Shown: piece after piece, positions 1 through 64,000 of the stretch
Layout of the letters: each line of letters begins with the position of its first letter
Position numbering within the stretch: position 1 is the first letter of the stretch
Origin: Polaribacter sp. NJDZ03
GTDB lineage: Bacteria > Bacteroidota > Bacteroidia > Flavobacteriales > Flavobacteriaceae
Assembly: GCF_019263805.1 (NCBI RefSeq)
Contig: NZ_CP079195.1
Span: 3,707,001 to 3,771,000 of the forward strand
DNA length: 64,000 bases
Reading direction: 5' to 3'
Position numbers and translations under genes: made by a program
The notes under the pieces: generated by a model
Database searches by the model: none
The model's input: the letters and a program-made list of their open reading frames with translations, nothing else
What the model was told of the DNA's origin: nothing

Positions 1-2
1 AA

Positions 3-818
3 ATTGTAGAAGAAGATTTAACAACGGTAACTGTTAGTGGCGAATTTTCTGATGCTTTAGTTTTTTATGCTGAAGATAATTTAGAAATGAGAACCTACGT
101 TACGGGTATTTTGTCTAAATATTTTACAGTTAGGGCTTTTAGAGACGGACAAGAATGTTTAGAGGCTTTAGAAAATAATTGGCCAGATATTGTAATTAGT
201 GATGTGCAAATGCCACAGCTAAATGGCTTAGATTTATGTATTGCAATTAAATCTGATTTAAAAACAAGTCATATCCCTGTAATTTTACTTACAGCATTAA
301 TAAATATAGAAGATCATGTTAGAGGCTTAAGAGATGGAGCAGATGCCTACATAAAGAAACCTTTTAATGTACAGCGTTTAATTACAAATACAGAAGCGTT
401 ACTTAATAACAGAAAACAATTAAGAGAAAGGTATCAGGTTGGTATTCCGTTAACCAAAGAAAATAATAAGAATAATAGAAATGACAATGCTTTTTTAGAG
501 AAGCTTTATAGTATTATGGAAGAGAATCTAGATAATCAAGATTTTGACATTAATACACTAGCCAAAGAATTGTATTTGAATAGAACACATTTTTACCAAA
601 AAGTAAAAGTATTGACCAATCAAACTCCTTTTGAGTTGATAAAAATGTATCGTTTAAAAAAGGCAGCACAATTTCTGGTAAATCAAAAATTATCTGTAAA
701 CGAAGTTTTTTTAATGACAGGTTTTAAAAGTAGAACACATTTTACAAAAATTTTTAAAGAAAAATACAACGTCTCACCAAGTAAATATGGGGCAGAGAAC
801 GATAATAAACTTTCATAA
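3..818 (+). CDS. Hybrid two-component system regulator, C-terminal part (receiver + AraC HTH), partial
   Basis: The reading frame is already open at the left edge, so this is the 3' end of a longer gene. Seen: a receiver domain beginning about base 60 with an acidic E-D pair, a phospho-acceptor Asp codon at 201-203 in a SDVQMP context, and the invariant Lys of KKPF at 357-359. An AraC-type helix-turn-helix domain follows (about 490-800) and ends in the usual FKEKYNVSPSKY signature. Family knowledge: in Bacteroidetes this C-terminal order (receiver then AraC HTH) is typical of HTCS proteins, whose periplasmic half senses an oligosaccharide and whose HTH activates the neighbouring PUL. The ATG at 87 lies inside the receiver and is not a plausible start. 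Its position at the edge of the locus suggests it is the PUL activator. The sensor and kinase halves are outside the window. Confidence 0.9.
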   Translation: MVEEDLTTVTVSGEFSDALVFYAEDNLEMRTYVTGILSKYFTVRAFRDGQECLEALENNWPDIVISDVQMPQLNGLDLCIAIKSDLKTSHIPVILLTALINIEDHVRGLRDGADAYIKKPFNVQRLITNTEALLNNRKQLRERYQVGIPLTKENNKNNRNDNAFLEKLYSIMEENLDNQDFDINTLAKELYLNRTHFYQKVKVLTNQTPFELIKMYRLKKAAQFLVNQKLSVNEVFLMTGFKSRTHFTKIFKEKYNVSPSKYGAENDNKLS

Positions 819-844
819 TAATTAATTTATTCTTTTAATTAAAA

Positions 845-943
845 GTGTTGCTGTTAAGAAAACTTAATCCACAAAAGGCGCAAGCTTCTAGTGCAGCTCC
901 AGAAGCTCCTGGGCTGGATTTTAATTTTAAAATAATATTATAA
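845..943 (+). other. GC-richer short segment: candidate small ORF (32 codons, GTG start) or structured RNA
   Basis: Between the regulator and its terminator lies a stretch richer in G+C than its surroundings. One frame (GTG 845 to TAA 943) reads through it and encodes a short Ala/Pro-rich peptide ending in DFNFKIIL. The same stretch contains a potential stem, AGCTTCT pairing with AGAAGCT about 11 bases later, and the terminator hairpin begins four bases after the stop. I do not recognise it. It could be a micro-protein, a small RNA, or the remnant of a longer gene. Confidence 0.3.
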
Positions 944-946
944 ATG

Positions 947-978
947 AAAACGCTACATATTTTATGTGGCGTTTTTTT
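947..978 (+). terminator. Rho-independent terminator after the regulator
   Basis: AAAACGCTACAT pairs with ATGTGGCGTTTT (one G-T pair, 5-base loop) and a run of T follows. It separates the regulator from the enzyme genes. Confidence 0.85.
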
Positions 979-1078
979 ATTATCTAGATTTACGCATGCA
1001 TACTTTTAATATATTCACAAGTACAAGTAGAAACTTTTAAATAGCTTATTTTATAGTAAGTTTAAAAACGAACCATAT

Positions 1079-3910
1079 ATGAATCAAATTCTTAAAAAGT
1101 CTTTACTAATTGCAGTTACGTTATTAGTGAGTTTTAACTGTTCATCTAATAAGCCAAATACGATGAAGGATGATAAAGCAATCGTTAGTATAGAAACGGT
1201 ACTAACCATATTAAAAGTGAGAACGGCTATTAATAAAGGAAGTTCTTATATAGTAGCAAACAGTTATGAAGGAACTTTGTTAGGGGTTTCTTTTGATGGA
1301 AAAATTCTTTGGAAAAATGCTTTGTCTGGTTTTATGAATCATGATGTTTGGGTACGAGATTTAGATAATGATGGTAAAGATGAAATTTTAGCAGCAAATG
1401 CTGATGGGAATATTTATTGTTTAAATGCTGAAGGAAAATTATTGTGGAGTTTTAAAAAGAATGATGCACCTATGTTTGCAGTTACTGCAATTAAAAAAGA
1501 CAATAAAATGTATGTTGTAGCTGGTGGCTTTGATAAGAAAATCTATTACTTAGATGCAAAAGGGAAGGAAGTAAAAGAAATTGAAACGTCCACTTTTTCA
1601 ATTGAAAAATCATATAAAAAAGTTGGTCAAAAAAGAGCTCCGAATAATGTGAGCATGACTAATTTTATAAGAGTTGTAGAGAACAAAGACCAGACCGAAA
1701 CTTTAGTAGTTTTGGGTACCAACAATCACATGCAGAATGTAGGAACTTTGTACTTTTTTAATCCTTTAGAAAATCTTCCTTTTAAAAAGAAACCAATTCA
1801 ACAAGATAAATCTGTAAAGGGAAAACTAAGAATTAGACCCATAGGAGATTTAAAAATTGTTGATTATGATAATGATGGTGAAAAGGAAATTTTATTGGGT
1901 GCATCTGCTCATGTAAATGATTTGTTGGTAACATTGTACAGTATTAAAGAAGATACATTTACTTTTCATAAATTAGATAAAATTAGTTTTGGTTATGATA
2001 TTGCACATTCTGAAGTGATTAAACAAAACGGAAAAGATATTTTATTATCAAGAGCCGGAAGTCAAATTCATTTATATGAAAAAGGGAATTATAAAACTTC
2101 TGTAGAAAGATTGGTAAGTACGTATGCGTATAATGATTTATGGAAAGACCCAACAACAAATAATATTATTTTGGCAAGTAGCCAAAGTGGAGGAAGTCAG
2201 ATTCATATTATCAATACAGAAAATAAAAATTGGAAAAAGGAATTTAAAAACTTACATCCTCAAGGTAAAATTGCTTCCATTTTAGAGAACACAAAAATTA
2301 TCAGAAATAATTTAGATCAGTTTCAGAAACCAGATTATCAAGAAAAATCACAACCGGTTTATTTTATGACCGAAAAAGTACCGGATAATTTAGTAGGTTT
2401 AAAAAATGAAATTTCTAAAAATTATGATTCGCCAGTTTTCTTAAACTCATTACACATGAGAGAAGTAGAAAATTGGGATCGTTCTCAAGTCACCAATGAA
2501 AAATATAAAAATTCTAGAGATAGAAGAAAGAAATATACATTAACAAGTGATGAAGCTTTAACGCAAATTACCAATCAGTTTAATGGAGAACCAGGTATTG
2601 CTTATTGGGCAGGTCATGGTAACGATCCGTATATGTTTCATATAAACACTACAAAGAAAGTTGTAGATATGGCTAACGGAAAGAAAACAGTTTTAATTTA
2701 TCCAGAAATGGAAGATCATTCAGATAATTTAAACTTTTTGGTCGATGATTTAGTGTATCCTTTGGCAAAATATGTACAAGGAAAAAATGCCAATATATTT
2801 TTAAGGTCTAAGCATGTTTCTTGGTTGGGTAGTAATTATAACAAACCTTGGTCTCGATTAATGTCTGGCGAGTTTGCAGATGTTTTTGTTCCTTCTATGG
2901 AAGAAACTACAGATAAATCTATGGAACTTAGTTTGGCAGGTAGAACTGGTATGTGGGCAAGTGGAGCAGTCAATTCTTGGGGAACAAGGTCTGTGCCAGA
3001 CAATGCTTCTTTTGATAGATCTAGACAATTAGGATACCAGAGGTTGCCAAATCATTTTTTAAGAATGTTAATTTTTCACACTTCTTACGGAGCACAATAC
3101 ATTAATAACTTTGCGGTAGATCAAGACTATTTAAGTGTTTATTGGGAGTTGATTGCAAAAGGAGCTTTATATGTGCCAAAAAGAAATGAAATTTTAAGTT
3201 TTTCGCCAGTTCATGTAAGTATGAAAGAACCAGATCATCATTATATAGATGAAGGTTCTAATGTAAAATGGAGTATTTTTTATGATGAAGAATTTGAAAA
3301 AAATAATCCGTATGCAATTAGTAGATTAAGTGGTTCTTGGCCAGGAGCAGCAGTTACAGAATGGGATTTTTCTAGATATGCTGCAGGAGTAAAAGAAAGA
3401 AGATTAAACTTTTTAGCGCCTTATGAAAACGGATTGGTATTAATTACACCACCTCAAAAAGGAGTTTTTGCTCAGAAAAATGTAGTAAGAAAATCACTTT
3501 CAGAAAATTTACACCCTTTTTATAAAAACATTTTAAAGGAATATATTACAGACGGACATAATTATTATTCAGCGGATGGAAGTCAAACTTATAAAGCCGA
3601 TGAATATTACAAAATAATAGAAAAAGAGATTAAAGAAAGTGCTAAAAAGCTACCTGTTACTGTTTCTGGTGATGTTGCTTGGGTAGTTGCACAAACCTCT
3701 CCAAAACATTTAAGATTAACCATTTTAGATAACGGGTATATCAACCCGGAAGAGAGCTCTGCAATTGTAAGTTTTAATGATATTAAGATAAAAAAAATTA
3801 CTGATATTTTAAGTGAAGAAGCGTTTAAAGTAGAAAATTCTTCATTAAAAATAAATATCCCTTTAGGTGCTTTTAGATTTATAGATATAGAGTTAGAGAA
3901 GGCGTTTTAA
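1079..3910 (+). CDS. GH150-like (lambda-carrageenase-like) lipoprotein with N-terminal beta-propeller
   Basis: 943 residues, about 106 kDa. The signal peptide ends in a lipobox with Cys21, so it is probably membrane-anchored. The N-terminal half (about 40-340) has PQQ/FG-GAP-type blades, for example DLDNDGKDEIL and NIYCLNAEGKLLW, that predict a beta-propeller. The C-terminal half (about 430-940) carries WAGHGNDP at residues 510-517 and a conserved LAGRTGM segment. Both are shared with the second copy at 16309-18969. Family knowledge: the Pseudoalteromonas carrageenovora lambda-carrageenase CglA that founded GH150 has the same size (about 942 aa) and a predicted N-terminal propeller, and it cleaves beta-1,4 bonds of lambda-carrageenan. 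Assignment rests on architecture and context (GH110 and many sulfatases), not on an alignment I could run. It could instead be a related but inactive binding protein. The gene stands alone, with 263 bases before the next gene. Confidence 0.6.
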   Translation: MNQILKKSLLIAVTLLVSFNCSSNKPNTMKDDKAIVSIETVLTILKVRTAINKGSSYIVANSYEGTLLGVSFDGKILWKNALSGFMNHDVWVRDLDNDGKDEILAANADGNIYCLNAEGKLLWSFKKNDAPMFAVTAIKKDNKMYVVAGGFDKKIYYLDAKGKEVKEIETSTFSIEKSYKKVGQKRAPNNVSMTNFIRVVENKDQTETLVVLGTNNHMQNVGTLYFFNPLENLPFKKKPIQQDKSVKGKLRIRPIGDLKIVDYDNDGEKEILLGASAHVNDLLVTLYSIKEDTFTFHKLDKISFGYDIAHSEVIKQNGKDILLSRAGSQIHLYEKGNYKTSVERLVSTYAYNDLWKDPTTNNIILASSQSGGSQIHIINTENKNWKKEFKNLHPQGKIASILENTKIIRNNLDQFQKPDYQEKSQPVYFMTEKVPDNLVGLKNEISKNYDSPVFLNSLHMREVENWDRSQVTNEKYKNSRDRRKKYTLTSDEALTQITNQFNGEPGIAYWAGHGNDPYMFHINTTKKVVDMANGKKTVLIYPEMEDHSDNLNFLVDDLVYPLAKYVQGKNANIFLRSKHVSWLGSNYNKPWSRLMSGEFADVFVPSMEETTDKSMELSLAGRTGMWASGAVNSWGTRSVPDNASFDRSRQLGYQRLPNHFLRMLIFHTSYGAQYINNFAVDQDYLSVYWELIAKGALYVPKRNEILSFSPVHVSMKEPDHHYIDEGSNVKWSIFYDEEFEKNNPYAISRLSGSWPGAAVTEWDFSRYAAGVKERRLNFLAPYENGLVLITPPQKGVFAQKNVVRKSLSENLHPFYKNILKEYITDGHNYYSADGSQTYKADEYYKIIEKEIKESAKKLPVTVSGDVAWVVAQTSPKHLRLTILDNGYINPEESSAIVSFNDIKIKKITDILSEEAFKVENSSLKINIPLGAFRFIDIELEKAF

Positions 3911-4173
3911 GAATAAATTATTGGTAGATACAAGAAATGTATTCTCAAAAACAAGCGCTGTACGATTGTTTTAGAACTTTACAGTAGTTACAAAGTGTAA
4001 AATTTACAATGAGGTTTTAGATGAAATATTTTGGTTGTTTTTTCTTTTTTAATAGATATTAAAGAGTAAAAATCAATCACTAAAAAAAGATGTTTCCATA
4101 TAAACCTTAGAATTTATTTTGTAAAAATGACTAATACTAAAAGTTCTCTAACTAAAAAAAATGATAATCAATT

Positions 4174-5649
4174 ATGTATTTAAAAAGGACTAATTATATA
4201 AAAATACTATTTGCAATAGTTGTATTGGGGTTTATTGCGTGTAAAGAAAAACAAAAGGAAGTTGCGCAGGTATCAAAAAGTAATCAACCAAATATTATTT
4301 TATTTGTTGCAGATGATCACGGTACCGATGCCATTGGTGCGTATGGAAATCCGGTTATTAAAACTCCAAATTTAGATCAATTAGCATCAGAAGGAGTAAA
4401 GTTTACAAACGCCTATTGTACCAGTGCAAGTTGTGCGGCAAGTAGATCTGTTATTTTATCAGGTAAATTTGGTCACGCAACAGGATCTTATGGTCACGTG
4501 CATGATTATCATCACTTTAGTACGTATGATACAGAAACGTCTTTACCTGTTATTATGGAGAAATCTGGTTACGAAACTGCAAGAATTGGTAAATACCATG
4601 TAGCTCCAGAAAAAGTGTATCACTTTAATCAGGTTTTAGAAGCAGATCCTAGAAATACCGTTGAAATGGCAGATGCTTGTGCCGATGTTTTAAAATCAGA
4701 CAAACCATTTTTCTTATACTTCTGTACAGATGATCCTCATAGAGGACACCCTTTTGAACCAGAACAATGGGATACACCGAATAGTTTTGGAAATAAAAAA
4801 GAAGGTTATAAAGATGTAGAAACTGTAATTTATAATCCAGAAGATGTTTTAGTCCCTTCTTTTTTACCAGACACAAAACAGACTAGAGAAGAAATTGCAC
4901 AATATTACCAGAGTATTTCTAGAATAGACCAAGGTTTTGGTAAGTTGATGAAAATGTTACAAGAAACGGGTAAGGCAGATAACACTATTGTTATTTATAT
5001 TTCTGATAACGGAATGGCTTTTCCAGGTGCTAAAACTACCGTTAATGAACCAGGAATTAAATTGCCTTGTATTATAAAAGATCCAACAAAGGGTACAAAA
5101 GGGACAACAAATAAAGCGATGATTTCTTGGGTAGATTTAACACCAACCATTTTAGATATGGCAAAAATTGAATTTAAAAAAGAGCAATTTCACGGAAAAT
5201 CGTTCAATTCAATTTTAGATAAAGCAGATCCAGAAGGTTGGGACGAAATTTATGCTTCACATACGTTTCATGAAATTACTATGTACTACCCAATGAGAGT
5301 GGTTAGAAGTAAAAATTACAAGTTAATTTGGAATATTGCTTATAGGTTAGAGTATCCTTTTGCATCCGATTTATGGGCGTCTTCTACTTGGCAAAGTATT
5401 TATAGGAACAAAATAGAATATTTTGGACCTAAAAAAGTACAAGATTTTCTATTTAGACCAAAATTTGAATTGTATGATTTATCAAAAGATAAAAATGAGC
5501 TAGATAATCTTGCATATAAAGAAGAATTTAGTGATGTCTTAGAGTCGATGAAAAGTAAGATGAAAAAATTTCAAAAAGAGACCTCAGATCCTTGGATGAT
5601 TATGTGGGGGCATGATGCATCTTTACAAGGTTCTGGAGTTAATTTATAA
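4174..5649 (+). CDS. S1 family sulfatase, CAASR type, lipoprotein
   Basis: 491 residues with a lipobox at Cys23. The alkaline-phosphatase-fold sulfatase core starts at NIILFVADDHG (metal-binding D47-D48). The formylglycine site is C87-A-A-S-R, which fits C-X-(A/P)-X-R, the less common Ala form. A further metal-site segment is ISDNG near residue 278. The layout, with the DDHG opening and short lid regions, resembles the heparan N-sulfatase-like branch (S1_8-like), but the substrate position cannot be read from sequence. It starts a tightly packed run: only 9 bases separate it from the GH110 gene. It should desulfate galactan oligosaccharides in the periplasm or at the membrane, and needs a formylglycine-generating enzyme that is not encoded in this window. 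Confidence 0.9.
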   Translation: MYLKRTNYIKILFAIVVLGFIACKEKQKEVAQVSKSNQPNIILFVADDHGTDAIGAYGNPVIKTPNLDQLASEGVKFTNAYCTSASCAASRSVILSGKFGHATGSYGHVHDYHHFSTYDTETSLPVIMEKSGYETARIGKYHVAPEKVYHFNQVLEADPRNTVEMADACADVLKSDKPFFLYFCTDDPHRGHPFEPEQWDTPNSFGNKKEGYKDVETVIYNPEDVLVPSFLPDTKQTREEIAQYYQSISRIDQGFGKLMKMLQETGKADNTIVIYISDNGMAFPGAKTTVNEPGIKLPCIIKDPTKGTKGTTNKAMISWVDLTPTILDMAKIEFKKEQFHGKSFNSILDKADPEGWDEIYASHTFHEITMYYPMRVVRSKNYKLIWNIAYRLEYPFASDLWASSTWQSIYRNKIEYFGPKKVQDFLFRPKFELYDLSKDKNELDNLAYKEEFSDVLESMKSKMKKFQKETSDPWMIMWGHDASLQGSGVNL

Positions 5650-5658
5650 AAAGCGATT

Positions 5659-7467
5659 ATGATAAACAGTTTATATAAAATAGTAGCAGTATTTATTTTT
5701 TTTGCAACGATCAATAGCAATGCAACTGAAATAATTAATATAAAGCACAGCAAAGGAGATATGACTTTGGTTGTGAGAGAAGCAATTGAAAATGCAAAAA
5801 CCAAAGACATTAAATTGGTGTTTGAAAAAGGAAATTACTTTTTTAAAACAGATTATGCGGTTGGTAAATTCTTGTATGTTACAAATCATGGAAATGGGTT
5901 TAAAAAAATCATTTTTAATTTTGAAAACTTTAATTCCGTTGAAATAGAAGGAAATGATTCTGAATTTATTTTTAGAGGTCAAACATTACCATTTGTATTT
6001 GATGGATTACATAAGATTGATGTAAAAAACATAACTATAGATTGGGATATTCCTTTTTCTTTTCAAGGAGATGTTACTGCAGTAAATGAAAAAGAACAGT
6101 GGTATGAGCTAAAACCATATACAAAAGGGTTTTCATGGAAACTTAGTAAAGGTAGGATTGAATTTCCTGGAATCAATCATTTTAATTTTACGTCTTTAGG
6201 CAGCTCTTTGCCACACAATAAAGAAACAAAAGCAGTAGATTATGGAGCTTGGGATGCAAGCTTAGAATCTAATTTTGTAGAAAAAAGACCGAATGGAATT
6301 TTACGTTTTTATGATAAAAACCTTAAAAAATATCCAAGAGTAGGTTCTGTATTACAATCTAAAGGAGATAAATTAAACAATAGATATGCTCCTGCTTTTT
6401 TAACTAGAAATTCTAAAAACATAGAGTTTAATAATGTGACCATTCATCACGCTTTAGGAATGGGTTTTTTGTTTGAAAGATCTGAAGATATTAAAATTTT
6501 AAATTCAGGAATTTATATTAGAAAAGGCTCAGACAGAGTAATGTCTATTGTTGCAGATGCAACACATTTTGCAAATTGTAAAGGTGATATTTTAATTGAA
6601 GGTTGCCGACTTGAAGGCATGTATGATGATGGAACAAACGTACATGGAACCTATGTTGAAGTAAAAGAAATTCTAAATGATAAAACCGTTAGAATCGCCT
6701 TAATGCACGATCAACAAATGGGATTTGAGTTTGCAGGAATCAATGATGAGGTTTGGTTTATAAAACAACCAAATCCGCAAAGAGCGGAAATAAATACGGT
6801 AACTGCTGTAAAAGTAATTAACGATTATTATACAGATGTAACTTTTAAAAATGAAATTCCTGCAGGTTTAAAAACTGGAGATCTATTAGAAAACAAAACA
6901 TGGAATCCTACTTTTACCATGCGAAAAAATATAATTAGAGATCACAGAGCAAGAAACATCATTATTAAAACTCCAAAGAAAATTATTATAGAAGACAACG
7001 ATTTATCTTCTATGATGTCTTCCATTATGTTAAGGGGAGAAACGTTTTATTGGTTCGAATCTGGTAATGTAGAAGAAGTAATTATCAGAAATAACAGATT
7101 TGTAGATTGTGCAACAGGAGGCTCTGAACACGCAATTTTAAAAGTATCTCCAAGATTAGGGAAATCGTTTGATGATACGATAACGTATGATAGAAATATC
7201 ACTTTCGAAAACAATTTTATTGAAACATTTGACAATAGAATAATTTGGGCAGATAGGGTAGATGGACTAATAATTAAAGGAAATACCATTAAACAAACCA
7301 ACACTTTTAAAGTTCAGTTTCCAGATGCTTATATGTTCGATTTGATACATTGTAAGAATGTAGAAATTTCTAAAAACTCTTATTCAGGGGATAATAAAAA
7401 TATTTTAAAAGCAGATGAAGCTTCTAAAAAAGAGTTGAAATTTAAGAGTAATAAAGGTTTAAAATAA
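5659..7467 (+). CDS. GH110 family exo-alpha-1,3-galactosidase (first copy)
   Basis: 602 residues with a signal peptide of about 22 residues and no lipobox, so probably periplasmic. The sequence is a right-handed parallel beta-helix with repeated N-I-x-I/F-x-N turns throughout. The GH110 signature DATHF...CRLEGMYDDGTNVHG is clear, with Asp300, Asp323 and Asp324. The 23- and 24-residue spacing between these Asp residues matches the catalytic Asp321/Asp344/Asp345 I recall for PdGH110B of Pseudoalteromonas distincta. Family knowledge: GH110 inverting enzymes remove terminal alpha-1,3-linked galactose, and marine members were linked to the alpha-Gal-(1,3)-Gal unit of lambda-carrageenan. It would act on desulfated neo-carrageenan ends, alternating with a beta-galactosidase. 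It sits between a sulfatase and the GH42-like gene in one apparent operon. Confidence 0.85.
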   Translation: MINSLYKIVAVFIFFATINSNATEIINIKHSKGDMTLVVREAIENAKTKDIKLVFEKGNYFFKTDYAVGKFLYVTNHGNGFKKIIFNFENFNSVEIEGNDSEFIFRGQTLPFVFDGLHKIDVKNITIDWDIPFSFQGDVTAVNEKEQWYELKPYTKGFSWKLSKGRIEFPGINHFNFTSLGSSLPHNKETKAVDYGAWDASLESNFVEKRPNGILRFYDKNLKKYPRVGSVLQSKGDKLNNRYAPAFLTRNSKNIEFNNVTIHHALGMGFLFERSEDIKILNSGIYIRKGSDRVMSIVADATHFANCKGDILIEGCRLEGMYDDGTNVHGTYVEVKEILNDKTVRIALMHDQQMGFEFAGINDEVWFIKQPNPQRAEINTVTAVKVINDYYTDVTFKNEIPAGLKTGDLLENKTWNPTFTMRKNIIRDHRARNIIIKTPKKIIIEDNDLSSMMSSIMLRGETFYWFESGNVEEVIIRNNRFVDCATGGSEHAILKVSPRLGKSFDDTITYDRNITFENNFIETFDNRIIWADRVDGLIIKGNTIKQTNTFKVQFPDAYMFDLIHCKNVEISKNSYSGDNKNILKADEASKKELKFKSNKGLK

Positions 7468-7473
7468 TACGTA

Positions 7474-9753
7474 ATGAAACAGGTTCTTTTTTATGTGGTT
7501 TTATTTTTATCGGCAAATATAGTTCAAGCGCAATCTTTAGAAACAGCAGCGAATTCTAAAATTAAAATTTTAGAAAAATTAGTTAAAAAGGCAGAGAAAA
7601 AAAACATTGATGTTTTAAAGGAAAAAACGACTATTAGAACTGCAGAAATATTTTTAAAATATGCTAATTGGGATGATAAAAATGTAAAAGTAAATGAATC
7701 TTTATATAAACTAGTTCCTTCTTTTAAAATGGAAGCTACTAAAATGGCAGAAGATTTACCAAATTTCGAAAGAAAGGAAGTGAATTTAATGTTAGATAAA
7801 GCGATTTTAGAAATTGAATCATTACTAGACAAAAAGACGTTTAGAAAAGTGAGTCCGAATGTAGATTGGACAAAAGTCACCGTAGAAAATGACCAGTTAA
7901 CGTTTAATAATCGACCTGTTTTTTTAGCGGATTATACTTGGAAACCTAAAACTAAAGAACTTACTGAGTTTCATGGAAATCAAGATAGTTTCTTTATAAC
8001 GCCTACTTATGTTTCAAAAGAAGACGGAACTATCAATAAAAAAAGAATGGACTTATTGAACGAAAAAACGGATGGTTCTTTAGGTTTTATTTTTATGAAT
8101 CATAAAGGTGTTCCAAAATGGGCAGAAGAAAAATACGGTCCAAATTTTTCTATGAGAGAAGATACCTATACTGCGTATGATATAGATAATCCTGGGGCAA
8201 GAGAAATTCAAACAAAATTATTAGAAGCTTTTGTACCAAAAATAGCAGGAAAAAAGTTTAGTCAGTTAGGATATATGTTGGTAAATGAACCTCATTTCTA
8301 TACCTATACAGATGCGAAAAAGAAAAAATTACCCTGGGCTTCTGGTGGTGTTTCTCAATTTACAATTGAAAAGTTTAAAGTTTGGTTATCAAAGAAACAT
8401 CAAAATATAGCTGCTTTAAATGCAGTTTGGAATACCAATTTTAAAGATTTTAATGATGTACAAATAGATATTCCTATTGATATCAGTTTAAAAGGATTGC
8501 CAATTTGGTATGATTGGGCTGCTTTTAATATGGATAGAGTAACAGATTGGTATGCCTTCTTAAAAACAGAAATAGCAAAACACGATGCAGATGCAAAAGT
8601 GCATTTAAAAATTATGCCAAATCTTTGGACGAATAACCAAAGAGTTCATGGAATAGATTTAGAAGCATTAACAGATTTAAGCGGAATTATTGGTAACGAT
8701 TCTGGTGCCGATCACACCTATACCTGGGGGAAACCTCATGAATGGCAAAAACATTATGCTTTTGAATGGAGAGAGTTGTGTATGGGATATGATTTTATGA
8801 AATCTGTAAGTCCTAATAAAATAAACTTTAATTCTGAGTTACATTATTTATCAACAGTAAGGTCTCGTAAATTAGATTTAGACCCAAATTATGCAAGAGC
8901 TAGTTTTTGGTTGGCGCATTCTTACGGTATGACTGCAAGCCAGATTTGGTATTGGCCAAGAAACGCAGATGGTTCTATTTCCAATAAAGCAAAAAAGGAT
9001 AAAGGGTATGCTGGTTCTAACAATCAGCAACCAAGAGTAACTAATGAAGTTGCCATGACGTTAATAGATTTGAATGCTAATTCAGAAGAAATAATGGCAA
9101 TTCAAAGAGACAGAAAACCAGTCCGTTTGTTTTATTCTAAAACGTCTGCTATTAATAAAAAAGCACATATGGATGATCTTTATCGTTTGTATGAAGGTTT
9201 AAATTTTGAAGGAATTCCTTTAGGATTTATAACTGAAAATATCATTAAAAAACAGAATAATAAAAATTGGAATCTTGTTGCTGTGTATAATACTCCTTTT
9301 GTTACCAAAGATGAATTAAACGCCTTACAATCATATTTGAATAATGGAGGAACTATAATTATTGATGACATTAGTTTAGTGAAAAACGAATACGGAAACG
9401 AATTAATTGCTTTAACGAAAGGGAAGGGAACTATTATTAGATTGAATTCGGTTGCTAAAATTAGAAACGAAGTTTTATCACTCTTAAAAGAAAAAAATCT
9501 ACTTTCTGATATTTCTATTGAAGAAACAAATACAGCAGATAGAAAAGGATGTATTTGGAGAGTTGTAAAAAACAATGCTGATAATAATGTATTGTCTATT
9601 GTAAATGTTGGTAATACAGACGCTTCACTAAAAATTTCATTAAAAGGTAATGAAAATATCATTTGTAAAGATTTAATAAAAGGAATAGCAGTTTCATCAA
9701 CACCTATTTTAAAACCAAATGAGGTATATTTTGTTGAGGTTACTTTAAAATAA
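7474..9753 (+). CDS. Clan GH-A beta-galactosidase-like enzyme (GH42/GH50/GH167-like)
   Basis: 759 residues with a signal peptide of about 20 residues. A helical region (about 22-125) precedes a TIM-barrel. The barrel shows an acid/base Asn-Glu pair in VNEPHF (Glu272) and a probable nucleophile in NSELHYL (Glu455). The segment FKVWLSKKHQNIAALNAVW is typical of GH42 and of related GH50 and GH167 enzymes. A flavodoxin-like region (about 545-675, with NNGGTIIIDD) and a C-terminal beta-domain follow, as in GH42 trimerization-type domains. Function: probably exo-hydrolysis of beta-linked galactose or release of disaccharides from galactan oligomers. Which of the three families it belongs to cannot be settled by eye. 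It is 6 bases from the GH110 gene, consistent with alternate alpha/beta trimming. Confidence 0.7.
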   Translation: MKQVLFYVVLFLSANIVQAQSLETAANSKIKILEKLVKKAEKKNIDVLKEKTTIRTAEIFLKYANWDDKNVKVNESLYKLVPSFKMEATKMAEDLPNFERKEVNLMLDKAILEIESLLDKKTFRKVSPNVDWTKVTVENDQLTFNNRPVFLADYTWKPKTKELTEFHGNQDSFFITPTYVSKEDGTINKKRMDLLNEKTDGSLGFIFMNHKGVPKWAEEKYGPNFSMREDTYTAYDIDNPGAREIQTKLLEAFVPKIAGKKFSQLGYMLVNEPHFYTYTDAKKKKLPWASGGVSQFTIEKFKVWLSKKHQNIAALNAVWNTNFKDFNDVQIDIPIDISLKGLPIWYDWAAFNMDRVTDWYAFLKTEIAKHDADAKVHLKIMPNLWTNNQRVHGIDLEALTDLSGIIGNDSGADHTYTWGKPHEWQKHYAFEWRELCMGYDFMKSVSPNKINFNSELHYLSTVRSRKLDLDPNYARASFWLAHSYGMTASQIWYWPRNADGSISNKAKKDKGYAGSNNQQPRVTNEVAMTLIDLNANSEEIMAIQRDRKPVRLFYSKTSAINKKAHMDDLYRLYEGLNFEGIPLGFITENIIKKQNNKNWNLVAVYNTPFVTKDELNALQSYLNNGGTIIIDDISLVKNEYGNELIALTKGKGTIIRLNSVAKIRNEVLSLLKEKNLLSDISIEETNTADRKGCIWRVVKNNADNNVLSIVNVGNTDASLKISLKGNENIICKDLIKGIAVSSTPILKPNEVYFVEVTLK

Positions 9754-9767
9754 TAAGGATACGAACT

Positions 9768-9796
9768 CCTGCAAGGTTTTTTTTTGACCTTGTAGG
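9768..9796. repeat. REP-like palindrome, copy 1
   Basis: CCTGCAAGG and CCTTGTAGG form a 9-bp stem with one G-T pair around a T-rich loop, just after the GH42-like stop codon. It may terminate or attenuate transcription. Its core is repeated at 9847-9873. Confidence 0.6.
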
Positions 9797-9846
9797 TATT
9801 TTAAATACTAAAAAGACGATTAAAATAGTCCTTGAAAAACACAATA

Positions 9847-9873
9847 CCTACAAGGTTTTTGAAACCTGGCAGG
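9847..9873. repeat. REP-like palindrome, copy 2
   Basis: CCTACAAGG and CCTGGCAGG form an imperfect stem around TTTTTGAAA. It is the same unit as at 9768-9796, about 50 bases away, and ends 16 bases before the next start codon. Confidence 0.55.
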
Positions 9874-9889
9874 TAAAAAAAATAATTTT

Positions 9890-10777
9890 ATGAAATTATC
9901 TAAAATCTTATCAGTAGTATTAATAACCGTATTTTTTTCTTGTAAAACAGTCTTAATTTCTCAAGAGAAGAAAGAAGTCCAAGTTGTTTTATTAGCAGGA
10001 CAATCTAATATGGCAGGAGCAGGTAATTATGATAATTTGGATGCATCCATCAAAGTAAGAATTGAAAAAGTTGCAAATAGAGTTTTTATAAGTCAGTCTA
10101 ATACAGACCAAACACCATTGTCTTGGTATAAAAATAAACCAAGTGAAAAATACGATTTTACAAAACGTTTTGGTCCGGAATTAATGATTGGTTTAACCTT
10201 GGCAGAAAAATATCCTAACAAAGAATTTTTGTTGATAAAACACGCTAAAGGAGGTACTGCTTTATATGGAGCTTGGAACCCAGATTGGACTTTAGAAAAA
10301 GCGAAAGAAATAGAAAAAGGGGCAAAAAAACAAAGCTGGAATTTAGTTGAACAACACATCAATTTAATCAATGAGAACTTAGCTATTTTAAAGAAAAAAG
10401 GAAAGTCTTATAAAATTATTGGGTTTGCCTGGATGCAAGGAGAAAATGATGCTACTTTAGAAAAAGCAGCAAATAGTTACGCAGATAATTTAGAAAAATT
10501 AATAAAAAAGTACAGAACGACTTTTAATGTAGAAGAAATGCCGTTTGTTTTTGGTCAGATTAACTCTAGATACGGAATTAAAAAGGGCGCAAAAACGGTT
10601 AGAGAACAGATGGAAAAAGTACCATCAGCAGTAAAAAATGTGCGTTTAGTTAAAACAAGTACAGATACAAGTTGGTCGGATTTTCCTAAACATACAGACA
10701 ATGTACACTACAATGCGGAGGGACAAAAAAGGTTAGGTGTACAATTGGCACAAGAATTAATAGATTTTCTAAAATAA
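9890..10777 (+). CDS. SASA/CE6-like carbohydrate esterase, lipoprotein (first of tandem pair)
   Basis: 295 residues with a lipobox at Cys18. It is an SGNH-hydrolase-like fold of the sialate O-acetylesterase/CE6 type. Visible motifs are the nucleophile block GQSNMAG (Ser39), an RFGPELMIG block, WMQGEND in the middle and the C-terminal DNVHYN (Asp270, His273). Family knowledge: these proteins remove acetyl groups from xylan or sialic acid. In a galactan locus the substrate could be an acetylated or otherwise acylated galactose, or an unrelated ester. The neighbour 4 bases downstream is a paralogue, so the pair arose by tandem duplication. The location is between the two hairpins upstream and a sulfatase downstream. 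Confidence 0.8.
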   Translation: MKLSKILSVVLITVFFSCKTVLISQEKKEVQVVLLAGQSNMAGAGNYDNLDASIKVRIEKVANRVFISQSNTDQTPLSWYKNKPSEKYDFTKRFGPELMIGLTLAEKYPNKEFLLIKHAKGGTALYGAWNPDWTLEKAKEIEKGAKKQSWNLVEQHINLINENLAILKKKGKSYKIIGFAWMQGENDATLEKAANSYADNLEKLIKKYRTTFNVEEMPFVFGQINSRYGIKKGAKTVREQMEKVPSAVKNVRLVKTSTDTSWSDFPKHTDNVHYNAEGQKRLGVQLAQELIDFLK

Positions 10778-10781
10778 GTTT

Positions 10782-11636
10782 ATGAATAAGTTACTACTGA
10801 GTTTTTTGACTTGCCTTATGATTTCTTCGATAACTTTTTCTCAAGAAGAAATTCATGTTGTTTTGTTGGCAGGACAATCTAATATGGCAGGTCGTGGTGT
10901 TTCTAAAGAATTAGATGCTGCTCTTATAAAAAGAATTCAAGATGTTTCTGATAGAGTTTTAATCTCAACATCAGATATAGAAAAAAAGAAGCCAGAACCG
11001 TTATCCTCTTTTAAGAAGAGTTTTGGTCCAGAATTAATGGTGGGGTTAACTTTAGCAGAAGCAAATCCAGAACAACATTATTTATTGATTAAAAAAGCTG
11101 TTGGAGGAACTTCTTTGTACGGTGCTTGGAGCACAGAATGGACAAAAGAAAAAGCAATGATTGCAGAACGAGGAGAAGAAAGACAAGCATTGCAATTATA
11201 TGCTGCTCATATTAAAAATATTCATCAGAATTTAGAAGAATTAAAAGCAGAAAATAAAACCTTTAAAATCTTAGGTTTACTTTGGATGCAAGGAGAGAGT
11301 GATACTAATAAGGCCATTACAGCAACGTCTTATCAAAAGAATCTTCAGAATTTGATAAATGGGTATAGAAGTGAATTAAAAATAAAAGATTTACCAATTG
11401 TAATAGGACAAGTAAATGTGCTGCCAAGAAAATATAAAATTGGCCCAACACAAGTTAGAAATGCAATGTTATCTGTAGCTAATTCTGACAAGAATATAGA
11501 AATTATAGAAACATCCACCAATGAAAATTGGTTAGATTTCCCGAAACATTCAGACAATTTACATTACAATACCATAGGGCAAAAAAGATTAGGCATTGCC
11601 TTTGCTAAAGAATTAATAAAACTTTCAAATAATTAA
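10782..11636 (+). CDS. SASA/CE6-like carbohydrate esterase (second of tandem pair)
   Basis: 284 residues with a cleavable signal peptide (about 20 residues, ending TFSQ) and no lipobox, unlike its neighbour, so it is probably soluble in the periplasm. The same motif set is present: GQSNMAG (Ser33), SFGPELMVG, WMQGESD and DNLHYN (Asp258, His261). The two copies look roughly half identical and are colinear over their whole length, so the duplication is not recent. The different membrane anchoring suggests they act in different places or on different chain lengths. It is separated by 4 bases from the next sulfatase, so it is very likely co-transcribed. Confidence 0.8.
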   Translation: MNKLLLSFLTCLMISSITFSQEEIHVVLLAGQSNMAGRGVSKELDAALIKRIQDVSDRVLISTSDIEKKKPEPLSSFKKSFGPELMVGLTLAEANPEQHYLLIKKAVGGTSLYGAWSTEWTKEKAMIAERGEERQALQLYAAHIKNIHQNLEELKAENKTFKILGLLWMQGESDTNKAITATSYQKNLQNLINGYRSELKIKDLPIVIGQVNVLPRKYKIGPTQVRNAMLSVANSDKNIEIIETSTNENWLDFPKHSDNLHYNTIGQKRLGIAFAKELIKLSNN

Positions 11637-11640
11637 CAAA

Positions 11641-13197
11641 ATGAAAAAACAGTATTCTTATTTCGCAGTTAGAATTTTATGTGTTTTAATGTTAGCTACT
11701 ACTTTTGTAGCTTGTAATCAAAAAGAAAAAGCAACAAAACAAACAAAAGAAATAGTAAAAAAGCCTAATATTTTATGGGTTGTAGCAGAAGATTTATCCC
11801 CATTTATGGGTGCTTATGGAGATTCTATAAATAAAGGGCACACACCAGTAATCGATAAATTAGCATCAGAAGGCATTTTATTTAAAAGAGCCTATGCAAC
11901 TGCACCAGTTTGTTCTGCAGCAAGATCTGCATTAATAACAGGTGTGTATCAAACCACAACAGGTACACATAATCATAGATCTAGTAGGTTTACAGATGGT
12001 GAAATTGTACCAGAAGAATTAAGAATACACTTGCCAGAAGGAATGAAAACGATTCCGGAATTGATGAAAGAAGCCGGTTATTTTACGTTTAATAGTGGTA
12101 AAGACGATTATAATTTTGATTACGATAGAAGAGCCTTGTATGATGTTGGCACCAAAGAAGATTATAAAGCAGGTATGAATGGTTGGCAAGGAAATCATGC
12201 TATAGACTTTATGACAGTAAAAGAGTATGTGTGGAATGCTAGAAAAGATAAAAATCAACCTTGGTTTGGACAAGTTCAAATTATGGGAGGTAAAAAAGAT
12301 GCAAAATATGTAAGAGAAGGAGAAAAATTGGCTACTAATGATGTGCCACTACCACCTTATTTTCCAAATATAAAATCGCAAAGAGAAGCTTGGACAACAC
12401 ATTACAATGCAAACAGAGGTTCTGATGTTACTTTAGAAAAAGTGATAAAGCAATTAGAAGCAGATGGCGAGTTAGAGAATACCATCATCTTTTTCTTTTC
12501 AGACCATGGTAGTCCAACTTCGTTAAGACATAAACAATTTTGTTATGAAGGTGGATTGTTGGTGCCTTTAATTATTAAAGGTGATAATCCTGTTTTAAAA
12601 GCCGGAACTGTAAGAAACGATTTGGTTTCTTTGCTAGATGTTTCTGCAACTACATTAGCACTAGGTAATGCTAAAATGCCTTCTTATTTAGTGGGACAAG
12701 ATTTATTTTCGAATGATTATCAAGAAAAAGAATATGTAATTGGAGCAAGAGATAGATGTGATTATACAATTGATAAAATAAGAACCGTAGTTTCTGAAGA
12801 GTACAGATATATTAAAAATTATTTTCCTGAAAGACCAATGATGCAAGCTGGTTATAGAGATAATAAAAAGATTGTAACAGATTTTAGAAAATTGCATGAG
12901 GAAGGTAAATTAACACCATATCAAGAACAACATTGGTTTGGGGTTCGTCCTGTAGAAGAATTGTATGATTTGAAAAAAGATCCGAATCAAATGAATAATT
13001 TAGCATTGAATACTGAGTATTCAGAAGTTTTATTAAAGCACAGAAATGTTTTAGAAAACTGGATTAAAGAAACAGGAGATAAAGGTCAGTTTCCTGAAGA
13101 TGCTAAGCAACTAGAAGCAACGTACAATATGTGGAAAGACAGACCTCGCTTTAAAAATGCCAAAATAAACCCAGAATACGATCAGTTTAAAAAGTAG
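11641..13197 (+). CDS. S1 family sulfatase, CSAAR type, lipoprotein
   Basis: 518 residues with a lipobox at Cys25. The core begins at KPNILWVVAEDLS, where the first metal pair is Glu50-Asp51 rather than the usual Asp-Asp. The formylglycine motif is C91-S-A-A-R (Ala form), and FFSDHG supplies another metal-site block. A THNHRS segment after the active site is shared with the sulfatase at 48405-49922, and both have AED at the metal site, so the two form a subgroup. By general look they fall near the heparan N-sulfatase-like branch. The sulfate position is unknown. It ends a packed run (GH110, GH42-like, two esterases), with 87 bases before the next gene. Confidence 0.9.
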   Translation: MKKQYSYFAVRILCVLMLATTFVACNQKEKATKQTKEIVKKPNILWVVAEDLSPFMGAYGDSINKGHTPVIDKLASEGILFKRAYATAPVCSAARSALITGVYQTTTGTHNHRSSRFTDGEIVPEELRIHLPEGMKTIPELMKEAGYFTFNSGKDDYNFDYDRRALYDVGTKEDYKAGMNGWQGNHAIDFMTVKEYVWNARKDKNQPWFGQVQIMGGKKDAKYVREGEKLATNDVPLPPYFPNIKSQREAWTTHYNANRGSDVTLEKVIKQLEADGELENTIIFFFSDHGSPTSLRHKQFCYEGGLLVPLIIKGDNPVLKAGTVRNDLVSLLDVSATTLALGNAKMPSYLVGQDLFSNDYQEKEYVIGARDRCDYTIDKIRTVVSEEYRYIKNYFPERPMMQAGYRDNKKIVTDFRKLHEEGKLTPYQEQHWFGVRPVEELYDLKKDPNQMNNLALNTEYSEVLLKHRNVLENWIKETGDKGQFPEDAKQLEATYNMWKDRPRFKNAKINPEYDQFKK

Positions 13198-13284
13198 TAA
13201 AAACTACACATAAAGACATATTATAAACCTTAGAATACAAACAACCTATAAGTTTAAAGTTTCTTTGTTTAAAAATAAAAAAAA

Positions 13285-14709
13285 ATGAAATCTATATTTA
13301 TCAAAGGTGTAATTACGCTCTTTTTTGTTTCAATTACATTTTCAAGTTTTGCTCAAAATGATGCTTCTAAACCAAATGTACTATTCATTATGGTTGATGA
13401 TTTAAATGATTGGGTGGGCGCTTTTGGAGGAAATCCGCAAACAAAAACACCAAATATAGATGCACTTGCAGATAAAAGTACCATTTTTAAAAATGCCTAT
13501 TGTTCTGCTCCTTTGTGTAATCCTTCTAGAGCAAGTATCATGTCTGGTTATAGACCTTCTACCACGGGCGTTTATGGTAATTCAGAGCATTTTAGAGATG
13601 TAAAAGGATTTGAGAATACAGTAACCATTCCTCAGTATTTCGAGAAAAATGGGTATAAAACAGCTGCTGCTGGAAAAATATTTCATAGTCCAAGAGGAAA
13701 TGGGAAAAAACCAAGACCAGGTAGTGATCCTGGATCTTTTCAACAAGAAAGAAAAGGTGGTTTAGGAGGTGCTTTTCCAGAAGATAAAGACAAACAATCT
13801 CACGGATTAAATTTGAAAAAATACGGAGTAAAAGGTTCTTTTTTACATTCTTTTGATTGGTTTCCTGTAGATGTAACTTTAGAAGAAAATAATGATTTTG
13901 AATCTGCGGATTATGCAGCTAAATTTTTAGAAGAAAAGCACGATAAACCTTTCTTTTTAGCTTGCGGAATTTTTAGACCGCATTTGCCTTGGTTTGCCCC
14001 GAAGGAATTTTTTGATATGTATAACCTAGAAGACATAAAGTTACCAGAAACTCTAAAAAATGATTTAGATGATGTTGGTAAAATGGGGCAGAATATGGCA
14101 AAAAGAGGCGTTCATAAATCTGTTGTAGAACATGGAAAATGGAAAGAAGCGGTGAGAGCGTATATGGCTAATATTTCTTTTGCTGATGCTTGTGTAGGAC
14201 ATTTATTAAACGGATTAAAAGAAAGTAAATACGCAGATAATACCATTGTCGTTTTAATGGGAGATCATGGTTGGCATTTAGGTGAAAAAGAGCATTGGTC
14301 TAAAAATGTATTGTGGGAACGTTCTGCAAAAACACCTTTGTTAATTTTTGACCCAAGAGGAGATGGGAAACCAAAAGTAAGTACTTCTTTAGTTTCTTTA
14401 TTAGATGTCTATCCAACGTTAGTGGAAATGGCAAACCTTCCTATAAATAAAGAGTTAGAAGGAAAAAGCATCTATGATTTAGTAAAAAATCCTACGAACG
14501 TAGTAAAAGAATATGTGTTGACTTCTAAAGACAAAGGAATTCATTCTTTAAGAAATAAAGATTATAGATATACCGTATATTCAGATGGTTTTGAGGAGTT
14601 GTACGATCATAGAATAGACCCAAATGAGTGGACAAATATTGCTAAAAACTCTTCTAATAAAGAGGTTTTGAATGCATTTAGAAAAGAATTGAAAAGTATC
14701 TTGAAATAA
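13285..14709 (+). CDS. S1 family sulfatase, iduronate-2-sulfatase-like (S1_7-like), secreted
   Basis: 474 residues with a cleavable signal peptide (ends SFAQ, about residue 24). The block VDDLNDWVGAFGG (D38-D39), the formylglycine motif C78-N-P-S-R within CSAPLCNPSR, and MGDHGWHLGEKEHWSK are characteristic of the iduronate-2-sulfatase-like group. Family knowledge: S1_7 enzymes in Zobellia carrageenan degradation were reported to act on carrageenan galactose sulfate. The exact position here is not readable from sequence. It lies 19 bases upstream of another sulfatase of a different branch, so the operon brings several regiospecificities together. Confidence 0.9.
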   Translation: MKSIFIKGVITLFFVSITFSSFAQNDASKPNVLFIMVDDLNDWVGAFGGNPQTKTPNIDALADKSTIFKNAYCSAPLCNPSRASIMSGYRPSTTGVYGNSEHFRDVKGFENTVTIPQYFEKNGYKTAAAGKIFHSPRGNGKKPRPGSDPGSFQQERKGGLGGAFPEDKDKQSHGLNLKKYGVKGSFLHSFDWFPVDVTLEENNDFESADYAAKFLEEKHDKPFFLACGIFRPHLPWFAPKEFFDMYNLEDIKLPETLKNDLDDVGKMGQNMAKRGVHKSVVEHGKWKEAVRAYMANISFADACVGHLLNGLKESKYADNTIVVLMGDHGWHLGEKEHWSKNVLWERSAKTPLLIFDPRGDGKPKVSTSLVSLLDVYPTLVEMANLPINKELEGKSIYDLVKNPTNVVKEYVLTSKDKGIHSLRNKDYRYTVYSDGFEELYDHRIDPNEWTNIAKNSSNKEVLNAFRKELKSILK

Positions 14710-14728
14710 AAATTTAATTAAGAATAAT

Positions 14729-16270
14729 ATGACGTTTCGCTTAAAACACCTTTATGCATCAATAATCATAATTCCTTTTTTTATTTCATGCAATAGTGTA
14801 AAAAAAGAAGTTTCTAAGGATGTTAAAAAACCAAACATCATATTTGTTTTGGTGGATGATTTAGGCTACGCAGATGTTGGTTTTAATGGCTCCACATATT
14901 TTGAAACTCCAAATATAGATGCGCTAGCAAAAGAAAGTTTGGTGTTAGATAATGCCTATATGTACCCTACATGTTCGCCTTCTAGAACTGCAATTTTTAC
15001 GGGGAAACAATCTTTTAGAACAGGCGTTTATACAGTGCCTGTTTTAGAAAAAGGAGACGATCAAGAAAATATTTTTTCTAGATGGACTGTGGGTAAAGAG
15101 CATCCTATTTATGCAGAACCTTTGGCTAAAGAAGGTTACAAATCTATCCATTTGGGTAAATGGCATATTGTTGGCCCTTATCCTAAGGAAGAATTGGCAA
15201 TGGAATATCCGCTTAAAGAAAAATTAAAACAGCCAAATACAGGTGATTATTCTTGGGTAGCAGCTCATAAAAAGCCAGATATTCAACAATATTATCCGGA
15301 AGGAAGAGGTTTTATAAAAAATGTTGGAGGAAGTTTTAGAGGAGATCCAGCTTATGAACAAGATGGTTACAAAAGTAAAGCAGGTGGTTATTGGGCACCA
15401 TTTAGCAATCCGTTTATAGAGAAAAAACCGACAGATAATTGGCTAACAGATCGTTTAACAGATGATGCTATTGAGTTTATTGCTGAACATAAAAACGAGC
15501 CTTTTTTAATCAATTTAAATTATTATGCGGTTCACAGACCTATAAAATATAGAAGTAAAGAATTGTATCAAAAATACTTTGATAAACGGGGTGATACTAT
15601 TACCGGTCAAGGATTACATGCTAATAAAAAGAAGCACGAATATTTTGCAAGTTATGCAACGATGGTGGAATCTGTAGATGATAATATCAAAAGAATTACA
15701 GATTATTTAGACGCTAATAACTTAAGAGAAAATACGGTAATTATTTTCACGTCAGACAATGGTTATCATAGTATGGCAAGTGCTAATGATTTAATGCGTG
15801 GCTCAAAAGGGCATATTTACGAAGGCGGAATTAAAGTGCCGATGTTTGTAAACTGGCCCAATAAAGTAACGCCTAGAAGGAGTGAAGTTGCTGTAAGTGG
15901 TTTAGATGTTTTTCCTACGTTGATGAATTTAGCAAATATTACTGATTTTAAAGGAACTTTAGATGGGAATTCTATTACAGATTTATTTTCTTCGGATGAT
16001 AAAAAGTTATCAGAAAGACCATTGTTTTGGCATTTAGCAAGTCGTTTTAAACACGGAACTTGTTCTGTTATAAGAAAAGGAGATTATAAGTTAATTCAGT
16101 TTTTGGCTGATGGAAAACTAGAATTATACAACTTAAAAGCGGACCCTAAAGAATCTAAGAATTTATCCAATATAGAAGTAGAAACCACAGAAAGCTTATT
16201 AAAAGAATTGGTTTCTTGGAGAAAAGACAACAAAGTTCCTTTACCACCAAATTCAATATTAGAGTTTTAA
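14729..16270 (+). CDS. S1 family sulfatase, CSPSR type, lipoprotein
   Basis: 513 residues with a lipobox at Cys21. Metal pair D43-D44 in LVDDLGYADVG, formylglycine motif C82-S-P-S-R, FTSDNGYHSM, and the LGKWHIVG block with the conserved Lys/His of the active site. Opening, spacing and a long lid resemble the sulfatase at 27562-28956 (both have PTCSPSR and a TGK after it), and both look S1_16/S1_17-like. S1_17 members have been linked to 2-sulfated units of carrageenans in Zobellia, so a 2-O-sulfatase role is possible but unproven. The next gene, a GH150-like protein, starts 38 bases later. Confidence 0.9.
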   Translation: MTFRLKHLYASIIIIPFFISCNSVKKEVSKDVKKPNIIFVLVDDLGYADVGFNGSTYFETPNIDALAKESLVLDNAYMYPTCSPSRTAIFTGKQSFRTGVYTVPVLEKGDDQENIFSRWTVGKEHPIYAEPLAKEGYKSIHLGKWHIVGPYPKEELAMEYPLKEKLKQPNTGDYSWVAAHKKPDIQQYYPEGRGFIKNVGGSFRGDPAYEQDGYKSKAGGYWAPFSNPFIEKKPTDNWLTDRLTDDAIEFIAEHKNEPFLINLNYYAVHRPIKYRSKELYQKYFDKRGDTITGQGLHANKKKHEYFASYATMVESVDDNIKRITDYLDANNLRENTVIIFTSDNGYHSMASANDLMRGSKGHIYEGGIKVPMFVNWPNKVTPRRSEVAVSGLDVFPTLMNLANITDFKGTLDGNSITDLFSSDDKKLSERPLFWHLASRFKHGTCSVIRKGDYKLIQFLADGKLELYNLKADPKESKNLSNIEVETTESLLKELVSWRKDNKVPLPPNSILEF

Positions 16271-16308
16271 GTCCTTTTATTTTTAAGTCTAATTAATATT
16301 CTTTATCA

Positions 16309-18969
16309 ATGAAAATAAATTCACTTTTTAGTTTCGCAATAAGTTTTTTGTTATCAACTCAATTGTTTGCTTTTCAGTCTAAGGATTTTTCAACAAAAAC
16401 TAATAATATTAGAAATTCGGTTGTTGGAGAAATTAATCATAAACCCATTTTATTTGTATCAGAGTTAAGTGAAAGTTTAGCTGCTTATTCTTTAGAAGGA
16501 AAAGAACTTTGGAACTATAAAATAGACCAACCTTCGGTGATTTTTGAAATTATTGCAGAAGATATTAATAATGATGACAATGATGATTTATTAGCTGTTG
16601 CTGGTAACGGAATAGTGTATTGTATTGATAGTAATGGTAGCTTACTATGGCAATTTACTCCAGATCATAAAGTACGTTTGTCAGAAATTGCTGTGGTAAA
16701 AAATGGTGATAAAATTCAAATTTTTGCAGGTGGAAATGATTATCATTTGTATGAAATAGATATAAACGGTAAACAAGTTTCATCAACAAGAATTGAAGGA
16801 GTAGTTAGAAAAATTGAAACAGGAGTTTTTACAGATTCCGGTAAACAATCACTTTTTTTAATGACGTATTTTCATGATAAATTCCGTTGGGAATTTATGG
16901 GGATTTTAGATGCTGATTCTAAACAAGTTTTAAAGGAAGTTAGTATTAAAAAGAAAGAATTAAAAGCGTTAACCAAAACGATGGTTACAGATATTGCGAT
17001 AGCCGACATCAATAATGATCAAAAAGATGATATTTTATTTTTTGCCGATAATAGTTTTAAACCTTTCTTTTCTGCTTTAGATGCTGACTTTAATGTTTTA
17101 GCAGAATATGCAGGTAGTAAAAAGCAGGTGCAACGTTATGCACATTCTCATGGAAGTTTTTTGGCAAGTAGAAACGAAATTATGTTTCAACACGGCGGTA
17201 TTTTAATTATTTTAGACACAAAAGGAAAGTTATTAAATACAGGTGGAGAAAAATACGGAAAGGGTGTTTATAGTGATTTTGTTTATGAACCTAAATCAAA
17301 CCAATTAATAGGAACAGGAACTGTAGATGGTGGAAATAATGTAGATTTTTTTAACTTATCAAAAGATAACTGGTACAAAACTGCGCACAAAAAACAAGGT
17401 AGAATGTTAGCTGTGGAGCAAAATATAACAAAACTATACAACCAAATCTTAGAGTATAAAATACCTAGTTATCAGAAGAAATCGAACAAAGATTTTGTGA
17501 TGATTACAAAAAATGGAGCTTCTGATAAAGTTGAAAAGTTAGACGGAGGAAACGTGAAATTTGTGATTCAGAAATCGCCTAAAGAAGCTACAGATAGAAC
17601 GTATTTAGTAAACAAAATTGGTGAATCGGCTTTAAAAAAAGACAAACGAGGAAAGTACCAAGATTCTAGAGAACAAATTATTCAAATGGCTAGAGATTAC
17701 GAAGCAGAAGGGCAACCTTTTACTTTTTGGGCAGGTCATGGTAATGATCCTTTTTACATTCAAATAGAAACTTTAGAACAAATTTTAGAAGTTGCTCCAA
17801 ACACTTGCTATGGATTTGTATATGCAGAAATGGATAATGTAGAAGACCCGAGAGTGCAATATTTTGTAAAAGAATATTTACCAAGATTGGCGAAAGCAAT
17901 CAGAAAAAAAAACAGAGCAAAACTCTATTTTAGATATAAAAATATGTTTTGGGCTGCAACTACACATTTACCACTTTGGAAAGATGTTTTTTTATCAGGA
18001 AAATACAGCGATTTTTTAGTGCCTGCATCTGAAGATACCAGCAATAGAACTCAAGATTTAAACTTGGCGGGACGAATTGGAATGAAATCTGGCGGTTATA
18101 TTAATGATTTTGCCATGCGTTTGATTGATGATAATCCTACAAGTTGGAGACCTTTAACTCCTGGAGGTCAAAATTCAGTTTCGCCTTATTTAAGACAAGG
18201 AGTTATGATGGCTGCTTACGGTGCGCGTTACGGTATTGTTTCTACTTCTGGTTTTGTAGAAGAACCGGGTTTAGATATTCTATTTGCAATGATGAAATCT
18301 GGCGTTTTACCAGTGGTAGAAAACGAAGATATTTTATCTATAGGTTCTTGGCATTTAATAAAAGATGTAGATGAAAAATTGATTCATACGGTAGATAATC
18401 ATCATAATATAAAACAATATAAAAAAGACGATGAGAATGCTATTTTTTCTTTAGCACAAATGCATTGGGCAGGAACAAATATTCCAGATAATGATTTCTC
18501 TAAAATCGCTTTGGGTGTAAAATACAGATGGTTGAACTATATGCCAGAAATTCCTAATGGAATGGTCGCAATTGCGCCGATAGAAAGTGCCCAAGAGTTA
18601 TCAGAAAAGAACATTCCTTTTAGTATCAGTAATGCGAAACAAGGGCTTTCTAATAATGAATTTGTATCCGCTAAAAAATATGCTTCAGAATTAAAAAAGA
18701 TTATAGAAACGGGTGCAAAGCGGTTACCTATTTTGGTAAAAGGTGCTGCTTGGTCTGCTATTAAAATTGATGAAAACCATACAAGAATCATTTTAATGGA
18801 TTCCGGATATATTGAACCTCAAGAAAGGGATGTAACCATTGTATTTCAACATAGAAAACCAAAATCTGTACAAGATATTTTAAGTAAAGAAAATTTAATA
18901 GTTTCTAAAAGTCAAATGGATGTAAAAGTACCGGCGGGTTCTTTAAGATTTATTGATGTAACGTATTAA
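16309..18969 (+). CDS. GH150-like (lambda-carrageenase-like) secreted protein, second copy
   Basis: 886 residues with a cleavable signal peptide (about 22 residues) and no lipobox, unlike the first copy. The N-terminal half has propeller-type blades such as DINNDDNDDLLAV and GIVYCIDSNGSLLW (about 30-330). The C-terminal half shares with the first copy WAGHGNDP (residues 474-481), Y-x-EM, LAGRIGM and GARYG. Overall the two are clearly homologous but strongly diverged, so they probably differ in substrate or mode (endo/exo, membrane-bound/soluble). An overlapping + frame at 18144-18374 is a shadow. Assignment to GH150 is by size, propeller-plus-catalytic layout and context. The function would be cleavage of beta-1,4 bonds in a non-anhydro sulfated galactan. 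Confidence 0.58.
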   Translation: MKINSLFSFAISFLLSTQLFAFQSKDFSTKTNNIRNSVVGEINHKPILFVSELSESLAAYSLEGKELWNYKIDQPSVIFEIIAEDINNDDNDDLLAVAGNGIVYCIDSNGSLLWQFTPDHKVRLSEIAVVKNGDKIQIFAGGNDYHLYEIDINGKQVSSTRIEGVVRKIETGVFTDSGKQSLFLMTYFHDKFRWEFMGILDADSKQVLKEVSIKKKELKALTKTMVTDIAIADINNDQKDDILFFADNSFKPFFSALDADFNVLAEYAGSKKQVQRYAHSHGSFLASRNEIMFQHGGILIILDTKGKLLNTGGEKYGKGVYSDFVYEPKSNQLIGTGTVDGGNNVDFFNLSKDNWYKTAHKKQGRMLAVEQNITKLYNQILEYKIPSYQKKSNKDFVMITKNGASDKVEKLDGGNVKFVIQKSPKEATDRTYLVNKIGESALKKDKRGKYQDSREQIIQMARDYEAEGQPFTFWAGHGNDPFYIQIETLEQILEVAPNTCYGFVYAEMDNVEDPRVQYFVKEYLPRLAKAIRKKNRAKLYFRYKNMFWAATTHLPLWKDVFLSGKYSDFLVPASEDTSNRTQDLNLAGRIGMKSGGYINDFAMRLIDDNPTSWRPLTPGGQNSVSPYLRQGVMMAAYGARYGIVSTSGFVEEPGLDILFAMMKSGVLPVVENEDILSIGSWHLIKDVDEKLIHTVDNHHNIKQYKKDDENAIFSLAQMHWAGTNIPDNDFSKIALGVKYRWLNYMPEIPNGMVAIAPIESAQELSEKNIPFSISNAKQGLSNNEFVSAKKYASELKKIIETGAKRLPILVKGAAWSAIKIDENHTRIILMDSGYIEPQERDVTIVFQHRKPKSVQDILSKENLIVSKSQMDVKVPAGSLRFIDVTY

Positions 18970-19024
18970 TTATTAAAAAAAGCAGCAACAGTATTTAACT
19001 AATAACAAAATCAAACGAAATAAC

Positions 19025-20536
19025 ATGAAAATTAAAAACCAATTACTGTTTTCTGTAGTTTGTGTTTTCTCTATAATGAGTTGCACAAGTCAGAAAAAAG
19101 TTACCAATCAAGCTAAAGAGGAGGTTGTTTTAAATACAAATGAAAAGCCAAATTTAATTATCATTCATACGGATGAGCATAATTTTAGAACCATTAGTGC
19201 GTATCAAAAATTATTACCAGAAGCACAAGCTTTTGTTTGGGGAAAAGGAAACAACTCTAAAACTCCGTATATAGATAAATTGGCAGAAGAAGGAGCTATT
19301 GCAACAAGCTATTATGCAGCTTCTCCAGTTTGTACGCCATCTAGAGCTTCTTTGGTTACAGGTTTGCATCCAGGAGCTACTGGTGCTCCAAAAAACGGAA
19401 TGCATATTAGTGAAGATGTACCCACTTTTGCAACCATTTTAAGAGACCAAGGCTATGCAACTTCTTATGTTGGTAAATGGCATTTAGCGGGGCATGAAAA
19501 ATATGCTTTTGGTATTAAATACAAAGCTGGTTTTGATGATAATCGATATATGATGAAAGGTGGACATGCACCTTATTTTCATATAAAAGGAGATAAATTT
19601 AAAGGGATTAATGAGAATAATGCAGCGAAACTTCCAAAAGAAGAAGTTGTTCATTCAACTGATTATTTTACGGATAAAACCTTAGAAATTTTAGAAAGAG
19701 ATAAAAATAAACCTTTTGCGTTAATGCTTTCTATTCCAGATCCGCATACGCCAGATTACGCAAAGCCTCCATACAATACCATGTATGAAGATTTAAATAT
19801 TGAAGCACCAAAAACAATGGCACCAGAATACACTGCCATAAAGCCTTCTTGGGCTGGTGGCGGTAAACCAGACAATAACGAAGCTTTTGGTAAAAAGGCT
19901 TTTGAAAATGAAAAAAATGCGTTGAAACAGTATTTCGGAATGGTGAGTCATATTGATGATTCTGTAGGTAGAATTCTACAGTTTTTAGAAGATAATCACC
20001 TTACAGAAAATACCATTGTTATTTTTACTTCAGATCATGGAGATATGTTTTTTGAACACAACAGACGTAACAAAGGTGTACCTTATGAAGGTTCTGCAAG
20101 AATTCCTTTTTTAATTCGTTATCCAAACAAAATTCCTTCAGGGAAAGTAATCAATACAGCTTATACAAATGTAGATTTTACACCCACTATTTTAAGTTTG
20201 ATGAATGTTAAAACGGATGCTAAATTTCAAGGTTTAGATACTTCAGACGATTTTACAAACAATAAAAAAGTAGTAAATAGTGATAGGATTACGTATTTCG
20301 CCAAGTCTGGCGGATGGTGGGTTTCTGCAGTAAGTGATAGATATAAATTGGTAATTGATAAAAAAGAAAAACCATATTTATTCGATTTACAAAAAGATCC
20401 GGATGAGTTGATTAATTTTTACCACGATGCAGCATATGCAGGTATTGCAAAAATGATGCAAGCAGAATTGTTTAAGCAAATGAAAATGTATGATGAACCT
20501 GGTTTAAAATTAGGACAGAAATATATTACGGAGTAA
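19025..20536 (+). CDS. S1 family sulfatase, S1_19-like, lipoprotein
   Basis: 503 residues with a lipobox at Cys20. The first metal block is IIIHTDEHNFRT (D50-E51) in place of the usual DD-L-G, the opening I associate with the S1_19 branch. The formylglycine motif is C103-T-P-S-R in AASPVCTPSRASLVTG. VGKWHLAG and FTSDHGDMFFEHNRRNKG follow. Family knowledge: S1_19 includes carrageenan G4S sulfatases from Zobellia and Pseudoalteromonas. A galactose 4- or 2-sulfatase role is therefore possible here. It is the last gene before a strong terminator and closes the first long operon. Confidence 0.9.
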   Translation: MKIKNQLLFSVVCVFSIMSCTSQKKVTNQAKEEVVLNTNEKPNLIIIHTDEHNFRTISAYQKLLPEAQAFVWGKGNNSKTPYIDKLAEEGAIATSYYAASPVCTPSRASLVTGLHPGATGAPKNGMHISEDVPTFATILRDQGYATSYVGKWHLAGHEKYAFGIKYKAGFDDNRYMMKGGHAPYFHIKGDKFKGINENNAAKLPKEEVVHSTDYFTDKTLEILERDKNKPFALMLSIPDPHTPDYAKPPYNTMYEDLNIEAPKTMAPEYTAIKPSWAGGGKPDNNEAFGKKAFENEKNALKQYFGMVSHIDDSVGRILQFLEDNHLTENTIVIFTSDHGDMFFEHNRRNKGVPYEGSARIPFLIRYPNKIPSGKVINTAYTNVDFTPTILSLMNVKTDAKFQGLDTSDDFTNNKKVVNSDRITYFAKSGGWWVSAVSDRYKLVIDKKEKPYLFDLQKDPDELINFYHDAAYAGIAKMMQAELFKQMKMYDEPGLKLGQKYITE

Positions 20537-20561
20537 TGCCGTTTTAAGATAAAATTAGATT

Positions 20562-20605
20562 GGATTTGGATAAAATGTTTAGGCGTATTTATTCAAATCC
20601 TTTTT
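20562..20605 (+). terminator. Rho-independent terminator closing the first enzyme operon
   Basis: A 13-bp stem, GGATTTGGATAAA against TTTATTCAAATCC (one G-T pair), with a 13-base loop, followed directly by TTTTT. It separates the sulfatase from the GH2 gene. Confidence 0.85.
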
Positions 20606-20686
20606 ATGTTTATAAGACCAAATAATTGCCTTTAAATATTAGATATCCTAATGTAATTTTTTGATTAAGGTTTGAATTACAGCTAA

Positions 20687-23940
<3,254 letters not shown>

Positions 23941-23941
<1 letters not shown>

Positions 23942-23988
23942 AACATTTAAGAGAAAACAATTTAAGTATTGTTTTCTCTTAAATGTTT
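23941..23988. terminator. Perfect 21-bp palindrome, bidirectional-type terminator
   Basis: It starts at the GH2 stop codon. The two 21-base arms (23941-23961 and 23968-23988) are perfectly complementary around a 6-base loop. The arm contains an A-rich half and a T-rich half, so it could work in both directions. Confidence 0.8.
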
Positions 23989-24092
23989 TATAAATAGAAG
24001 TTTATACTAAAGAATACAATCTTTATACGCATAAATACAGTATAAGAGCATTATGTGCTTAGGTTTACATAAGAAATTAAAATTATATTTTT

Positions 24093-25913
24093 ATGAAGAA
24101 CTTTTTCACTTTTATGTTTTTGTTATTTTTAGGATTCACTTCTAGTGCACAAAATGAAACCATAAATGTTGCAGATTTTGGTATTAAACCAGGTAAAGAT
24201 GTTACGTTAGAGCTGTATCAATTAATAGACTCTTTAGAAGGAAAGAAAAACATCACGTTGTTTTTTCCAAAAGGGCAATATGAATTTTATCCAGAGAATG
24301 CTTTCGAGGTTTATAGAGCAGTTACAAACCACGATAATAGTTTAAAGAAAATAGCTTTTCCAATTTTTAATTTCGATGGTTTTACGTTAGATGGAAACGG
24401 TTCTACATTTATGTTTCATGGTAAAATTGTACCAATTACAGTAGAAGGTTCTAAAAATACAACACTAAAAAACTTTACAATTGATTGGGAAAAATCTTTT
24501 GTAAATGAGTTAACGGTAACAGAAAATAATAAAGAAGAAAATTCTTTTACAGTTGATGTTGCCAATGAAAAATTTGGTTTTGAGGTTAAGAATAACCAAA
24601 TATTATTTAACCATTACGATTGGCAAGATGAAATTGGTCAGAATATGGCTTTTGACCCTGCTACAAGATCTCCTATTTGGCAGACAAAAAATTACTATTT
24701 AAAACCACAATCTCATAAAACAGCAAAGATTGTTAAGATTGATCATAAAACGGCAAAGTTTATCGATTATACTAAAAGTTTACCTCCAGTAGGAACTGTA
24801 TTTGCAACGTATGGCAATAGTCCGGGAGCAAATAGATTTGCACCTGGTATTCATTTATCAAACTCTAAAGACAACGTTTTAAATAATATTACTGTTTTAG
24901 CAGCAGGAGGAATGGCCTTAATTGCAGAAAGATGCGAAAACATTTCTTTGGACACATTTATAGTTACTTCTAGAGATGATAGAACAATTTCTACAAGAGC
25001 AGATGCTACTCACTTTTTAGGATGTAAAGGAACCATTAAGTTAGAAAACTGTTTGTTAGAACACATGCTAGATGATGGTATAAACGTTCATGGAGCTTAT
25101 GTAAAAGTTGAAAAATATTTGGGTAATAATACCTTTTTATGTGAAACAAGTCATGTGCAACAGTGGGGCTTTATTTTCGGTGAAAAAGGAGATGAGGTAA
25201 TGATTATGTCAAGAGAAACAATTCTACCAATTTTTAAAACAGAAATAAAAAAAGTTAAAGTTTTAAATGAAAGAAGAATGTTAATTACCGTAGCAGAAGT
25301 TCCTGCAAAATTGCCAGAAGGAAAACTTTCTTTAGAAAACCTTACTTGGTATCCGGATCTGTACATGAATAAAAATATCATTAGAGAAAACAGAGCAAGA
25401 GGAGCATTAATTACTACAAAAGGAAAAGTGGTTATAGAAAATAATTATTTTTCATCTCAAATGCACGGTATTTTAATTGAAGGTGATAATAACAAATGGT
25501 ATGAGTCTGGTGGTGTAGATGATGTTGTAATTAGAAACAATATTTTTAATACGATTGGTTTTGGAAATGGAGAATCTTATCCATTATTGGCTGCCCCATT
25601 ATTTACAGAAGACCAAAGAATTGGTGAAGATAAATTTCATAGAAATATAGATTTTAGTAACAATATTATTAAAAGTTTTAATGGTCATTTAGTAGATGCT
25701 TTTTCTGTAAAAGGATTAAAAGTTACTGGTAATATTATCGAATTAAGTACAGATTATCCTATGGGATCTACTTTACCAGCAGTACATTTAGACTTTTGTG
25801 AAGATGTAATCATTGAAAAAAATCAATTTAAAAACTTCAATTTCCCTATTAAAATAGAAGTAAAAGAAAATGTTAATTCGATAAAAATAAAACGAAATAA
25901 AGGAGTCAAATAA
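24093..25913 (+). CDS. GH110 family exo-alpha-1,3-galactosidase (second copy)
   Basis: 606 residues with a 20-residue signal peptide (SSAQ). Parallel beta-helix with the GH110 signature ADATHFLGCKG...CLLEHMLDDGINVHG, giving Asp304, Asp327 and Asp328 with the same spacing as the first copy at 5659-7467. The two are moderately similar over their full length. Both have a large insertion between the early helix coils (about 150-250), but its sequence differs, which may set different tolerance for sulfate on the galactose. It heads a short operon with a GH82-like protein and a sulfatase, rather than a beta-galactosidase. It would act on alpha-1,3 galactose at non-reducing ends in the periplasm. 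Confidence 0.85.
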   Translation: MKNFFTFMFLLFLGFTSSAQNETINVADFGIKPGKDVTLELYQLIDSLEGKKNITLFFPKGQYEFYPENAFEVYRAVTNHDNSLKKIAFPIFNFDGFTLDGNGSTFMFHGKIVPITVEGSKNTTLKNFTIDWEKSFVNELTVTENNKEENSFTVDVANEKFGFEVKNNQILFNHYDWQDEIGQNMAFDPATRSPIWQTKNYYLKPQSHKTAKIVKIDHKTAKFIDYTKSLPPVGTVFATYGNSPGANRFAPGIHLSNSKDNVLNNITVLAAGGMALIAERCENISLDTFIVTSRDDRTISTRADATHFLGCKGTIKLENCLLEHMLDDGINVHGAYVKVEKYLGNNTFLCETSHVQQWGFIFGEKGDEVMIMSRETILPIFKTEIKKVKVLNERRMLITVAEVPAKLPEGKLSLENLTWYPDLYMNKNIIRENRARGALITTKGKVVIENNYFSSQMHGILIEGDNNKWYESGGVDDVVIRNNIFNTIGFGNGESYPLLAAPLFTEDQRIGEDKFHRNIDFSNNIIKSFNGHLVDAFSVKGLKVTGNIIELSTDYPMGSTLPAVHLDFCEDVIIEKNQFKNFNFPIKIEVKENVNSIKIKRNKGVK

Positions 25914-25930
25914 TTCTAAAATTGAATTTT

Positions 25931-27553
25931 ATGAAAATTTCAAAAGATAGATTTTTATCTTGGTGCTGCTTTTTTTTTATAAGCGTTGTATTTGCTCAAA
26001 ATCCTCTAGACAGAGCACTTCTAGCAGATAGTTATTTTTACAACCCTAGTATTAATACTGCAAATCAATTGAGTTTTCCTAATGGAGCTAGTTCAACCGC
26101 TGCTTTACAAAGTATGATAAATAGTTTGTCTAATGCTGGCGGAGGAGTTTTAACCATAAATGCGGGCACGTATACTTTGGGGCAAATTCATATAAAAACA
26201 GGGGTGCATATTCGTGTGTATCCAGAGGTTATTTTTAAAACAACCCCAATGAATTCTATGTTTAGAGTTGGATATGATAATAATTTTGAAAATGTTTCTA
26301 ATTGGAGTTTTCAAAGTACAAATGGAGAGAAGTTTACATTTGATTTTTCAGACATGCAACCTAATGATGGTATAAGAGCTTTTCAATTAGGAAATACAAC
26401 TAATTTTAGGTTAGCAGATTTTGTAGTTTTAGACAATTATACAAAATTTAATGCAGTTTCATCTGGAGCTGTTGGAAATACAAATGAACCAGCAAAGTTT
26501 GCCTCTTTTGGAATTATAGAAAATTTAGATATTAAAAAAGCACATTATGGTTATGGTTTAACCCAAAACCAAGTTATACAAAATACCTTATTTCGAGACC
26601 TATCAGGTGAAGGTGGTGTTACTTTACGCTTAGAGTCGGGCTTTTCTGGTCTAGCCGATTTATATGTAACAGATAAAACGCTTGTAATTAATAATGTTTA
26701 CGGACGAAACATTTCTTGTACAAACGGAGCACATGCAGTTATGATGTCTCCACATACCATAACGCAAGGAATGGTAGATGTTAGAGATATTTTGGGAGTA
26801 AGTTGTGAAGCTGTGGTTTCTATTAATTTTGGTTTTTTATCAAAAGATAAAGGGCAATCGGATGCCAATGGAAACGCAATAAATGGGCATAGTGCAGGAA
26901 CTTTTTCAGAAGAGTCTGTCATTGCCAATGTTTCTGCCACGTATGGTGTAAATGCACAAGTAAGAGCTGCACGATTAAGACACATTCCTTGTGCATTAAG
27001 AAACTACATTAGTTCGGATAAAAATTTAGACGACGAGTCTTATCAAGCTCCATCTTTAGCACCTGTTTATTACTTAGCTTTAGAAGAGTATGTTTCTAAA
27101 GGAAACCCTGCCGGAAGGTATAAAATTGTTTTAGACAATGTTACGCATACAGGGTTTTCATCCGAAGTTAGGGCAGATGGTTTAATTACCGATGGAGGAG
27201 AAAACGATTTTGAAGGTTGTGATATTGATGGTTCTCCAATTTGGATTACTGGTGAAGATAAAAATACTCCAAACCCTTTACAAACATCTACAGTAGCAGA
27301 AACATTAAATACCCATAAAGAATTGATGAATGATGTTGTTATTTATCAATTAGAAAATCAACAAGTTTTAAGGGTGAAAAGTGATTTTAATGCGAAGATT
27401 AAGATCTATAATTTAATAGGTCAATTGGTTAAAAATGTTGTTAAAAATAACAATGAAATAAGTATAGATACTTCTCAATTATCAGAAAGTGTTTATATAA
27501 TTCGTATTGAATCAGAAAATAAAATAATAACTAAAAAAATAATTATTAAATAA
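25931..27553 (+). CDS. GH82-like (iota-carrageenase-related) beta-helix protein with T9SS tag and altered catalytic site
   Basis: 540 residues from the ATG; a TTG nine bases upstream is less likely because the signal peptide (FFISVVFAQ) begins at this ATG. The body is a pectate-lyase-like right-handed beta-helix (AALQSMINSLSNAGGGVLTINAG at the entry coil is typical). The block GGVTLRLESG, then NNVYGRNISCTNGAHAVMMSPH, then VSCEAVV, parallels what I remember of Alteromonas GH82 CgiA (RMETD... AVMFGPH... VSCGSAV). Glu235 matches catalytic Glu245 and His275 matches His281. The Asp247 position appears to be Gly237. The last ~80 residues (IYNLIGQLV... IITKKIIIK) are a T9SS sorting domain, so it is exported to the surface or medium. 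It could be an enzyme of altered mechanism or a glycan-binding protein. Confidence 0.7.
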   Translation: MKISKDRFLSWCCFFFISVVFAQNPLDRALLADSYFYNPSINTANQLSFPNGASSTAALQSMINSLSNAGGGVLTINAGTYTLGQIHIKTGVHIRVYPEVIFKTTPMNSMFRVGYDNNFENVSNWSFQSTNGEKFTFDFSDMQPNDGIRAFQLGNTTNFRLADFVVLDNYTKFNAVSSGAVGNTNEPAKFASFGIIENLDIKKAHYGYGLTQNQVIQNTLFRDLSGEGGVTLRLESGFSGLADLYVTDKTLVINNVYGRNISCTNGAHAVMMSPHTITQGMVDVRDILGVSCEAVVSINFGFLSKDKGQSDANGNAINGHSAGTFSEESVIANVSATYGVNAQVRAARLRHIPCALRNYISSDKNLDDESYQAPSLAPVYYLALEEYVSKGNPAGRYKIVLDNVTHTGFSSEVRADGLITDGGENDFEGCDIDGSPIWITGEDKNTPNPLQTSTVAETLNTHKELMNDVVIYQLENQQVLRVKSDFNAKIKIYNLIGQLVKNVVKNNNEISIDTSQLSESVYIIRIESENKIITKKIIIK

Positions 27554-27561
27554 ACTAAAAG

Positions 27562-28956
27562 ATGAATTTATTTGTAAAACATAGTGCATTTATGGTTTCT
27601 GTATTTATTTCTTGTGCTTTATTATCTTGTAAAGTGAATAAGCAAAAGAATGCAGAAGAGCCTACAACTACAAACACATATAAAAAACCAAACATTGTTT
27701 TATTATTTGTTGATGATTATGGTTGGTCTGATATTGGATATCGAAATTCTACTTTTAATACGCCAAACTTAAATCAATTTAAAAAAGAAAGTTTAGATTT
27801 TACACGAGCATACATTCCAACACCAACTTGTAGTCCGAGTAGAGTTTCTTTGCTTACAGGTAAAGAATCTGCAAGGTTAGAAATGTCTAGACACGTACCG
27901 GAAGAAGAGTTGTTTATCAACGAAAAATATAATTTATGGCCTACTGATCCTGTACAAAGACCTTCTATAAATTATTTGCCTTTAGAGGAAGTTACCTATG
28001 CAGAAGAATTAAAAAAGCACGGATATTACAATTATTTTATTGGTAAATGGCATGTTGGTCATGTAGGGAAGTATCCTATAGATCAAGGTTTTGATGCTGA
28101 GTTTGGTACAACAGATAACGGTCACCCTAAGAGTTATTACTTTCCTTTCTTTAAAAATGGAGATCCAAGAAATTTTATGAAGGATTATAAAGAAGGAGAT
28201 TATTTAACGGATGTTTTAACGGATGGAGCGGTAGATTTTATTAAGAATTACGATAAAACAGCTCCTTTTATGTTGTCTTTCTGGTACTATTCTGTACACG
28301 GACCTTCTGTAGGAAGAAAAGATTTATTAAAAAAGTATCAAGATGCTGGTTTAGAAGGTAAATACGCACATCATGCAGCTATGGTAGAAGCAATGGATGC
28401 ATCTGTAGGGCGTGTAAGAAAAGCAATCAAAGAAAAAGGAATTGAAGATAATACCGTAATTATTGTGTTGTCAGATCAAGGAGGTGCTTATACAAACGCA
28501 CCATTAAGTGGAGGTAAAAAAGGAGGTAATACTTTAGGAGAAGGTGGAGCAAGAGTACCGTTGTTAATTTCGTATCCAGGAGTAACCAAACCAAATACAG
28601 AAACCGATATTCCTGTACAATCTATAGATATTTACCCAACATTAGTAGAGTTAGCTTCTGGTAAAAAGTACCAAAACGATGCGATACAGGGAGTTAGTTT
28701 AGTACCTCTTTTAAAAGGGAATGAAATTGCAAAACGTAATTTATATTTCTTGAGAAGTTACGAAGATCAATACGCAGCCGTAATTTCTGGAGATTGGAAA
28801 TTGATAAAATACCACTCTGGTAAATTCCAATTATTTAATGTAACCAAAGACATTAGTGAGCAGCATGATTTAATTGGCACAGGTTTAAAAATTGAAGCTA
28901 CTTTAAAGGAAGATATTCAAAATTGGGAACGTGATTTTGTACCTGCTTATAAGTAA
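27562..28956 (+). CDS. S1 family sulfatase, CSPSR type, lipoprotein
   Basis: 464 residues with a lipobox at Cys23. Metal pair D51-D52 in LFVDDYGWSDIG, formylglycine motif C90-S-P-S-R after PTPT, IGKWHVGHVGKYP, and a VLSDQGG block where the usual SDNG/SDHG motif has Gln instead of Asn/His. A long 35-40-residue loop follows TGK. Layout resembles the sulfatase at 14729-16270. It is 8 bases after the GH82-like gene, so the two are co-transcribed. The S-D-Q variant could affect the metal shell and is worth structural checking. The sulfate position is not readable. Confidence 0.88.
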   Translation: MNLFVKHSAFMVSVFISCALLSCKVNKQKNAEEPTTTNTYKKPNIVLLFVDDYGWSDIGYRNSTFNTPNLNQFKKESLDFTRAYIPTPTCSPSRVSLLTGKESARLEMSRHVPEEELFINEKYNLWPTDPVQRPSINYLPLEEVTYAEELKKHGYYNYFIGKWHVGHVGKYPIDQGFDAEFGTTDNGHPKSYYFPFFKNGDPRNFMKDYKEGDYLTDVLTDGAVDFIKNYDKTAPFMLSFWYYSVHGPSVGRKDLLKKYQDAGLEGKYAHHAAMVEAMDASVGRVRKAIKEKGIEDNTVIIVLSDQGGAYTNAPLSGGKKGGNTLGEGGARVPLLISYPGVTKPNTETDIPVQSIDIYPTLVELASGKKYQNDAIQGVSLVPLLKGNEIAKRNLYFLRSYEDQYAAVISGDWKLIKYHSGKFQLFNVTKDISEQHDLIGTGLKIEATLKEDIQNWERDFVPAYK

Positions 28957-29265
28957 TTTACCATTTAAAGTTAGTCTTAATAAATAAATATTTAACTTTT
29001 TATTTATTTTAAATAGTTGTTTTATAGGTGTTTACTTCGTTTTTGTGTCTCGATTTACTAAGAAGCACATTTAATTTACTAACGTCTACAAATGAACTTC
29101 TTAAAAATATTAATTTTAATACGCAGTAAAGATTAACTATGATTTAAGAGATGTTTAACCTTTAATTAACAGTTCTGAAATTTCAATTCTAATGAAATAA
29201 AAAAGATAATTAAGAGTACAAAACACAAAAAACTAATTTGAATAAAAACGAATAAAACTCAACTT
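28957..29265. other. 309-base leader region upstream of the first susC-like gene
   Basis: No gene is seen. It contains an AT-only hairpin (about 28979-29010, AATAAATAAATA against TATTTATTT) that might be a weak terminator for the sulfatase. From 29226 it holds the 5' part of a direct repeat that recurs upstream of the second susC. A promoter for the transport operon should lie here, but I find no convincing TTTG/TAnnTTTG pair. Confidence 0.5.
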
Positions 29266-29362
29266 ATGAAATTAAACTTTTTATTAAAAAACAAAATATT
29301 AGCATACAGCCTACTAAGCTTATTTGCTATTTTATGCTGTAGTTTTGATGCGTATGCACAAA
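29226..29362 (+). repeat. Direct repeat spanning 5' leader and signal peptide of susC-like genes, copy 1
   Basis: 137 bases that recur at 33911-34047 at a constant offset of 4685 bases with only about ten differences. It covers 40 bases of leader and the first ~32 codons. Similarity collapses right after the signal-peptide cleavage region. Confidence 0.9.
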
Positions 29363-32334
29363 AAGTAGCTATAAAAGGGACTATTACAGATCAATTTGGT
29401 ACACCTTTACCTGGTGTAAGTGTATTAGAAAAAGGTAGTACAAACGGTACAACAACCGATTTTGATGGTGTTTATACTATTTCTGTATCTGACCAAAAAG
29501 CTTTTTTAACTTTCTCTTACATAGGATACGCTACAAAAGAAGTTCAAGTAAACAATCAAACAAACATTAATGTTGCTTTAGAAGAAGAGGTAGGGCAATT
29601 AGATGAGATTGTTTTAGTTGGGTATGGTAGTGTAAAAAAATCTGATGTAACAGGTTCTGTATCTTCAGTAAGTGCAGAAGAGCTTACTAAAACTCAAAGT
29701 ACTTCTATAGCACAAGCAATTCAGGGTAGAGCTCCAGGGGTTTCAGTAACCAAAAGTTCTGGACAACCAGGTTCTACACCAACGGTAAGAATTAGAGGTG
29801 TTGGTACAGTTAATAATGCAGACCCATTATATATTGTAGATGGAGTGCCTGTTAATGACATTACCAATGTAAATATGGATGATGCAGAAACGGTTCAAGT
29901 ATTAAAAGATGCATCAGCAACTGCTATTTATGGTTCTAGAGGTGCTAACGGAGTAGTGTTAATTACTACAAAGGTAGGAAGTAAAAATAGATCTACGATT
30001 TCTTACAAAACCTACACAGGTATTGAAAATAGAATTGATAATCTAGACGTGATGAATGCAGAGCAATGGGCAACTCTTTACAACGAAGGAAAAGTAAATG
30101 ATGGAGCTACTCCAGAAGCTGCTTTTGCAGATCCATCATCATTAGAGTCTTATAATTGGAAAGATGCTGTTTATAGAACAGGTACTATTGTAAGCCATCA
30201 ATTATCTTTATCTGGTGGAGGAGAAAAAACATCTTATTATGTTTCTTTTGGTAAATTAAAACAGAAAGGAATTGTAAGCAATACGTCTTTTGATAGAACA
30301 AACTTTAGAGTAAATAGTACGTATCAAATAAAACCTCAAATTAGAGTAGGGCAAAATATACAGTATTCAAAATCAAGCTCTAATGCTGTAGCTTCTTTTG
30401 GGGGGAATTCTAATAATAAAACAGCTTTTATTGGATTTGTTGTAGACCCAGTCTCTCCAATTTACAATACAGATGGTTCACCTGCAAGACCTTTATATTC
30501 TACAGAGATTAGAAACCCTGTGGGTTTAACATTGTATGAACAAACACCTTTAACAAAAGAAAGTTTTTTAGGAAACGTTTTTGTAGAGGCTGATCTTATG
30601 AAAGGTTTAAAGTTTAAATCTAATTATGGTTTAGAAGTTAATAACAGAAAGATGGACAACTTTCAATCTGAATACTTCATCTCGGCAGAACAAAATAGAC
30701 CAGAAAATATTTATAGTTTATTAAGATCAGAGAATAGAGTAAGTGTTTGGTCTAATACGTTAAGCTATAATACTACAATTAAAGAAAAGCATAGTATTAG
30801 CGCCTTGTTAGGACATGAAACTCAACAATTAGATTTTAATAATGTTTTAGCGAGTAGAAGTGCAATTCCAGAGGGAATCGAGAATCCTACATTGGGTTCA
30901 GGAGCTATAGATTCATCAACAAATAATGGTACTATTTCTAGCTCATCATTATTGTCTTATTTTGGTAGACTAAATTATAATTATGATGATCGATATTTAT
31001 TTACAGGTACTTATAGGATTGATGGTTCTTCTAGATTTGGAGACAACAATAGATTTGCTCAATTTCCATCTCTAGCCTTAGCATGGAATATTCATAATGA
31101 AAAGTTTTATAATATTGATGTCATTAATCAATTCAAATTCCGTGTTGGTTGGGGAGAAACAGGAAACCAAAACATCCCTAATTCTGCAATATTTAGTACG
31201 TTAAGCACTAGTGAAAATTATTTATTAGGTAATGATGAAACAACGGTAGTTGGTTTAGCGCCATTAAGCCCTGGTAATCCAGATTTAAAATGGGAAACAA
31301 CAACTACTTCAAACGTAGGTTTAGATTTAGGTTTGTTACATAATGCACTTACATTTACGGCAGATTATTTTATAAAAACAACTTCTAATATGTTGTTAGA
31401 ATCTCCAATTTTACAGACTTCTGGTTATCAATCACCTCCAACAATAAATGCAGGAGAGATTGAAAATAAAGGACTAGAATTCTCATTAAATTATAAGAAA
31501 AGAATGAATGATTTTTTCTTTAGTGTGGGAGGTAATATTGCTTTTATAGACAATACAGTACTTAGTTTAGCAACAAAAGGGAGTGTTATTAGCACAGGAG
31601 CTACTGGTAACGGTTATACTGGTATTAGTAGAACTGAAGCAGGTAGACCTATCGCTTCTTTTTACGGATTAGAAGCAATTGGAATTTTTCAAAATCAAGA
31701 TGAAATAGACAACAATGCTAGTTTAAATGGAAATAAACCAGGAGATGTTAGGTACAAAGATTTAAATGAGGATGGTTCAATTAACGATGATGATAGAACT
31801 TTTATAGGTTCTCCATTACCAGATTTTACTTACGGAATTAATCTTGATATGACATATAAGCAATTTGATATGACAATGTTTTTTCAAGGAGTACAAGGGA
31901 ATAAAATTTTTAATGCTACCTCATATTTGCTTGATGGAAAGTTAGACTCTAATCTAAATACTGAATATTTAGGAAGATGGACTGGAGAAGGTACTACTAA
32001 TTCTATACCTAGAGCTACATTTGATGGGTTTGCTAATAACAGCAAGCAGTCTAGTAGATTTGTTGAAGATGGATCTTACTTAAGACTTAAAAATGTACAA
32101 ATAGGGTATAATTTTTCAAAAGACGTTTTAAGTAAAACATTTTTTTCAAAAGCTAGAATTTATGTAGCGGGTCAAAATTTATTTACCATAACAGACTATA
32201 GTGGGTTAGATCCAGAACTGGGTGTAGATGAAACTCAAAACGATGGTAGTAGAACATCTTTAGATATAGGAATTGACAGAGGTAGATACCCATCTACAAG
32301 ATCATTTTCTTTAGGACTAGATATTAACTTTTAA
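29266..32334 (+). CDS. SusC-like TonB-dependent outer-membrane transporter (first)
   Basis: 1022 residues with a 32-residue signal peptide. A CarboxypepD_reg-like domain (about 35-110, PLPGVSVLEKGSTNGTTTDFDG) is followed by a plug domain (PLYIVDGVPV, AIYGSRGANGVVLITTK) and a 22-strand-type barrel ending in ...LGLDINF with the terminal Phe usual for outer-membrane proteins. Family knowledge: SusC proteins import oligosaccharides with energy from TonB, capped by their SusD. The SusD partner starts 12 bases downstream. It heads the transport operon, and its 5' leader and signal peptide are nearly identical to those of the second susC. Confidence 0.95.
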   Translation: MKLNFLLKNKILAYSLLSLFAILCCSFDAYAQKVAIKGTITDQFGTPLPGVSVLEKGSTNGTTTDFDGVYTISVSDQKAFLTFSYIGYATKEVQVNNQTNINVALEEEVGQLDEIVLVGYGSVKKSDVTGSVSSVSAEELTKTQSTSIAQAIQGRAPGVSVTKSSGQPGSTPTVRIRGVGTVNNADPLYIVDGVPVNDITNVNMDDAETVQVLKDASATAIYGSRGANGVVLITTKVGSKNRSTISYKTYTGIENRIDNLDVMNAEQWATLYNEGKVNDGATPEAAFADPSSLESYNWKDAVYRTGTIVSHQLSLSGGGEKTSYYVSFGKLKQKGIVSNTSFDRTNFRVNSTYQIKPQIRVGQNIQYSKSSSNAVASFGGNSNNKTAFIGFVVDPVSPIYNTDGSPARPLYSTEIRNPVGLTLYEQTPLTKESFLGNVFVEADLMKGLKFKSNYGLEVNNRKMDNFQSEYFISAEQNRPENIYSLLRSENRVSVWSNTLSYNTTIKEKHSISALLGHETQQLDFNNVLASRSAIPEGIENPTLGSGAIDSSTNNGTISSSSLLSYFGRLNYNYDDRYLFTGTYRIDGSSRFGDNNRFAQFPSLALAWNIHNEKFYNIDVINQFKFRVGWGETGNQNIPNSAIFSTLSTSENYLLGNDETTVVGLAPLSPGNPDLKWETTTTSNVGLDLGLLHNALTFTADYFIKTTSNMLLESPILQTSGYQSPPTINAGEIENKGLEFSLNYKKRMNDFFFSVGGNIAFIDNTVLSLATKGSVISTGATGNGYTGISRTEAGRPIASFYGLEAIGIFQNQDEIDNNASLNGNKPGDVRYKDLNEDGSINDDDRTFIGSPLPDFTYGINLDMTYKQFDMTMFFQGVQGNKIFNATSYLLDGKLDSNLNTEYLGRWTGEGTTNSIPRATFDGFANNSKQSSRFVEDGSYLRLKNVQIGYNFSKDVLSKTFFSKARIYVAGQNLFTITDYSGLDPELGVDETQNDGSRTSLDIGIDRGRYPSTRSFSLGLDINF

Positions 32335-32346
32335 AAAGCATTCATT

Positions 32347-33813
32347 ATGAAATTATATAATAATATTAAGACATATATAAAGTACAGTTTACTAGTTGTA
32401 ATAATTACAATGGTTTCTTGTTCAGACAACTTAGATTCTAAATCTTTTGGAGAACCTGTTTTAGAAGATTTCTATACCAATCCAGTACAAGCAGAGCAAG
32501 CTTTAATAGCAACATACTCCTCTTTAAGAGAATTGTACGGTACTAATTTTTGGGCAGTAATGGGAACCGATATGGTTTTTGGAGAAATAGGTACAGACGA
32601 CTTTATTAAAGGAGGACGTACTGCCGAAAATAATGCACCATTATTTGAAAGAGATAAATGGGCAATTTCTACAACAAACCCTATAATGGCTGAACTATGG
32701 AAAGTGAGCTATAAAGGTATTTTATATGCAAATTTGGTGATTGAAAATGTGCCCAATATTACTTTTGATGATACTGAAAGGAAAAAGGAAATTTTAGCAG
32801 AAGCTCATTTTTTACGTGCTTTCTATTATCTAAACTTAGTAAATTCTTTTGGAGGAGTACCAATTATAGATAGACCTTTAGGTATTGGAGAGTATAATGT
32901 ACCAAGAGCAACAAAAGAAGCTTCTTACACTTTTATTGAAGATGATTTAAAAATTGCAATAGCAGATTTACCTTCAAGATTAAGTCAAGGTTCTGATTAT
33001 ACAGGTCGTGCAGATAAAGGAGCTGCTTTAGGAATGATGATGAGAGTTTCTTTATATCAAAATAAAATGAGCCAAGTAGAAACGTACGGAAATCAACTAT
33101 TTGCTTTAGGTTTTGAATTAACACCAGATTATTCTACTATTTTTGAACCAGAAGGAGAGTGGAATTCTGGTTCTCTTTTTGAAATTAGCTTTCTTTCAGA
33201 TGCAACTGCATCAGGTAGTGGAATACCGCAACGTGTAAGTCCAAACAGTAATAAAGGAGGTGGTTTTGTGCAAGCAAGAGATGGTTTAAGAAATGAGTAT
33301 GAGGCAAACGATCCTAGATTAGATGCTACTTTATATTTTAGTGATGCTACTTACGGTACCGATTGGTATGTAAGAAAATATGCTTGGGCTCCTTATACTA
33401 AATATGAAATACCAACAACAAGTAGAAGTAAAAATAGCTCTAATAATGTTCGTATTATTAGACTTGCAGATGCGTATTTAATGTATGCAGAAGCTATTTA
33501 TAGCACAAACCCTGCAGAGGCAATTAAGTATGTTAACAAAGTTAGAACTAGAGCAAGAGGTACTGCTTTACCTACTGTAGTTCCAGATTTACTAGGTACA
33601 TTATCAGGTCAACCTTTATTAGATGCTATTTATCATGAAAGACGTGTAGAGTTGGCTGGAGAAGGTTTTCGTTTTCACGATTTAGTAAGAACTGGTAGAG
33701 CAGAAGCTTTATTAAGTCCTTATGGGTTTGTAGAAGGCAAGCATGAGGTAATGCCAATACCTTTAGATCAAGTTACGTTGTCTGAAGGTGTTCTAGAACA
33801 GAATAATTACTAG
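32347..33813 (+). CDS. SusD/RagB-like glycan-binding lipoprotein (partner of first SusC)
   Basis: 488 residues with a lipobox at Cys25 (MVSC) and the acidic/Ser stretch after it expected for surface-exported lipoproteins. Typical RagB/SusD features are the helical TPR-like core (AEAHFLRAFYYLNLVNSFGGVPII, YLMYAEAIYSTNPAEAIKYVNKVRTRA) and the C-terminal YHERRVELAGEGFRFHDLVR segment. It is the lid that captures glycan for the SusC immediately upstream. Length and motifs are complete. Confidence 0.95.
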   Translation: MKLYNNIKTYIKYSLLVVIITMVSCSDNLDSKSFGEPVLEDFYTNPVQAEQALIATYSSLRELYGTNFWAVMGTDMVFGEIGTDDFIKGGRTAENNAPLFERDKWAISTTNPIMAELWKVSYKGILYANLVIENVPNITFDDTERKKEILAEAHFLRAFYYLNLVNSFGGVPIIDRPLGIGEYNVPRATKEASYTFIEDDLKIAIADLPSRLSQGSDYTGRADKGAALGMMMRVSLYQNKMSQVETYGNQLFALGFELTPDYSTIFEPEGEWNSGSLFEISFLSDATASGSGIPQRVSPNSNKGGGFVQARDGLRNEYEANDPRLDATLYFSDATYGTDWYVRKYAWAPYTKYEIPTTSRSKNSSNNVRIIRLADAYLMYAEAIYSTNPAEAIKYVNKVRTRARGTALPTVVPDLLGTLSGQPLLDAIYHERRVELAGEGFRFHDLVRTGRAEALLSPYGFVEGKHEVMPIPLDQVTLSEGVLEQNNY

Positions 33814-33910
33814 TTAGATGATCTTTTTTTTTATATGTTATTTTAAATTAGGTTGAAGCTGTTTCCTAAACTCTTCTCAATAATTATGATAAATAACAAT
33901 AGTAAAAAGA

Positions 33911-34047
33911 CAAAAAACTAATTTGAATAAAAACGAATAAAAATCAACCCATGAAATTAAACTTTTTATTAAAAAACAAAATATTAGCATATAGCCTACT
34001 AAGCTTATTTGCTATATTGTTCTGTAGTTTTGATGCCAGTGCACAAA
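33911..34047 (+). repeat. Direct repeat spanning 5' leader and signal peptide of susC-like genes, copy 2
   Basis: Second copy of the 137-base repeat at 29226-29362. The leader block (CTAATTTGAATAAAAACG) and the first ~32 codons are nearly unchanged, while the mature proteins are clearly different. Confidence 0.9.
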
Positions 34048-37000
34048 GAACTACAATAAATGGTACTGTAACAGATAGTGCAGATAATACTCCTTTACCG
34101 GGAGTTTCTGTGGTCGTTAAAGGTACAAAGAGAGGTGTAAGTACAGATTTTGATGGTAATTTTACTATTAAAGCTAAAATAGGAGAAACTTTAGTGTTTG
34201 CTTATTTAGGCATGCAGAATAAAGAGGTAGAAATTACAAAAACACAATTAAATATTTCTTTAGATTCAGATACAGAATCTTTAGAAGAAATTGTGGTGGT
34301 TGGTTACGGAACTGTTAAGAAAAAAGAATTAACGGGAGCTGTAAATAGAGTGGTTACTGGAGATATAGATAAGTTTGTAACACCAGATGTTGCCTCTGCA
34401 TTACAAGGGCAAGTTGCAGGTGTAAATGTTACAGCTAGTTCAGGAGAACCAGGTGAAGCAGCAAATATTCAAATTAGAGGGGTAACTTCATTAATTGGTT
34501 CAAATACACCATTATTTGTTGTAAATGGTATTCCTCAAATTGGTGATCCAGGATTAAGTCCTAATGAAATTGAAAGTATCGATATTTTAAAAGATGCTGC
34601 ATCTACAGCTATATATGGTGCAAGAGGAGCTGCGGGGGTTATTTTAATAACTACCAAACAAGGAAAAGCAGGGCAAATGAATGTTGGTTTTAATTATACT
34701 TTTGGTTTACAGACTGTTGGAGATGAGGCAACCCCTTTAATGAATACAGAAGGACAATTGTTTTATGAAGTAAATAGAAATGCATATACTGCCATTAGTT
34801 TTGATCATATTGTTGCGCGTTACCCAGAATGGATTAATAATGATAATAAATTTGATGACTATGTATTAAATAGATATGCAGAGGTTAAAAATTATGATTT
34901 TAGTGTTTCTGGTGGTGCAGAAAAATTTACATATAATGTTGTAGGTAGTTTATTTGATCAAGATGGTTCTATTGTAAATTCAAACTTTAAAAGATACAAC
35001 GGTAGAGCAAGTACAACGTATAATACAGATAATTGGAAAATAGATGGAAGTTTATCTTTTACCATCGAAAAAAGGAGAAGGTCTAGTGCAGGTCTAATTG
35101 TGCAAGCAGGTAGATATAAACCATATTACCCAGCAATAGATCCTGATGAAGAATCTGTAGATGGTAGCGCAATTGGTGGTGTTAGAACTCCTTCTGTAGC
35201 CTTAAATCAGGCGCTTAGACAATTAGATAATAGTAATAGAGATCGTATCAATGCAAGTTTAAGTGTAAATAGAAAATTATCAGAATCGTTAGACTTTATT
35301 ACACGAGTAGGGGTTTCTGTTACGAATGATATCAGAAATATTTTTAAACCAAGTTTTTCTTTATATGATTTAGAAAATGATGAAGTAATAACTGATGACA
35401 CAAGAAGTGGAGTCATTGCCATTGCTTCTAGAACGAATAAGTTTAGTTGGGATGCCAGCTTAAATTATAAAAAGAAATTTGGTAATCATAGTATTGGAGC
35501 TACAGTAGCATTGGCTTTAGAGGAAGATAATCATCAATCCTTTGACGCTTCTATTCAGGGAGTTTCTAATAATAATTTATTGGTGTTAGATGGCGGTACT
35601 ATAAACCAATTAGTAAACAGTGGTTATAATCCAGATATTTCTGGAACTACTGATAATTACAATAAAAAAACGGTAGGTACTATTGGAAGGTTGCAGTATA
35701 ATTATAAAGGAAAGTATTTAGTTTCTGCATTGGCAAGATACGATGGTTCTTCTAGGTTTGGATCTGAATATAGATGGGGTACTTTCCCTTCTATTTCTGC
35801 AGCATGGAATGTTTCTGATGAAGATTTTTGGGAACCAATAAAAGCTACAGTTAATAGTCTTAAAGTAAGGTTAAGTCATGGTACTGTTGGTAACGATAGT
35901 TTTGCAGATTATGAATATGCGAGTACAATTGCTCCTTTTGGAGATTATGTTTTTGATGAAGGAGATAGTGGAGAAGAATTTGGAACATCAATTATATCTT
36001 ATGCAAATGCAGATGTAAAATGGGAAACTTCTGTATCTAATAACGTTGGTGTAGATCTTTCTTTTTTAAGAAATAAAATTACAGTTACTGCAGATTACTA
36101 CAATACTAAAAAAAGAGACATGTTATTCCCTGTAACATTACCTGGTTCTGCAGGTGCATATTATGATAATATTTTAGTTTTAAATATTGGAGATATGGAA
36201 AACAAAGGGTTTGAATTTGCTACAAACTATAGAGGAAAAGTTGGTGAAAGTAATTTAAGATTGGGAGCTACTTTTACAACCAATAGCAACAAGATTACAA
36301 AAATGCAAGATGGCGTTACTATTGTGCCTAATAATGGTGTAAGATTGGTAAATGAAACAACCGAATCTACAGTGTCATTTATTGCAGTTGGTCGTGAGGC
36401 TGGTTCTTTCTTTTTATATGAAACCAACGGTGTGGTACAAACGGATGAACAGCTTGCAGCATATAGATCTTTAGAAGGAAGAGAAGATGCAGAAAAAGGA
36501 GACTTAATTTATGTTGATACTAACAATGATGGGAAAATAAACAATTCTGATAGGGTTTATAAAGGTAGTGGATTGCCAGATTTTGAATATGGTCTTAATT
36601 TAAACTGGAATTATAAAAGTTTCGATTTATCTATGAATTGGTATGGTACCGTTGGTGCAGAAGTATTAAATGGTAATAAAGCAGCTTCTTATAATTATGA
36701 GCGTCATCAAGATTTAAAGAATATGTGGACACCAAACAACCCAACTTCTCAAATACCAATCTTTAGAGGTGATGCTTCTGATCATTATAATTATTCTGGA
36801 CTTACAGATTACTGGTTAGAAAATGGAGATTATTTAAGGTTGAAGCAAATCTCATTAGGGTATACGCTATCTGAAGAGGTTACTTCTAAAATTGGTCTAG
36901 ATAAATTTAGATTTTATCTTACAGCACAAAATGCACTTACGTTTACAAAATATTCTGGTTATGACCCAGAAGTTGGCTCTAACAATGTTGCCAGAAGAGG

Positions 37001-37064
37001 TATAGATAACTCAAGATATCCGCTTGCAGCAATATATAGTTTCGGTTTAAATATTAATTTTTAA
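33951..37064 (+). CDS. SusC-like TonB-dependent outer-membrane transporter (second)
   Basis: 1037 residues. The signal peptide is nearly identical to that of the first SusC, followed by a diverged CarboxypepD_reg-like domain (TPLPGVSVVVKGTKRGVSTDFDG), plug (TPLFVVNGIPQIGD, AIYGARGAAGVILITTKQG) and barrel ending ...FGLNINF. The mature part is far less similar to the first SusC than the signal peptide, so this is not a simple recent gene duplication. With its own SusD and a glycan-binding protein downstream, it forms a second import unit, perhaps for oligosaccharides of a different sulfation or length. Confidence 0.95.
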   Translation: MKLNFLLKNKILAYSLLSLFAILFCSFDASAQRTTINGTVTDSADNTPLPGVSVVVKGTKRGVSTDFDGNFTIKAKIGETLVFAYLGMQNKEVEITKTQLNISLDSDTESLEEIVVVGYGTVKKKELTGAVNRVVTGDIDKFVTPDVASALQGQVAGVNVTASSGEPGEAANIQIRGVTSLIGSNTPLFVVNGIPQIGDPGLSPNEIESIDILKDAASTAIYGARGAAGVILITTKQGKAGQMNVGFNYTFGLQTVGDEATPLMNTEGQLFYEVNRNAYTAISFDHIVARYPEWINNDNKFDDYVLNRYAEVKNYDFSVSGGAEKFTYNVVGSLFDQDGSIVNSNFKRYNGRASTTYNTDNWKIDGSLSFTIEKRRRSSAGLIVQAGRYKPYYPAIDPDEESVDGSAIGGVRTPSVALNQALRQLDNSNRDRINASLSVNRKLSESLDFITRVGVSVTNDIRNIFKPSFSLYDLENDEVITDDTRSGVIAIASRTNKFSWDASLNYKKKFGNHSIGATVALALEEDNHQSFDASIQGVSNNNLLVLDGGTINQLVNSGYNPDISGTTDNYNKKTVGTIGRLQYNYKGKYLVSALARYDGSSRFGSEYRWGTFPSISAAWNVSDEDFWEPIKATVNSLKVRLSHGTVGNDSFADYEYASTIAPFGDYVFDEGDSGEEFGTSIISYANADVKWETSVSNNVGVDLSFLRNKITVTADYYNTKKRDMLFPVTLPGSAGAYYDNILVLNIGDMENKGFEFATNYRGKVGESNLRLGATFTTNSNKITKMQDGVTIVPNNGVRLVNETTESTVSFIAVGREAGSFFLYETNGVVQTDEQLAAYRSLEGREDAEKGDLIYVDTNNDGKINNSDRVYKGSGLPDFEYGLNLNWNYKSFDLSMNWYGTVGAEVLNGNKAASYNYERHQDLKNMWTPNNPTSQIPIFRGDASDHYNYSGLTDYWLENGDYLRLKQISLGYTLSEEVTSKIGLDKFRFYLTAQNALTFTKYSGYDPEVGSNNVARRGIDNSRYPLAAIYSFGLNINF

Positions 37065-37075
37065 AAACACACAAA

Positions 37076-38830
37076 ATGAAAACATATATAGCTAAAACAA
37101 TTTCTTTAACGGTAATGTTTTTAACATTATTTTCATGTGATTCTTATTTAGAAGAAGTGAATCCGAATGAAATATCTGCAGACATTTATTGGTCTACTTT
37201 AGAAGAATCTGAAACTAATTTAATTTCGGTGTATGGTGCCATGTTAAATGAGTATATCGTAAATGCACGTGTAGAATCCTGGAGATCAGATGAAGGATAT
37301 CCTGGTGGTCGTTTTAATGACAGGTCTCCAGCAGATGGTCAAGATGTATCTCTTTTTGCTAAGAATTGGTACGAACAAAAAATAAATGAAGATACAAATG
37401 AAGTGCAATTAAGATGGAACGCTTTGTATCAAGTTATTTTTAGAGCAAATCAAGTAATAGAAGGTTTAAATGGGATGACTGATGATTTAAAAAGTCAAGA
37501 AAAATGGACTTTACAAATGGGACAAGCACGTTTTTTTAGAGGCTTAGCACATTTCTATTTGCATTCAGTTTTTAAACAAGGAAAAATTATTATTAGAGAT
37601 GTAAATCCGGTAAAACCTGCCGATTTTGCAAAAGCAGCATCAGAATCTGCAGAAGTAATCGCTTTTTTTAGAAAAGATTTAGAATATGCTTATACCAATT
37701 TACCTGGACAAATGTTGCCAAAAACAAAAGTAGATGCAGGTGCAGCCGGTACTATTTTAGGAATGAGTTATTTGTATGAAGGAGATTATGCCGTAGCCAA
37801 AGATTATTTTGATGATATTATTAATAATAAAAAGAAAGATTACGGATACGCTTTAGTACAAGATGCAAGTATCCTATTTACAAAAGCAGGTGATTTTAAC
37901 TCAGAATCTATTTTTGAAATTAATTATAGTATGCATAAAGCAGAAGATAATTCTTTTAATGAAGACGATTTTATAACAAGAAGTGCAAGATATTCAGCGC
38001 CAAGAAGTGGTGGTGGGTCAAGTAATTTAGAAACTTTTACAGCTGCAGCATGGTTAATTCATGCTTATGCTAGTGATGAAATGGATCCTACTGATCCAAG
38101 AAATACGGTAACAGATAGAGCAGGTGTTGTAAGGCTAAGAAAAGTTTCTTTAAGAAATTCTGCTATGCTTGCTGTTGTAAATGATGAAGATACAGAGTAT
38201 TATCAATCACCATCTGCTGCTATTTTACAAAATTTTAAGACCTCAGGTAAATATGGTTATTTTAAAAAGTACACCAATCATGATATTACTAATGATGAAA
38301 ATACATTAGGTGTTAATAGTTGGCAATCTGGTAAAAATGTTGTTTTAAACCGTTTGTCTGGTGTTTATTTAATGATGGCAGAATGTTTAAATGAAACGGG
38401 AGATATTGCTGGTGCTTTGTCATATACCAATGCAGTACGTAAACGTTGGGGACTTTTAGCCTTAGAAGGTGCAGCGTATGATTCACAAGAAGAAGTAAGA
38501 ACACGTTTACAATTATTTGAATATCCTATGGAATTATGTGTAGAAGGTTTTTCTACAAGAAATATTGATTTACGTAGATGGGGAATTGCTAAAGAGCGTT
38601 ACACGGCATTAAGTGAAAGAAATTTTTATGCTACGGATTATGAGTATTTAAACGAAGAAGCTACAGGAACAGGAACAAGAACAGCTAGTTTGGTAAGGGA
38701 AGGTGTCAGTACAGTTGAAACCGATTTTCAAATAGTACCAGAATTTTTAGCAGCAGCAGAATTTTATACAGATGGGTATTTACCGTATCCTGCAAGTGAA
38801 ACCATAAATAATCCAAAAATTTCTAACTAA
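37076..38830 (+). CDS. SusD/RagB-like glycan-binding lipoprotein (partner of second SusC)
   Basis: 584 residues with a lipobox at Cys21 (LFSC). RagB/SusD core with the helical repeats (QARFFRGLAHFYLHSVF, YLMMAECLNETGDIAGALSYTNAVRKRWG) and the C-terminal FEYPMELCVEGFSTRNIDLRRWG block. It is about 95 residues longer than the first SusD, which suggests extra loops around the binding face. It starts 12 bases after its SusC and lies 7 bases before the SusE/F-type protein. Confidence 0.94.
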   Translation: MKTYIAKTISLTVMFLTLFSCDSYLEEVNPNEISADIYWSTLEESETNLISVYGAMLNEYIVNARVESWRSDEGYPGGRFNDRSPADGQDVSLFAKNWYEQKINEDTNEVQLRWNALYQVIFRANQVIEGLNGMTDDLKSQEKWTLQMGQARFFRGLAHFYLHSVFKQGKIIIRDVNPVKPADFAKAASESAEVIAFFRKDLEYAYTNLPGQMLPKTKVDAGAAGTILGMSYLYEGDYAVAKDYFDDIINNKKKDYGYALVQDASILFTKAGDFNSESIFEINYSMHKAEDNSFNEDDFITRSARYSAPRSGGGSSNLETFTAAAWLIHAYASDEMDPTDPRNTVTDRAGVVRLRKVSLRNSAMLAVVNDEDTEYYQSPSAAILQNFKTSGKYGYFKKYTNHDITNDENTLGVNSWQSGKNVVLNRLSGVYLMMAECLNETGDIAGALSYTNAVRKRWGLLALEGAAYDSQEEVRTRLQLFEYPMELCVEGFSTRNIDLRRWGIAKERYTALSERNFYATDYEYLNEEATGTGTRTASLVREGVSTVETDFQIVPEFLAAAEFYTDGYLPYPASETINNPKISN

Positions 38831-38836
38831 TCTAAA

Positions 38837-40510
38837 ATGAAAAAAATGAAAAAAATAGGAATTATATTAATGTTGATACTGTCAGCATTTGGATGTAGTG
38901 AAAATGAATATGATGCACCTTATGGAGATTTCTCTAGTTTTACTTGGATAGCAACACAAAATACTACTACAGGAGATTATGTAGTGGCACTTAATCAGTT
39001 TATAGGATTATATGATGTTTCTGCGAATGCGGTAAGCCATAGCTGGAGTATACCAGAGGGTACTAGTTCTTTGTCTAAAGAGTTTTCTTCGGATAATTCA
39101 ATCTATTCAGATTTTATAGAAGCTACTGGGCCAACAAGTTTAGAAGATCAGCAAATAAATGTGCTGTTTAATACACCAGGAATTAAAGAAATTGCACTTA
39201 AAAATGTTTTTAAAGATTCTGTAACTGAGTCTGTAAAACAAGCAGATGGTACTTGGTTGGTTGATAAAATATTTACGGTTAATGTTTATGATGATTTAAA
39301 ACCAGTATTTCAGGTGCTTAAAGGTACAGAAGTTGTATTAAGTATTGGTGAAGAAGATATGCCAAGTATTGCTGATGTTGCTTCATGGAAAACAGTAAGC
39401 ATAGAAGCCGGTGAACAACTTACGTATGTAGATATGACTACTTCAGGAGAACCAGACGCTAGAACATGGACATTTAAAGGAGGAGATAAAGATAAAAGCA
39501 GTGCAGATTCTGTAGATGTTTTATATAATAGTTTAGGAGATTTTGTTGCTGGAGACATTACTTCTAGCAGAAAAGAACCAAAACCAAAAGGAGAAGTAAT
39601 AAAATTAATTCCTTTAAAAATTAAAGTAATTCCATCTACAAAACCTTTTGTTCTTAATGGAGGTTTAAAAGAAGATGCATCAGAAGTTATTTCTTTTAAA
39701 CTTACAGGAGAAATAGGTGTTTTAGCTACATCAGAAAAAGATAATTTTACTGTAAATGTAGCAAATACAACAGCAGGTTTCAATCAAAATATTGCGGTGC
39801 AATCAGTTGCAATTAATAGTGAAGATGCAACGCAGATAGATATAACATTAGCAGCACCAATTTATAACAGTGATGTGGTTACTGTTGCTTATACTTCGGG
39901 CGATATACAATCTGTAGATTCTAGAGTTTTAGAAAGCTTCGAGAACAAAAAAGTTGTTATGTATTTTGAAGGAGCTATGAATATACCAGGTTATACGGGC
40001 TATGAACAAGAATGGGGTGGTTCTGGTAATCAATTTAAAAAAGCAAATACAGAAGGGTATTTTGCACAACATAACAAAAATAATGAAGGTGGCCCATTAT
40101 ATTATTGGAGAGATGATGCTATGTCTTATCAAGGTAATAGTTCTATGAAGTTCGAAACTACAGCTAGCGGAATTCCTGCAATTGCAAGATTACAAGGAGC
40201 TGGTTTTACAACTTTAAGCCCTGTAACTGCAGGTACATATATTCCTTCTGTTTGGGTTTATATCGAAAATTCTACTGTTATGAGTTCTATTCAGTTTTCT
40301 TTTAATGCAGATTCTGATGCAACTTTTAATTTTGATATTTCAGCAACAGAAAAAGGGAAATGGGTAAAACTTACGTTACCAGAAATAACTTTAGGAGGTA
40401 TTAATTCTGGTAGATTCGATCTTAATATCGAAAATACAGGTCAAGATGATGCTATCGTTCAAAAACTATGGTTAGATAATTTTGATTTATTAATTATCGA
40501 ACCTAGATAA
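38837..40510 (+). CDS. SusE/F-type surface glycan-binding lipoprotein
   Basis: 557 residues with a lipobox at Cys20 (SAFGC). I see no enzyme motif. It is composed of beta-rich Ig-like segments (about 30-370). A C-terminal jelly-roll-like domain follows (about 385-557), opening with KKVVMYFEGAMN and ending in WLDNFDLLII, a carbohydrate-binding-module look. Position directly behind a susCD pair, 7 bases from susD, is the classic place for a surface glycan-binding protein. It probably tethers the sulfated galactan at the cell surface. A terminator follows immediately. Confidence 0.75.
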   Translation: MKKMKKIGIILMLILSAFGCSENEYDAPYGDFSSFTWIATQNTTTGDYVVALNQFIGLYDVSANAVSHSWSIPEGTSSLSKEFSSDNSIYSDFIEATGPTSLEDQQINVLFNTPGIKEIALKNVFKDSVTESVKQADGTWLVDKIFTVNVYDDLKPVFQVLKGTEVVLSIGEEDMPSIADVASWKTVSIEAGEQLTYVDMTTSGEPDARTWTFKGGDKDKSSADSVDVLYNSLGDFVAGDITSSRKEPKPKGEVIKLIPLKIKVIPSTKPFVLNGGLKEDASEVISFKLTGEIGVLATSEKDNFTVNVANTTAGFNQNIAVQSVAINSEDATQIDITLAAPIYNSDVVTVAYTSGDIQSVDSRVLESFENKKVVMYFEGAMNIPGYTGYEQEWGGSGNQFKKANTEGYFAQHNKNNEGGPLYYWRDDAMSYQGNSSMKFETTASGIPAIARLQGAGFTTLSPVTAGTYIPSVWVYIENSTVMSSIQFSFNADSDATFNFDISATEKGKWVKLTLPEITLGGINSGRFDLNIENTGQDDAIVQKLWLDNFDLLIIEPR

Positions 40511-40524
40511 TTTAAAATAGAATG

Positions 40525-40561
40525 ATATTCCCATTTCAATTTGAGATGGGAGTATTTTTTT
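40525..40561 (+). terminator. Rho-independent terminator/attenuator after the transport genes
   Basis: ATATTCCCATTTCAA pairs with TTGAGATGGGAGTAT (two G-T pairs) with a one-base centre, so the loop must open by a few pairs. A T-run follows at 54-61. It lies between the glycan-binding protein and the next sulfatase. Confidence 0.8.
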
Positions 40562-40609
40562 CCAATGAATAACTTTTATGTACAAAGGATAATATATAAA
40601 AACAAGATA

Positions 40610-42169
40610 ATGAGAATCGTTAAATTAAATTTTTTATTAGTTTTTACTTTCGTTTTTGCAATTGGGTGTAAAAATCAACCAGAGAAAAAAGAAGTAAAAA
40701 AGACTGAACAGAAACCAAATATTGTAGTTATCTATTTAGATGATTTAGGCTATGGAGATATTAGTGCCTACGGAGCTACAGAACTACAAACGCCAAATAT
40801 AGATGCATTAGCGTCTGGCGGAATTAAATTTACAAATGGGTATGCTTCTTCGGCAACGTGTACACCAAGTAGGTATGCTTTATTAACAGGTGTGTATCCT
40901 TGGCGAAATAAAGATGCTAAAATTTTACCAGGAACAGCGCCTTTGTTAATTACTACAGAGCAACAAACCTTACCAAAAATGTTGAAGAAACAAGGGTACC
41001 AAACAGCAATTGTTGGTAAATGGCACTTAGGTTTAGGAACCGGAATTGTAAATTGGAACGAAAGAGTTTCTCCAGGTCCAAATGAAGTTGGTTTTGAAAG
41101 TTCATATATTATGGCTGCTACGCAGGATAGAGTTCCTACCGTATACATAAAAGATGGAAATGTTGTTGGTTTAGATAAAAATGATCCTATTGAAATAAGT
41201 TATAAAGAGAATTTTGAAGGAGAACCAACGGCAATTTCTAATCCAGAAATGACAACGATGAAATGGCATCATGGTCATAACAATAGTATTGTAAACGGAA
41301 TTCCAAGAATAGGGTTTATGAAAGGTGGTGATGCTGCAAAATGGACAGATACAGACATGGCAGATCATTTTTTAACAAAGGCACAGAATTATGTTAAAAC
41401 ACATAAAGACAAACCTTTCTTTTTATATTATGCAATGCAACAGCCACATGTGCCAAGAACGCCACATCCAAGGTTTGTAGGTAAATCTGGAATGGGACCA
41501 AGAGGAGATGTAATTCTAGAAGCAGATTGGGTGATTGGAGAATTTATGAATACTTTAAAAGAAGAAGGAATTTTAGAAAATACATTAGTTGTTTTTTCTA
41601 GTGATAATGGCCCTGTTTTAAATGATGGTTATTATGATGATGCCGTAGAAAAATTAGGGAAACACGATCCTAAAGGAGGATTTAGAGGTGGTAAATACAG
41701 TATTTTTGAAGCAGGTACAAGAGTTCCTTTTATTACGTATTGGAAAGGGAAAATACAACCTGCAGTTTCAGATGCTATTGTTTGTCAGATGGATTTATTA
41801 GCTTCTCTTGCAAACTTAACAGGTACTGCAGAAATGACTACAGATAGTAAAGATATATTAAACACCTTGTTAGGTAAAAGTGATACAGGAAGAGATAACT
41901 TAGTAATTGAAGCTACAGGAAAAACAGCTTTAAGACGTGGAGATTGGGTATATATACCAGATTATAAAGGAAAAAACTTTAGAGAAAAAGTAGGTATCGA
42001 AGTTGGTAACTTTCCTTATGAGCAGCTTTATAATGTAAAAGAAGACAAAGGACAACAAAATAATTTAGCTGAATCTAATCCAGAAAAATTAGCAGAAATG
42101 AAAGCTGTTTTTGTGAAGTTAAGAGGTGTCGATTTTACAAATGGAGTTAAAGAAGTACAATTTAGATAA
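40610..42169 (+). CDS. S1 family sulfatase, S1_15-like, lipoprotein
   Basis: 519 residues from the ATG at 40610, chosen because the signal peptide and lipobox (Cys20, FAIGC) start there. The longer frame from a TTG at 40541 begins inside the terminator stem. Metal pair D44-D45 in YLDDLGYGDISAYGA, formylglycine motif C84-T-P-S-R-Y followed by LLTGVYPWR, VGKWHLGLG and FSSDNGP. SRYALLTGxYPWR is typical of the S1_15 branch, which includes galactose/GalNAc 6-sulfatases. A 6-O-sulfatase would suit the 2,6-disulfated galactose of lambda-carrageenan (inference). It is the last gene of the transport block, followed by a strong terminator. Confidence 0.9.
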   Translation: MRIVKLNFLLVFTFVFAIGCKNQPEKKEVKKTEQKPNIVVIYLDDLGYGDISAYGATELQTPNIDALASGGIKFTNGYASSATCTPSRYALLTGVYPWRNKDAKILPGTAPLLITTEQQTLPKMLKKQGYQTAIVGKWHLGLGTGIVNWNERVSPGPNEVGFESSYIMAATQDRVPTVYIKDGNVVGLDKNDPIEISYKENFEGEPTAISNPEMTTMKWHHGHNNSIVNGIPRIGFMKGGDAAKWTDTDMADHFLTKAQNYVKTHKDKPFFLYYAMQQPHVPRTPHPRFVGKSGMGPRGDVILEADWVIGEFMNTLKEEGILENTLVVFSSDNGPVLNDGYYDDAVEKLGKHDPKGGFRGGKYSIFEAGTRVPFITYWKGKIQPAVSDAIVCQMDLLASLANLTGTAEMTTDSKDILNTLLGKSDTGRDNLVIEATGKTALRRGDWVYIPDYKGKNFREKVGIEVGNFPYEQLYNVKEDKGQQNNLAESNPEKLAEMKAVFVKLRGVDFTNGVKEVQFR

Positions 42170-42217
42170 TTTAAAAGTTGTATTAAACTTTTGTAATAGT
42201 TTTTATTAATAACAATT

Positions 42218-42266
42218 AGAAAGACATTTAATATCTCCTAGAGTTGTTAAATGTCTTTTCTTTTTT
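42218..42266 (+). terminator. Rho-independent terminator closing the transport operon
   Basis: AAAGACATTTAA pairs perfectly with TTAAATGTCTTT around a ~15-base loop, followed by TTTCTTTTTT. The MITE-like element begins 12 bases beyond it. Confidence 0.88.
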
Positions 42267-42277
42267 AATCTATAAAT

Positions 42278-42487
42278 CATTAGTGTCCGATTGTTTTATT
42301 TTGATAAATCTTTTAAAAATAAGTGGTTTTACGTGTTTTTTGATGATCCCCTTGCTTTTTTAAAGTAAAATTTTTGAGAAAAGGCAGACTAATTTAAGTT
42401 ACATCTCTTTGTTACGGAGTTAGAGTCAAGTCTTGGTTCTTGATTTTAAAAGTGAAGCGGTCTTATGTCTTTTATCGGACAATAATG
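42278..42487. mobile_element. MITE-like element (210 bp) with 14-bp terminal inverted repeats and 9-bp target duplication
   Basis: The left end CATTAGTGTCCGAT (42278-42291) and the right end ATCGGACAATAATG (42474-42487) are inverted repeats with 13 of 14 matches. The element is flanked by perfect 9-base direct repeats TCTATAAAT at 42269-42277 and 42488-42496. No transposase frame is present inside. A 9-bp duplication is compatible with an IS4- or IS1-type transposase acting in trans. It ends 38 bases before the next sulfatase start, so it forms most of that gene's upstream region. The rest of the 356-base gene-free stretch (42170-42525) holds only the terminator and short spacer. Confidence 0.85.
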
Positions 42488-42525
42488 TCTATAAATGAAA
42501 AAACACCAATTAAACGGTTTAAATT

Positions 42526-43986
42526 ATGAAGATTAAATTAATTTTATGGGGTGCCTTTGTTTTTACAATTGCAATTTCTTGTGCACAAGAAAAAGAGAGT
42601 AAGAAAGTTTTGGTAAAACAGAAGCAACCAAATATCATTTATATTTTGGCAGATGATATGGGTATTGGAGATTTAGGATCTTATGGTCAAACAAAAATTC
42701 ATACACCAAACCTAGACCTTTTAGCGACGCGAGGAATGAAATTTACCCAGCACTATAGTGGTTCTGCAGTTTGTGCACCTTCTCGTTCAACTTTAATGAC
42801 AGGTCAACATACAGGACATACGCCAATTAGAGGAAATAGACAGTTGGTAGAAGACGAAGAAGGTCAAGTTCCCTTGCCAAAAAACTCGGTAACCATTGCA
42901 GAAATTTTAAAAGAAGCAGGGTATGTAACTGGTATGTTTGGTAAATGGGGATTAGGTTTTGGAGAAGGAGATCCAAACAATCAAGGTTTTGATGAGTTTT
43001 ATGGTTATAATGATCAAAAGTTAGCGCATCGTTATTATCCTCCTTATTTAAATCACAATCAAAAAATAGATTCTTTAGAGGGGAATGATTGGACACATAA
43101 AGTTACGTATTCTCCAGATAAAATTAGAGACCACAGACTTCAGTTTTTAGAAGATAATAAAGACAAACCGTTTTTTGCATATATTCCTTTAGTACTGCCA
43201 CATGTAGAACTTATTTCTCCAAACGATTCTATTTTTAAAATGTATGATGGTAAATTTAAAGAAACACCTTATACCGCAGACAATAAATATACTTCAGATT
43301 ATGGTCCAAATATTGTTACTTATGAATATTCACCTTGTGATAAACCAAAAGCAACCTATGCTTCTATGGTAACAAGAATAGATGCCTATGTTGGTGAAAT
43401 TATAGCAAAAATAGAAGAATTAGGGCTTACAAATAACACTATTATAATGTTTGCTAGTGATAATGGTCCATCTCCTGAAGGAGGAACGAATCCCGATTTT
43501 TTTGACAGTAATAGTAAGTTTAGAGGTTACAAAAGAGATTTATATGAAGGCGGAATTAGAGCACCATTTATAGCTGTTTGGCCAACTAAAATTGCTGCAG
43601 GAAGTGTAACAGACCACGTTTCTACTTTTTGGGATGTTTTACCTACAATTACAGAAATTACGAATACTAAAAACCCGAAAGAAATTGATGGTATTTCTTT
43701 TTTGCCAACGTTATTAAATAAAAAGAATCAAGAAGAACATGCGCATTTATATTGGGAGTTTAATATAAGAGGCGGTAGAAAAGCAATTAGAAAAGGAAAT
43801 TGGAAAGGTGTTTGGAATAAGATGAATTTAAAAGGCGATAAAAAAGGTGCTTTTGAATTATATGATTTATCTAAAGATGTTTCTGAAACTACAAATATTG
43901 CAAGTTTACACCCAAAAATTGTTGTAGAGTTAAAAGGATTAATGTTAAGTTCAAGAACTACATCAGAATTTTTTCCTTTTAATTAA
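42526..43986 (+). CDS. S1 family sulfatase, S1_16-like, lipoprotein
   Basis: 486 residues with a lipobox at Cys19 (AISC). Metal pair D43-D44 in LADDMGIGDLG, formylglycine motif C83-A-P-S-R in SGSAVCAPSRSTLMTG, then the GQHTGHTPIRGN block. FASDNGPSPEGG and GYKRDLYEGGIRAPF complete the core. The HTGHxxIRGN motif after the active site and the SYGQ segment are shared with the sulfatase at 46886-48307, so the two form a subgroup I associate with S1_16 (galactose or GalNAc 4-sulfatases among characterised members). Its promoter region lies in or next to the inserted MITE-like element. The next gene begins 30 bases downstream. Confidence 0.9.
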   Translation: MKIKLILWGAFVFTIAISCAQEKESKKVLVKQKQPNIIYILADDMGIGDLGSYGQTKIHTPNLDLLATRGMKFTQHYSGSAVCAPSRSTLMTGQHTGHTPIRGNRQLVEDEEGQVPLPKNSVTIAEILKEAGYVTGMFGKWGLGFGEGDPNNQGFDEFYGYNDQKLAHRYYPPYLNHNQKIDSLEGNDWTHKVTYSPDKIRDHRLQFLEDNKDKPFFAYIPLVLPHVELISPNDSIFKMYDGKFKETPYTADNKYTSDYGPNIVTYEYSPCDKPKATYASMVTRIDAYVGEIIAKIEELGLTNNTIIMFASDNGPSPEGGTNPDFFDSNSKFRGYKRDLYEGGIRAPFIAVWPTKIAAGSVTDHVSTFWDVLPTITEITNTKNPKEIDGISFLPTLLNKKNQEEHAHLYWEFNIRGGRKAIRKGNWKGVWNKMNLKGDKKGAFELYDLSKDVSETTNIASLHPKIVVELKGLMLSSRTTSEFFPFN

Positions 43987-44016
43987 ACCATTAGGTCTTC
44001 AAATAGTCTAAAAAAT

Positions 44017-46764
44017 ATGTTTTCAACCAAAATAAATTTTAAAATAGGAGCATTGTTAATGTTCCTATTTTGTTTTTCAATAAGTATTCAGAGTCAATCA
44101 TCAGGTATAAAAGGTGTAATTACAGATGAAACAAATGTTCCTTTAGAAATGGTGTCTGTAGCATTATTAAGCCCTAAAGACAATACCTTTTTAAGTTATA
44201 CAACCACAGATGAAAAAGGAATGTTTTTACTAAATGATATTCCGAAAGATACCATTGTTTTACAATTAGATTTATTGGGTTTTAAAACGTTTTCTAAAAA
44301 ACTGATTTACAACAAAAAGTTAATCGATTTAAAAAACATTATTTTAAAAGAAGACATTGGTCAATTAGATGAAATTGTTATTACGGCGGTTGTTCCTATT
44401 CAAATTAAAAAAGATACAGTTAGTTTTAACGCCAATTCTTTTAAAGTTAATTTTGATGACAATATTGATGGTTTATTAAATAAGCTTCCAGGTATTGAAA
44501 TGGAAGAAGGCAAAATTATTGCGCAAGGAACTACGGTTACTAAGATTTTTGTTGATGGAAAAGAATTTTTTGGAGGAGATCCATCCATCTTTTTAAAAAA
44601 TATTTCTGCGGATGCAATTGCCAAAATTGAGATAATCGACAAAAATAGTGATGAAGCAGAGTTAACAGGTATTAATGATGGTAATAAAGAAGTTGTTATT
44701 AATTTTACATTAAAAAAGTCGAAAAAAAATAGAGGTTTTGGTAAGGTTGCAGCGGGTTTAGGTTTAGATAACCGATATTTTAGCAATCTAAATTACAATC
44801 AATTTAATTCTAAATCGCAATTGTCTGTAATTGGTAAGTTTAATAATATTAATGTTACGGGTTCTAATATTCAAGGGTTTTTAGAAAATGCAGATGGTAT
44901 TGCAGATGATTCTAGTGATGATTCTGAAGACGATTTTATAAATCCTCAAAAAAGTTTAAGTGGCTTTTTAAAAACGGTAGTTACAGGTATTAATTACGGA
45001 AAAGAACTTCGAAAAAAGGAATCTTTTAACGTAGATTATTTTTATAACCTTTCTGAAAATAATGGTGTTTCAGATACAAAAAGAGTGTTCTTTTCTAATA
45101 CCAATAACTTTAACTATAGTTCTAAAAACAAGTATTTGAATATTTCAGATAATCATAATTTGAACTTTAATTATGAGAATAAAGCAAATAAAACAAGTAG
45201 TTTACGTATTAAAGGAAAGTTTTTTTTAGACAAGATAAATTCTGATTTAATTAGAGATGGTTTATTTTTTGACACAATGGATGAGTTGGTGACAACAAAT
45301 ACCAATACATCATCAAATTCAAATCTTAAAAAATATGGAAATCTAAATGTAGATTTTTACCGTAAATTACCAAAAAAGGGAAGAAGTTACAGCACAAGTT
45401 TTAAAGCTGTAATTAACAATTATACTAAAAATAATAATCAGAATACATTTATTGAAAGAAACCTTAATAAAACGAATCCGTCTACCACAAATTTTGAAAT
45501 TTTAAGAGACGAAGATTTGAGTTCTGCAGATATTTTGGTGAAAGTAAAATATACAGAGCCTTTAGGAGGAAATCATTATTTTAATACAGAAGCATCTTCA
45601 GAAATTTTAACAGGAACAGAAAATACCAATCAAAATAGAAAGACAATAAAAACCACTACAGTAGAAGACGCCATAGAATATTATTACAAATATTCTGAAA
45701 ATAGTTTTAAAACAAAATTTTCTCATAGCTATAATAAATCTGTTTTAAATATATCTACAGGTTTAGAGCTACAAACATTACATCGAAGTTTTGGAGAAGT
45801 TGATAAAATTCAATTTATCAGAGAAAAATTCTATCTAAACCCATCTTTATTTTTTCAATACAAACCTAAAAGAGGTCAGAAATTTAGATTTACATATCGA
45901 AAATATATAAAAGCACCAAGAGCAAATCAAGCAAATCCGTTTTATAATGATATAAATCCGTATGCAATTAATACAGGAAACCCAGATTTAAAAAACGAAA
46001 AAACAAACTCCATATCTGCCACAGCAAATGTGTATGATTTTAATTCGTCATTTAATTTTAATGGTAAAATTCAGTATTCAAATTCTACGGATGCAATTAT
46101 TAGAAATGTAACTATAGATGATGAATATATTAGAACAATTAGTTATCAAAATAGTGGTGAAAAGATTCGTTTTAATGCCTTGTTAAACATTACTAAAAAA
46201 ATAAATAGTTTAGGAGTAAGGTTGAGTCTTAAAAATAAATTTTCTAATAATGCTGCAAATTCAATTGTGAATTATGAATTAAATAATGTGGTTTCTAAAG
46301 ATTATTTAACAAGTTTAATCCTTCAAAATAATAGTAAAAGAAAAGTAGATTTAAAAGCAGGTGCAACGTACGTTGTTAATAATACTAGTTTTTCTATAGA
46401 GAATAATTTAGATAGAAAATTTACCACCCAAAAATATTTTGGTATGGTAGATTTCGATTTTTCTAAAAGATTAAACGTAAACACACAATTCGATTATTTG
46501 GTGTATACAGATAATAAGTTTTTAATACAACAAGAAATACCTATTTGGAATGCTGCAATATCATACGCTTTAACACCTAAAAATAATATTATTAAATTGG
46601 TTTTAATAGATCTTTTAGATAAAAATATAGATGTTTATAGAAGAAGTACTTTAAATTATTTTGAAGAAACCAATTTGCAAAGCCTAGGACGTTACGTGGT
46701 GTTAAGTTATACTTTTAAGATAAATAGTGGTAAAAAGAAGATAAATAAGAGTCTAAAAACCTAG
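44017..46764 (+). CDS. TonB-type outer-membrane beta-barrel protein with CarboxypepD_reg-like domain (OMP_b-brl_3-like)
   Basis: 915 residues with a signal peptide of about 27 residues (IQSQ). A CarboxypepD_reg-like domain (about 30-115) is followed by a plug-like block (NKLPGIEMEEG, VDGKEFFGGDPS, IDKNSDEAELTGINDG) that is highly typical of the outer-membrane barrel family with PF14905-like C-termini. A long Asn-rich barrel ends in YVVLSYTFKI plus a basic tail. Unlike SusC it has no SusD partner and lacks the AIYGSRGANGVI-type plug block. The substrate is unknown. Placement between two S1_16-like sulfatases in one run suggests a part in uptake or export linked to those enzymes, for example small sulfated sugars, but this is inference. 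Confidence 0.8.
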   Translation: MFSTKINFKIGALLMFLFCFSISIQSQSSGIKGVITDETNVPLEMVSVALLSPKDNTFLSYTTTDEKGMFLLNDIPKDTIVLQLDLLGFKTFSKKLIYNKKLIDLKNIILKEDIGQLDEIVITAVVPIQIKKDTVSFNANSFKVNFDDNIDGLLNKLPGIEMEEGKIIAQGTTVTKIFVDGKEFFGGDPSIFLKNISADAIAKIEIIDKNSDEAELTGINDGNKEVVINFTLKKSKKNRGFGKVAAGLGLDNRYFSNLNYNQFNSKSQLSVIGKFNNINVTGSNIQGFLENADGIADDSSDDSEDDFINPQKSLSGFLKTVVTGINYGKELRKKESFNVDYFYNLSENNGVSDTKRVFFSNTNNFNYSSKNKYLNISDNHNLNFNYENKANKTSSLRIKGKFFLDKINSDLIRDGLFFDTMDELVTTNTNTSSNSNLKKYGNLNVDFYRKLPKKGRSYSTSFKAVINNYTKNNNQNTFIERNLNKTNPSTTNFEILRDEDLSSADILVKVKYTEPLGGNHYFNTEASSEILTGTENTNQNRKTIKTTTVEDAIEYYYKYSENSFKTKFSHSYNKSVLNISTGLELQTLHRSFGEVDKIQFIREKFYLNPSLFFQYKPKRGQKFRFTYRKYIKAPRANQANPFYNDINPYAINTGNPDLKNEKTNSISATANVYDFNSSFNFNGKIQYSNSTDAIIRNVTIDDEYIRTISYQNSGEKIRFNALLNITKKINSLGVRLSLKNKFSNNAANSIVNYELNNVVSKDYLTSLILQNNSKRKVDLKAGATYVVNNTSFSIENNLDRKFTTQKYFGMVDFDFSKRLNVNTQFDYLVYTDNKFLIQQEIPIWNAAISYALTPKNNIIKLVLIDLLDKNIDVYRRSTLNYFEETNLQSLGRYVVLSYTFKINSGKKKINKSLKT

Positions 46765-46885
46765 TTTATAGTACTTAATTTACGCTAAAATACATTTTCT
46801 GCATCTGCAAAAACAAATGTGTTTCTTTTTTTGTTCAATTTTACATAGAAATCATAAAGTAATATTTAACACGAAAAGAATATTT

Positions 46886-48307
46886 ATGAAGTTATTAAAA
46901 TATGTAACCGTTTTTTTGGTATGCTTATGTGTATTTACAAGTTGTAATAATTTAGAAAAAAAAGAGGATACGGTAAATTCTAAAGAAAGTTATAAAGGAA
47001 TAAAACCAAATATTATTTTTCTTTTAACAGATGATTTGGGCTATGGAGAATTAGGTTCTTTCGGACAAAAAGAAATTAGAACCCCTTTTTTAGATTCTTT
47101 GGCTTCTGTAGGAAAACGATTTACAGATTTTTATGCAGGTACTTCTGTTTGTTCACCTTCTAGAGCTGTTTTAATGACTGGTTTGCATACTGGTCATGTT
47201 AATATTCGAGGAAATAAAGGAGATATTAATGGAAAGTGGGATAGAATTGCTTTAAAGAAATCAGAAAAAACAATCGGAGAAATGTTGCAAAATACAGGGT
47301 ATCAAACAGCAATGATTGGTAAGTGGCATTTAGGTGTGCCAGAAGATACTTCTACCTGGGCAAAAGGACGTGGTTTTGATTATGCCGTGCAAGAACAATG
47401 GGGAAAAGATGTTAATGGAAGAGAGATTGATGAACGTGTACATTGGGTAAACAACAATCAAGATTCTATTTTTTATAATTATAATAAACACAAATGTTTA
47501 GATGAGTTTAGAACAAATTTTGCGTTAGATTATTTAGATAAAAAATCGAATGAGAAACCTTTTTTCTTATACATGTCTTATAGAACACCGCATGCACATG
47601 AGTTGTTTTTAAGTGAAACAGATTTGTATGCCGATAGAATAGAAGAATGGCCAGAAATAGAAAGAAGACACGCAGCTAGAATTACCATGTTGGATGCACA
47701 AGTTAAAAGATTGTTTTATAAATTAAAAGCAAGTGGTGAATTAGAAAATACCTTAATTGTTTTTTCTAGTGATAATGGTCCGACAGGTGAAAATCATCAT
47801 GATTATAAATTCTTTAATAGTTCTGGAGATTTAAAAGGATATAAAAGAGATGTGTATGAAGGCGGAGTAAGAGTGCCAATGTTTGCTTATTGGAAAAATA
47901 AAATAGCAGAGGGAACAACAACAAATCATCCAGCAACTTTTTATGATATCATGCCAACATTTGCAGAAGTTGCAGAAACAACATCACCTAACAAAACAGA
48001 CGGAATTTCTATTTTACCAGAATTATTAGACCAAGGAAATCAACAAAAACATGATTTTCTGTATTTCGAAATTCAGGAAGGAAGAAGTGTAAAAGGATTT
48101 AAACAAGCTACTCGTTTTGGAAATTGGAAAGCAGTAAGAATGGGCGATAATTACCACACAGAATTATATGATTTATCTGTAGATTTATATGAAAAGAATG
48201 ATGTTTCTAAACAACACCCAGAATTGGTGGAAAAAGCAAATGAAATTCTAAAAAGAGAAAGTGTGAAAAATCCACATTTTCCATATTCTGGAGGAGTATT
48301 TAAATAA
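46886..48307 (+). CDS. S1 family sulfatase, S1_16-like, lipoprotein
   Basis: 473 residues from the ATG at 46886, chosen because the signal peptide and lipobox (Cys20, FTSC) start there. An in-frame ATG at 46817 would add 23 non-signal residues. Metal pair D49-D50 in LTDDLGYGELGSFGQ, formylglycine motif C89-S-P-S-R in GTSVCSPSRAVLMTG, then LHTGHVNIRGN, IGKWHLGVP, FSSDNGPTGENHHD and GYKRDVYEGGVRVPM. It is closely related in motif pattern to the sulfatase at 42526-43986, and the two bracket the outer-membrane barrel gene. A 4- or 6-position galactose sulfate is a plausible target, but nothing in the sequence fixes this. Confidence 0.9.
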   Translation: MKLLKYVTVFLVCLCVFTSCNNLEKKEDTVNSKESYKGIKPNIIFLLTDDLGYGELGSFGQKEIRTPFLDSLASVGKRFTDFYAGTSVCSPSRAVLMTGLHTGHVNIRGNKGDINGKWDRIALKKSEKTIGEMLQNTGYQTAMIGKWHLGVPEDTSTWAKGRGFDYAVQEQWGKDVNGREIDERVHWVNNNQDSIFYNYNKHKCLDEFRTNFALDYLDKKSNEKPFFLYMSYRTPHAHELFLSETDLYADRIEEWPEIERRHAARITMLDAQVKRLFYKLKASGELENTLIVFSSDNGPTGENHHDYKFFNSSGDLKGYKRDVYEGGVRVPMFAYWKNKIAEGTTTNHPATFYDIMPTFAEVAETTSPNKTDGISILPELLDQGNQQKHDFLYFEIQEGRSVKGFKQATRFGNWKAVRMGDNYHTELYDLSVDLYEKNDVSKQHPELVEKANEILKRESVKNPHFPYSGGVFK

Positions 48308-48324
48308 TGTAAAAATGTGTAAAC

Positions 48325-48390
48325 GTGTAATTGTTAAATTGTTTAACCGAGTCTAGTCAATTACACAGTTAAACTTTTAAACAATTACAC
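48325..48390. repeat. Imperfect 23-bp inverted repeat between sulfatase genes
   Basis: The arm at 48325-48347 (begins GTGTAATTGTT) and the arm at 48368-48390 (ends AACAATTACAC) are complementary at about 20 of 23 positions around a 20-base loop. There is no T-run, so it is a processing hairpin or dispersed repeat rather than a classic terminator. Confidence 0.6.
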
Positions 48391-48404
48391 AAATAATAAA
48401 ATAT

Positions 48405-49922
48405 ATGAAATCAATTAAATTTATCACACTAACTACTTGTATTATTCTTGCAATATCAGCCTGTAAAAAAAACACAGAAAAAGTTGCTCAAGTTGAAGTG
48501 AAAAAAGAGCGTCCAAATATAATTTGGATCATGGCAGAAGACATGAGTACAGATTTAGAAACGTACGGAATGCCAAATGTAAAAACGCCTCATTTAAACA
48601 AAATGGCAAACCAAGGAATTCGTTTTGATAATGCTTTTGTAACCAACCCAATTTGCTCACCAAGTAGGTCTGCAATGATGATTGGTACACATCAAGTAAA
48701 AACCAATTCGCACAATCACAGAAGCAACAGAGATGTGCCTTTAGATAATCAGTTTAAGCCATTTACAAAATTATTAAAAGATGCAGGATACACTACTATT
48801 TTAGGTAATCATGCTGTAATGAAAAAAGGTAGAAAAATTGATGTAAACTTTAAACACGATCCAATTGGTAATTGGGATGGAAAGACAGAATTTGGTTTGT
48901 TTGATAAGTATGATACTTTCGAAAAAGAAGACCAACCCTTTTTTGCGCAAATTCAGTTGGTAGTTACACATAGAGGAGATTGGTGGGATGAAGTAAGAGA
49001 AAAATCGGAACATCCAGTAGATCCAAAAACCTTGACATTGCCACCTTATATGGCAGATGATGCTGCAATTCGTTTAGATTGGGCTAAATATTTAGACCAA
49101 ATCGAGTACATGGACAATGAAGTGGGAATGATTTTTAAAGAATTGGAAGATAAGGGAATGGCAGACAATACTGTTGTTATTTTTATAGGTGATAATGGTC
49201 GTTGTAATATTAGAGGAAAAGGATATTTACAAGATCCAGGTTTAAGAATTCCTTTTATTATCTATTACCCAAAACAATTTAAAGGAGGAGAAGTAAGAAA
49301 AGAGGTAGTTTCTGCAACAGATATAACTGCTTCAATTGTAGATTTTGCAGGAATCGATGTCCCAAACTACATGACAGGGAAACCAATTTTCAATAATAAT
49401 TTTGATAGAAAATATGTATATGGAGCAAGAGATTTATGGGATGAAATTGAAGAAAAATCAAGAGCTGTAACTTCTGGAGATTGGTCTTATATTAGAAATG
49501 ACAAACCAGAAGTTTCTTATGATGCAGAACAAGCGTATTTAGAGTTTTATAGACCTGCAGTACATATTATGAGAAAATTGTACAAAGAAGGAAAATTGAA
49601 TGAAAACCAAAAACCATTTTTTGAGTCTACAAAACCAAACGAAGAATTGTACAATTTAAAAGAAGACCCATTTCAACTACATAATTTAGCTACAAACGAA
49701 AAATATAAAGACGTATTAGAAGAATTAAGAGCAGAAACGGTTCAGTTTGATAAAGAAATGACGCCGGTAAGTGACACTTACAATCCGGTTGATGTTCCTG
49801 GACAACCTTTTGTAAAATGGTTTCGAAAAGAACACCCAAAAGCGTATCAAGATATGCAAAATGGAGTAGAAGTTGGTTATAAAAAGTATAGCCAGTTGTA
49901 TAAAAAATCATTAAAAAAATAA
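48405..49922 (+). CDS. S1 family sulfatase, CSPSR type, lipoprotein
   Basis: 505 residues with a lipobox at Cys20 (AISAC). The metal block is IMAEDMSTDLETYG (E45-D46), the formylglycine motif is C84-S-P-S-R in VTNPICSPSRSAMMIG, and FIGDNGRCNIRGKG supplies the later metal site with Gly in place of the usual Ser before Asp. SHNHRSNR after the active site pairs it with the sulfatase at 11641-13197 (THNHRSSR), which also starts with AED. The LGNH segment where most relatives have GKWH is notable, because a Lys that normally contacts the sulfate may be missing. It starts after an inverted repeat and is followed 67 bases later by a GH2 gene. Confidence 0.88.
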   Translation: MKSIKFITLTTCIILAISACKKNTEKVAQVEVKKERPNIIWIMAEDMSTDLETYGMPNVKTPHLNKMANQGIRFDNAFVTNPICSPSRSAMMIGTHQVKTNSHNHRSNRDVPLDNQFKPFTKLLKDAGYTTILGNHAVMKKGRKIDVNFKHDPIGNWDGKTEFGLFDKYDTFEKEDQPFFAQIQLVVTHRGDWWDEVREKSEHPVDPKTLTLPPYMADDAAIRLDWAKYLDQIEYMDNEVGMIFKELEDKGMADNTVVIFIGDNGRCNIRGKGYLQDPGLRIPFIIYYPKQFKGGEVRKEVVSATDITASIVDFAGIDVPNYMTGKPIFNNNFDRKYVYGARDLWDEIEEKSRAVTSGDWSYIRNDKPEVSYDAEQAYLEFYRPAVHIMRKLYKEGKLNENQKPFFESTKPNEELYNLKEDPFQLHNLATNEKYKDVLEELRAETVQFDKEMTPVSDTYNPVDVPGQPFVKWFRKEHPKAYQDMQNGVEVGYKKYSQLYKKSLKK

Positions 49923-49989
49923 GACAAAGAAGTATACTTTCTTACTGAAAAACCTTCGCGAACTTTGCGTTTAAATTAAAACAAAACCT

Positions 49990-52341
49990 ATGAAGATCAA
50001 TTTTATAAACACATTAAAATATTCATTTTTACTGATCATTGCCATCAGTTTAACTTCTTGTAAAGAAGAAGCTAATTATGAAGCAAAAGTTAATTTTAAT
50101 AAAGGTTGGCAGTTTACCAAATTAGCTAAAACCACAGATTCAGATGCTTCTTTTAGTCAACCAAATTTCGATGCAACTTCTTGGGAGTCGGTAAGCTTAC
50201 CACACACCACAAACATAGAACCACAAGTTGTAAATGACCAATGGCAAGGAATTGCATGGTACAGAAAAAGTTTTAATGTTCCTGTAAATCCATCTAAAAA
50301 GAAAGTGTTTTTAGAATTGGAAGCAGCTATGAATTTTTCTAAAATTTGGATAAACGGAACTTTAGTTTCAGAACATCATGGAGGTTATTTACCTGTAAAA
50401 GTAGATATTACAAACTATGTAGAAAAAGGAGATGCTAACATAATTGCTGTAAGATTAGACAATACAGACAACGATATTACAGGACCAAAACCATTAAAAA
50501 GGTTAGATTTTAATATGTATGGTGGTTTGTATAGAAATGCTTGGTTGCATTTTTCTGACAAAGTATATATTTCAGATCCTGTTTTGGCGAATAAAGTTGC
50601 TGGGGGTGGAATTTTTATTACCTATCCGAAAGTTTCTAAAGCTGTTTCTGAAGTTGCTGTAAAAACGCATGTGATCAACGAAGAAAAAGAAGAAAAAGAA
50701 GTTAAAATTGTTCAAAGTATTTTTTATGATGGAAGTTTGGTAAAAGAACAATCATCAACCAAAAAAATAGCAGCAGTAAGTGATATAGAAATCAAAGAAT
50801 TATTCACTTTAAATGATGCAAAATTATGGTCGCCTAAAGATCCTAATTTATATCAGTTAGAAACGAAGATTTTTATTGATGAGAATGAAATTGATGCAGA
50901 AGTAACAAATTTCGGAATTAGAGTTTTTACGTTTGATAAAGAAAATCAATTAGAAATTAATGGTGTAAAAACATTTTTAAGAGGTGTAAATCGTCATCAA
51001 GATTATCCGTTTATAGGATATGCTTTGTCTGATAATGCACAATATAGAGATGCTAAAAAGATTAAAGATGGTGGATTCGATTATATCAGATTATCACATT
51101 ACCCGCAATCTCCAGCTTTTTTAGATGCTTGTGACGAGTTGGGTATTGTAGTGGTAGATGCAATTATGGGATGGCAATATTATAATGATACCGATGCTTT
51201 TAGAGAGTATTGCTACAGATCTGCATCAGAATTAATTAGAAGAGATAGAAACAGACCTTCTGTTTTGGCTTGGGAAGTTTCTTTAAATGAAACGAAAGAA
51301 ATGACAGTTCCTTTTATGACAGAATTAAATAGAATTACGCATGCAGAATATCCTGGAGAGAATGTGTATTCTTGTGGATGGATGGATGATGTATATGATA
51401 TTTATTTTCAAGCACGCCAACATAGAATTTTACATCCACACCCTTTAAAAGAGGGACAACCATATTCTGTTTCTGAGTATGGAGATTGGGAATATCATTC
51501 TAAAAATGCAGGTTTAAATCAAGATAATTTACCAAACTCTATGAGAGCAGAACTAAGCAGTCGTCAATCTAGAGCTAATGGAGAGGAAAGATTGTTAAAC
51601 ATGGCTTTCAATTTACAAGAATCGCATAATGATAATTTACACACGGTAGCATTTTCAGATAGTTATTGGGTAATGTATGATTATAACAGAGGATATCATC
51701 CAGATATTGAATACTCTGGAGTAATGGATCTTTTTAGATTGCCAAAATTCGGATATTATTTTTATCAAAGTCAGAGAGATTCAGACGAGGCAAATATCTT
51801 AAAGTTGGCTACTTTTTGGAATGAAAAATCGCCTTTAGATGTAAGAGTGTTTGCTAATGCAGATGAGGTTCAATTGTTTTTGAATGATAAATTAATTGCG
51901 ACTCAAAAACCAGATCAGAATAAAAATACAGACAAATTAAATCATCCTCCATTTACATTTAAAGTACCTTCTTTTGAAGCGGGAACTTTAAAAGCGGTAG
52001 GTTTTATCAACGGAAAAAAAGTATCTGAAGATAGTGTTAGAACTGCTAAAAAACCAACTAAATTAAAAATTTGGATTGATGAAAGCGGAAAGCAACCACA
52101 AGCAGGAGTTAACGATGTGGTGTTTTGCTACATTGCTGCTGTAGATGAAAACGGAACAATTAACACAGATTATTCAGAAGAGATAAACGTTACTTTAACA
52201 GGTGATTTAGAAATTATGAATCCGGATGTTATTAAAGCAGAAGCAGGTATTGGAACTGCATTAATAAGAGTAGGGAATTCTTTAAACGGAACTATTTCTG
52301 CGGAAGCAAAAGATTTAAAATCTAACAATTATAGCTTTTAA
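49990..52341 (+). CDS. GH2 family beta-galactosidase-like lipoprotein
   Basis: 783 residues with a lipobox at Cys24 (LTSC). GH2 layout without LacZ domain 5: sugar-binding jelly-roll (about 30-190, DQWQGIAWYRKSFNVP), Ig-like domain (about 190-310), TIM-barrel with GVNRHQDYP, acid/base Glu434 in SLNETK, nucleophile Glu496 in VSEYGDWE, and two C-terminal Ig-like domains including a DUF4982-like segment. The acid/base context is S-L-N-E-T instead of G-N-E, which sets it apart from the LacZ-type GH2 at 20702-23941, so substrate specificity probably differs. Exo-beta-galactosidase on oligomers is the simplest guess; another beta-glycosidase is possible. It closes the operon that starts at 42526. 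Confidence 0.85.
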   Translation: MKINFINTLKYSFLLIIAISLTSCKEEANYEAKVNFNKGWQFTKLAKTTDSDASFSQPNFDATSWESVSLPHTTNIEPQVVNDQWQGIAWYRKSFNVPVNPSKKKVFLELEAAMNFSKIWINGTLVSEHHGGYLPVKVDITNYVEKGDANIIAVRLDNTDNDITGPKPLKRLDFNMYGGLYRNAWLHFSDKVYISDPVLANKVAGGGIFITYPKVSKAVSEVAVKTHVINEEKEEKEVKIVQSIFYDGSLVKEQSSTKKIAAVSDIEIKELFTLNDAKLWSPKDPNLYQLETKIFIDENEIDAEVTNFGIRVFTFDKENQLEINGVKTFLRGVNRHQDYPFIGYALSDNAQYRDAKKIKDGGFDYIRLSHYPQSPAFLDACDELGIVVVDAIMGWQYYNDTDAFREYCYRSASELIRRDRNRPSVLAWEVSLNETKEMTVPFMTELNRITHAEYPGENVYSCGWMDDVYDIYFQARQHRILHPHPLKEGQPYSVSEYGDWEYHSKNAGLNQDNLPNSMRAELSSRQSRANGEERLLNMAFNLQESHNDNLHTVAFSDSYWVMYDYNRGYHPDIEYSGVMDLFRLPKFGYYFYQSQRDSDEANILKLATFWNEKSPLDVRVFANADEVQLFLNDKLIATQKPDQNKNTDKLNHPPFTFKVPSFEAGTLKAVGFINGKKVSEDSVRTAKKPTKLKIWIDESGKQPQAGVNDVVFCYIAAVDENGTINTDYSEEINVTLTGDLEIMNPDVIKAEAGIGTALIRVGNSLNGTISAEAKDLKSNNYSF

Positions 52342-52378
52342 GGAAAGTATTCTTTTTAAGTCAATTTACAAAAAACGG

Positions 52379-52415
52379 AAAAGGTGTTCTTTATAATTTA
52401 AAGGGTGCCTTTTTT
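52379..52415 (+). terminator. Rho-independent terminator after GH2
   Basis: AAAAGGTGTTCTTT pairs with AAAGGGTGCCTTTT (several G-T pairs) with a T-rich tail (TTTTT). Confidence 0.75.
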
Positions 52416-52572
52416 GTTTTATTTTTTTAATTCATCACTTAAAGGTTAACTAAACTTTAATTAACGGATAAATTATAATCATAAGAGGGTAATTTTAAAT
52501 AAAGGGTGTACATTAATTTTATTTTTCTTTGTAAGATTAAGTTTTAAAGCTTAATTTTTAAAAAAGAATAAA

Positions 52573-53580
52573 ATGATTATAAAAAGAATATTATTCCTTA
52601 GTATCCCTCTTTTACTGCTAGCTTGTGGTAATCAAAAGAATGTTACAAAAGATACCTCTGTTAAATCAGATACTAAAGTTTTACCATTTTCAGATCCAGA
52701 AAATACAGGTAATTGGGTTTTAAATACGGATGCTTCCGATGAGTTTGAAGATGATACAATAGACGAGGATAAATGGTATATAGTTGGGAAGTTTAAAGGC
52801 GGAAAACCTTTTTACAAACACCCAGATAACCCAAACAAAAAAGTTTGGAAAGGACGTGCTCCATCTCAATTTTCAGGAAGAAATTACCGTTTAGAAGATG
52901 GCAAACTAATTTTAGAAACGCGTTGGGAGCCAGATTTTCCTTTTTCTGATGATGTGCAAAAACCTTGGGGTAAAAAAGAAGGTGAAGTTGCTAAATTCGA
53001 AAACTTAACAACAGCTTGTTTTATTGGTCGTAAATTTTTTAAATATGGCTATATGGAAATAAAAAGTAAAGCTGCAGATGCAGAAATTACAAGTGCTTTT
53101 TGGGCGATAGGAAATAAAACTGAATTAGATATTTTTGAACAATTTGGAGATCATAGACAACCTGTTAAAGAAGCAAATGGAAAAGACAGAGAGCTTTGGT
53201 GGTCTATACACGATTGGTCTAAAGAAGGGAAAGGTAAAAGTGTGTATACAGAGCATTTAGATTATGGTTTTAGAGTGGCAGACGATTTTCATGTATATGG
53301 AATTGAATGGAATGAAAACGGACTTAAGTTATATGTAGATGGTGTTTATAAAACCGGCGCAACAAAAGAACAAGTAGATGCGTATGCTAAAGAAAAAGGC
53401 TATCCTAACGGTTGGGTTATGGACGGAGCCATTTCTATTTGGTTAGATCAAGAAACGTTTCCTTGGCACGGAGTTCCAGATAGTAAAGAAGACTTAGAAT
53501 TAAATAGTCCAGAGGGAGAAAAAGAGGACGGAGTTGTAGACTTCGAAATTGAGTATGTAAGGATTTGGCAAAAAAAATAA
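52573..53580 (+). CDS. GH16 family endo-galactanase, lipoprotein
   Basis: 335 residues with a lipobox at Cys18 (LLLAC). A single GH16 jelly-roll (about 45-335) ends in EIEYVRIWQKK. The catalytic motif is E184-L-D-I-F-E189, the bulged E-x-D-x-x-E form found in agarases, porphyranases and kappa-carrageenases rather than the shorter form of xyloglucanases. SAFWAIGN precedes it, and a WLDQETFPWHGVPD segment lies late in the sequence. Which red-algal galactan is cut cannot be read from sequence. The closest neighbour in the window is the GH16 at 56708-58954. It is the first gene after a 157-base gap, and a small secreted protein follows 44 bases later. Confidence 0.88.
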   Translation: MIIKRILFLSIPLLLLACGNQKNVTKDTSVKSDTKVLPFSDPENTGNWVLNTDASDEFEDDTIDEDKWYIVGKFKGGKPFYKHPDNPNKKVWKGRAPSQFSGRNYRLEDGKLILETRWEPDFPFSDDVQKPWGKKEGEVAKFENLTTACFIGRKFFKYGYMEIKSKAADAEITSAFWAIGNKTELDIFEQFGDHRQPVKEANGKDRELWWSIHDWSKEGKGKSVYTEHLDYGFRVADDFHVYGIEWNENGLKLYVDGVYKTGATKEQVDAYAKEKGYPNGWVMDGAISIWLDQETFPWHGVPDSKEDLELNSPEGEKEDGVVDFEIEYVRIWQKK

Positions 53581-53624
53581 TAAAAAATAGCAGTAATTAA
53601 CCATTAACCTTAAAATTAAATATC

Positions 53625-53981
53625 ATGAAAAAAATCATTTTAACATTATTATTAGTAGTATCATTTTCTGCTACCTATGGACAAAATAAATTTCAAGAAA
53701 GACAAAATAAATACTTTGTAGAAGCTGCTGCTAAAGAATATAATTTAAACGAAGCACAACAAAAAGAGCTTACAGAATTAAGAACTGCTATGGTTATAGC
53801 TTATGGAGAGTCTCAAAAAGAGGCAAAAGCAGGTACAATTACCAAAGAAGAAAAGAAAGCTAAAAACGGTGAAGCAAGTAAAACATTTAACAATGGTGTT
53901 ATTAAGTTAACAGGAAAAAATTACAAAGAATTGGCTCCGTTTTTTAAGAGAATGAGAGAAGAATTAAAAGAGGTTAAATAA
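53625..53981 (+). CDS. Small secreted helical protein, unknown function
   Basis: 118 residues with a signal peptide of about 19 residues (ATYGQ) and a charged, Lys/Glu-rich, predominantly helical mature part (NLNEAQQKELTELRTAM, GTITKEEKKAKNG). I do not recognise a family. The LNxxQxxxLxxLR pattern recalls small periplasmic helical proteins of Spy/DUF4890 type, but this is only a resemblance. It is very likely co-transcribed with the GH16 upstream and is closed by its own terminator, so it may help folding, export or binding of the enzyme. Confidence 0.7.
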   Translation: MKKIILTLLLVVSFSATYGQNKFQERQNKYFVEAAAKEYNLNEAQQKELTELRTAMVIAYGESQKEAKAGTITKEEKKAKNGEASKTFNNGVIKLTGKNYKELAPFFKRMREELKEVK

Positions 53982-53997
53982 CTTTTTTTAGAACAAA

Positions 53998-54042
53998 AAA
54001 GAAGGTTGCTTTCTAATTAATGATAGAAGGCAACCTTTTCTT
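53998..54042 (+). terminator. Rho-independent terminator after GH16 and small protein
   Basis: AAGAAGGTTGCTTTCTA pairs with TAGAAGGCAACCTTTTCTT (small internal offsets) around an ~8-base loop, ending in T-rich sequence. Confidence 0.85.
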
Positions 54043-54081
54043 AGTTTACAGCATCAATTTTATTATTAATAATACCATCAA

Positions 54082-55572
54082 ATGAGAAAAATAGTAACTA
54101 TTATTTCTGCCTTTTTTTTATTAGCTACAATTAGTTGTACTTCTACTAAAGATAAGAGCAATTCTAAAACAGTAGCAAAAGCAACTTCAACCATTGAAAC
54201 TCCTGCAAGACCAAATATTTTATTTATTTTATGTGATGATTTGGGATATTCAGATGTCGGTTTTAACGGGTCTAAAGACATACCAACACCCAATTTAGAT
54301 GCTTTGGCAAATAACGGAACTATTTTTACTTCTGCTTATGTAGCACATCCTTTTTGTGGACCAAGTAGAGCAGCATTAATGACGGGTAGATATCCACATG
54401 AAATTGGAGCTCAGTTTAACCTACCTCCAAATAGTGGAGAAACTATTAAGAAAGGAATCTCTTTAGAAGAAACTTTTATTAGTAAAGTGTTAGATGAAGC
54501 AGGTTATAATACTGGTGCAATTGGTAAATGGCATTTAGGTTCTAATCCAGAATTTCATCCAAATGTAAGAGGTTTTGATGATTTCTTTGGTTTTTTAGGA
54601 GGAGGACATAATTATTTTCCAGAGCAATATAGAAAAGCGTATGCACAACAAGAAGCTAATGGAAATAAATTAATTTGGGATTATTTGCATCCGTTAGAAC
54701 ACAATGGTAAACAAATAAAAGAAACAGAATATTTAACAGATGCTTTCTCTAGAGAAGCAGTTCGTTTTATTACAGATGCAGGTAAAACCGAAGATCCTTT
54801 TTTCTTATATCTTGCATATAATGCACCTCATACCCCTTTAGAAGCAAAAGAAGAAGATCTTAAGTTGTTTTCTCATATAAAAGATAAAAAAAGAAGAACC
54901 TATGCTGCTATGGTGTATGCTGTAGATCGTGGAGTTAAAAGAATTTTACAATCATTAAAAGATTCTAATCAGTTAGAAAATACTTTAATTATCTTTTTAA
55001 GTGATAACGGAGGAAAAACGACTTCTGGAGCAACAAACTTTCCTTTAAAAGAAGGAAAAGGAAGTGCGTATGAAGGTGGTTATAGAGTACCCATGTTTTT
55101 CAATTGGCCAAATGTTGTACCAGCAGGTAATACGTTTAATGCACCCGTTTCTGCTTTAGATTTTTATCCAACTTTAGCAAAATTAGCAGAAGCAGAAATT
55201 CCTACAGGAAAAAAACTAGACGGTAAAAATATTTGGGATAATTTTTTAATGAATAAAGATTCTTATAAAGATGATAATATTTTTGTGATGCGTCACAGAA
55301 ATGGTTTTAGTGATGTTGGTGTTCGAAAAAATGATTGGAAAGCTGTAAAAGCATACAATCAAAAATGGAAATTGTTCAATATTACAAATGATATTGAAGA
55401 GAAAAATGATGTAAAAAATCAACATCCAGAAATCTTACAAGATTTAGTAAAAGATGCAGAAGATTGGAGTAAATTACATATTCAACCATTTTGGTGGCAC
55501 AATGTGAAAACGGGTGTTGAATGGAAAAAAGATAATATGCCAAAGTTTGATGAAACTTTTAAATTAGATTAA
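54082..55572 (+). CDS. S1 family sulfatase, CGPSR type, lipoprotein
   Basis: 496 residues with a lipobox at Cys19 (ATISC). Metal pair D52-D53 in LCDDLGYSDVGFNGS, formylglycine motif C92-G-P-S-R in AHPFCGPSRAALMTG, then IGKWHLGSN, the glycine-rich FFGFLGGGHNYF, FLSDNGGKTTSG and SAYEGGYRVPMF. HPFCGPSR and FLGGG-x-NYF are shared only with the sulfatase domain at 58966-61932, so the two form a subgroup. The regiospecificity is unknown. It stands as a single gene between a terminator and the AraC regulator, unlike most sulfatases here, which sit in operons. Confidence 0.9.
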   Translation: MRKIVTIISAFFLLATISCTSTKDKSNSKTVAKATSTIETPARPNILFILCDDLGYSDVGFNGSKDIPTPNLDALANNGTIFTSAYVAHPFCGPSRAALMTGRYPHEIGAQFNLPPNSGETIKKGISLEETFISKVLDEAGYNTGAIGKWHLGSNPEFHPNVRGFDDFFGFLGGGHNYFPEQYRKAYAQQEANGNKLIWDYLHPLEHNGKQIKETEYLTDAFSREAVRFITDAGKTEDPFFLYLAYNAPHTPLEAKEEDLKLFSHIKDKKRRTYAAMVYAVDRGVKRILQSLKDSNQLENTLIIFLSDNGGKTTSGATNFPLKEGKGSAYEGGYRVPMFFNWPNVVPAGNTFNAPVSALDFYPTLAKLAEAEIPTGKKLDGKNIWDNFLMNKDSYKDDNIFVMRHRNGFSDVGVRKNDWKAVKAYNQKWKLFNITNDIEEKNDVKNQHPEILQDLVKDAEDWSKLHIQPFWWHNVKTGVEWKKDNMPKFDETFKLD

Positions 55573-55651
55573 AGGTTTATTTTGTTTTTTTATCAATGTT
55601 TATTGAAGTAGTGAGTTAAAAATAGGAATTCAATTTCAAAAAATATTTTAT

Positions 55652-55659
55652 TATATTTG
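55652..55659 (+). promoter_or_regulatory. Candidate Bacteroidetes -7 element before AraC gene
   Basis: TATATTTG fits TAnnTTTG and lies 6 bases before the preferred ATG, so the message would be nearly leaderless. No clear -33 TTG partner at the right distance, hence the low confidence. Confidence 0.3.
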
Positions 55660-55665
55660 TTAGCA

Positions 55666-56532
55666 ATGAAACTCGTATTAAAAAAATCTGATACCCCTGT
55701 AAATAAAAAACTAGACATTTATACTAGGGATGTTCCTTGTTTAGATGCTGCGTGGCATTATCATAAAGAATTCGAATTACTATATATTTCTAAAAGTAAC
55801 GGAATTCGTTTTGTAGGTGATAGTGTTGCTCCTTTTTTTGCAGGAGATTTAGTTTTGGTGGGTTCTTACTTACCACATTTGTGGAGGAATGATCCTTCTT
55901 ATTACGAAGAAGAAAGTACTAAAGAAGTAAAGACTATTGTAACTAAATTTACAGACGATTTTTTAGGAAACGAGATTCTTCAAATGCCAGATTTTTACAA
56001 CGTAAAAAAAATATTAGAAGAGTGTAAGTTTGGTTTGTCTTTTGGAGAAAATGTGAGTAAGTTTTTACATAACGATATTATGTCACTTCCAAGATTGTCA
56101 TCAACAGAAAAACACATTAAAGTTTTAAGTATTTTACATAAATTATCTTTGGTTGATAAAAAAGATAAAACAGTTTTATCATCCTCAGACATGAGGCAGA
56201 CAACAACCACCGAAAGTTCTGAGCGTATAGATACGGTTTTAAAATTTATATCAGATAACTATGCTTCTAGTATTAGTTTAGACGATATTTCTAATGTTGC
56301 TTGCATGACAACAAATTCATTTTGTAGGTTTTTTAAAAAAATGACGAATAAATCATTTACCCAGTTTTTAAATGAAATTCGTATTAGAAATGCTTCTAGA
56401 ATCTTAGTGCAAGAAAATTTACCAGTTTCAGAAATCTGTTATATTGTTGGTTTTAATTCAATTACTAATTTTAATAAACAATTTAAACAGATAATGGGTT
56501 CTACTCCAAAGAAGTTTAGAGAAGATATCTAG
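55666..56532 (+). CDS. AraC family transcriptional regulator with N-terminal cupin domain
   Basis: 288 residues from the ATG at 55666; a TTG nine bases earlier overlaps the candidate promoter and is less likely. An N-terminal cupin/sensing domain (about 1-140, WHYHKEFELLYISKS and FFAGDLVLVGSYLPHLWRND) is followed by a C-terminal AraC double HTH (about 190-288, SSISLDDISNVACMTTNSFCRFFKK and VSEICYIVGFNSITNFNKQFKQ). Soluble and cytoplasmic, so it probably senses an intracellular sugar, in contrast to the membrane-spanning HTCS at the left edge. It lies between a sulfatase and a GH16 and may give local control of the 52-62 kb module. Confidence 0.9.
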   Translation: MKLVLKKSDTPVNKKLDIYTRDVPCLDAAWHYHKEFELLYISKSNGIRFVGDSVAPFFAGDLVLVGSYLPHLWRNDPSYYEEESTKEVKTIVTKFTDDFLGNEILQMPDFYNVKKILEECKFGLSFGENVSKFLHNDIMSLPRLSSTEKHIKVLSILHKLSLVDKKDKTVLSSSDMRQTTTTESSERIDTVLKFISDNYASSISLDDISNVACMTTNSFCRFFKKMTNKSFTQFLNEIRIRNASRILVQENLPVSEICYIVGFNSITNFNKQFKQIMGSTPKKFREDI

Positions 56533-56609
56533 TCTCTTATTTCTTTTTTATTTAAGTACAATAACAGTTTTCCTTTATTTTATAAAGAGTATATTTTTTA
56601 TCAATCACA

Positions 56610-56641
56610 AAATGGTAGCTTATGATAATAAGCTACCATTT
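56610..56641. terminator. Perfect 14-bp hairpin downstream of AraC gene
   Basis: AAATGGTAGCTTAT pairs with ATAAGCTACCATTT around a GATA loop, with no long T-run. It is terminator-like or an operator palindrome, lying 78 bases past the AraC stop and about 40 bases before the candidate promoter of the next gene. Confidence 0.6.
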
Positions 56642-56680
56642 GTGGTTAATATTAGCTTAATTCTATGCTAATTTATCATG

Positions 56681-56688
56681 TAGTTTTG
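56681..56688 (+). promoter_or_regulatory. Candidate Bacteroidetes -7 element before GH16 multidomain gene
   Basis: TAGTTTTG fits TAnnTTTG and lies 19 bases before the ATG at 56708. There is no TTG in the usual -33 position, so this is tentative. Confidence 0.4.
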
Positions 56689-56707
56689 GAGTTAAACTAA
56701 AATATAC

Positions 56708-58954
56708 ATGTATTTAACAAAACTGCATTTTCCGACAACTTTTAAATATAGTGTTGCTTTCATGATGATATCATTATGGGGTTTTACTATAAATGGACAA
56801 ACATTGCCATTCTCTGATCCTCAAAATACAGGAGATTGGATTTTAAACACTGATATTTCAGACGAATTTGAAGCAGCTACTATAAATGAAGATCAATGGT
56901 TAATTCAGGGTAGAAATGGAAAATATCAATCTAATTTTATAGGTAGAGTTCCTGCTCAGTTTTCTACAGATAATGCAATTTTAGAAGATGGAAAGTTGAA
57001 AATTCTTACAAAATGGGAGCCAGATTATCCATTTACAAAAGATAATAGTGGCAATCAATTAGGTGTGTATAATGGAGTGTCTAAACCAATAACTACTGCT
57101 GCGGTAATTAGTAAAAAACAATTTCAATATGGATATATGGAAATTAAATCTAAAGCAGCAAATGCAGAAATAACAAGTGCTTTTTGGACTACAGGTCCAG
57201 GACCAGGAAAACCAGGTGGTGCAGCGGAATTAGACATGTTTGAAATGTTTGGAGGTCATAAAACCAATGATGCTTGGAAAAAAAGGTTAAAGCTTAACAT
57301 TATCAGTTGGGATCCAAGCAATGAAATTTTTAAAGAACAAAAAGAACTTGGTAAAATAGGTACAACGCATACTAGAAATATACAAGCAGCAAATAATACT
57401 GCAGACGATTTTCATGTATATGGTTTTGAGTGGACTGCAGAATATATAAAAGTTTATATTGATGGTGTTTTACATCCAGATGGTACAATTTTAAAATCTG
57501 TTTTAACAAAAAACGGAGCAGAACCAGATAGATGGGTAACAGATGTTCCTTCTTGGATTTGGTTTGATTCTGAAACTTTTCCTTGGTTAGGTTTGCCAGA
57601 TGCTTCAGATTTGCAGACTCCAGCAGAATATCAAATAGAATATATTAGAGTTTGGCAAAAACAAACAGGTAAAATATCTATAATTGGCACTACTGATGCT
57701 ATTGAAGGAACTACTGATGGAAGTTTTAAAGTGGCGTTACCGAATGGAGAGATTGCTACAGAAGATATTAATGTTACCTATTTAGTGGATGGAAGTGCAA
57801 CGGAAGGAACAGATTATACTTCAATACCAAGAACAGTTACTATTGCTAGCGGAACGAATTCATCTGAAATAATTATTGACGCTGTTGAAGACGGAATTGA
57901 AGAAGATTTAGAAACAGTTACCATTACTTTACAATCTTCTAGTTCTAAAACAGTAGATACAACTGTAGCGAGTATTTCTATATCAGATTTTGTTGCATCC
58001 ACAACGTTAACGGCAGGAGACATTGCAATATTAGGTTGGAAATCTGTAAGCGAAAAGCTTGCATTTATGCTTTTAAAAGATATTAGTGCAACAACAAAAT
58101 TATCAATTTCTAATAGGTCTTGGAGCAATGCTTCTAATGGATTTATAGGAGATTTTACGGTTGATGATATTTGGACATGGACTGCAGGAAGTGAGTATAA
58201 AACTGGAGATATTTTGATGTTAGATTCAGATGGACAAATTAAACAAGTTGTTGGTAATACTGAAGTTGTCGTAGGTACAACTGTTCATGATTATACAGGA
58301 AAAGTAGATCAAACAAGTGATGGCGATTTTGATATTTCGGTAAACGGAGAAGGAATCTTGATTTTTCAGGCAGATCCTTTTGCATTACCAACAAACGGAA
58401 ATTCGACAGCGTGGATAACGGGTATAAATACTTCTCAAGGTTGGGGAGTTGGTGGAGGGAATTCTTATAGCGAATTACCATCTGCCTTAACAAACGGCAT
58501 AAATGCAAATAGTGTTGGAGAGAAACACGATTTTGGCGTTTATAAAGGTGCTTTATCTGGCACACCTGCGCAATTAAGAGCAAGTATTAATAATGCAAGT
58601 AATTGGATTTTCTCTGAAGATACAACCTACAATTTGTGGTCATTCAATAAAAGGATTAATGATACTGCAGGAGATATTGGTATTGCTGGTACTTTGCTTG
58701 TATCAACGCAATCTAAAGGTCAATTTACTATTTTTCCTAATCCTGTAAATGATGAACTTTCTATCAATTTTAGAGAAATACAGCAGCAATTAGAAATAGA
58801 AATTTTTGCTGCCTTAGGGAAATCTGTAAAAAAAGTAAAGGAAAGTAATGTTCTTAATTCTAAGTTAAGTGTTTCTAATCTATCATCGGGAATTTACTTT
58901 TTATCAATTACATCAGAAAATACGAAACAAACTAAAAAAATCATTATTAATTAG
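56708..58954 (+). CDS. GH16 endo-galactanase with Calx-beta, unknown surface module and T9SS sorting domain
   Basis: 748 residues with a signal peptide (about 31 residues, NGQ). GH16 domain at about 35-318 with catalytic E174-L-D-M-F-E179, the bulged galactanase-type motif, and EIEYIRVWQKQ at its end. A Calx-beta domain (about 322-428, SATEGTDYTSIPRTVTIASG) is followed by a ~235-residue module (about 431-665) beginning TAGDIAILGW and containing GEGILIFQADPFALP. The last ~75 residues (FTIFPNPVNDEL ... KKIIIN) form a T9SS sorting domain. Calx-beta, module and tag recur, at roughly 70% similarity by eye, in the sulfatase 11 bases downstream, so both are likely displayed or secreted together. Confidence 0.88.
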   Translation: MYLTKLHFPTTFKYSVAFMMISLWGFTINGQTLPFSDPQNTGDWILNTDISDEFEAATINEDQWLIQGRNGKYQSNFIGRVPAQFSTDNAILEDGKLKILTKWEPDYPFTKDNSGNQLGVYNGVSKPITTAAVISKKQFQYGYMEIKSKAANAEITSAFWTTGPGPGKPGGAAELDMFEMFGGHKTNDAWKKRLKLNIISWDPSNEIFKEQKELGKIGTTHTRNIQAANNTADDFHVYGFEWTAEYIKVYIDGVLHPDGTILKSVLTKNGAEPDRWVTDVPSWIWFDSETFPWLGLPDASDLQTPAEYQIEYIRVWQKQTGKISIIGTTDAIEGTTDGSFKVALPNGEIATEDINVTYLVDGSATEGTDYTSIPRTVTIASGTNSSEIIIDAVEDGIEEDLETVTITLQSSSSKTVDTTVASISISDFVASTTLTAGDIAILGWKSVSEKLAFMLLKDISATTKLSISNRSWSNASNGFIGDFTVDDIWTWTAGSEYKTGDILMLDSDGQIKQVVGNTEVVVGTTVHDYTGKVDQTSDGDFDISVNGEGILIFQADPFALPTNGNSTAWITGINTSQGWGVGGGNSYSELPSALTNGINANSVGEKHDFGVYKGALSGTPAQLRASINNASNWIFSEDTTYNLWSFNKRINDTAGDIGIAGTLLVSTQSKGQFTIFPNPVNDELSINFREIQQQLEIEIFAALGKSVKKVKESNVLNSKLSVSNLSSGIYFLSITSENTKQTKKIIIN

Positions 58955-58965
58955 AAACTGAAACT

Positions 58966-61932
58966 ATGAAAAACAATTACTTTAAATATTATATATTCTT
59001 TTTTACAGTCCTAATTTCGGGGAGTAACTATGCCCAAACGCAAGGCACAAAGCCAAACATCATTGTAATTTTAGCGGATGATTTAGGCTACGGAGATGTA
59101 GGTTTTAACAGAGATGGAAGTTTTCCTGAAGATAGAGGTGTGATTCCTACACCCAATATAGATGCTTTGGCAAATAACGGAGTTGTCTTAAAAAATGCAC
59201 ACGTTGCCCATCCATTTTGTGGACCAAGTAGGGTTGCCATCTTAACAGGTATGATGCCGCACAGAATTGGTGCACAATATAATTTACCTAATGATATTAC
59301 ATCCACTTTAGGCGTGCCCACTAATGAAACTTATTTTTCTACAGTACTTAAAACTGCGAATTATAATACAGCTGCTTTTGGTAAATGGCATTTAGGGTTT
59401 AAAGATGGAGCATATCAACCTTTAGATAGAGGCTTTGATTATTTCTTTGGTTTCTTAGGAGGTGGAAAAAATTACTTCGAAAGTGTTTATGAAGATGGTT
59501 TTTATAACAGATTAGGAGGTAGCAATCCTGTTACAAACGAATATCAAGATCCAATTTGGAGAGATAGAGGTTATGTTGCAGAAAGTGAATTCAGTGATGC
59601 TGAAAATGAAGATTACTTAACAGATTTGCTTACAGATGAAGCAATTCAGTATCAAAATAGTGTAAGTGGTTCTACAGAACCGTATTTTATGTATTTATCT
59701 TACAATGCACCACACACTCCTTTACAAGCTCCGGCCGCAGAAGAAGCTCAGTTTAAATTAGACAATCCTAATTTTGAAAGCTTAATTAGAAATAGTCCAT
59801 ACATTACAGAATCTACACCTGTAAACAAGGAATCTGATCCTGTTAAGAAAGCAGAATTGATAGAAAAGTTTGTGCAAGCTCGTATTACGTATGCTACAAT
59901 GGTAACCAACATGGATACTAATATAGGGAAACTTGTTACAGAACTTAAAAAAGACATGACTAAATTTAACAATACGGTTATTATATTTTTAAGTGATAAT
60001 GGTGGTTATACACACAGTAAAGGTGCTGTAAACTGGCCATTAGATGCAGGAAAAGGAAGTGTTAAAGAAGGAGGTCATAAAGTACCAATGTTTGTGCATT
60101 GGCCAAATAAAATTACTGGTGGTGCTACGTATAATCATCAAATTAGCTCTTTAGATTTGTATCCAACGTTAGTTGGTTTAGCAGGTGCAACAGTGCCGGC
60201 AGAAAAAACTATTGATGGGGTAGATTTTATGGATAAATTAATTGCAGGACAAGATGCAAGACCAGATGATGGTATATTGTTGATGAGACCACAAAATGGG
60301 TTCCATAATGGTGGAATTGCTTATGACAAATGGAAAATTGTAAAAACTGCAAATGGTGGTCAGTGGAATTTATTTGACATTTCTACAGATCCGGGAGAAG
60401 AAACAAACGTTAGAAATAGCGAGCCAAATGGAGATAAAATTGTGCAAACTATTTTAGACAATGCAATTGCAAAAGTGGTTGATTTTAAAGACGTAAAACC
60501 TGCTTGGTATGATAATGATAATGAAGACATAGATGGAGACGGAGTAGGAGACGGTCATGTACATAGTTTTCTTTGGAATGATGGTACTTTACCTGGTTAT
60601 GACAGACTTTTTGAAACTTCATTACTAAAACTAAAAGGAGAGCTTAGTGAAATTACAATAGCTAAAACTACAGATGCTATAGAAGGAGGTGTTGATGGTG
60701 TTTTTACCATAAGTTTACCAGAAGGAATGAATGCTACCGAAAATATAGACATTACCTATACTGTAACTGGCGTTGCAACTGACGGAACAGACTACACATC
60801 ATTATCAGGAACAGCTACTATTTTAAATGGAACAAATTCTGCACAAATAATTATTGCTGCTGCAGAAGATGGAATAGAAGAAATAAGTGAAACGGTTATT
60901 ATTACATTAACATCAACAACTTTTGGTAGTATAAAGAATGCAACTGAAGAAATTAATATTTTTGATGTTATTGCGTCTACAACATTAACTGCAGGAGATA
61001 TTGCAATTGTAGGTTGGAAATATGGTAAAGGGAAATTGGCATTTATGCTTTTAAAAGACATTAGCGCAACCACCAAGCTATCTATTTCTAATAGAACTTG
61101 GAGCAATACTGCCAATGAATTTACAGGAGATTATAGTGTAGATGATATTTGGACTTGGGCTGCAGGTGCTGCTTTTAGTACTGGTGATATTTTTATTTTA
61201 GATGATGATGGGCTGGTTAAACATGTAGTAAATAATGTAGAAGAGGTTGTAGGTTCAACTATTCATGATTATACAGGGAAAGTTGCGGAAGCAAGTGATG
61301 GAGATTTCGATTTTTCTGTAAATGGAGAAGGTATTCTAATTTTTCAGGTAGATCCTTTTGCGCTTCCAGCGGATGCAAATTCAGCTGTATGGATAACAGG
61401 AATAAATACTGCTCTAGGATGGGGTAAAGGAGGCGGAAACTCTGCTTGTGAATTACCAACTGCTTTAACCAATGGAGTAAATGCTAATACTGTAGGAGAA
61501 AAACATGATTTCGGAGTTTATACAGGTGCTTTATCGGGTACGCCAGTGCAGTTAAGAGCAAGTATTAATAACGTTAATAATTGGTCGTTTTCTGAAGATA
61601 AAGAATACAACTTGTGGAGTTTTGATAAAACATCTAGCAATACTTCAGGTAATATTGGTACAGCAGGTACTTTAAGTACTGCAGACCAGATTTTTAAGAA
61701 ATTAAGCATTTTTCCAAACCCTTCTGGAGATTATTTTAACGTAAATTATAGCGGGACTTTAAGTGAATTAGAAGTCGAGATTTTTACAGCGTCTGGTAAG
61801 TCGGTTAAAAAAGTAAAAGAGACCAACGTAAACAACCCAAGAATAGATGTTTCTAATTTATCGTCCGGAATCTATATTATAAAAATTAAAACAGACGAAA
61901 ACCTTCTCATTAAAAAGATCATTAAATTATAA
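58966..61932 (+). CDS. Multidomain S1 sulfatase with Calx-beta, unknown surface module and T9SS sorting domain
   Basis: 988 residues, about twice the usual sulfatase length. It has a cleavable signal peptide (NYAQ, about residue 24) and no lipobox. Sulfatase domain at about 28-550: metal pair D38-D39 in LADDLGYGDVGFNRDG, formylglycine motif C85-G-P-S-R in AHPFCGPSRVAILTG, FGKWHLGF, FLGGGKNYF and FLSDNGGYTHSKG. Then a Calx-beta domain (about 562-668), the TAGDIAIVGW module (about 671-905) and a T9SS tag (about 907-988, LSIFPNPSGDYF ... LIKKIIKL). Most sulfatases here are periplasmic or membrane-anchored; this one should work outside the cell, desulfating the polymer for the co-encoded GH16. 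A DNDNEDIDGDGVGDGH acidic segment near 518-533 may bind calcium. Confidence 0.9.
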   Translation: MKNNYFKYYIFFFTVLISGSNYAQTQGTKPNIIVILADDLGYGDVGFNRDGSFPEDRGVIPTPNIDALANNGVVLKNAHVAHPFCGPSRVAILTGMMPHRIGAQYNLPNDITSTLGVPTNETYFSTVLKTANYNTAAFGKWHLGFKDGAYQPLDRGFDYFFGFLGGGKNYFESVYEDGFYNRLGGSNPVTNEYQDPIWRDRGYVAESEFSDAENEDYLTDLLTDEAIQYQNSVSGSTEPYFMYLSYNAPHTPLQAPAAEEAQFKLDNPNFESLIRNSPYITESTPVNKESDPVKKAELIEKFVQARITYATMVTNMDTNIGKLVTELKKDMTKFNNTVIIFLSDNGGYTHSKGAVNWPLDAGKGSVKEGGHKVPMFVHWPNKITGGATYNHQISSLDLYPTLVGLAGATVPAEKTIDGVDFMDKLIAGQDARPDDGILLMRPQNGFHNGGIAYDKWKIVKTANGGQWNLFDISTDPGEETNVRNSEPNGDKIVQTILDNAIAKVVDFKDVKPAWYDNDNEDIDGDGVGDGHVHSFLWNDGTLPGYDRLFETSLLKLKGELSEITIAKTTDAIEGGVDGVFTISLPEGMNATENIDITYTVTGVATDGTDYTSLSGTATILNGTNSAQIIIAAAEDGIEEISETVIITLTSTTFGSIKNATEEINIFDVIASTTLTAGDIAIVGWKYGKGKLAFMLLKDISATTKLSISNRTWSNTANEFTGDYSVDDIWTWAAGAAFSTGDIFILDDDGLVKHVVNNVEEVVGSTIHDYTGKVAEASDGDFDFSVNGEGILIFQVDPFALPADANSAVWITGINTALGWGKGGGNSACELPTALTNGVNANTVGEKHDFGVYTGALSGTPVQLRASINNVNNWSFSEDKEYNLWSFDKTSSNTSGNIGTAGTLSTADQIFKKLSIFPNPSGDYFNVNYSGTLSELEVEIFTASGKSVKKVKETNVNNPRIDVSNLSSGIYIIKIKTDENLLIKKIIKL

Positions 61933-61957
61933 TTAAGAGATTTTTTTTCAACTAACG

Positions 61958-61985
61958 ACTCGCAATATTTATTGCGAGTTTTTTT
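61958..61985 (+). terminator. Rho-independent terminator after multidomain sulfatase
   Basis: ACTCGCAAT pairs perfectly with ATTGCGAGT around ATTT, followed by a T-run. It closes the GH16-sulfatase pair. Confidence 0.9.
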
Positions 61986-62187
61986 GTAAATAAACCTTGC
62001 ATCAACTTGTAGTTGTAAAAATAAAACAAGTTTTTATGTGGTTAATTTAACATATAATTAAGGTAAATTAGTGTTAATGAGAGGTAAGATTCATAAAAAT
62101 AAGGTGGTTTATTTTTTGGAAATTTGAATAATGAATTGATTTTTTATCAAATTCATAATTTATAATAATTCAAAAAACCAATTAATT

Positions 62188-64000
62188 ATGAGAAAAAAAC
62201 TATTTTTTGATAATAGTTCGTACGTATCCTTTATAAAACAATATAGGGTAATCGGACTATTATCAATTTGTTTAATCACATTTCCAGTGTTTGCAAATGC
62301 AAGCTCATTAGAGGTAGATGATAACAATATTAATGAAGCTAGCTTTCAGCAAAATATTACTGGAACCGTTTCAGATGAGAGTGGACCAATCCCTGGGGTT
62401 AGTGTTCAGGTAAAAGGAAGTACTACAGGTACTGTAACAGATTTTGATGGTAATTATTCTTTATCGGCAAAAGATGCAAATGCTACTTTAATATTTTCTT
62501 ATATAGGTTATAAAACGCAAGAAGTTTTAGCCGGTGGTAAAGCAGTAGTAAACGTAACAATGTTACCAGATGTAGCAAGTTTAGATGAGGTTGTTATTGT
62601 TGGTTATACTTCTAAGAAAAGAGGAGAATTAACAGGTTCTGTTAGTACATTAAAAGCAGAAGAAATAGAAAACACTTCTAATAGAGAAGTTGCTAAATCT
62701 CTTTCTGGTAGGGTAACTGGTTTAATTGTTTCAGATAGAGGTGGTTATCCTGGTTCTAGTGGAGATGTGTCTTTATTAATTAGAGGGCAGTCTACACTAA
62801 ACAATAATGCGCCTTTAATTTTAATTGATGGTGTGCAAACAGGTATTGATACATTTAATCAATTAGCACCACAAGATATAGCTAATTTAAGTGTCTTAAA
62901 AGATGGGGCAGCAGCTATTTATGGTAATAGAGCAGCAAATGGTGTTATTATAGTAACTACAAGAAGAGGTAAATCTGGAAAAGCAAAAGTAAAGGTATCT
63001 ACTTCTTATAGTATTTCTTCATTTTCAGCATTTCCAAACTTAATGTCTTCAGAGCAATATGCAACTTATGAAAATGAAATTGCAGATAGAAAAGGAATTA
63101 CATTACCATTTACACAGTCAGATATAGATAAGTATGCTTCAGGTACCGATCCTATTAACTACCCAAGTACAGATTGGGCAGCGTTAACGTTTGCTAAAAA
63201 TGCACCAGAAACTAGAAATTCTATTTCTATTTCAGGAGGTAGTGAAAACGTAAAATACTTTGTAAGTGGAGACATGATGAGTAGAGAAGGTCTGTTTGCT
63301 TCTGGAGATTTAAATTTTAACCAAAGTCAATTGCGTTCTAACTTAGATGTTAAATTAACAGATGATATAAAGTTAAGTGCAGATATATCAGGTAGATTTT
63401 CAGAAAATAAACAACCAGGTGTAGATGCAAGTTTTATTTACAAGCATATTTATACAAATAGACCAACAGATGTTGGTGTGTATCCAAACGGGTTACCTGC
63501 TTGGGGTGGAGAAAATGGTGCAAACCCATTAGTAATGTCTAGTAATGAATCTGGGTTTACAAACCGAAAAGATACTGACTTAAGAAGTCGTTTTGCTATG
63601 GATTGGAAGTTAGATAAAATAACAAAAGGGTTAAGTTTTAATGGGTATGTTGGTTTAAGAAAAATGAATTACGACCAAAAATCTTTTTATACTCCTTGGA
63701 CAATTTATAGACTAGATCAAACCAGTGGAGATTATAATCCAGAAGTTGGTTTTTCTCAAAATGGTAAAGAAAATATTTTAAGAGATACTTTTTGGAAGTT
63801 TGATCAAACCTTATTAAATGCCACTTTAAGATATAGTACTACTATTAATGATGTACATTCTATAAATGGTTTTATTGGTTACGAGCAGCAAACATCACAA
63901 ACAAGTAGTTTTTATGCACAAAGCAGAAACCTACCTTCTGTAGACCTTCCGTATTTATTTGCAGGAGATCCAGAATCTCAACTAACGGATGGTTCTGCAA
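62188..64000 (+). CDS. SusC-like TonB-dependent outer-membrane transporter (third), partial
   Basis: Open to the right edge after about 604 codons, with no stop in the window. The start ATG is followed by a signal-anchor-like stretch (VIGLLSICLITFPVFANAS). Then come a CarboxypepD_reg-like domain (GTVSDESGPIPGVSVQVKGSTTGTVTDFDGNYS, split by eye) and a plug domain with PLILIDGVQTGID and AAIYGNRAANGVIIVTTRRG, followed by the beginning of the barrel. The signal region is unlike that of the two SusC genes at 29-37 kb, so it belongs to a different lineage. A SusD partner is expected just beyond the window. It probably forms the transport system for the GH16/sulfatase module at 52-62 kb. Confidence 0.93.
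   Translation, partial: MRKKLFFDNSSYVSFIKQYRVIGLLSICLITFPVFANASSLEVDDNNINEASFQQNITGTVSDESGPIPGVSVQVKGSTTGTVTDFDGNYSLSAKDANATLIFSYIGYKTQEVLAGGKAVVNVTMLPDVASLDEVVIVGYTSKKRGELTGSVSTLKAEEIENTSNREVAKSLSGRVTGLIVSDRGGYPGSSGDVSLLIRGQSTLNNNAPLILIDGVQTGIDTFNQLAPQDIANLSVLKDGAAAIYGNRAANGVIIVTTRRGKSGKAKVKVSTSYSISSFSAFPNLMSSEQYATYENEIADRKGITLPFTQSDIDKYASGTDPINYPSTDWAALTFAKNAPETRNSISISGGSENVKYFVSGDMMSREGLFASGDLNFNQSQLRSNLDVKLTDDIKLSADISGRFSENKQPGVDASFIYKHIYTNRPTDVGVYPNGLPAWGGENGANPLVMSSNESGFTNRKDTDLRSRFAMDWKLDKITKGLSFNGYVGLRKMNYDQKSFYTPWTIYRLDQTSGDYNPEVGFSQNGKENILRDTFWKFDQTLLNATLRYSTTINDVHSINGFIGYEQQTSQTSSFYAQSRNLPSVDLPYLFAGDPESQLTDGSA

Follow-up and report, generated by a model that had tools for sequence, protein, structure and literature searches.

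The genome of the marine flavobacterium Polaribacter sp. NJDZ03 (one contig of 4,078,668 bases) holds a long run of sulfatase and glycosidase genes, and the question it raises is whether this run serves lambda-carrageenan, a red-seaweed polysaccharide with one of the highest degrees of sulfation known. We analyzed a window of 64,000 nucleotides (contig NZ_CP079195.1, positions 3,707,001 to 3,771,000), 32 proteins of which were searched against Pfam profiles (cut-offs about 27 bits for the lambda-carrageenase domains). The locus is very probably a lambda-carrageenan utilisation PUL, extending from an HTCS regulator to about base 52,300 and there abutting a separate kappa/iota-type carrageenan region (Table 1). 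Two GH150 proteins, a GH110 pair, S1_8 and S1_15 sulfatases, a GH2 beta-galactosidase and SusC/SusD pairs were all found in it. Gene content, homology, active-site residues and conservation beside GH150 were established directly; from these we infer what each enzyme does, in what order the steps run, and how regulation and transport work.

Table 1. Features of the locus in window coordinates; single genes are named in the text by their start
Feature	Coordinates	Strand	Basis or remark
HTCS hybrid two-component regulator, C-terminal end	1..818	+	in-frame tail; protein starts upstream at contig position 3703691
GH150A, endo-lambda-carrageenase (CglA type), predicted	1079..3910	+	all three lambda-carrageenase Pfam domains
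S1 sulfatase, SGSH-like, lipoprotein signal	4174..5649	+	best PDB match 4mhx, 289 bits; lipobox
GH110A-like exo-6-sulfo-alpha-1,3-galactosidase, predicted	5659..7467	+	53.5% to P. carrageenovora GH110A
GH167, exo-beta-galactosidase releasing disaccharides from non-reducing end (predicted)	7474..9753	+	GH150-linked group
SGNH/SASA carbohydrate esterase 1	9890..10777	+	PF03629, 122 bits; relative in 17/71 loci
SGNH/SASA carbohydrate esterase 2	10782..11636	+	47% to esterase 1
S1_8B-like sulfatase, 2-O-desulfation of terminal alpha-Gal2,6S (predicted)	11641..13197	+	43.5% to S1_8B stand-in
S1 sulfatase	13285..14709	+	61% to one beside GH150 in Flammeovirga; nearest PDB 6hhm, 179 bits
S1 sulfatase	14729..16270	+	nearest solved 6ust/9fo1, tied (GalNAc-6S / S1_16 types)
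GH150B, divergent lambda-carrageenase, predicted	16309..18969	+	same three Pfam domains
S1 sulfatase, subfamily S1_30	19025..20536	+	9ihk 'Sulfatase_S1_30A', 482 bits; next best 148
GH2 beta-galactosidase, LacZ architecture	20702..23941	+	GH2 N, middle, TIM-barrel, LacZ_4, Bgal_small_N domains (Pfam)
GH110B-like alpha-1,3-galactosidase for desulfated terminal galactose, predicted	24093..25913	+	E463 at E480 position; D327 catalytic
GH82-family beta-helix endo-carrageenase (predicted) with T9SS sorting tail	25922..27553	+	GH82
S1 sulfatase, S1_16-like	27562..28956	+	9fo1, 264 bits; next 224
SusC/SusD pair 1	29266..33813 (29266-32334, 32347-33813)	+	62%/63% to pair in Flavobacterium algicola GH150 locus L021
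SusC/SusD pair 2	33951..38830 (33951-37064, 37076-38830)	+	43%/38% to pair beside GH150 in Flammeovirga kamogawensis
SWM-repeat lipoprotein-like protein	38837..40510	+	29% relative at equivalent place in Flammeovirga
S1_15-like sulfatase (galactose-6-sulfate 6-O-sulfatase, predicted)	40541..42169	+	46%/45.5% to S1_15A/S1_15B stand-ins
Rest of PUL past 42169	42526..49922	+	sulfatases 42526, 46817, 48405; outer-membrane protein 44017
Second GH2 beta-galactosidase	49990..52341	+	outside 1079-42169; relative in 5/71 GH150 loci
Start of kappa/iota-type region	52573..61932	+	GH16 52573, sulfatase 54082, AraC 55657, T9SS GH16 56708, T9SS sulfatase 58966

Both proteins that an earlier, sequence-only reading of this DNA had taken for GH150 matched all three lambda-carrageenase domains. 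GH150A scored 645 bits for CGLA_M, 411 for the propeller and 119 for the C-terminal domain, was 48% identical to P. carrageenovora CglA over 949 aligned columns, and was placed in the family over its full length by a 17-row alignment, in which the other rows were 48-74% identical to it. GH150B scored 214, 78 and 71 bits and was 49.7% identical to P. carrageenovora GH150B. The lack of a GH150 match, which the earlier reading had named as evidence against itself, was thus observed for neither protein. Genome-wide the middle domain matched just these two, and comparison with the PDB returned nothing but propellers, aligned across the N-terminal part. Neither kappa nor iota was cut by the GH150 enzymes tested from Pseudoalteromonas distincta U2A (PMC12549532). 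Of 35 further genomes of the genus, 0 have GH150, so the lambda trait is accessory.

The proposal that GH150, 2- and 6-sulfatases, GH110 and a beta-galactosidase together dismantle lambda-carrageenan gained from this family membership and from residue agreement with the Pseudoalteromonas cascade. The two proposed GH110 alpha-1,3-galactosidases each match two GLAA-B domains and keep the catalytic Asp (D323 in the GH110A-like protein). At the 6-sulfate pocket, where Arg and Glu separate the 6-sulfo and non-sulfo types (PMC12549532), they carry Arg/Ser and Glu, respectively, matching U2A GH110A/GH110B: the GH110A-like protein has R459 and S497 where the reference has R460/T498, and in the GH110B-like protein A501 replaces the partner residue D518. 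The latter is only 31-35% identical to either GH110 type, which counts against its assignment. The "many sulfatases" of the earlier reading came to 7 in 1079-42169 and 12 in the whole window (Pfam), and the genome has 5 FGE-type matches for sulfatase maturation. Y405 and K409 of sulfatase 11641 occupy the Y389/K393 substrate contacts, sulfatase 4174 is probably an S1_8 2-O-sulfatase by homology, sulfatase 48405 is S1_8A-like (35%), and the S1_15-like sulfatase 40541 lacks the gating Trp.

With this gene set, the HTCS would sense an oligosaccharide, GH150A and GH150B would cut the beta-1,4 bonds of lambda-carrageenan to even-numbered neo-oligosaccharides, and SusC/SusD pair 2 with the SWM protein would import these. 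In the periplasm, sulfatase 11641 would take the 2-sulfate off terminal alpha-Gal2,6S, after which either GH110A-like 5659 would free Gal6S, or S1_15-like 40541 would take off the 6-sulfate and GH110B-like 24093 would then free galactose. An S1_8-type sulfatase (4174 and/or 48405) would take the 2-sulfate off the new beta-Gal2S end, GH2 would free galactose from the desulfated end, and the cycle would repeat. Additions to the known scheme would be GH167, which may remove disaccharides, the SGNH esterases, the S1_30- and S1_16-type sulfatases and the secreted GH82; these would be useful where the natural polymer has variant or hybrid stretches.

The regulator begins upstream of the window. ORF 87-818, in which the response-regulator profile is matched from position 21 onward, was considered as a frameshifted or separate response regulator and rejected: by codon phase the HTCS frame stays open across window base 3 and ends only with the stop at 818, with Reg_prop/Y_Y_Y/HisKA/HATPase domains in the upstream part and Response_reg and HTH_18 in the tail. 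SusC/SusD pair 2 is 57%/46-47% identical to pairs in Maribacter GH150 loci (L025 and L032); with the SWM protein it recurs beside GH150 in Flammeovirga, and the SusC2/D2 pair recurs in Maribacter. The pair is a probable lambda-oligosaccharide importer and the SWM protein a probable surface glycan-binding protein. The GH167 of Flavivirga abyssicola P0150 carries a SASA-type domain as a fusion. In a literature search for acetylated lambda-carrageenan, none of the papers listed concerned carrageenan by title. The two esterases, the GH82 (25922-27553) and the PUL genes past 42169 had been absent from the sequence-only reading; relatives of sulfatases 46817 and 48405 are present in GH150 loci L079 and L037.

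We compared the gene order with that of 71 GH150 loci. These are what was left from the 80 that, of 138 confirmed stretches, were most similar to the window GH150; adjacency here means next among matched genes, and unmatched genes may intervene. A core order HTCS-GH150-sulfatase-GH110A-GH167-SASA emerged. A relative of the HTCS tail preceded GH150 15 times, GH150 was followed by a relative of sulfatase 4174 18 times and that sulfatase by GH110A 21 times, while all five partners stood together in 7 of the 71 loci. Relatives of sulfatases 4174, 14729 and 13285 occurred in 29, 12 and 9 of these loci, respectively. For genome tallies, 8 of 58 loci were dropped (L036, L044, L046, L053, L054, L058, L061, L075) and L037 was also left out, giving 49 genomes; absence in these is at E-value limits of 1e-40, 1e-30, 1e-100, 1e-20 or 0.001, depending on the search, and draft genomes are possibly incomplete.

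A lambda-carrageenan pathway was published in 2025 for P. distincta (Vickers et al. 2025, PMC12549532). Our literature search found an enzyme-by-enzyme account for one gammaproteobacterium only, and the earlier remark that no pathway had been worked out holds for Bacteroidota in the literature searched, but not beyond them. With the lambda-CarPUL of P. distincta U2A and P. carrageenovora 9T the Polaribacter locus shares orthologs of GH150A and GH150B, the GH110A/GH110B pair with matching pocket residues, GH2, and S1_8 and S1_15 sulfatases. It differs in having GH167, GH82, SASA esterases and S1_30 and S1_16 sulfatases, in its GH2 types, in having one S1_15 where U2A has two, and in that no S1_8C ortholog was found. 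SusCD import and an HTCS stand in Polaribacter where the P. carrageenovora plasmid has, among others, a TonB receptor and a LacI regulator. The predicted lambda PUL of Flavobacteriaceae bacterium S85, described by gene content in the portion of Gobet 2018 (PMC6262041) available to us, shares two GH150 next to GH2 and GH110; in Ochrovirga pacifica S85 (strain name as in that paper; L016) the 10-kb flanks hold a second GH150 and an SGSH-like sulfatase, and a further match to a P. carrageenovora query is probably a GH2. The Flammeovirga kamogawensis plasmid locus (NZ_CP076130.1, L004) shares GH150A, the SusC2/D2/SWM unit, a GH110 and the sulfatase related to 13285, whereas GH150B-, GH167- and GH82-like proteins were absent among the 10 of 25 annotated proteins compared there; its protein L004:30963 is just 14% identical to the window GH150B.

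The sequence-only reading had also argued from the absence of anhydrogalactose enzymes. No GH127 or GH129 was found among the 32 window proteins and no kappa-type GH16 carrageenase within 1079-42169 (Pfam), and GH129 had no match in the whole genome. Anhydrogalactosidases immediately outside the window, which the earlier reading had named as contrary evidence if agar or kappa-carrageenan alone induced the locus, were nevertheless present: the adjoining kappa/iota-type region has two GH127s, at 14 and 23 kb beyond the window end, and its GH16 52573 and sulfatase 54082 are 66% and 59% identical to kappa/iota-side plasmid proteins of P. carrageenovora. With GH167 and GH82 inside the interval as well, that argument is weaker than stated. 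It is the GH150 and GH110 types, not this absence, that point to lambda-carrageenan as substrate, an assignment we consider well supported. Against the assignment, GH82, GH167 and S1_16-type genes sit inside the run, at least a portion of which could act on iota-, kappa- or hybrid chains; the missing S1_8C ortholog, the single S1_15 without its gating Trp and the divergent GH110B-like protein without D518 also count against it.

A credible minority possibility is a single pan-carrageenan locus of more than 85 kb under shared control, with GH82 and GH167 acting on iota, kappa or hybrid chains and GH150/GH110 on lambda. The kappa/iota-type genes (GH16 52573, sulfatase 54082, the GH127s) do continue without a break, GH167 7474 is the only GH167 match and GH82 25922 the only full-length GH82 match in the genome (remaining matches cover the sorting tail), and P. 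carrageenovora has both systems on one plasmid. Separate control is suggested by the AraC regulator at 55657 and a further SusC from 62188, and the relatives of both enzymes also argue against a shared locus: in the 49 genomes, 19 of the 21 GH167s at least 60% identical to 7474 lie near GH150 and 1 of 21 near a kappa GH16, and among the matches listed GH82 relatives lie near GH150 even in apparently lambda-only genomes.

Of the beta-galactosidases claimed earlier, the GH2 (20702-23941) stood, but the supposed GH42-like protein (7474-9753) is a GH167: PF02449 gave just 30 bits (cut-off 21), against 816 bits for 9whd and 747 for 6ptm. It is homologous over its full length, and the catalytic E272 and E455 are kept in 52 of 52 GH167 rows. 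Characterised members (Hettle et al. 2019, PMC6923384) release anhydrogalactose-containing neocarrabiose, and the GH167 of that kappa/iota CarPUL shares the family and both catalytic Glu. However, 10 GH16-linked GH167s and that of P. carrageenovora form a clade of 11 (support 0.98). The 21 close copies, most of them GH150-linked, show 41 nearly fixed differences from this clade; their basal support is low (0.096) and strict monophyly is not claimed. In the midpoint-rooted tree one GH150-linked GH167 (L286) groups with the kappa side. Because 6 of the 49 GH150 genomes show no GH167 match (E-value limit 1e-40), the enzyme seems dispensable for the lambda pathway as such.

GH82 25922 has both the sequence family and the beta-helix fold of iota-carrageenases. 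The catalytic Gln, Glu and His (Q233, E257 and H292 of CgiA_Ce; PMC3669377), mapped via the A. fortis alignment, are present as Q215, E238 and H278 in 26 of 26 rows. At the position of A. fortis Asp247, a candidate catalytic residue (PMC4919138), it has Gly240, which is no bar to GH82 membership because P. carrageenovora GH82 has Gly too. The T9SS tail and GH150 neighbour further set it apart from the A. fortis iota-carrageenase (1h80, 1ktw, 3lmw), residues about 284 to 336 of which are unaligned to the family profile. Among the 150 GH82 matches listed (in many genomes the first 29 candidates were scored), 69 lie near GH150 and carry Gly 60, His 6, Ser 1 and Asp 2 times at this position, against Asp 5 and His 1 in the 6 near a kappa GH16 without GH150 (Fisher p 7e-6, for rows related by descent and just 6 kappa-linked). 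Gly by itself was rejected as a marker of lambda activity, P. carrageenovora GH82 being taken as an active iota-carrageenase (Gobet 2018, PMC6262041); it would be at most a clade marker. GH82 also appears dispensable for the lambda pathway as such, because 10 of 49 GH150 genomes show no match (1e-20; matches listed).

GH82 is described as active only on iota-carrageenan (PMC12549532), and GH82 and GH167 may, though we stop short of calling it probable, have been carried along from the adjacent kappa/iota region, keeping their iota/kappa activity unchanged. This would fit the grouping of P. carrageenovora GH82 in the same broad clade as the GH150-linked GH82s and the four GH16-linked GH167s (L281-L284) on the GH150 side of the GH167 tree. 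It fits poorly with linkage repeated in independent genomes, including two Lacinutrix species and Robiginitomaculum, where GH82 lies 6-20 kb from GH150 and no kappa-GH16, GH127, GH129 or GH167 match was found at the limits used. The GH150-linked GH167 and GH82 lineages may instead have adapted to lambda-type chains. Only tentatively, and with some doubt, do we suggest that this GH82 branch has come to cut lambda-type (non-anhydro) carrageenan internally, alongside GH150 in several phyla, that it is possibly the lambda-carrageenase on which Zobellia galactanivorans and other users lacking GH150 depend, and that the GH167 lineage switched from anhydro-neocarrabiose to lambda disaccharides.

Nu-carrageenan has 2,6-disulfated alpha-galactose as in lambda, but 4-sulfated beta-galactose. 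A precursor or hybrid galactan (nu-, mu-carrageenan, lambda/theta hybrids) as true target would therefore account for the S1_16-type sulfatase and GH82, and GH167 too lies within the run, but such a target is unlikely given the inactivity of U2A GH150 enzymes on kappa and iota (PMC12549532) and an S1_8B-type 2-O-sulfatase and both GH110 types that directly fit lambda.

Taken as a lambda-carrageenan PUL, the locus is a Bacteroidota counterpart of the gammaproteobacterial pathway, testable residue by residue, with HTCS control and SusCD import; its predicted toolkit resembles that solved in Pseudoalteromonas, and the extra enzymes make it a distinct variant. Until now GH82 and GH167 have been tied to carrageenans that contain anhydrogalactose; here genes of both families recur in the neighbourhood of GH150, those for GH82 even in genomes where no anhydrogalactose machinery was found. 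A changed specificity would mean that substrates predicted from CAZy families (GH82 = iota, GH167 = kappa/beta) are wrong in many marine genomes. How Zobellia can grow on lambda-carrageenan although it lacks GH150 is a reported puzzle, and the GH150-linked GH82 offers a testable lead on how it may use this polymer.

The locus at 1079 to 42169 agrees at the residue level with the complete lambda-carrageenan cascade whose biochemistry was solved in 2025 in another class, in Pseudoalteromonas distincta U2A (PMC12549532), and this supports the proposal of the sequence-only reading that it is a lambda-carrageenan PUL. The gene set listed there (two GH150, two GH110, GH2, and many sulfatases) was confirmed by Pfam, with 12 sulfatases within the window and 7 inside the locus. 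As stand-ins for the U2A enzymes, P. carrageenovora plasmid proteins were used. The residue numbers of PMC12549532 agree with these stand-ins for GH110A, GH110B, S1_8B, S1_15A, and S1_15B. They disagree in the case of S1_8A (fGly82 versus C80) and S1_8C (C68 versus C93), whose assignments for this reason rest on PDB names and lengths. Among the counterparts in the table, GH110A is characterized by R460 and T498, the residues opening its 6-sulfate pocket (PMC12549532). No S1_8C ortholog was found among the compared window proteins. Overall, the residue-level comparison supports reading the locus as the Bacteroidota form of a type of system that is already known.

Features of the window and of related stretches (window coordinates unless a stretch is named)
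Feature	Coordinates	Counterpart	Identity	Remarks
HTCS tail	1-818
GH150A	1079-3910	CglA, P. carrageenovora GH150 lambda-carrageenase	48%
Sulfatase	from 4174	SGSH-like, PDB 4mhx		289 bits
GH110	5659-7467	GH110A	53.5%	R459 and S497 at the R460 and T498 positions
GH167	7474-9753
Sulfatase	from 11641	S1_8B	43.5%	both substrate contacts retained (Y405, K409)
GH150B	16309-18969	second GH150 of P. carrageenovora	49.7%
Sulfatase	from 19025
GH110	24093-25913	GH110B		E463 at the E480 position; A501 where GH110B carries D518
GH82	25922-27553
Sulfatase	from 40541	S1_15	46%	without the Trp gating the U2A enzymes
Sulfatase	from 48405	S1_8A, nearest by bit score	35%
GH16, T9SS-tailed	56708-58954			Calx-beta and sorting-tail matches
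Sulfatase, T9SS-tailed	58966-61932			Calx-beta and sorting-tail matches
SusC	62188-64000 (window end)			runs into L006, beyond the window end
SusD	L006, from 1406
GH127	L006, 13971-15962			relatives at 81-89% identity in 16 of 49 GH150 genomes
GH127	L007 (beyond the window end), 3374-5446			57% identical to the L006 GH127
GH82 of P. carrageenovora	L010 (plasmid stretch), 18772-20406			annotated just as "hypothetical protein"

Such a PUL had been foreseen in Bacteroidota from gene content in 2018, according to the relevant part of Gobet et al. (PMC6262041). In the literature searched, we found no Bacteroidetes lambda pathway dissected enzyme by enzyme; the sequence-only reading likewise knew of none that was fully worked out. 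In the portions of the reports concerned, gut Bacteroides and Reichenbachiella are described as growing on or degrading lambda-carrageenan, but the one Bacteroides enzyme tested released kappa/iota oligosaccharides from the commercial polymer (PMC13168452, PMC10752948). Alistipes of the fish gut are predicted to use lambda-carrageenan by way of GH150 in a passage of PMC11748540.

In the source genome, a single contig of 4,078,668 bases in which the window spans 3,707,001 to 3,771,000, a whole-genome search for the GH150 middle domain gave no match beyond the two window proteins. The search also took in 58 further genomes, and none of the 35 from the same genus gave a GH150 match; the lambda-carrageenan trait is thus accessory. 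The window GH150 has a 75% identical relative in Polaribacter staleyi, and the GH167 a 97% identical one in Polaribacter undariae/sejongensis, which makes Polaribacter the probable host. The whole genome also holds five FGE-type sulfatase-activating matches; the radical-SAM maturase model TIGR03942 had no match in it (12 of 14 control genomes matched, 2 above the cut-off). Downstream of the locus, the T9SS-tailed GH16 and sulfatase have in common a stretch of ∼430 residues (63% identical), which suggests a copied carrier or binding module, and the SusC at 62188 probably belongs to the kappa/iota side.

The best 80 of 138 confirmed GH150 stretches (genome contigs) yielded 71 loci, mostly from Bacteroidota, with others from Planctomycetes, Pontiella and other Kiritimatiellales, Lentisphaerae, and Gamma- and Alphaproteobacteria; for some, we assumed the phylum from the organism name. 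Relatives of window genes were counted within 10 kb of GH150, from tblastn hits with E ≤1e-20 that covered 40% or more of the query; where several of the 40 queries hit the same place, the best was kept. Most frequent were those of sulfatase 4174 and GH110A (29/71 each), followed by the HTCS tail (24/71), GH82 (18/71), the SASA esterase and sulfatase 19025 (17/71 each), and GH167 and sulfatase 11641 (14/71 each). Among matched genes, sulfatase 4174 was followed by GH110A 21 times, GH150 by the sulfatase 4174 relative 18 times, and HTCS by GH150 15 times, so that HTCS-GH150-sulfatase-GH110A looks like a conserved operon core. HTCS, sulfatase 4174, GH110A, GH167, and SASA occurred jointly in seven loci.

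GH167, GH150, kappa-type GH16, and GH127 were mapped in 49 of the GH150 genomes, with nearness defined as within 25 kb. The window GH167 had 21 copies with 60% identity or more; 19 of them lay near GH150, one of these also being the only copy near GH16, and 2 near neither. The numbers near GH150, GH16, and neither were 12, 6 (2 near both), and 22 at 45 to 60% identity (n = 38); 5, 10, and 19 at 36 to 44% (n = 34); and 3, 3, and 8 below 36% (n = 14). In a 52-row tree, ten GH16-linked copies at 39 to 43% formed a clade with the P. carrageenovora enzyme (support, 0.98), and 21 close rows (20 copies plus the window's) clustered with weak basal support (0.096). Exceptions were four GH16-linked copies (45 to 53%) on the side of the close rows and L286, a GH150-linked copy that fell on the kappa side. 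The catalytic Glu pair is conserved in all 52 rows. The GH150-linked group and the kappa clade have different near-fixed residues at 41 positions (≥95% versus 90%). At several of these the GH150-linked group carries Lys/Arg (e.g., K443, K556, and R228) versus neutral or acidic residues; at a few others the kappa clade does. Two Cellulophaga genomes have a close GH167 near GH150 with no kappa GH16 match, one GH127 match each (65 to 66%), and a GH129 match below the cut-off. GH167 is not essential, since 6 of the 49 genomes gave no match at E 1e-40. In a Flavivirga abyssicola protein (P0150), a SASA-type esterase domain is naturally fused to GH167; by the Rosetta-stone argument, this hints at an esterase acting on the GH167 substrate.

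Across the 49 genomes, the 150 GH82 matches listed (with E values of up to about 1e-20) were placed relative to these genes: 69 lay within 25 kb of GH150, 10 within 25 kb of kappa GH16 (4 near both), 4 near GH127 alone, and 71 near none of these. Ten of the 49 genomes had no GH82 match (E about 1e-20). Lacinutrix mariniflava, L. algicola, and Robiginitomaculum carry GH82 copies 6 to 20 kb from GH150, and GH167, kappa GH16, GH127, and GH129 were not found in them at the E-value limits used; they are apparent lambda-only users (loci L042, L043, and L076) and could be good minimal pathway models. The Pontiella sulfatireligans genome (L052/L059) alone gave nine GH150 middle-domain matches and 18 that were GH82-like, which would make this species an extreme carrageenan specialist. 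In the GH82 tree, none of the 9 rows that make up the classical Alteromonas fortis clade (support, 1.0) is linked to GH150. The P. carrageenovora GH82 groups in a broad clade with GH150-linked rows and, like most of them, has Gly at the A. fortis Asp247 position. It is taken as an active iota-carrageenase in the pertinent section of Gobet et al. (PMC6262041), whose enzyme we equated with L010:18772 by gene order, and its placement and Gly count against a simple GH82-GH150 story.

The same paper, in its part on Zobellia galactanivorans, reports growth on lambda-carrageenan without GH150 and suspects an unknown lambda-carrageenase family (PMC6262041). Zobellia uliginosa carries a relative of GH82 25922 (P0294, 34%), and we infer that such relatives may be tied to the GH150-less lambda growth of Zobellia. 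What is new here is that particular lineages of GH82 and of GH167 repeatedly accompany GH150.
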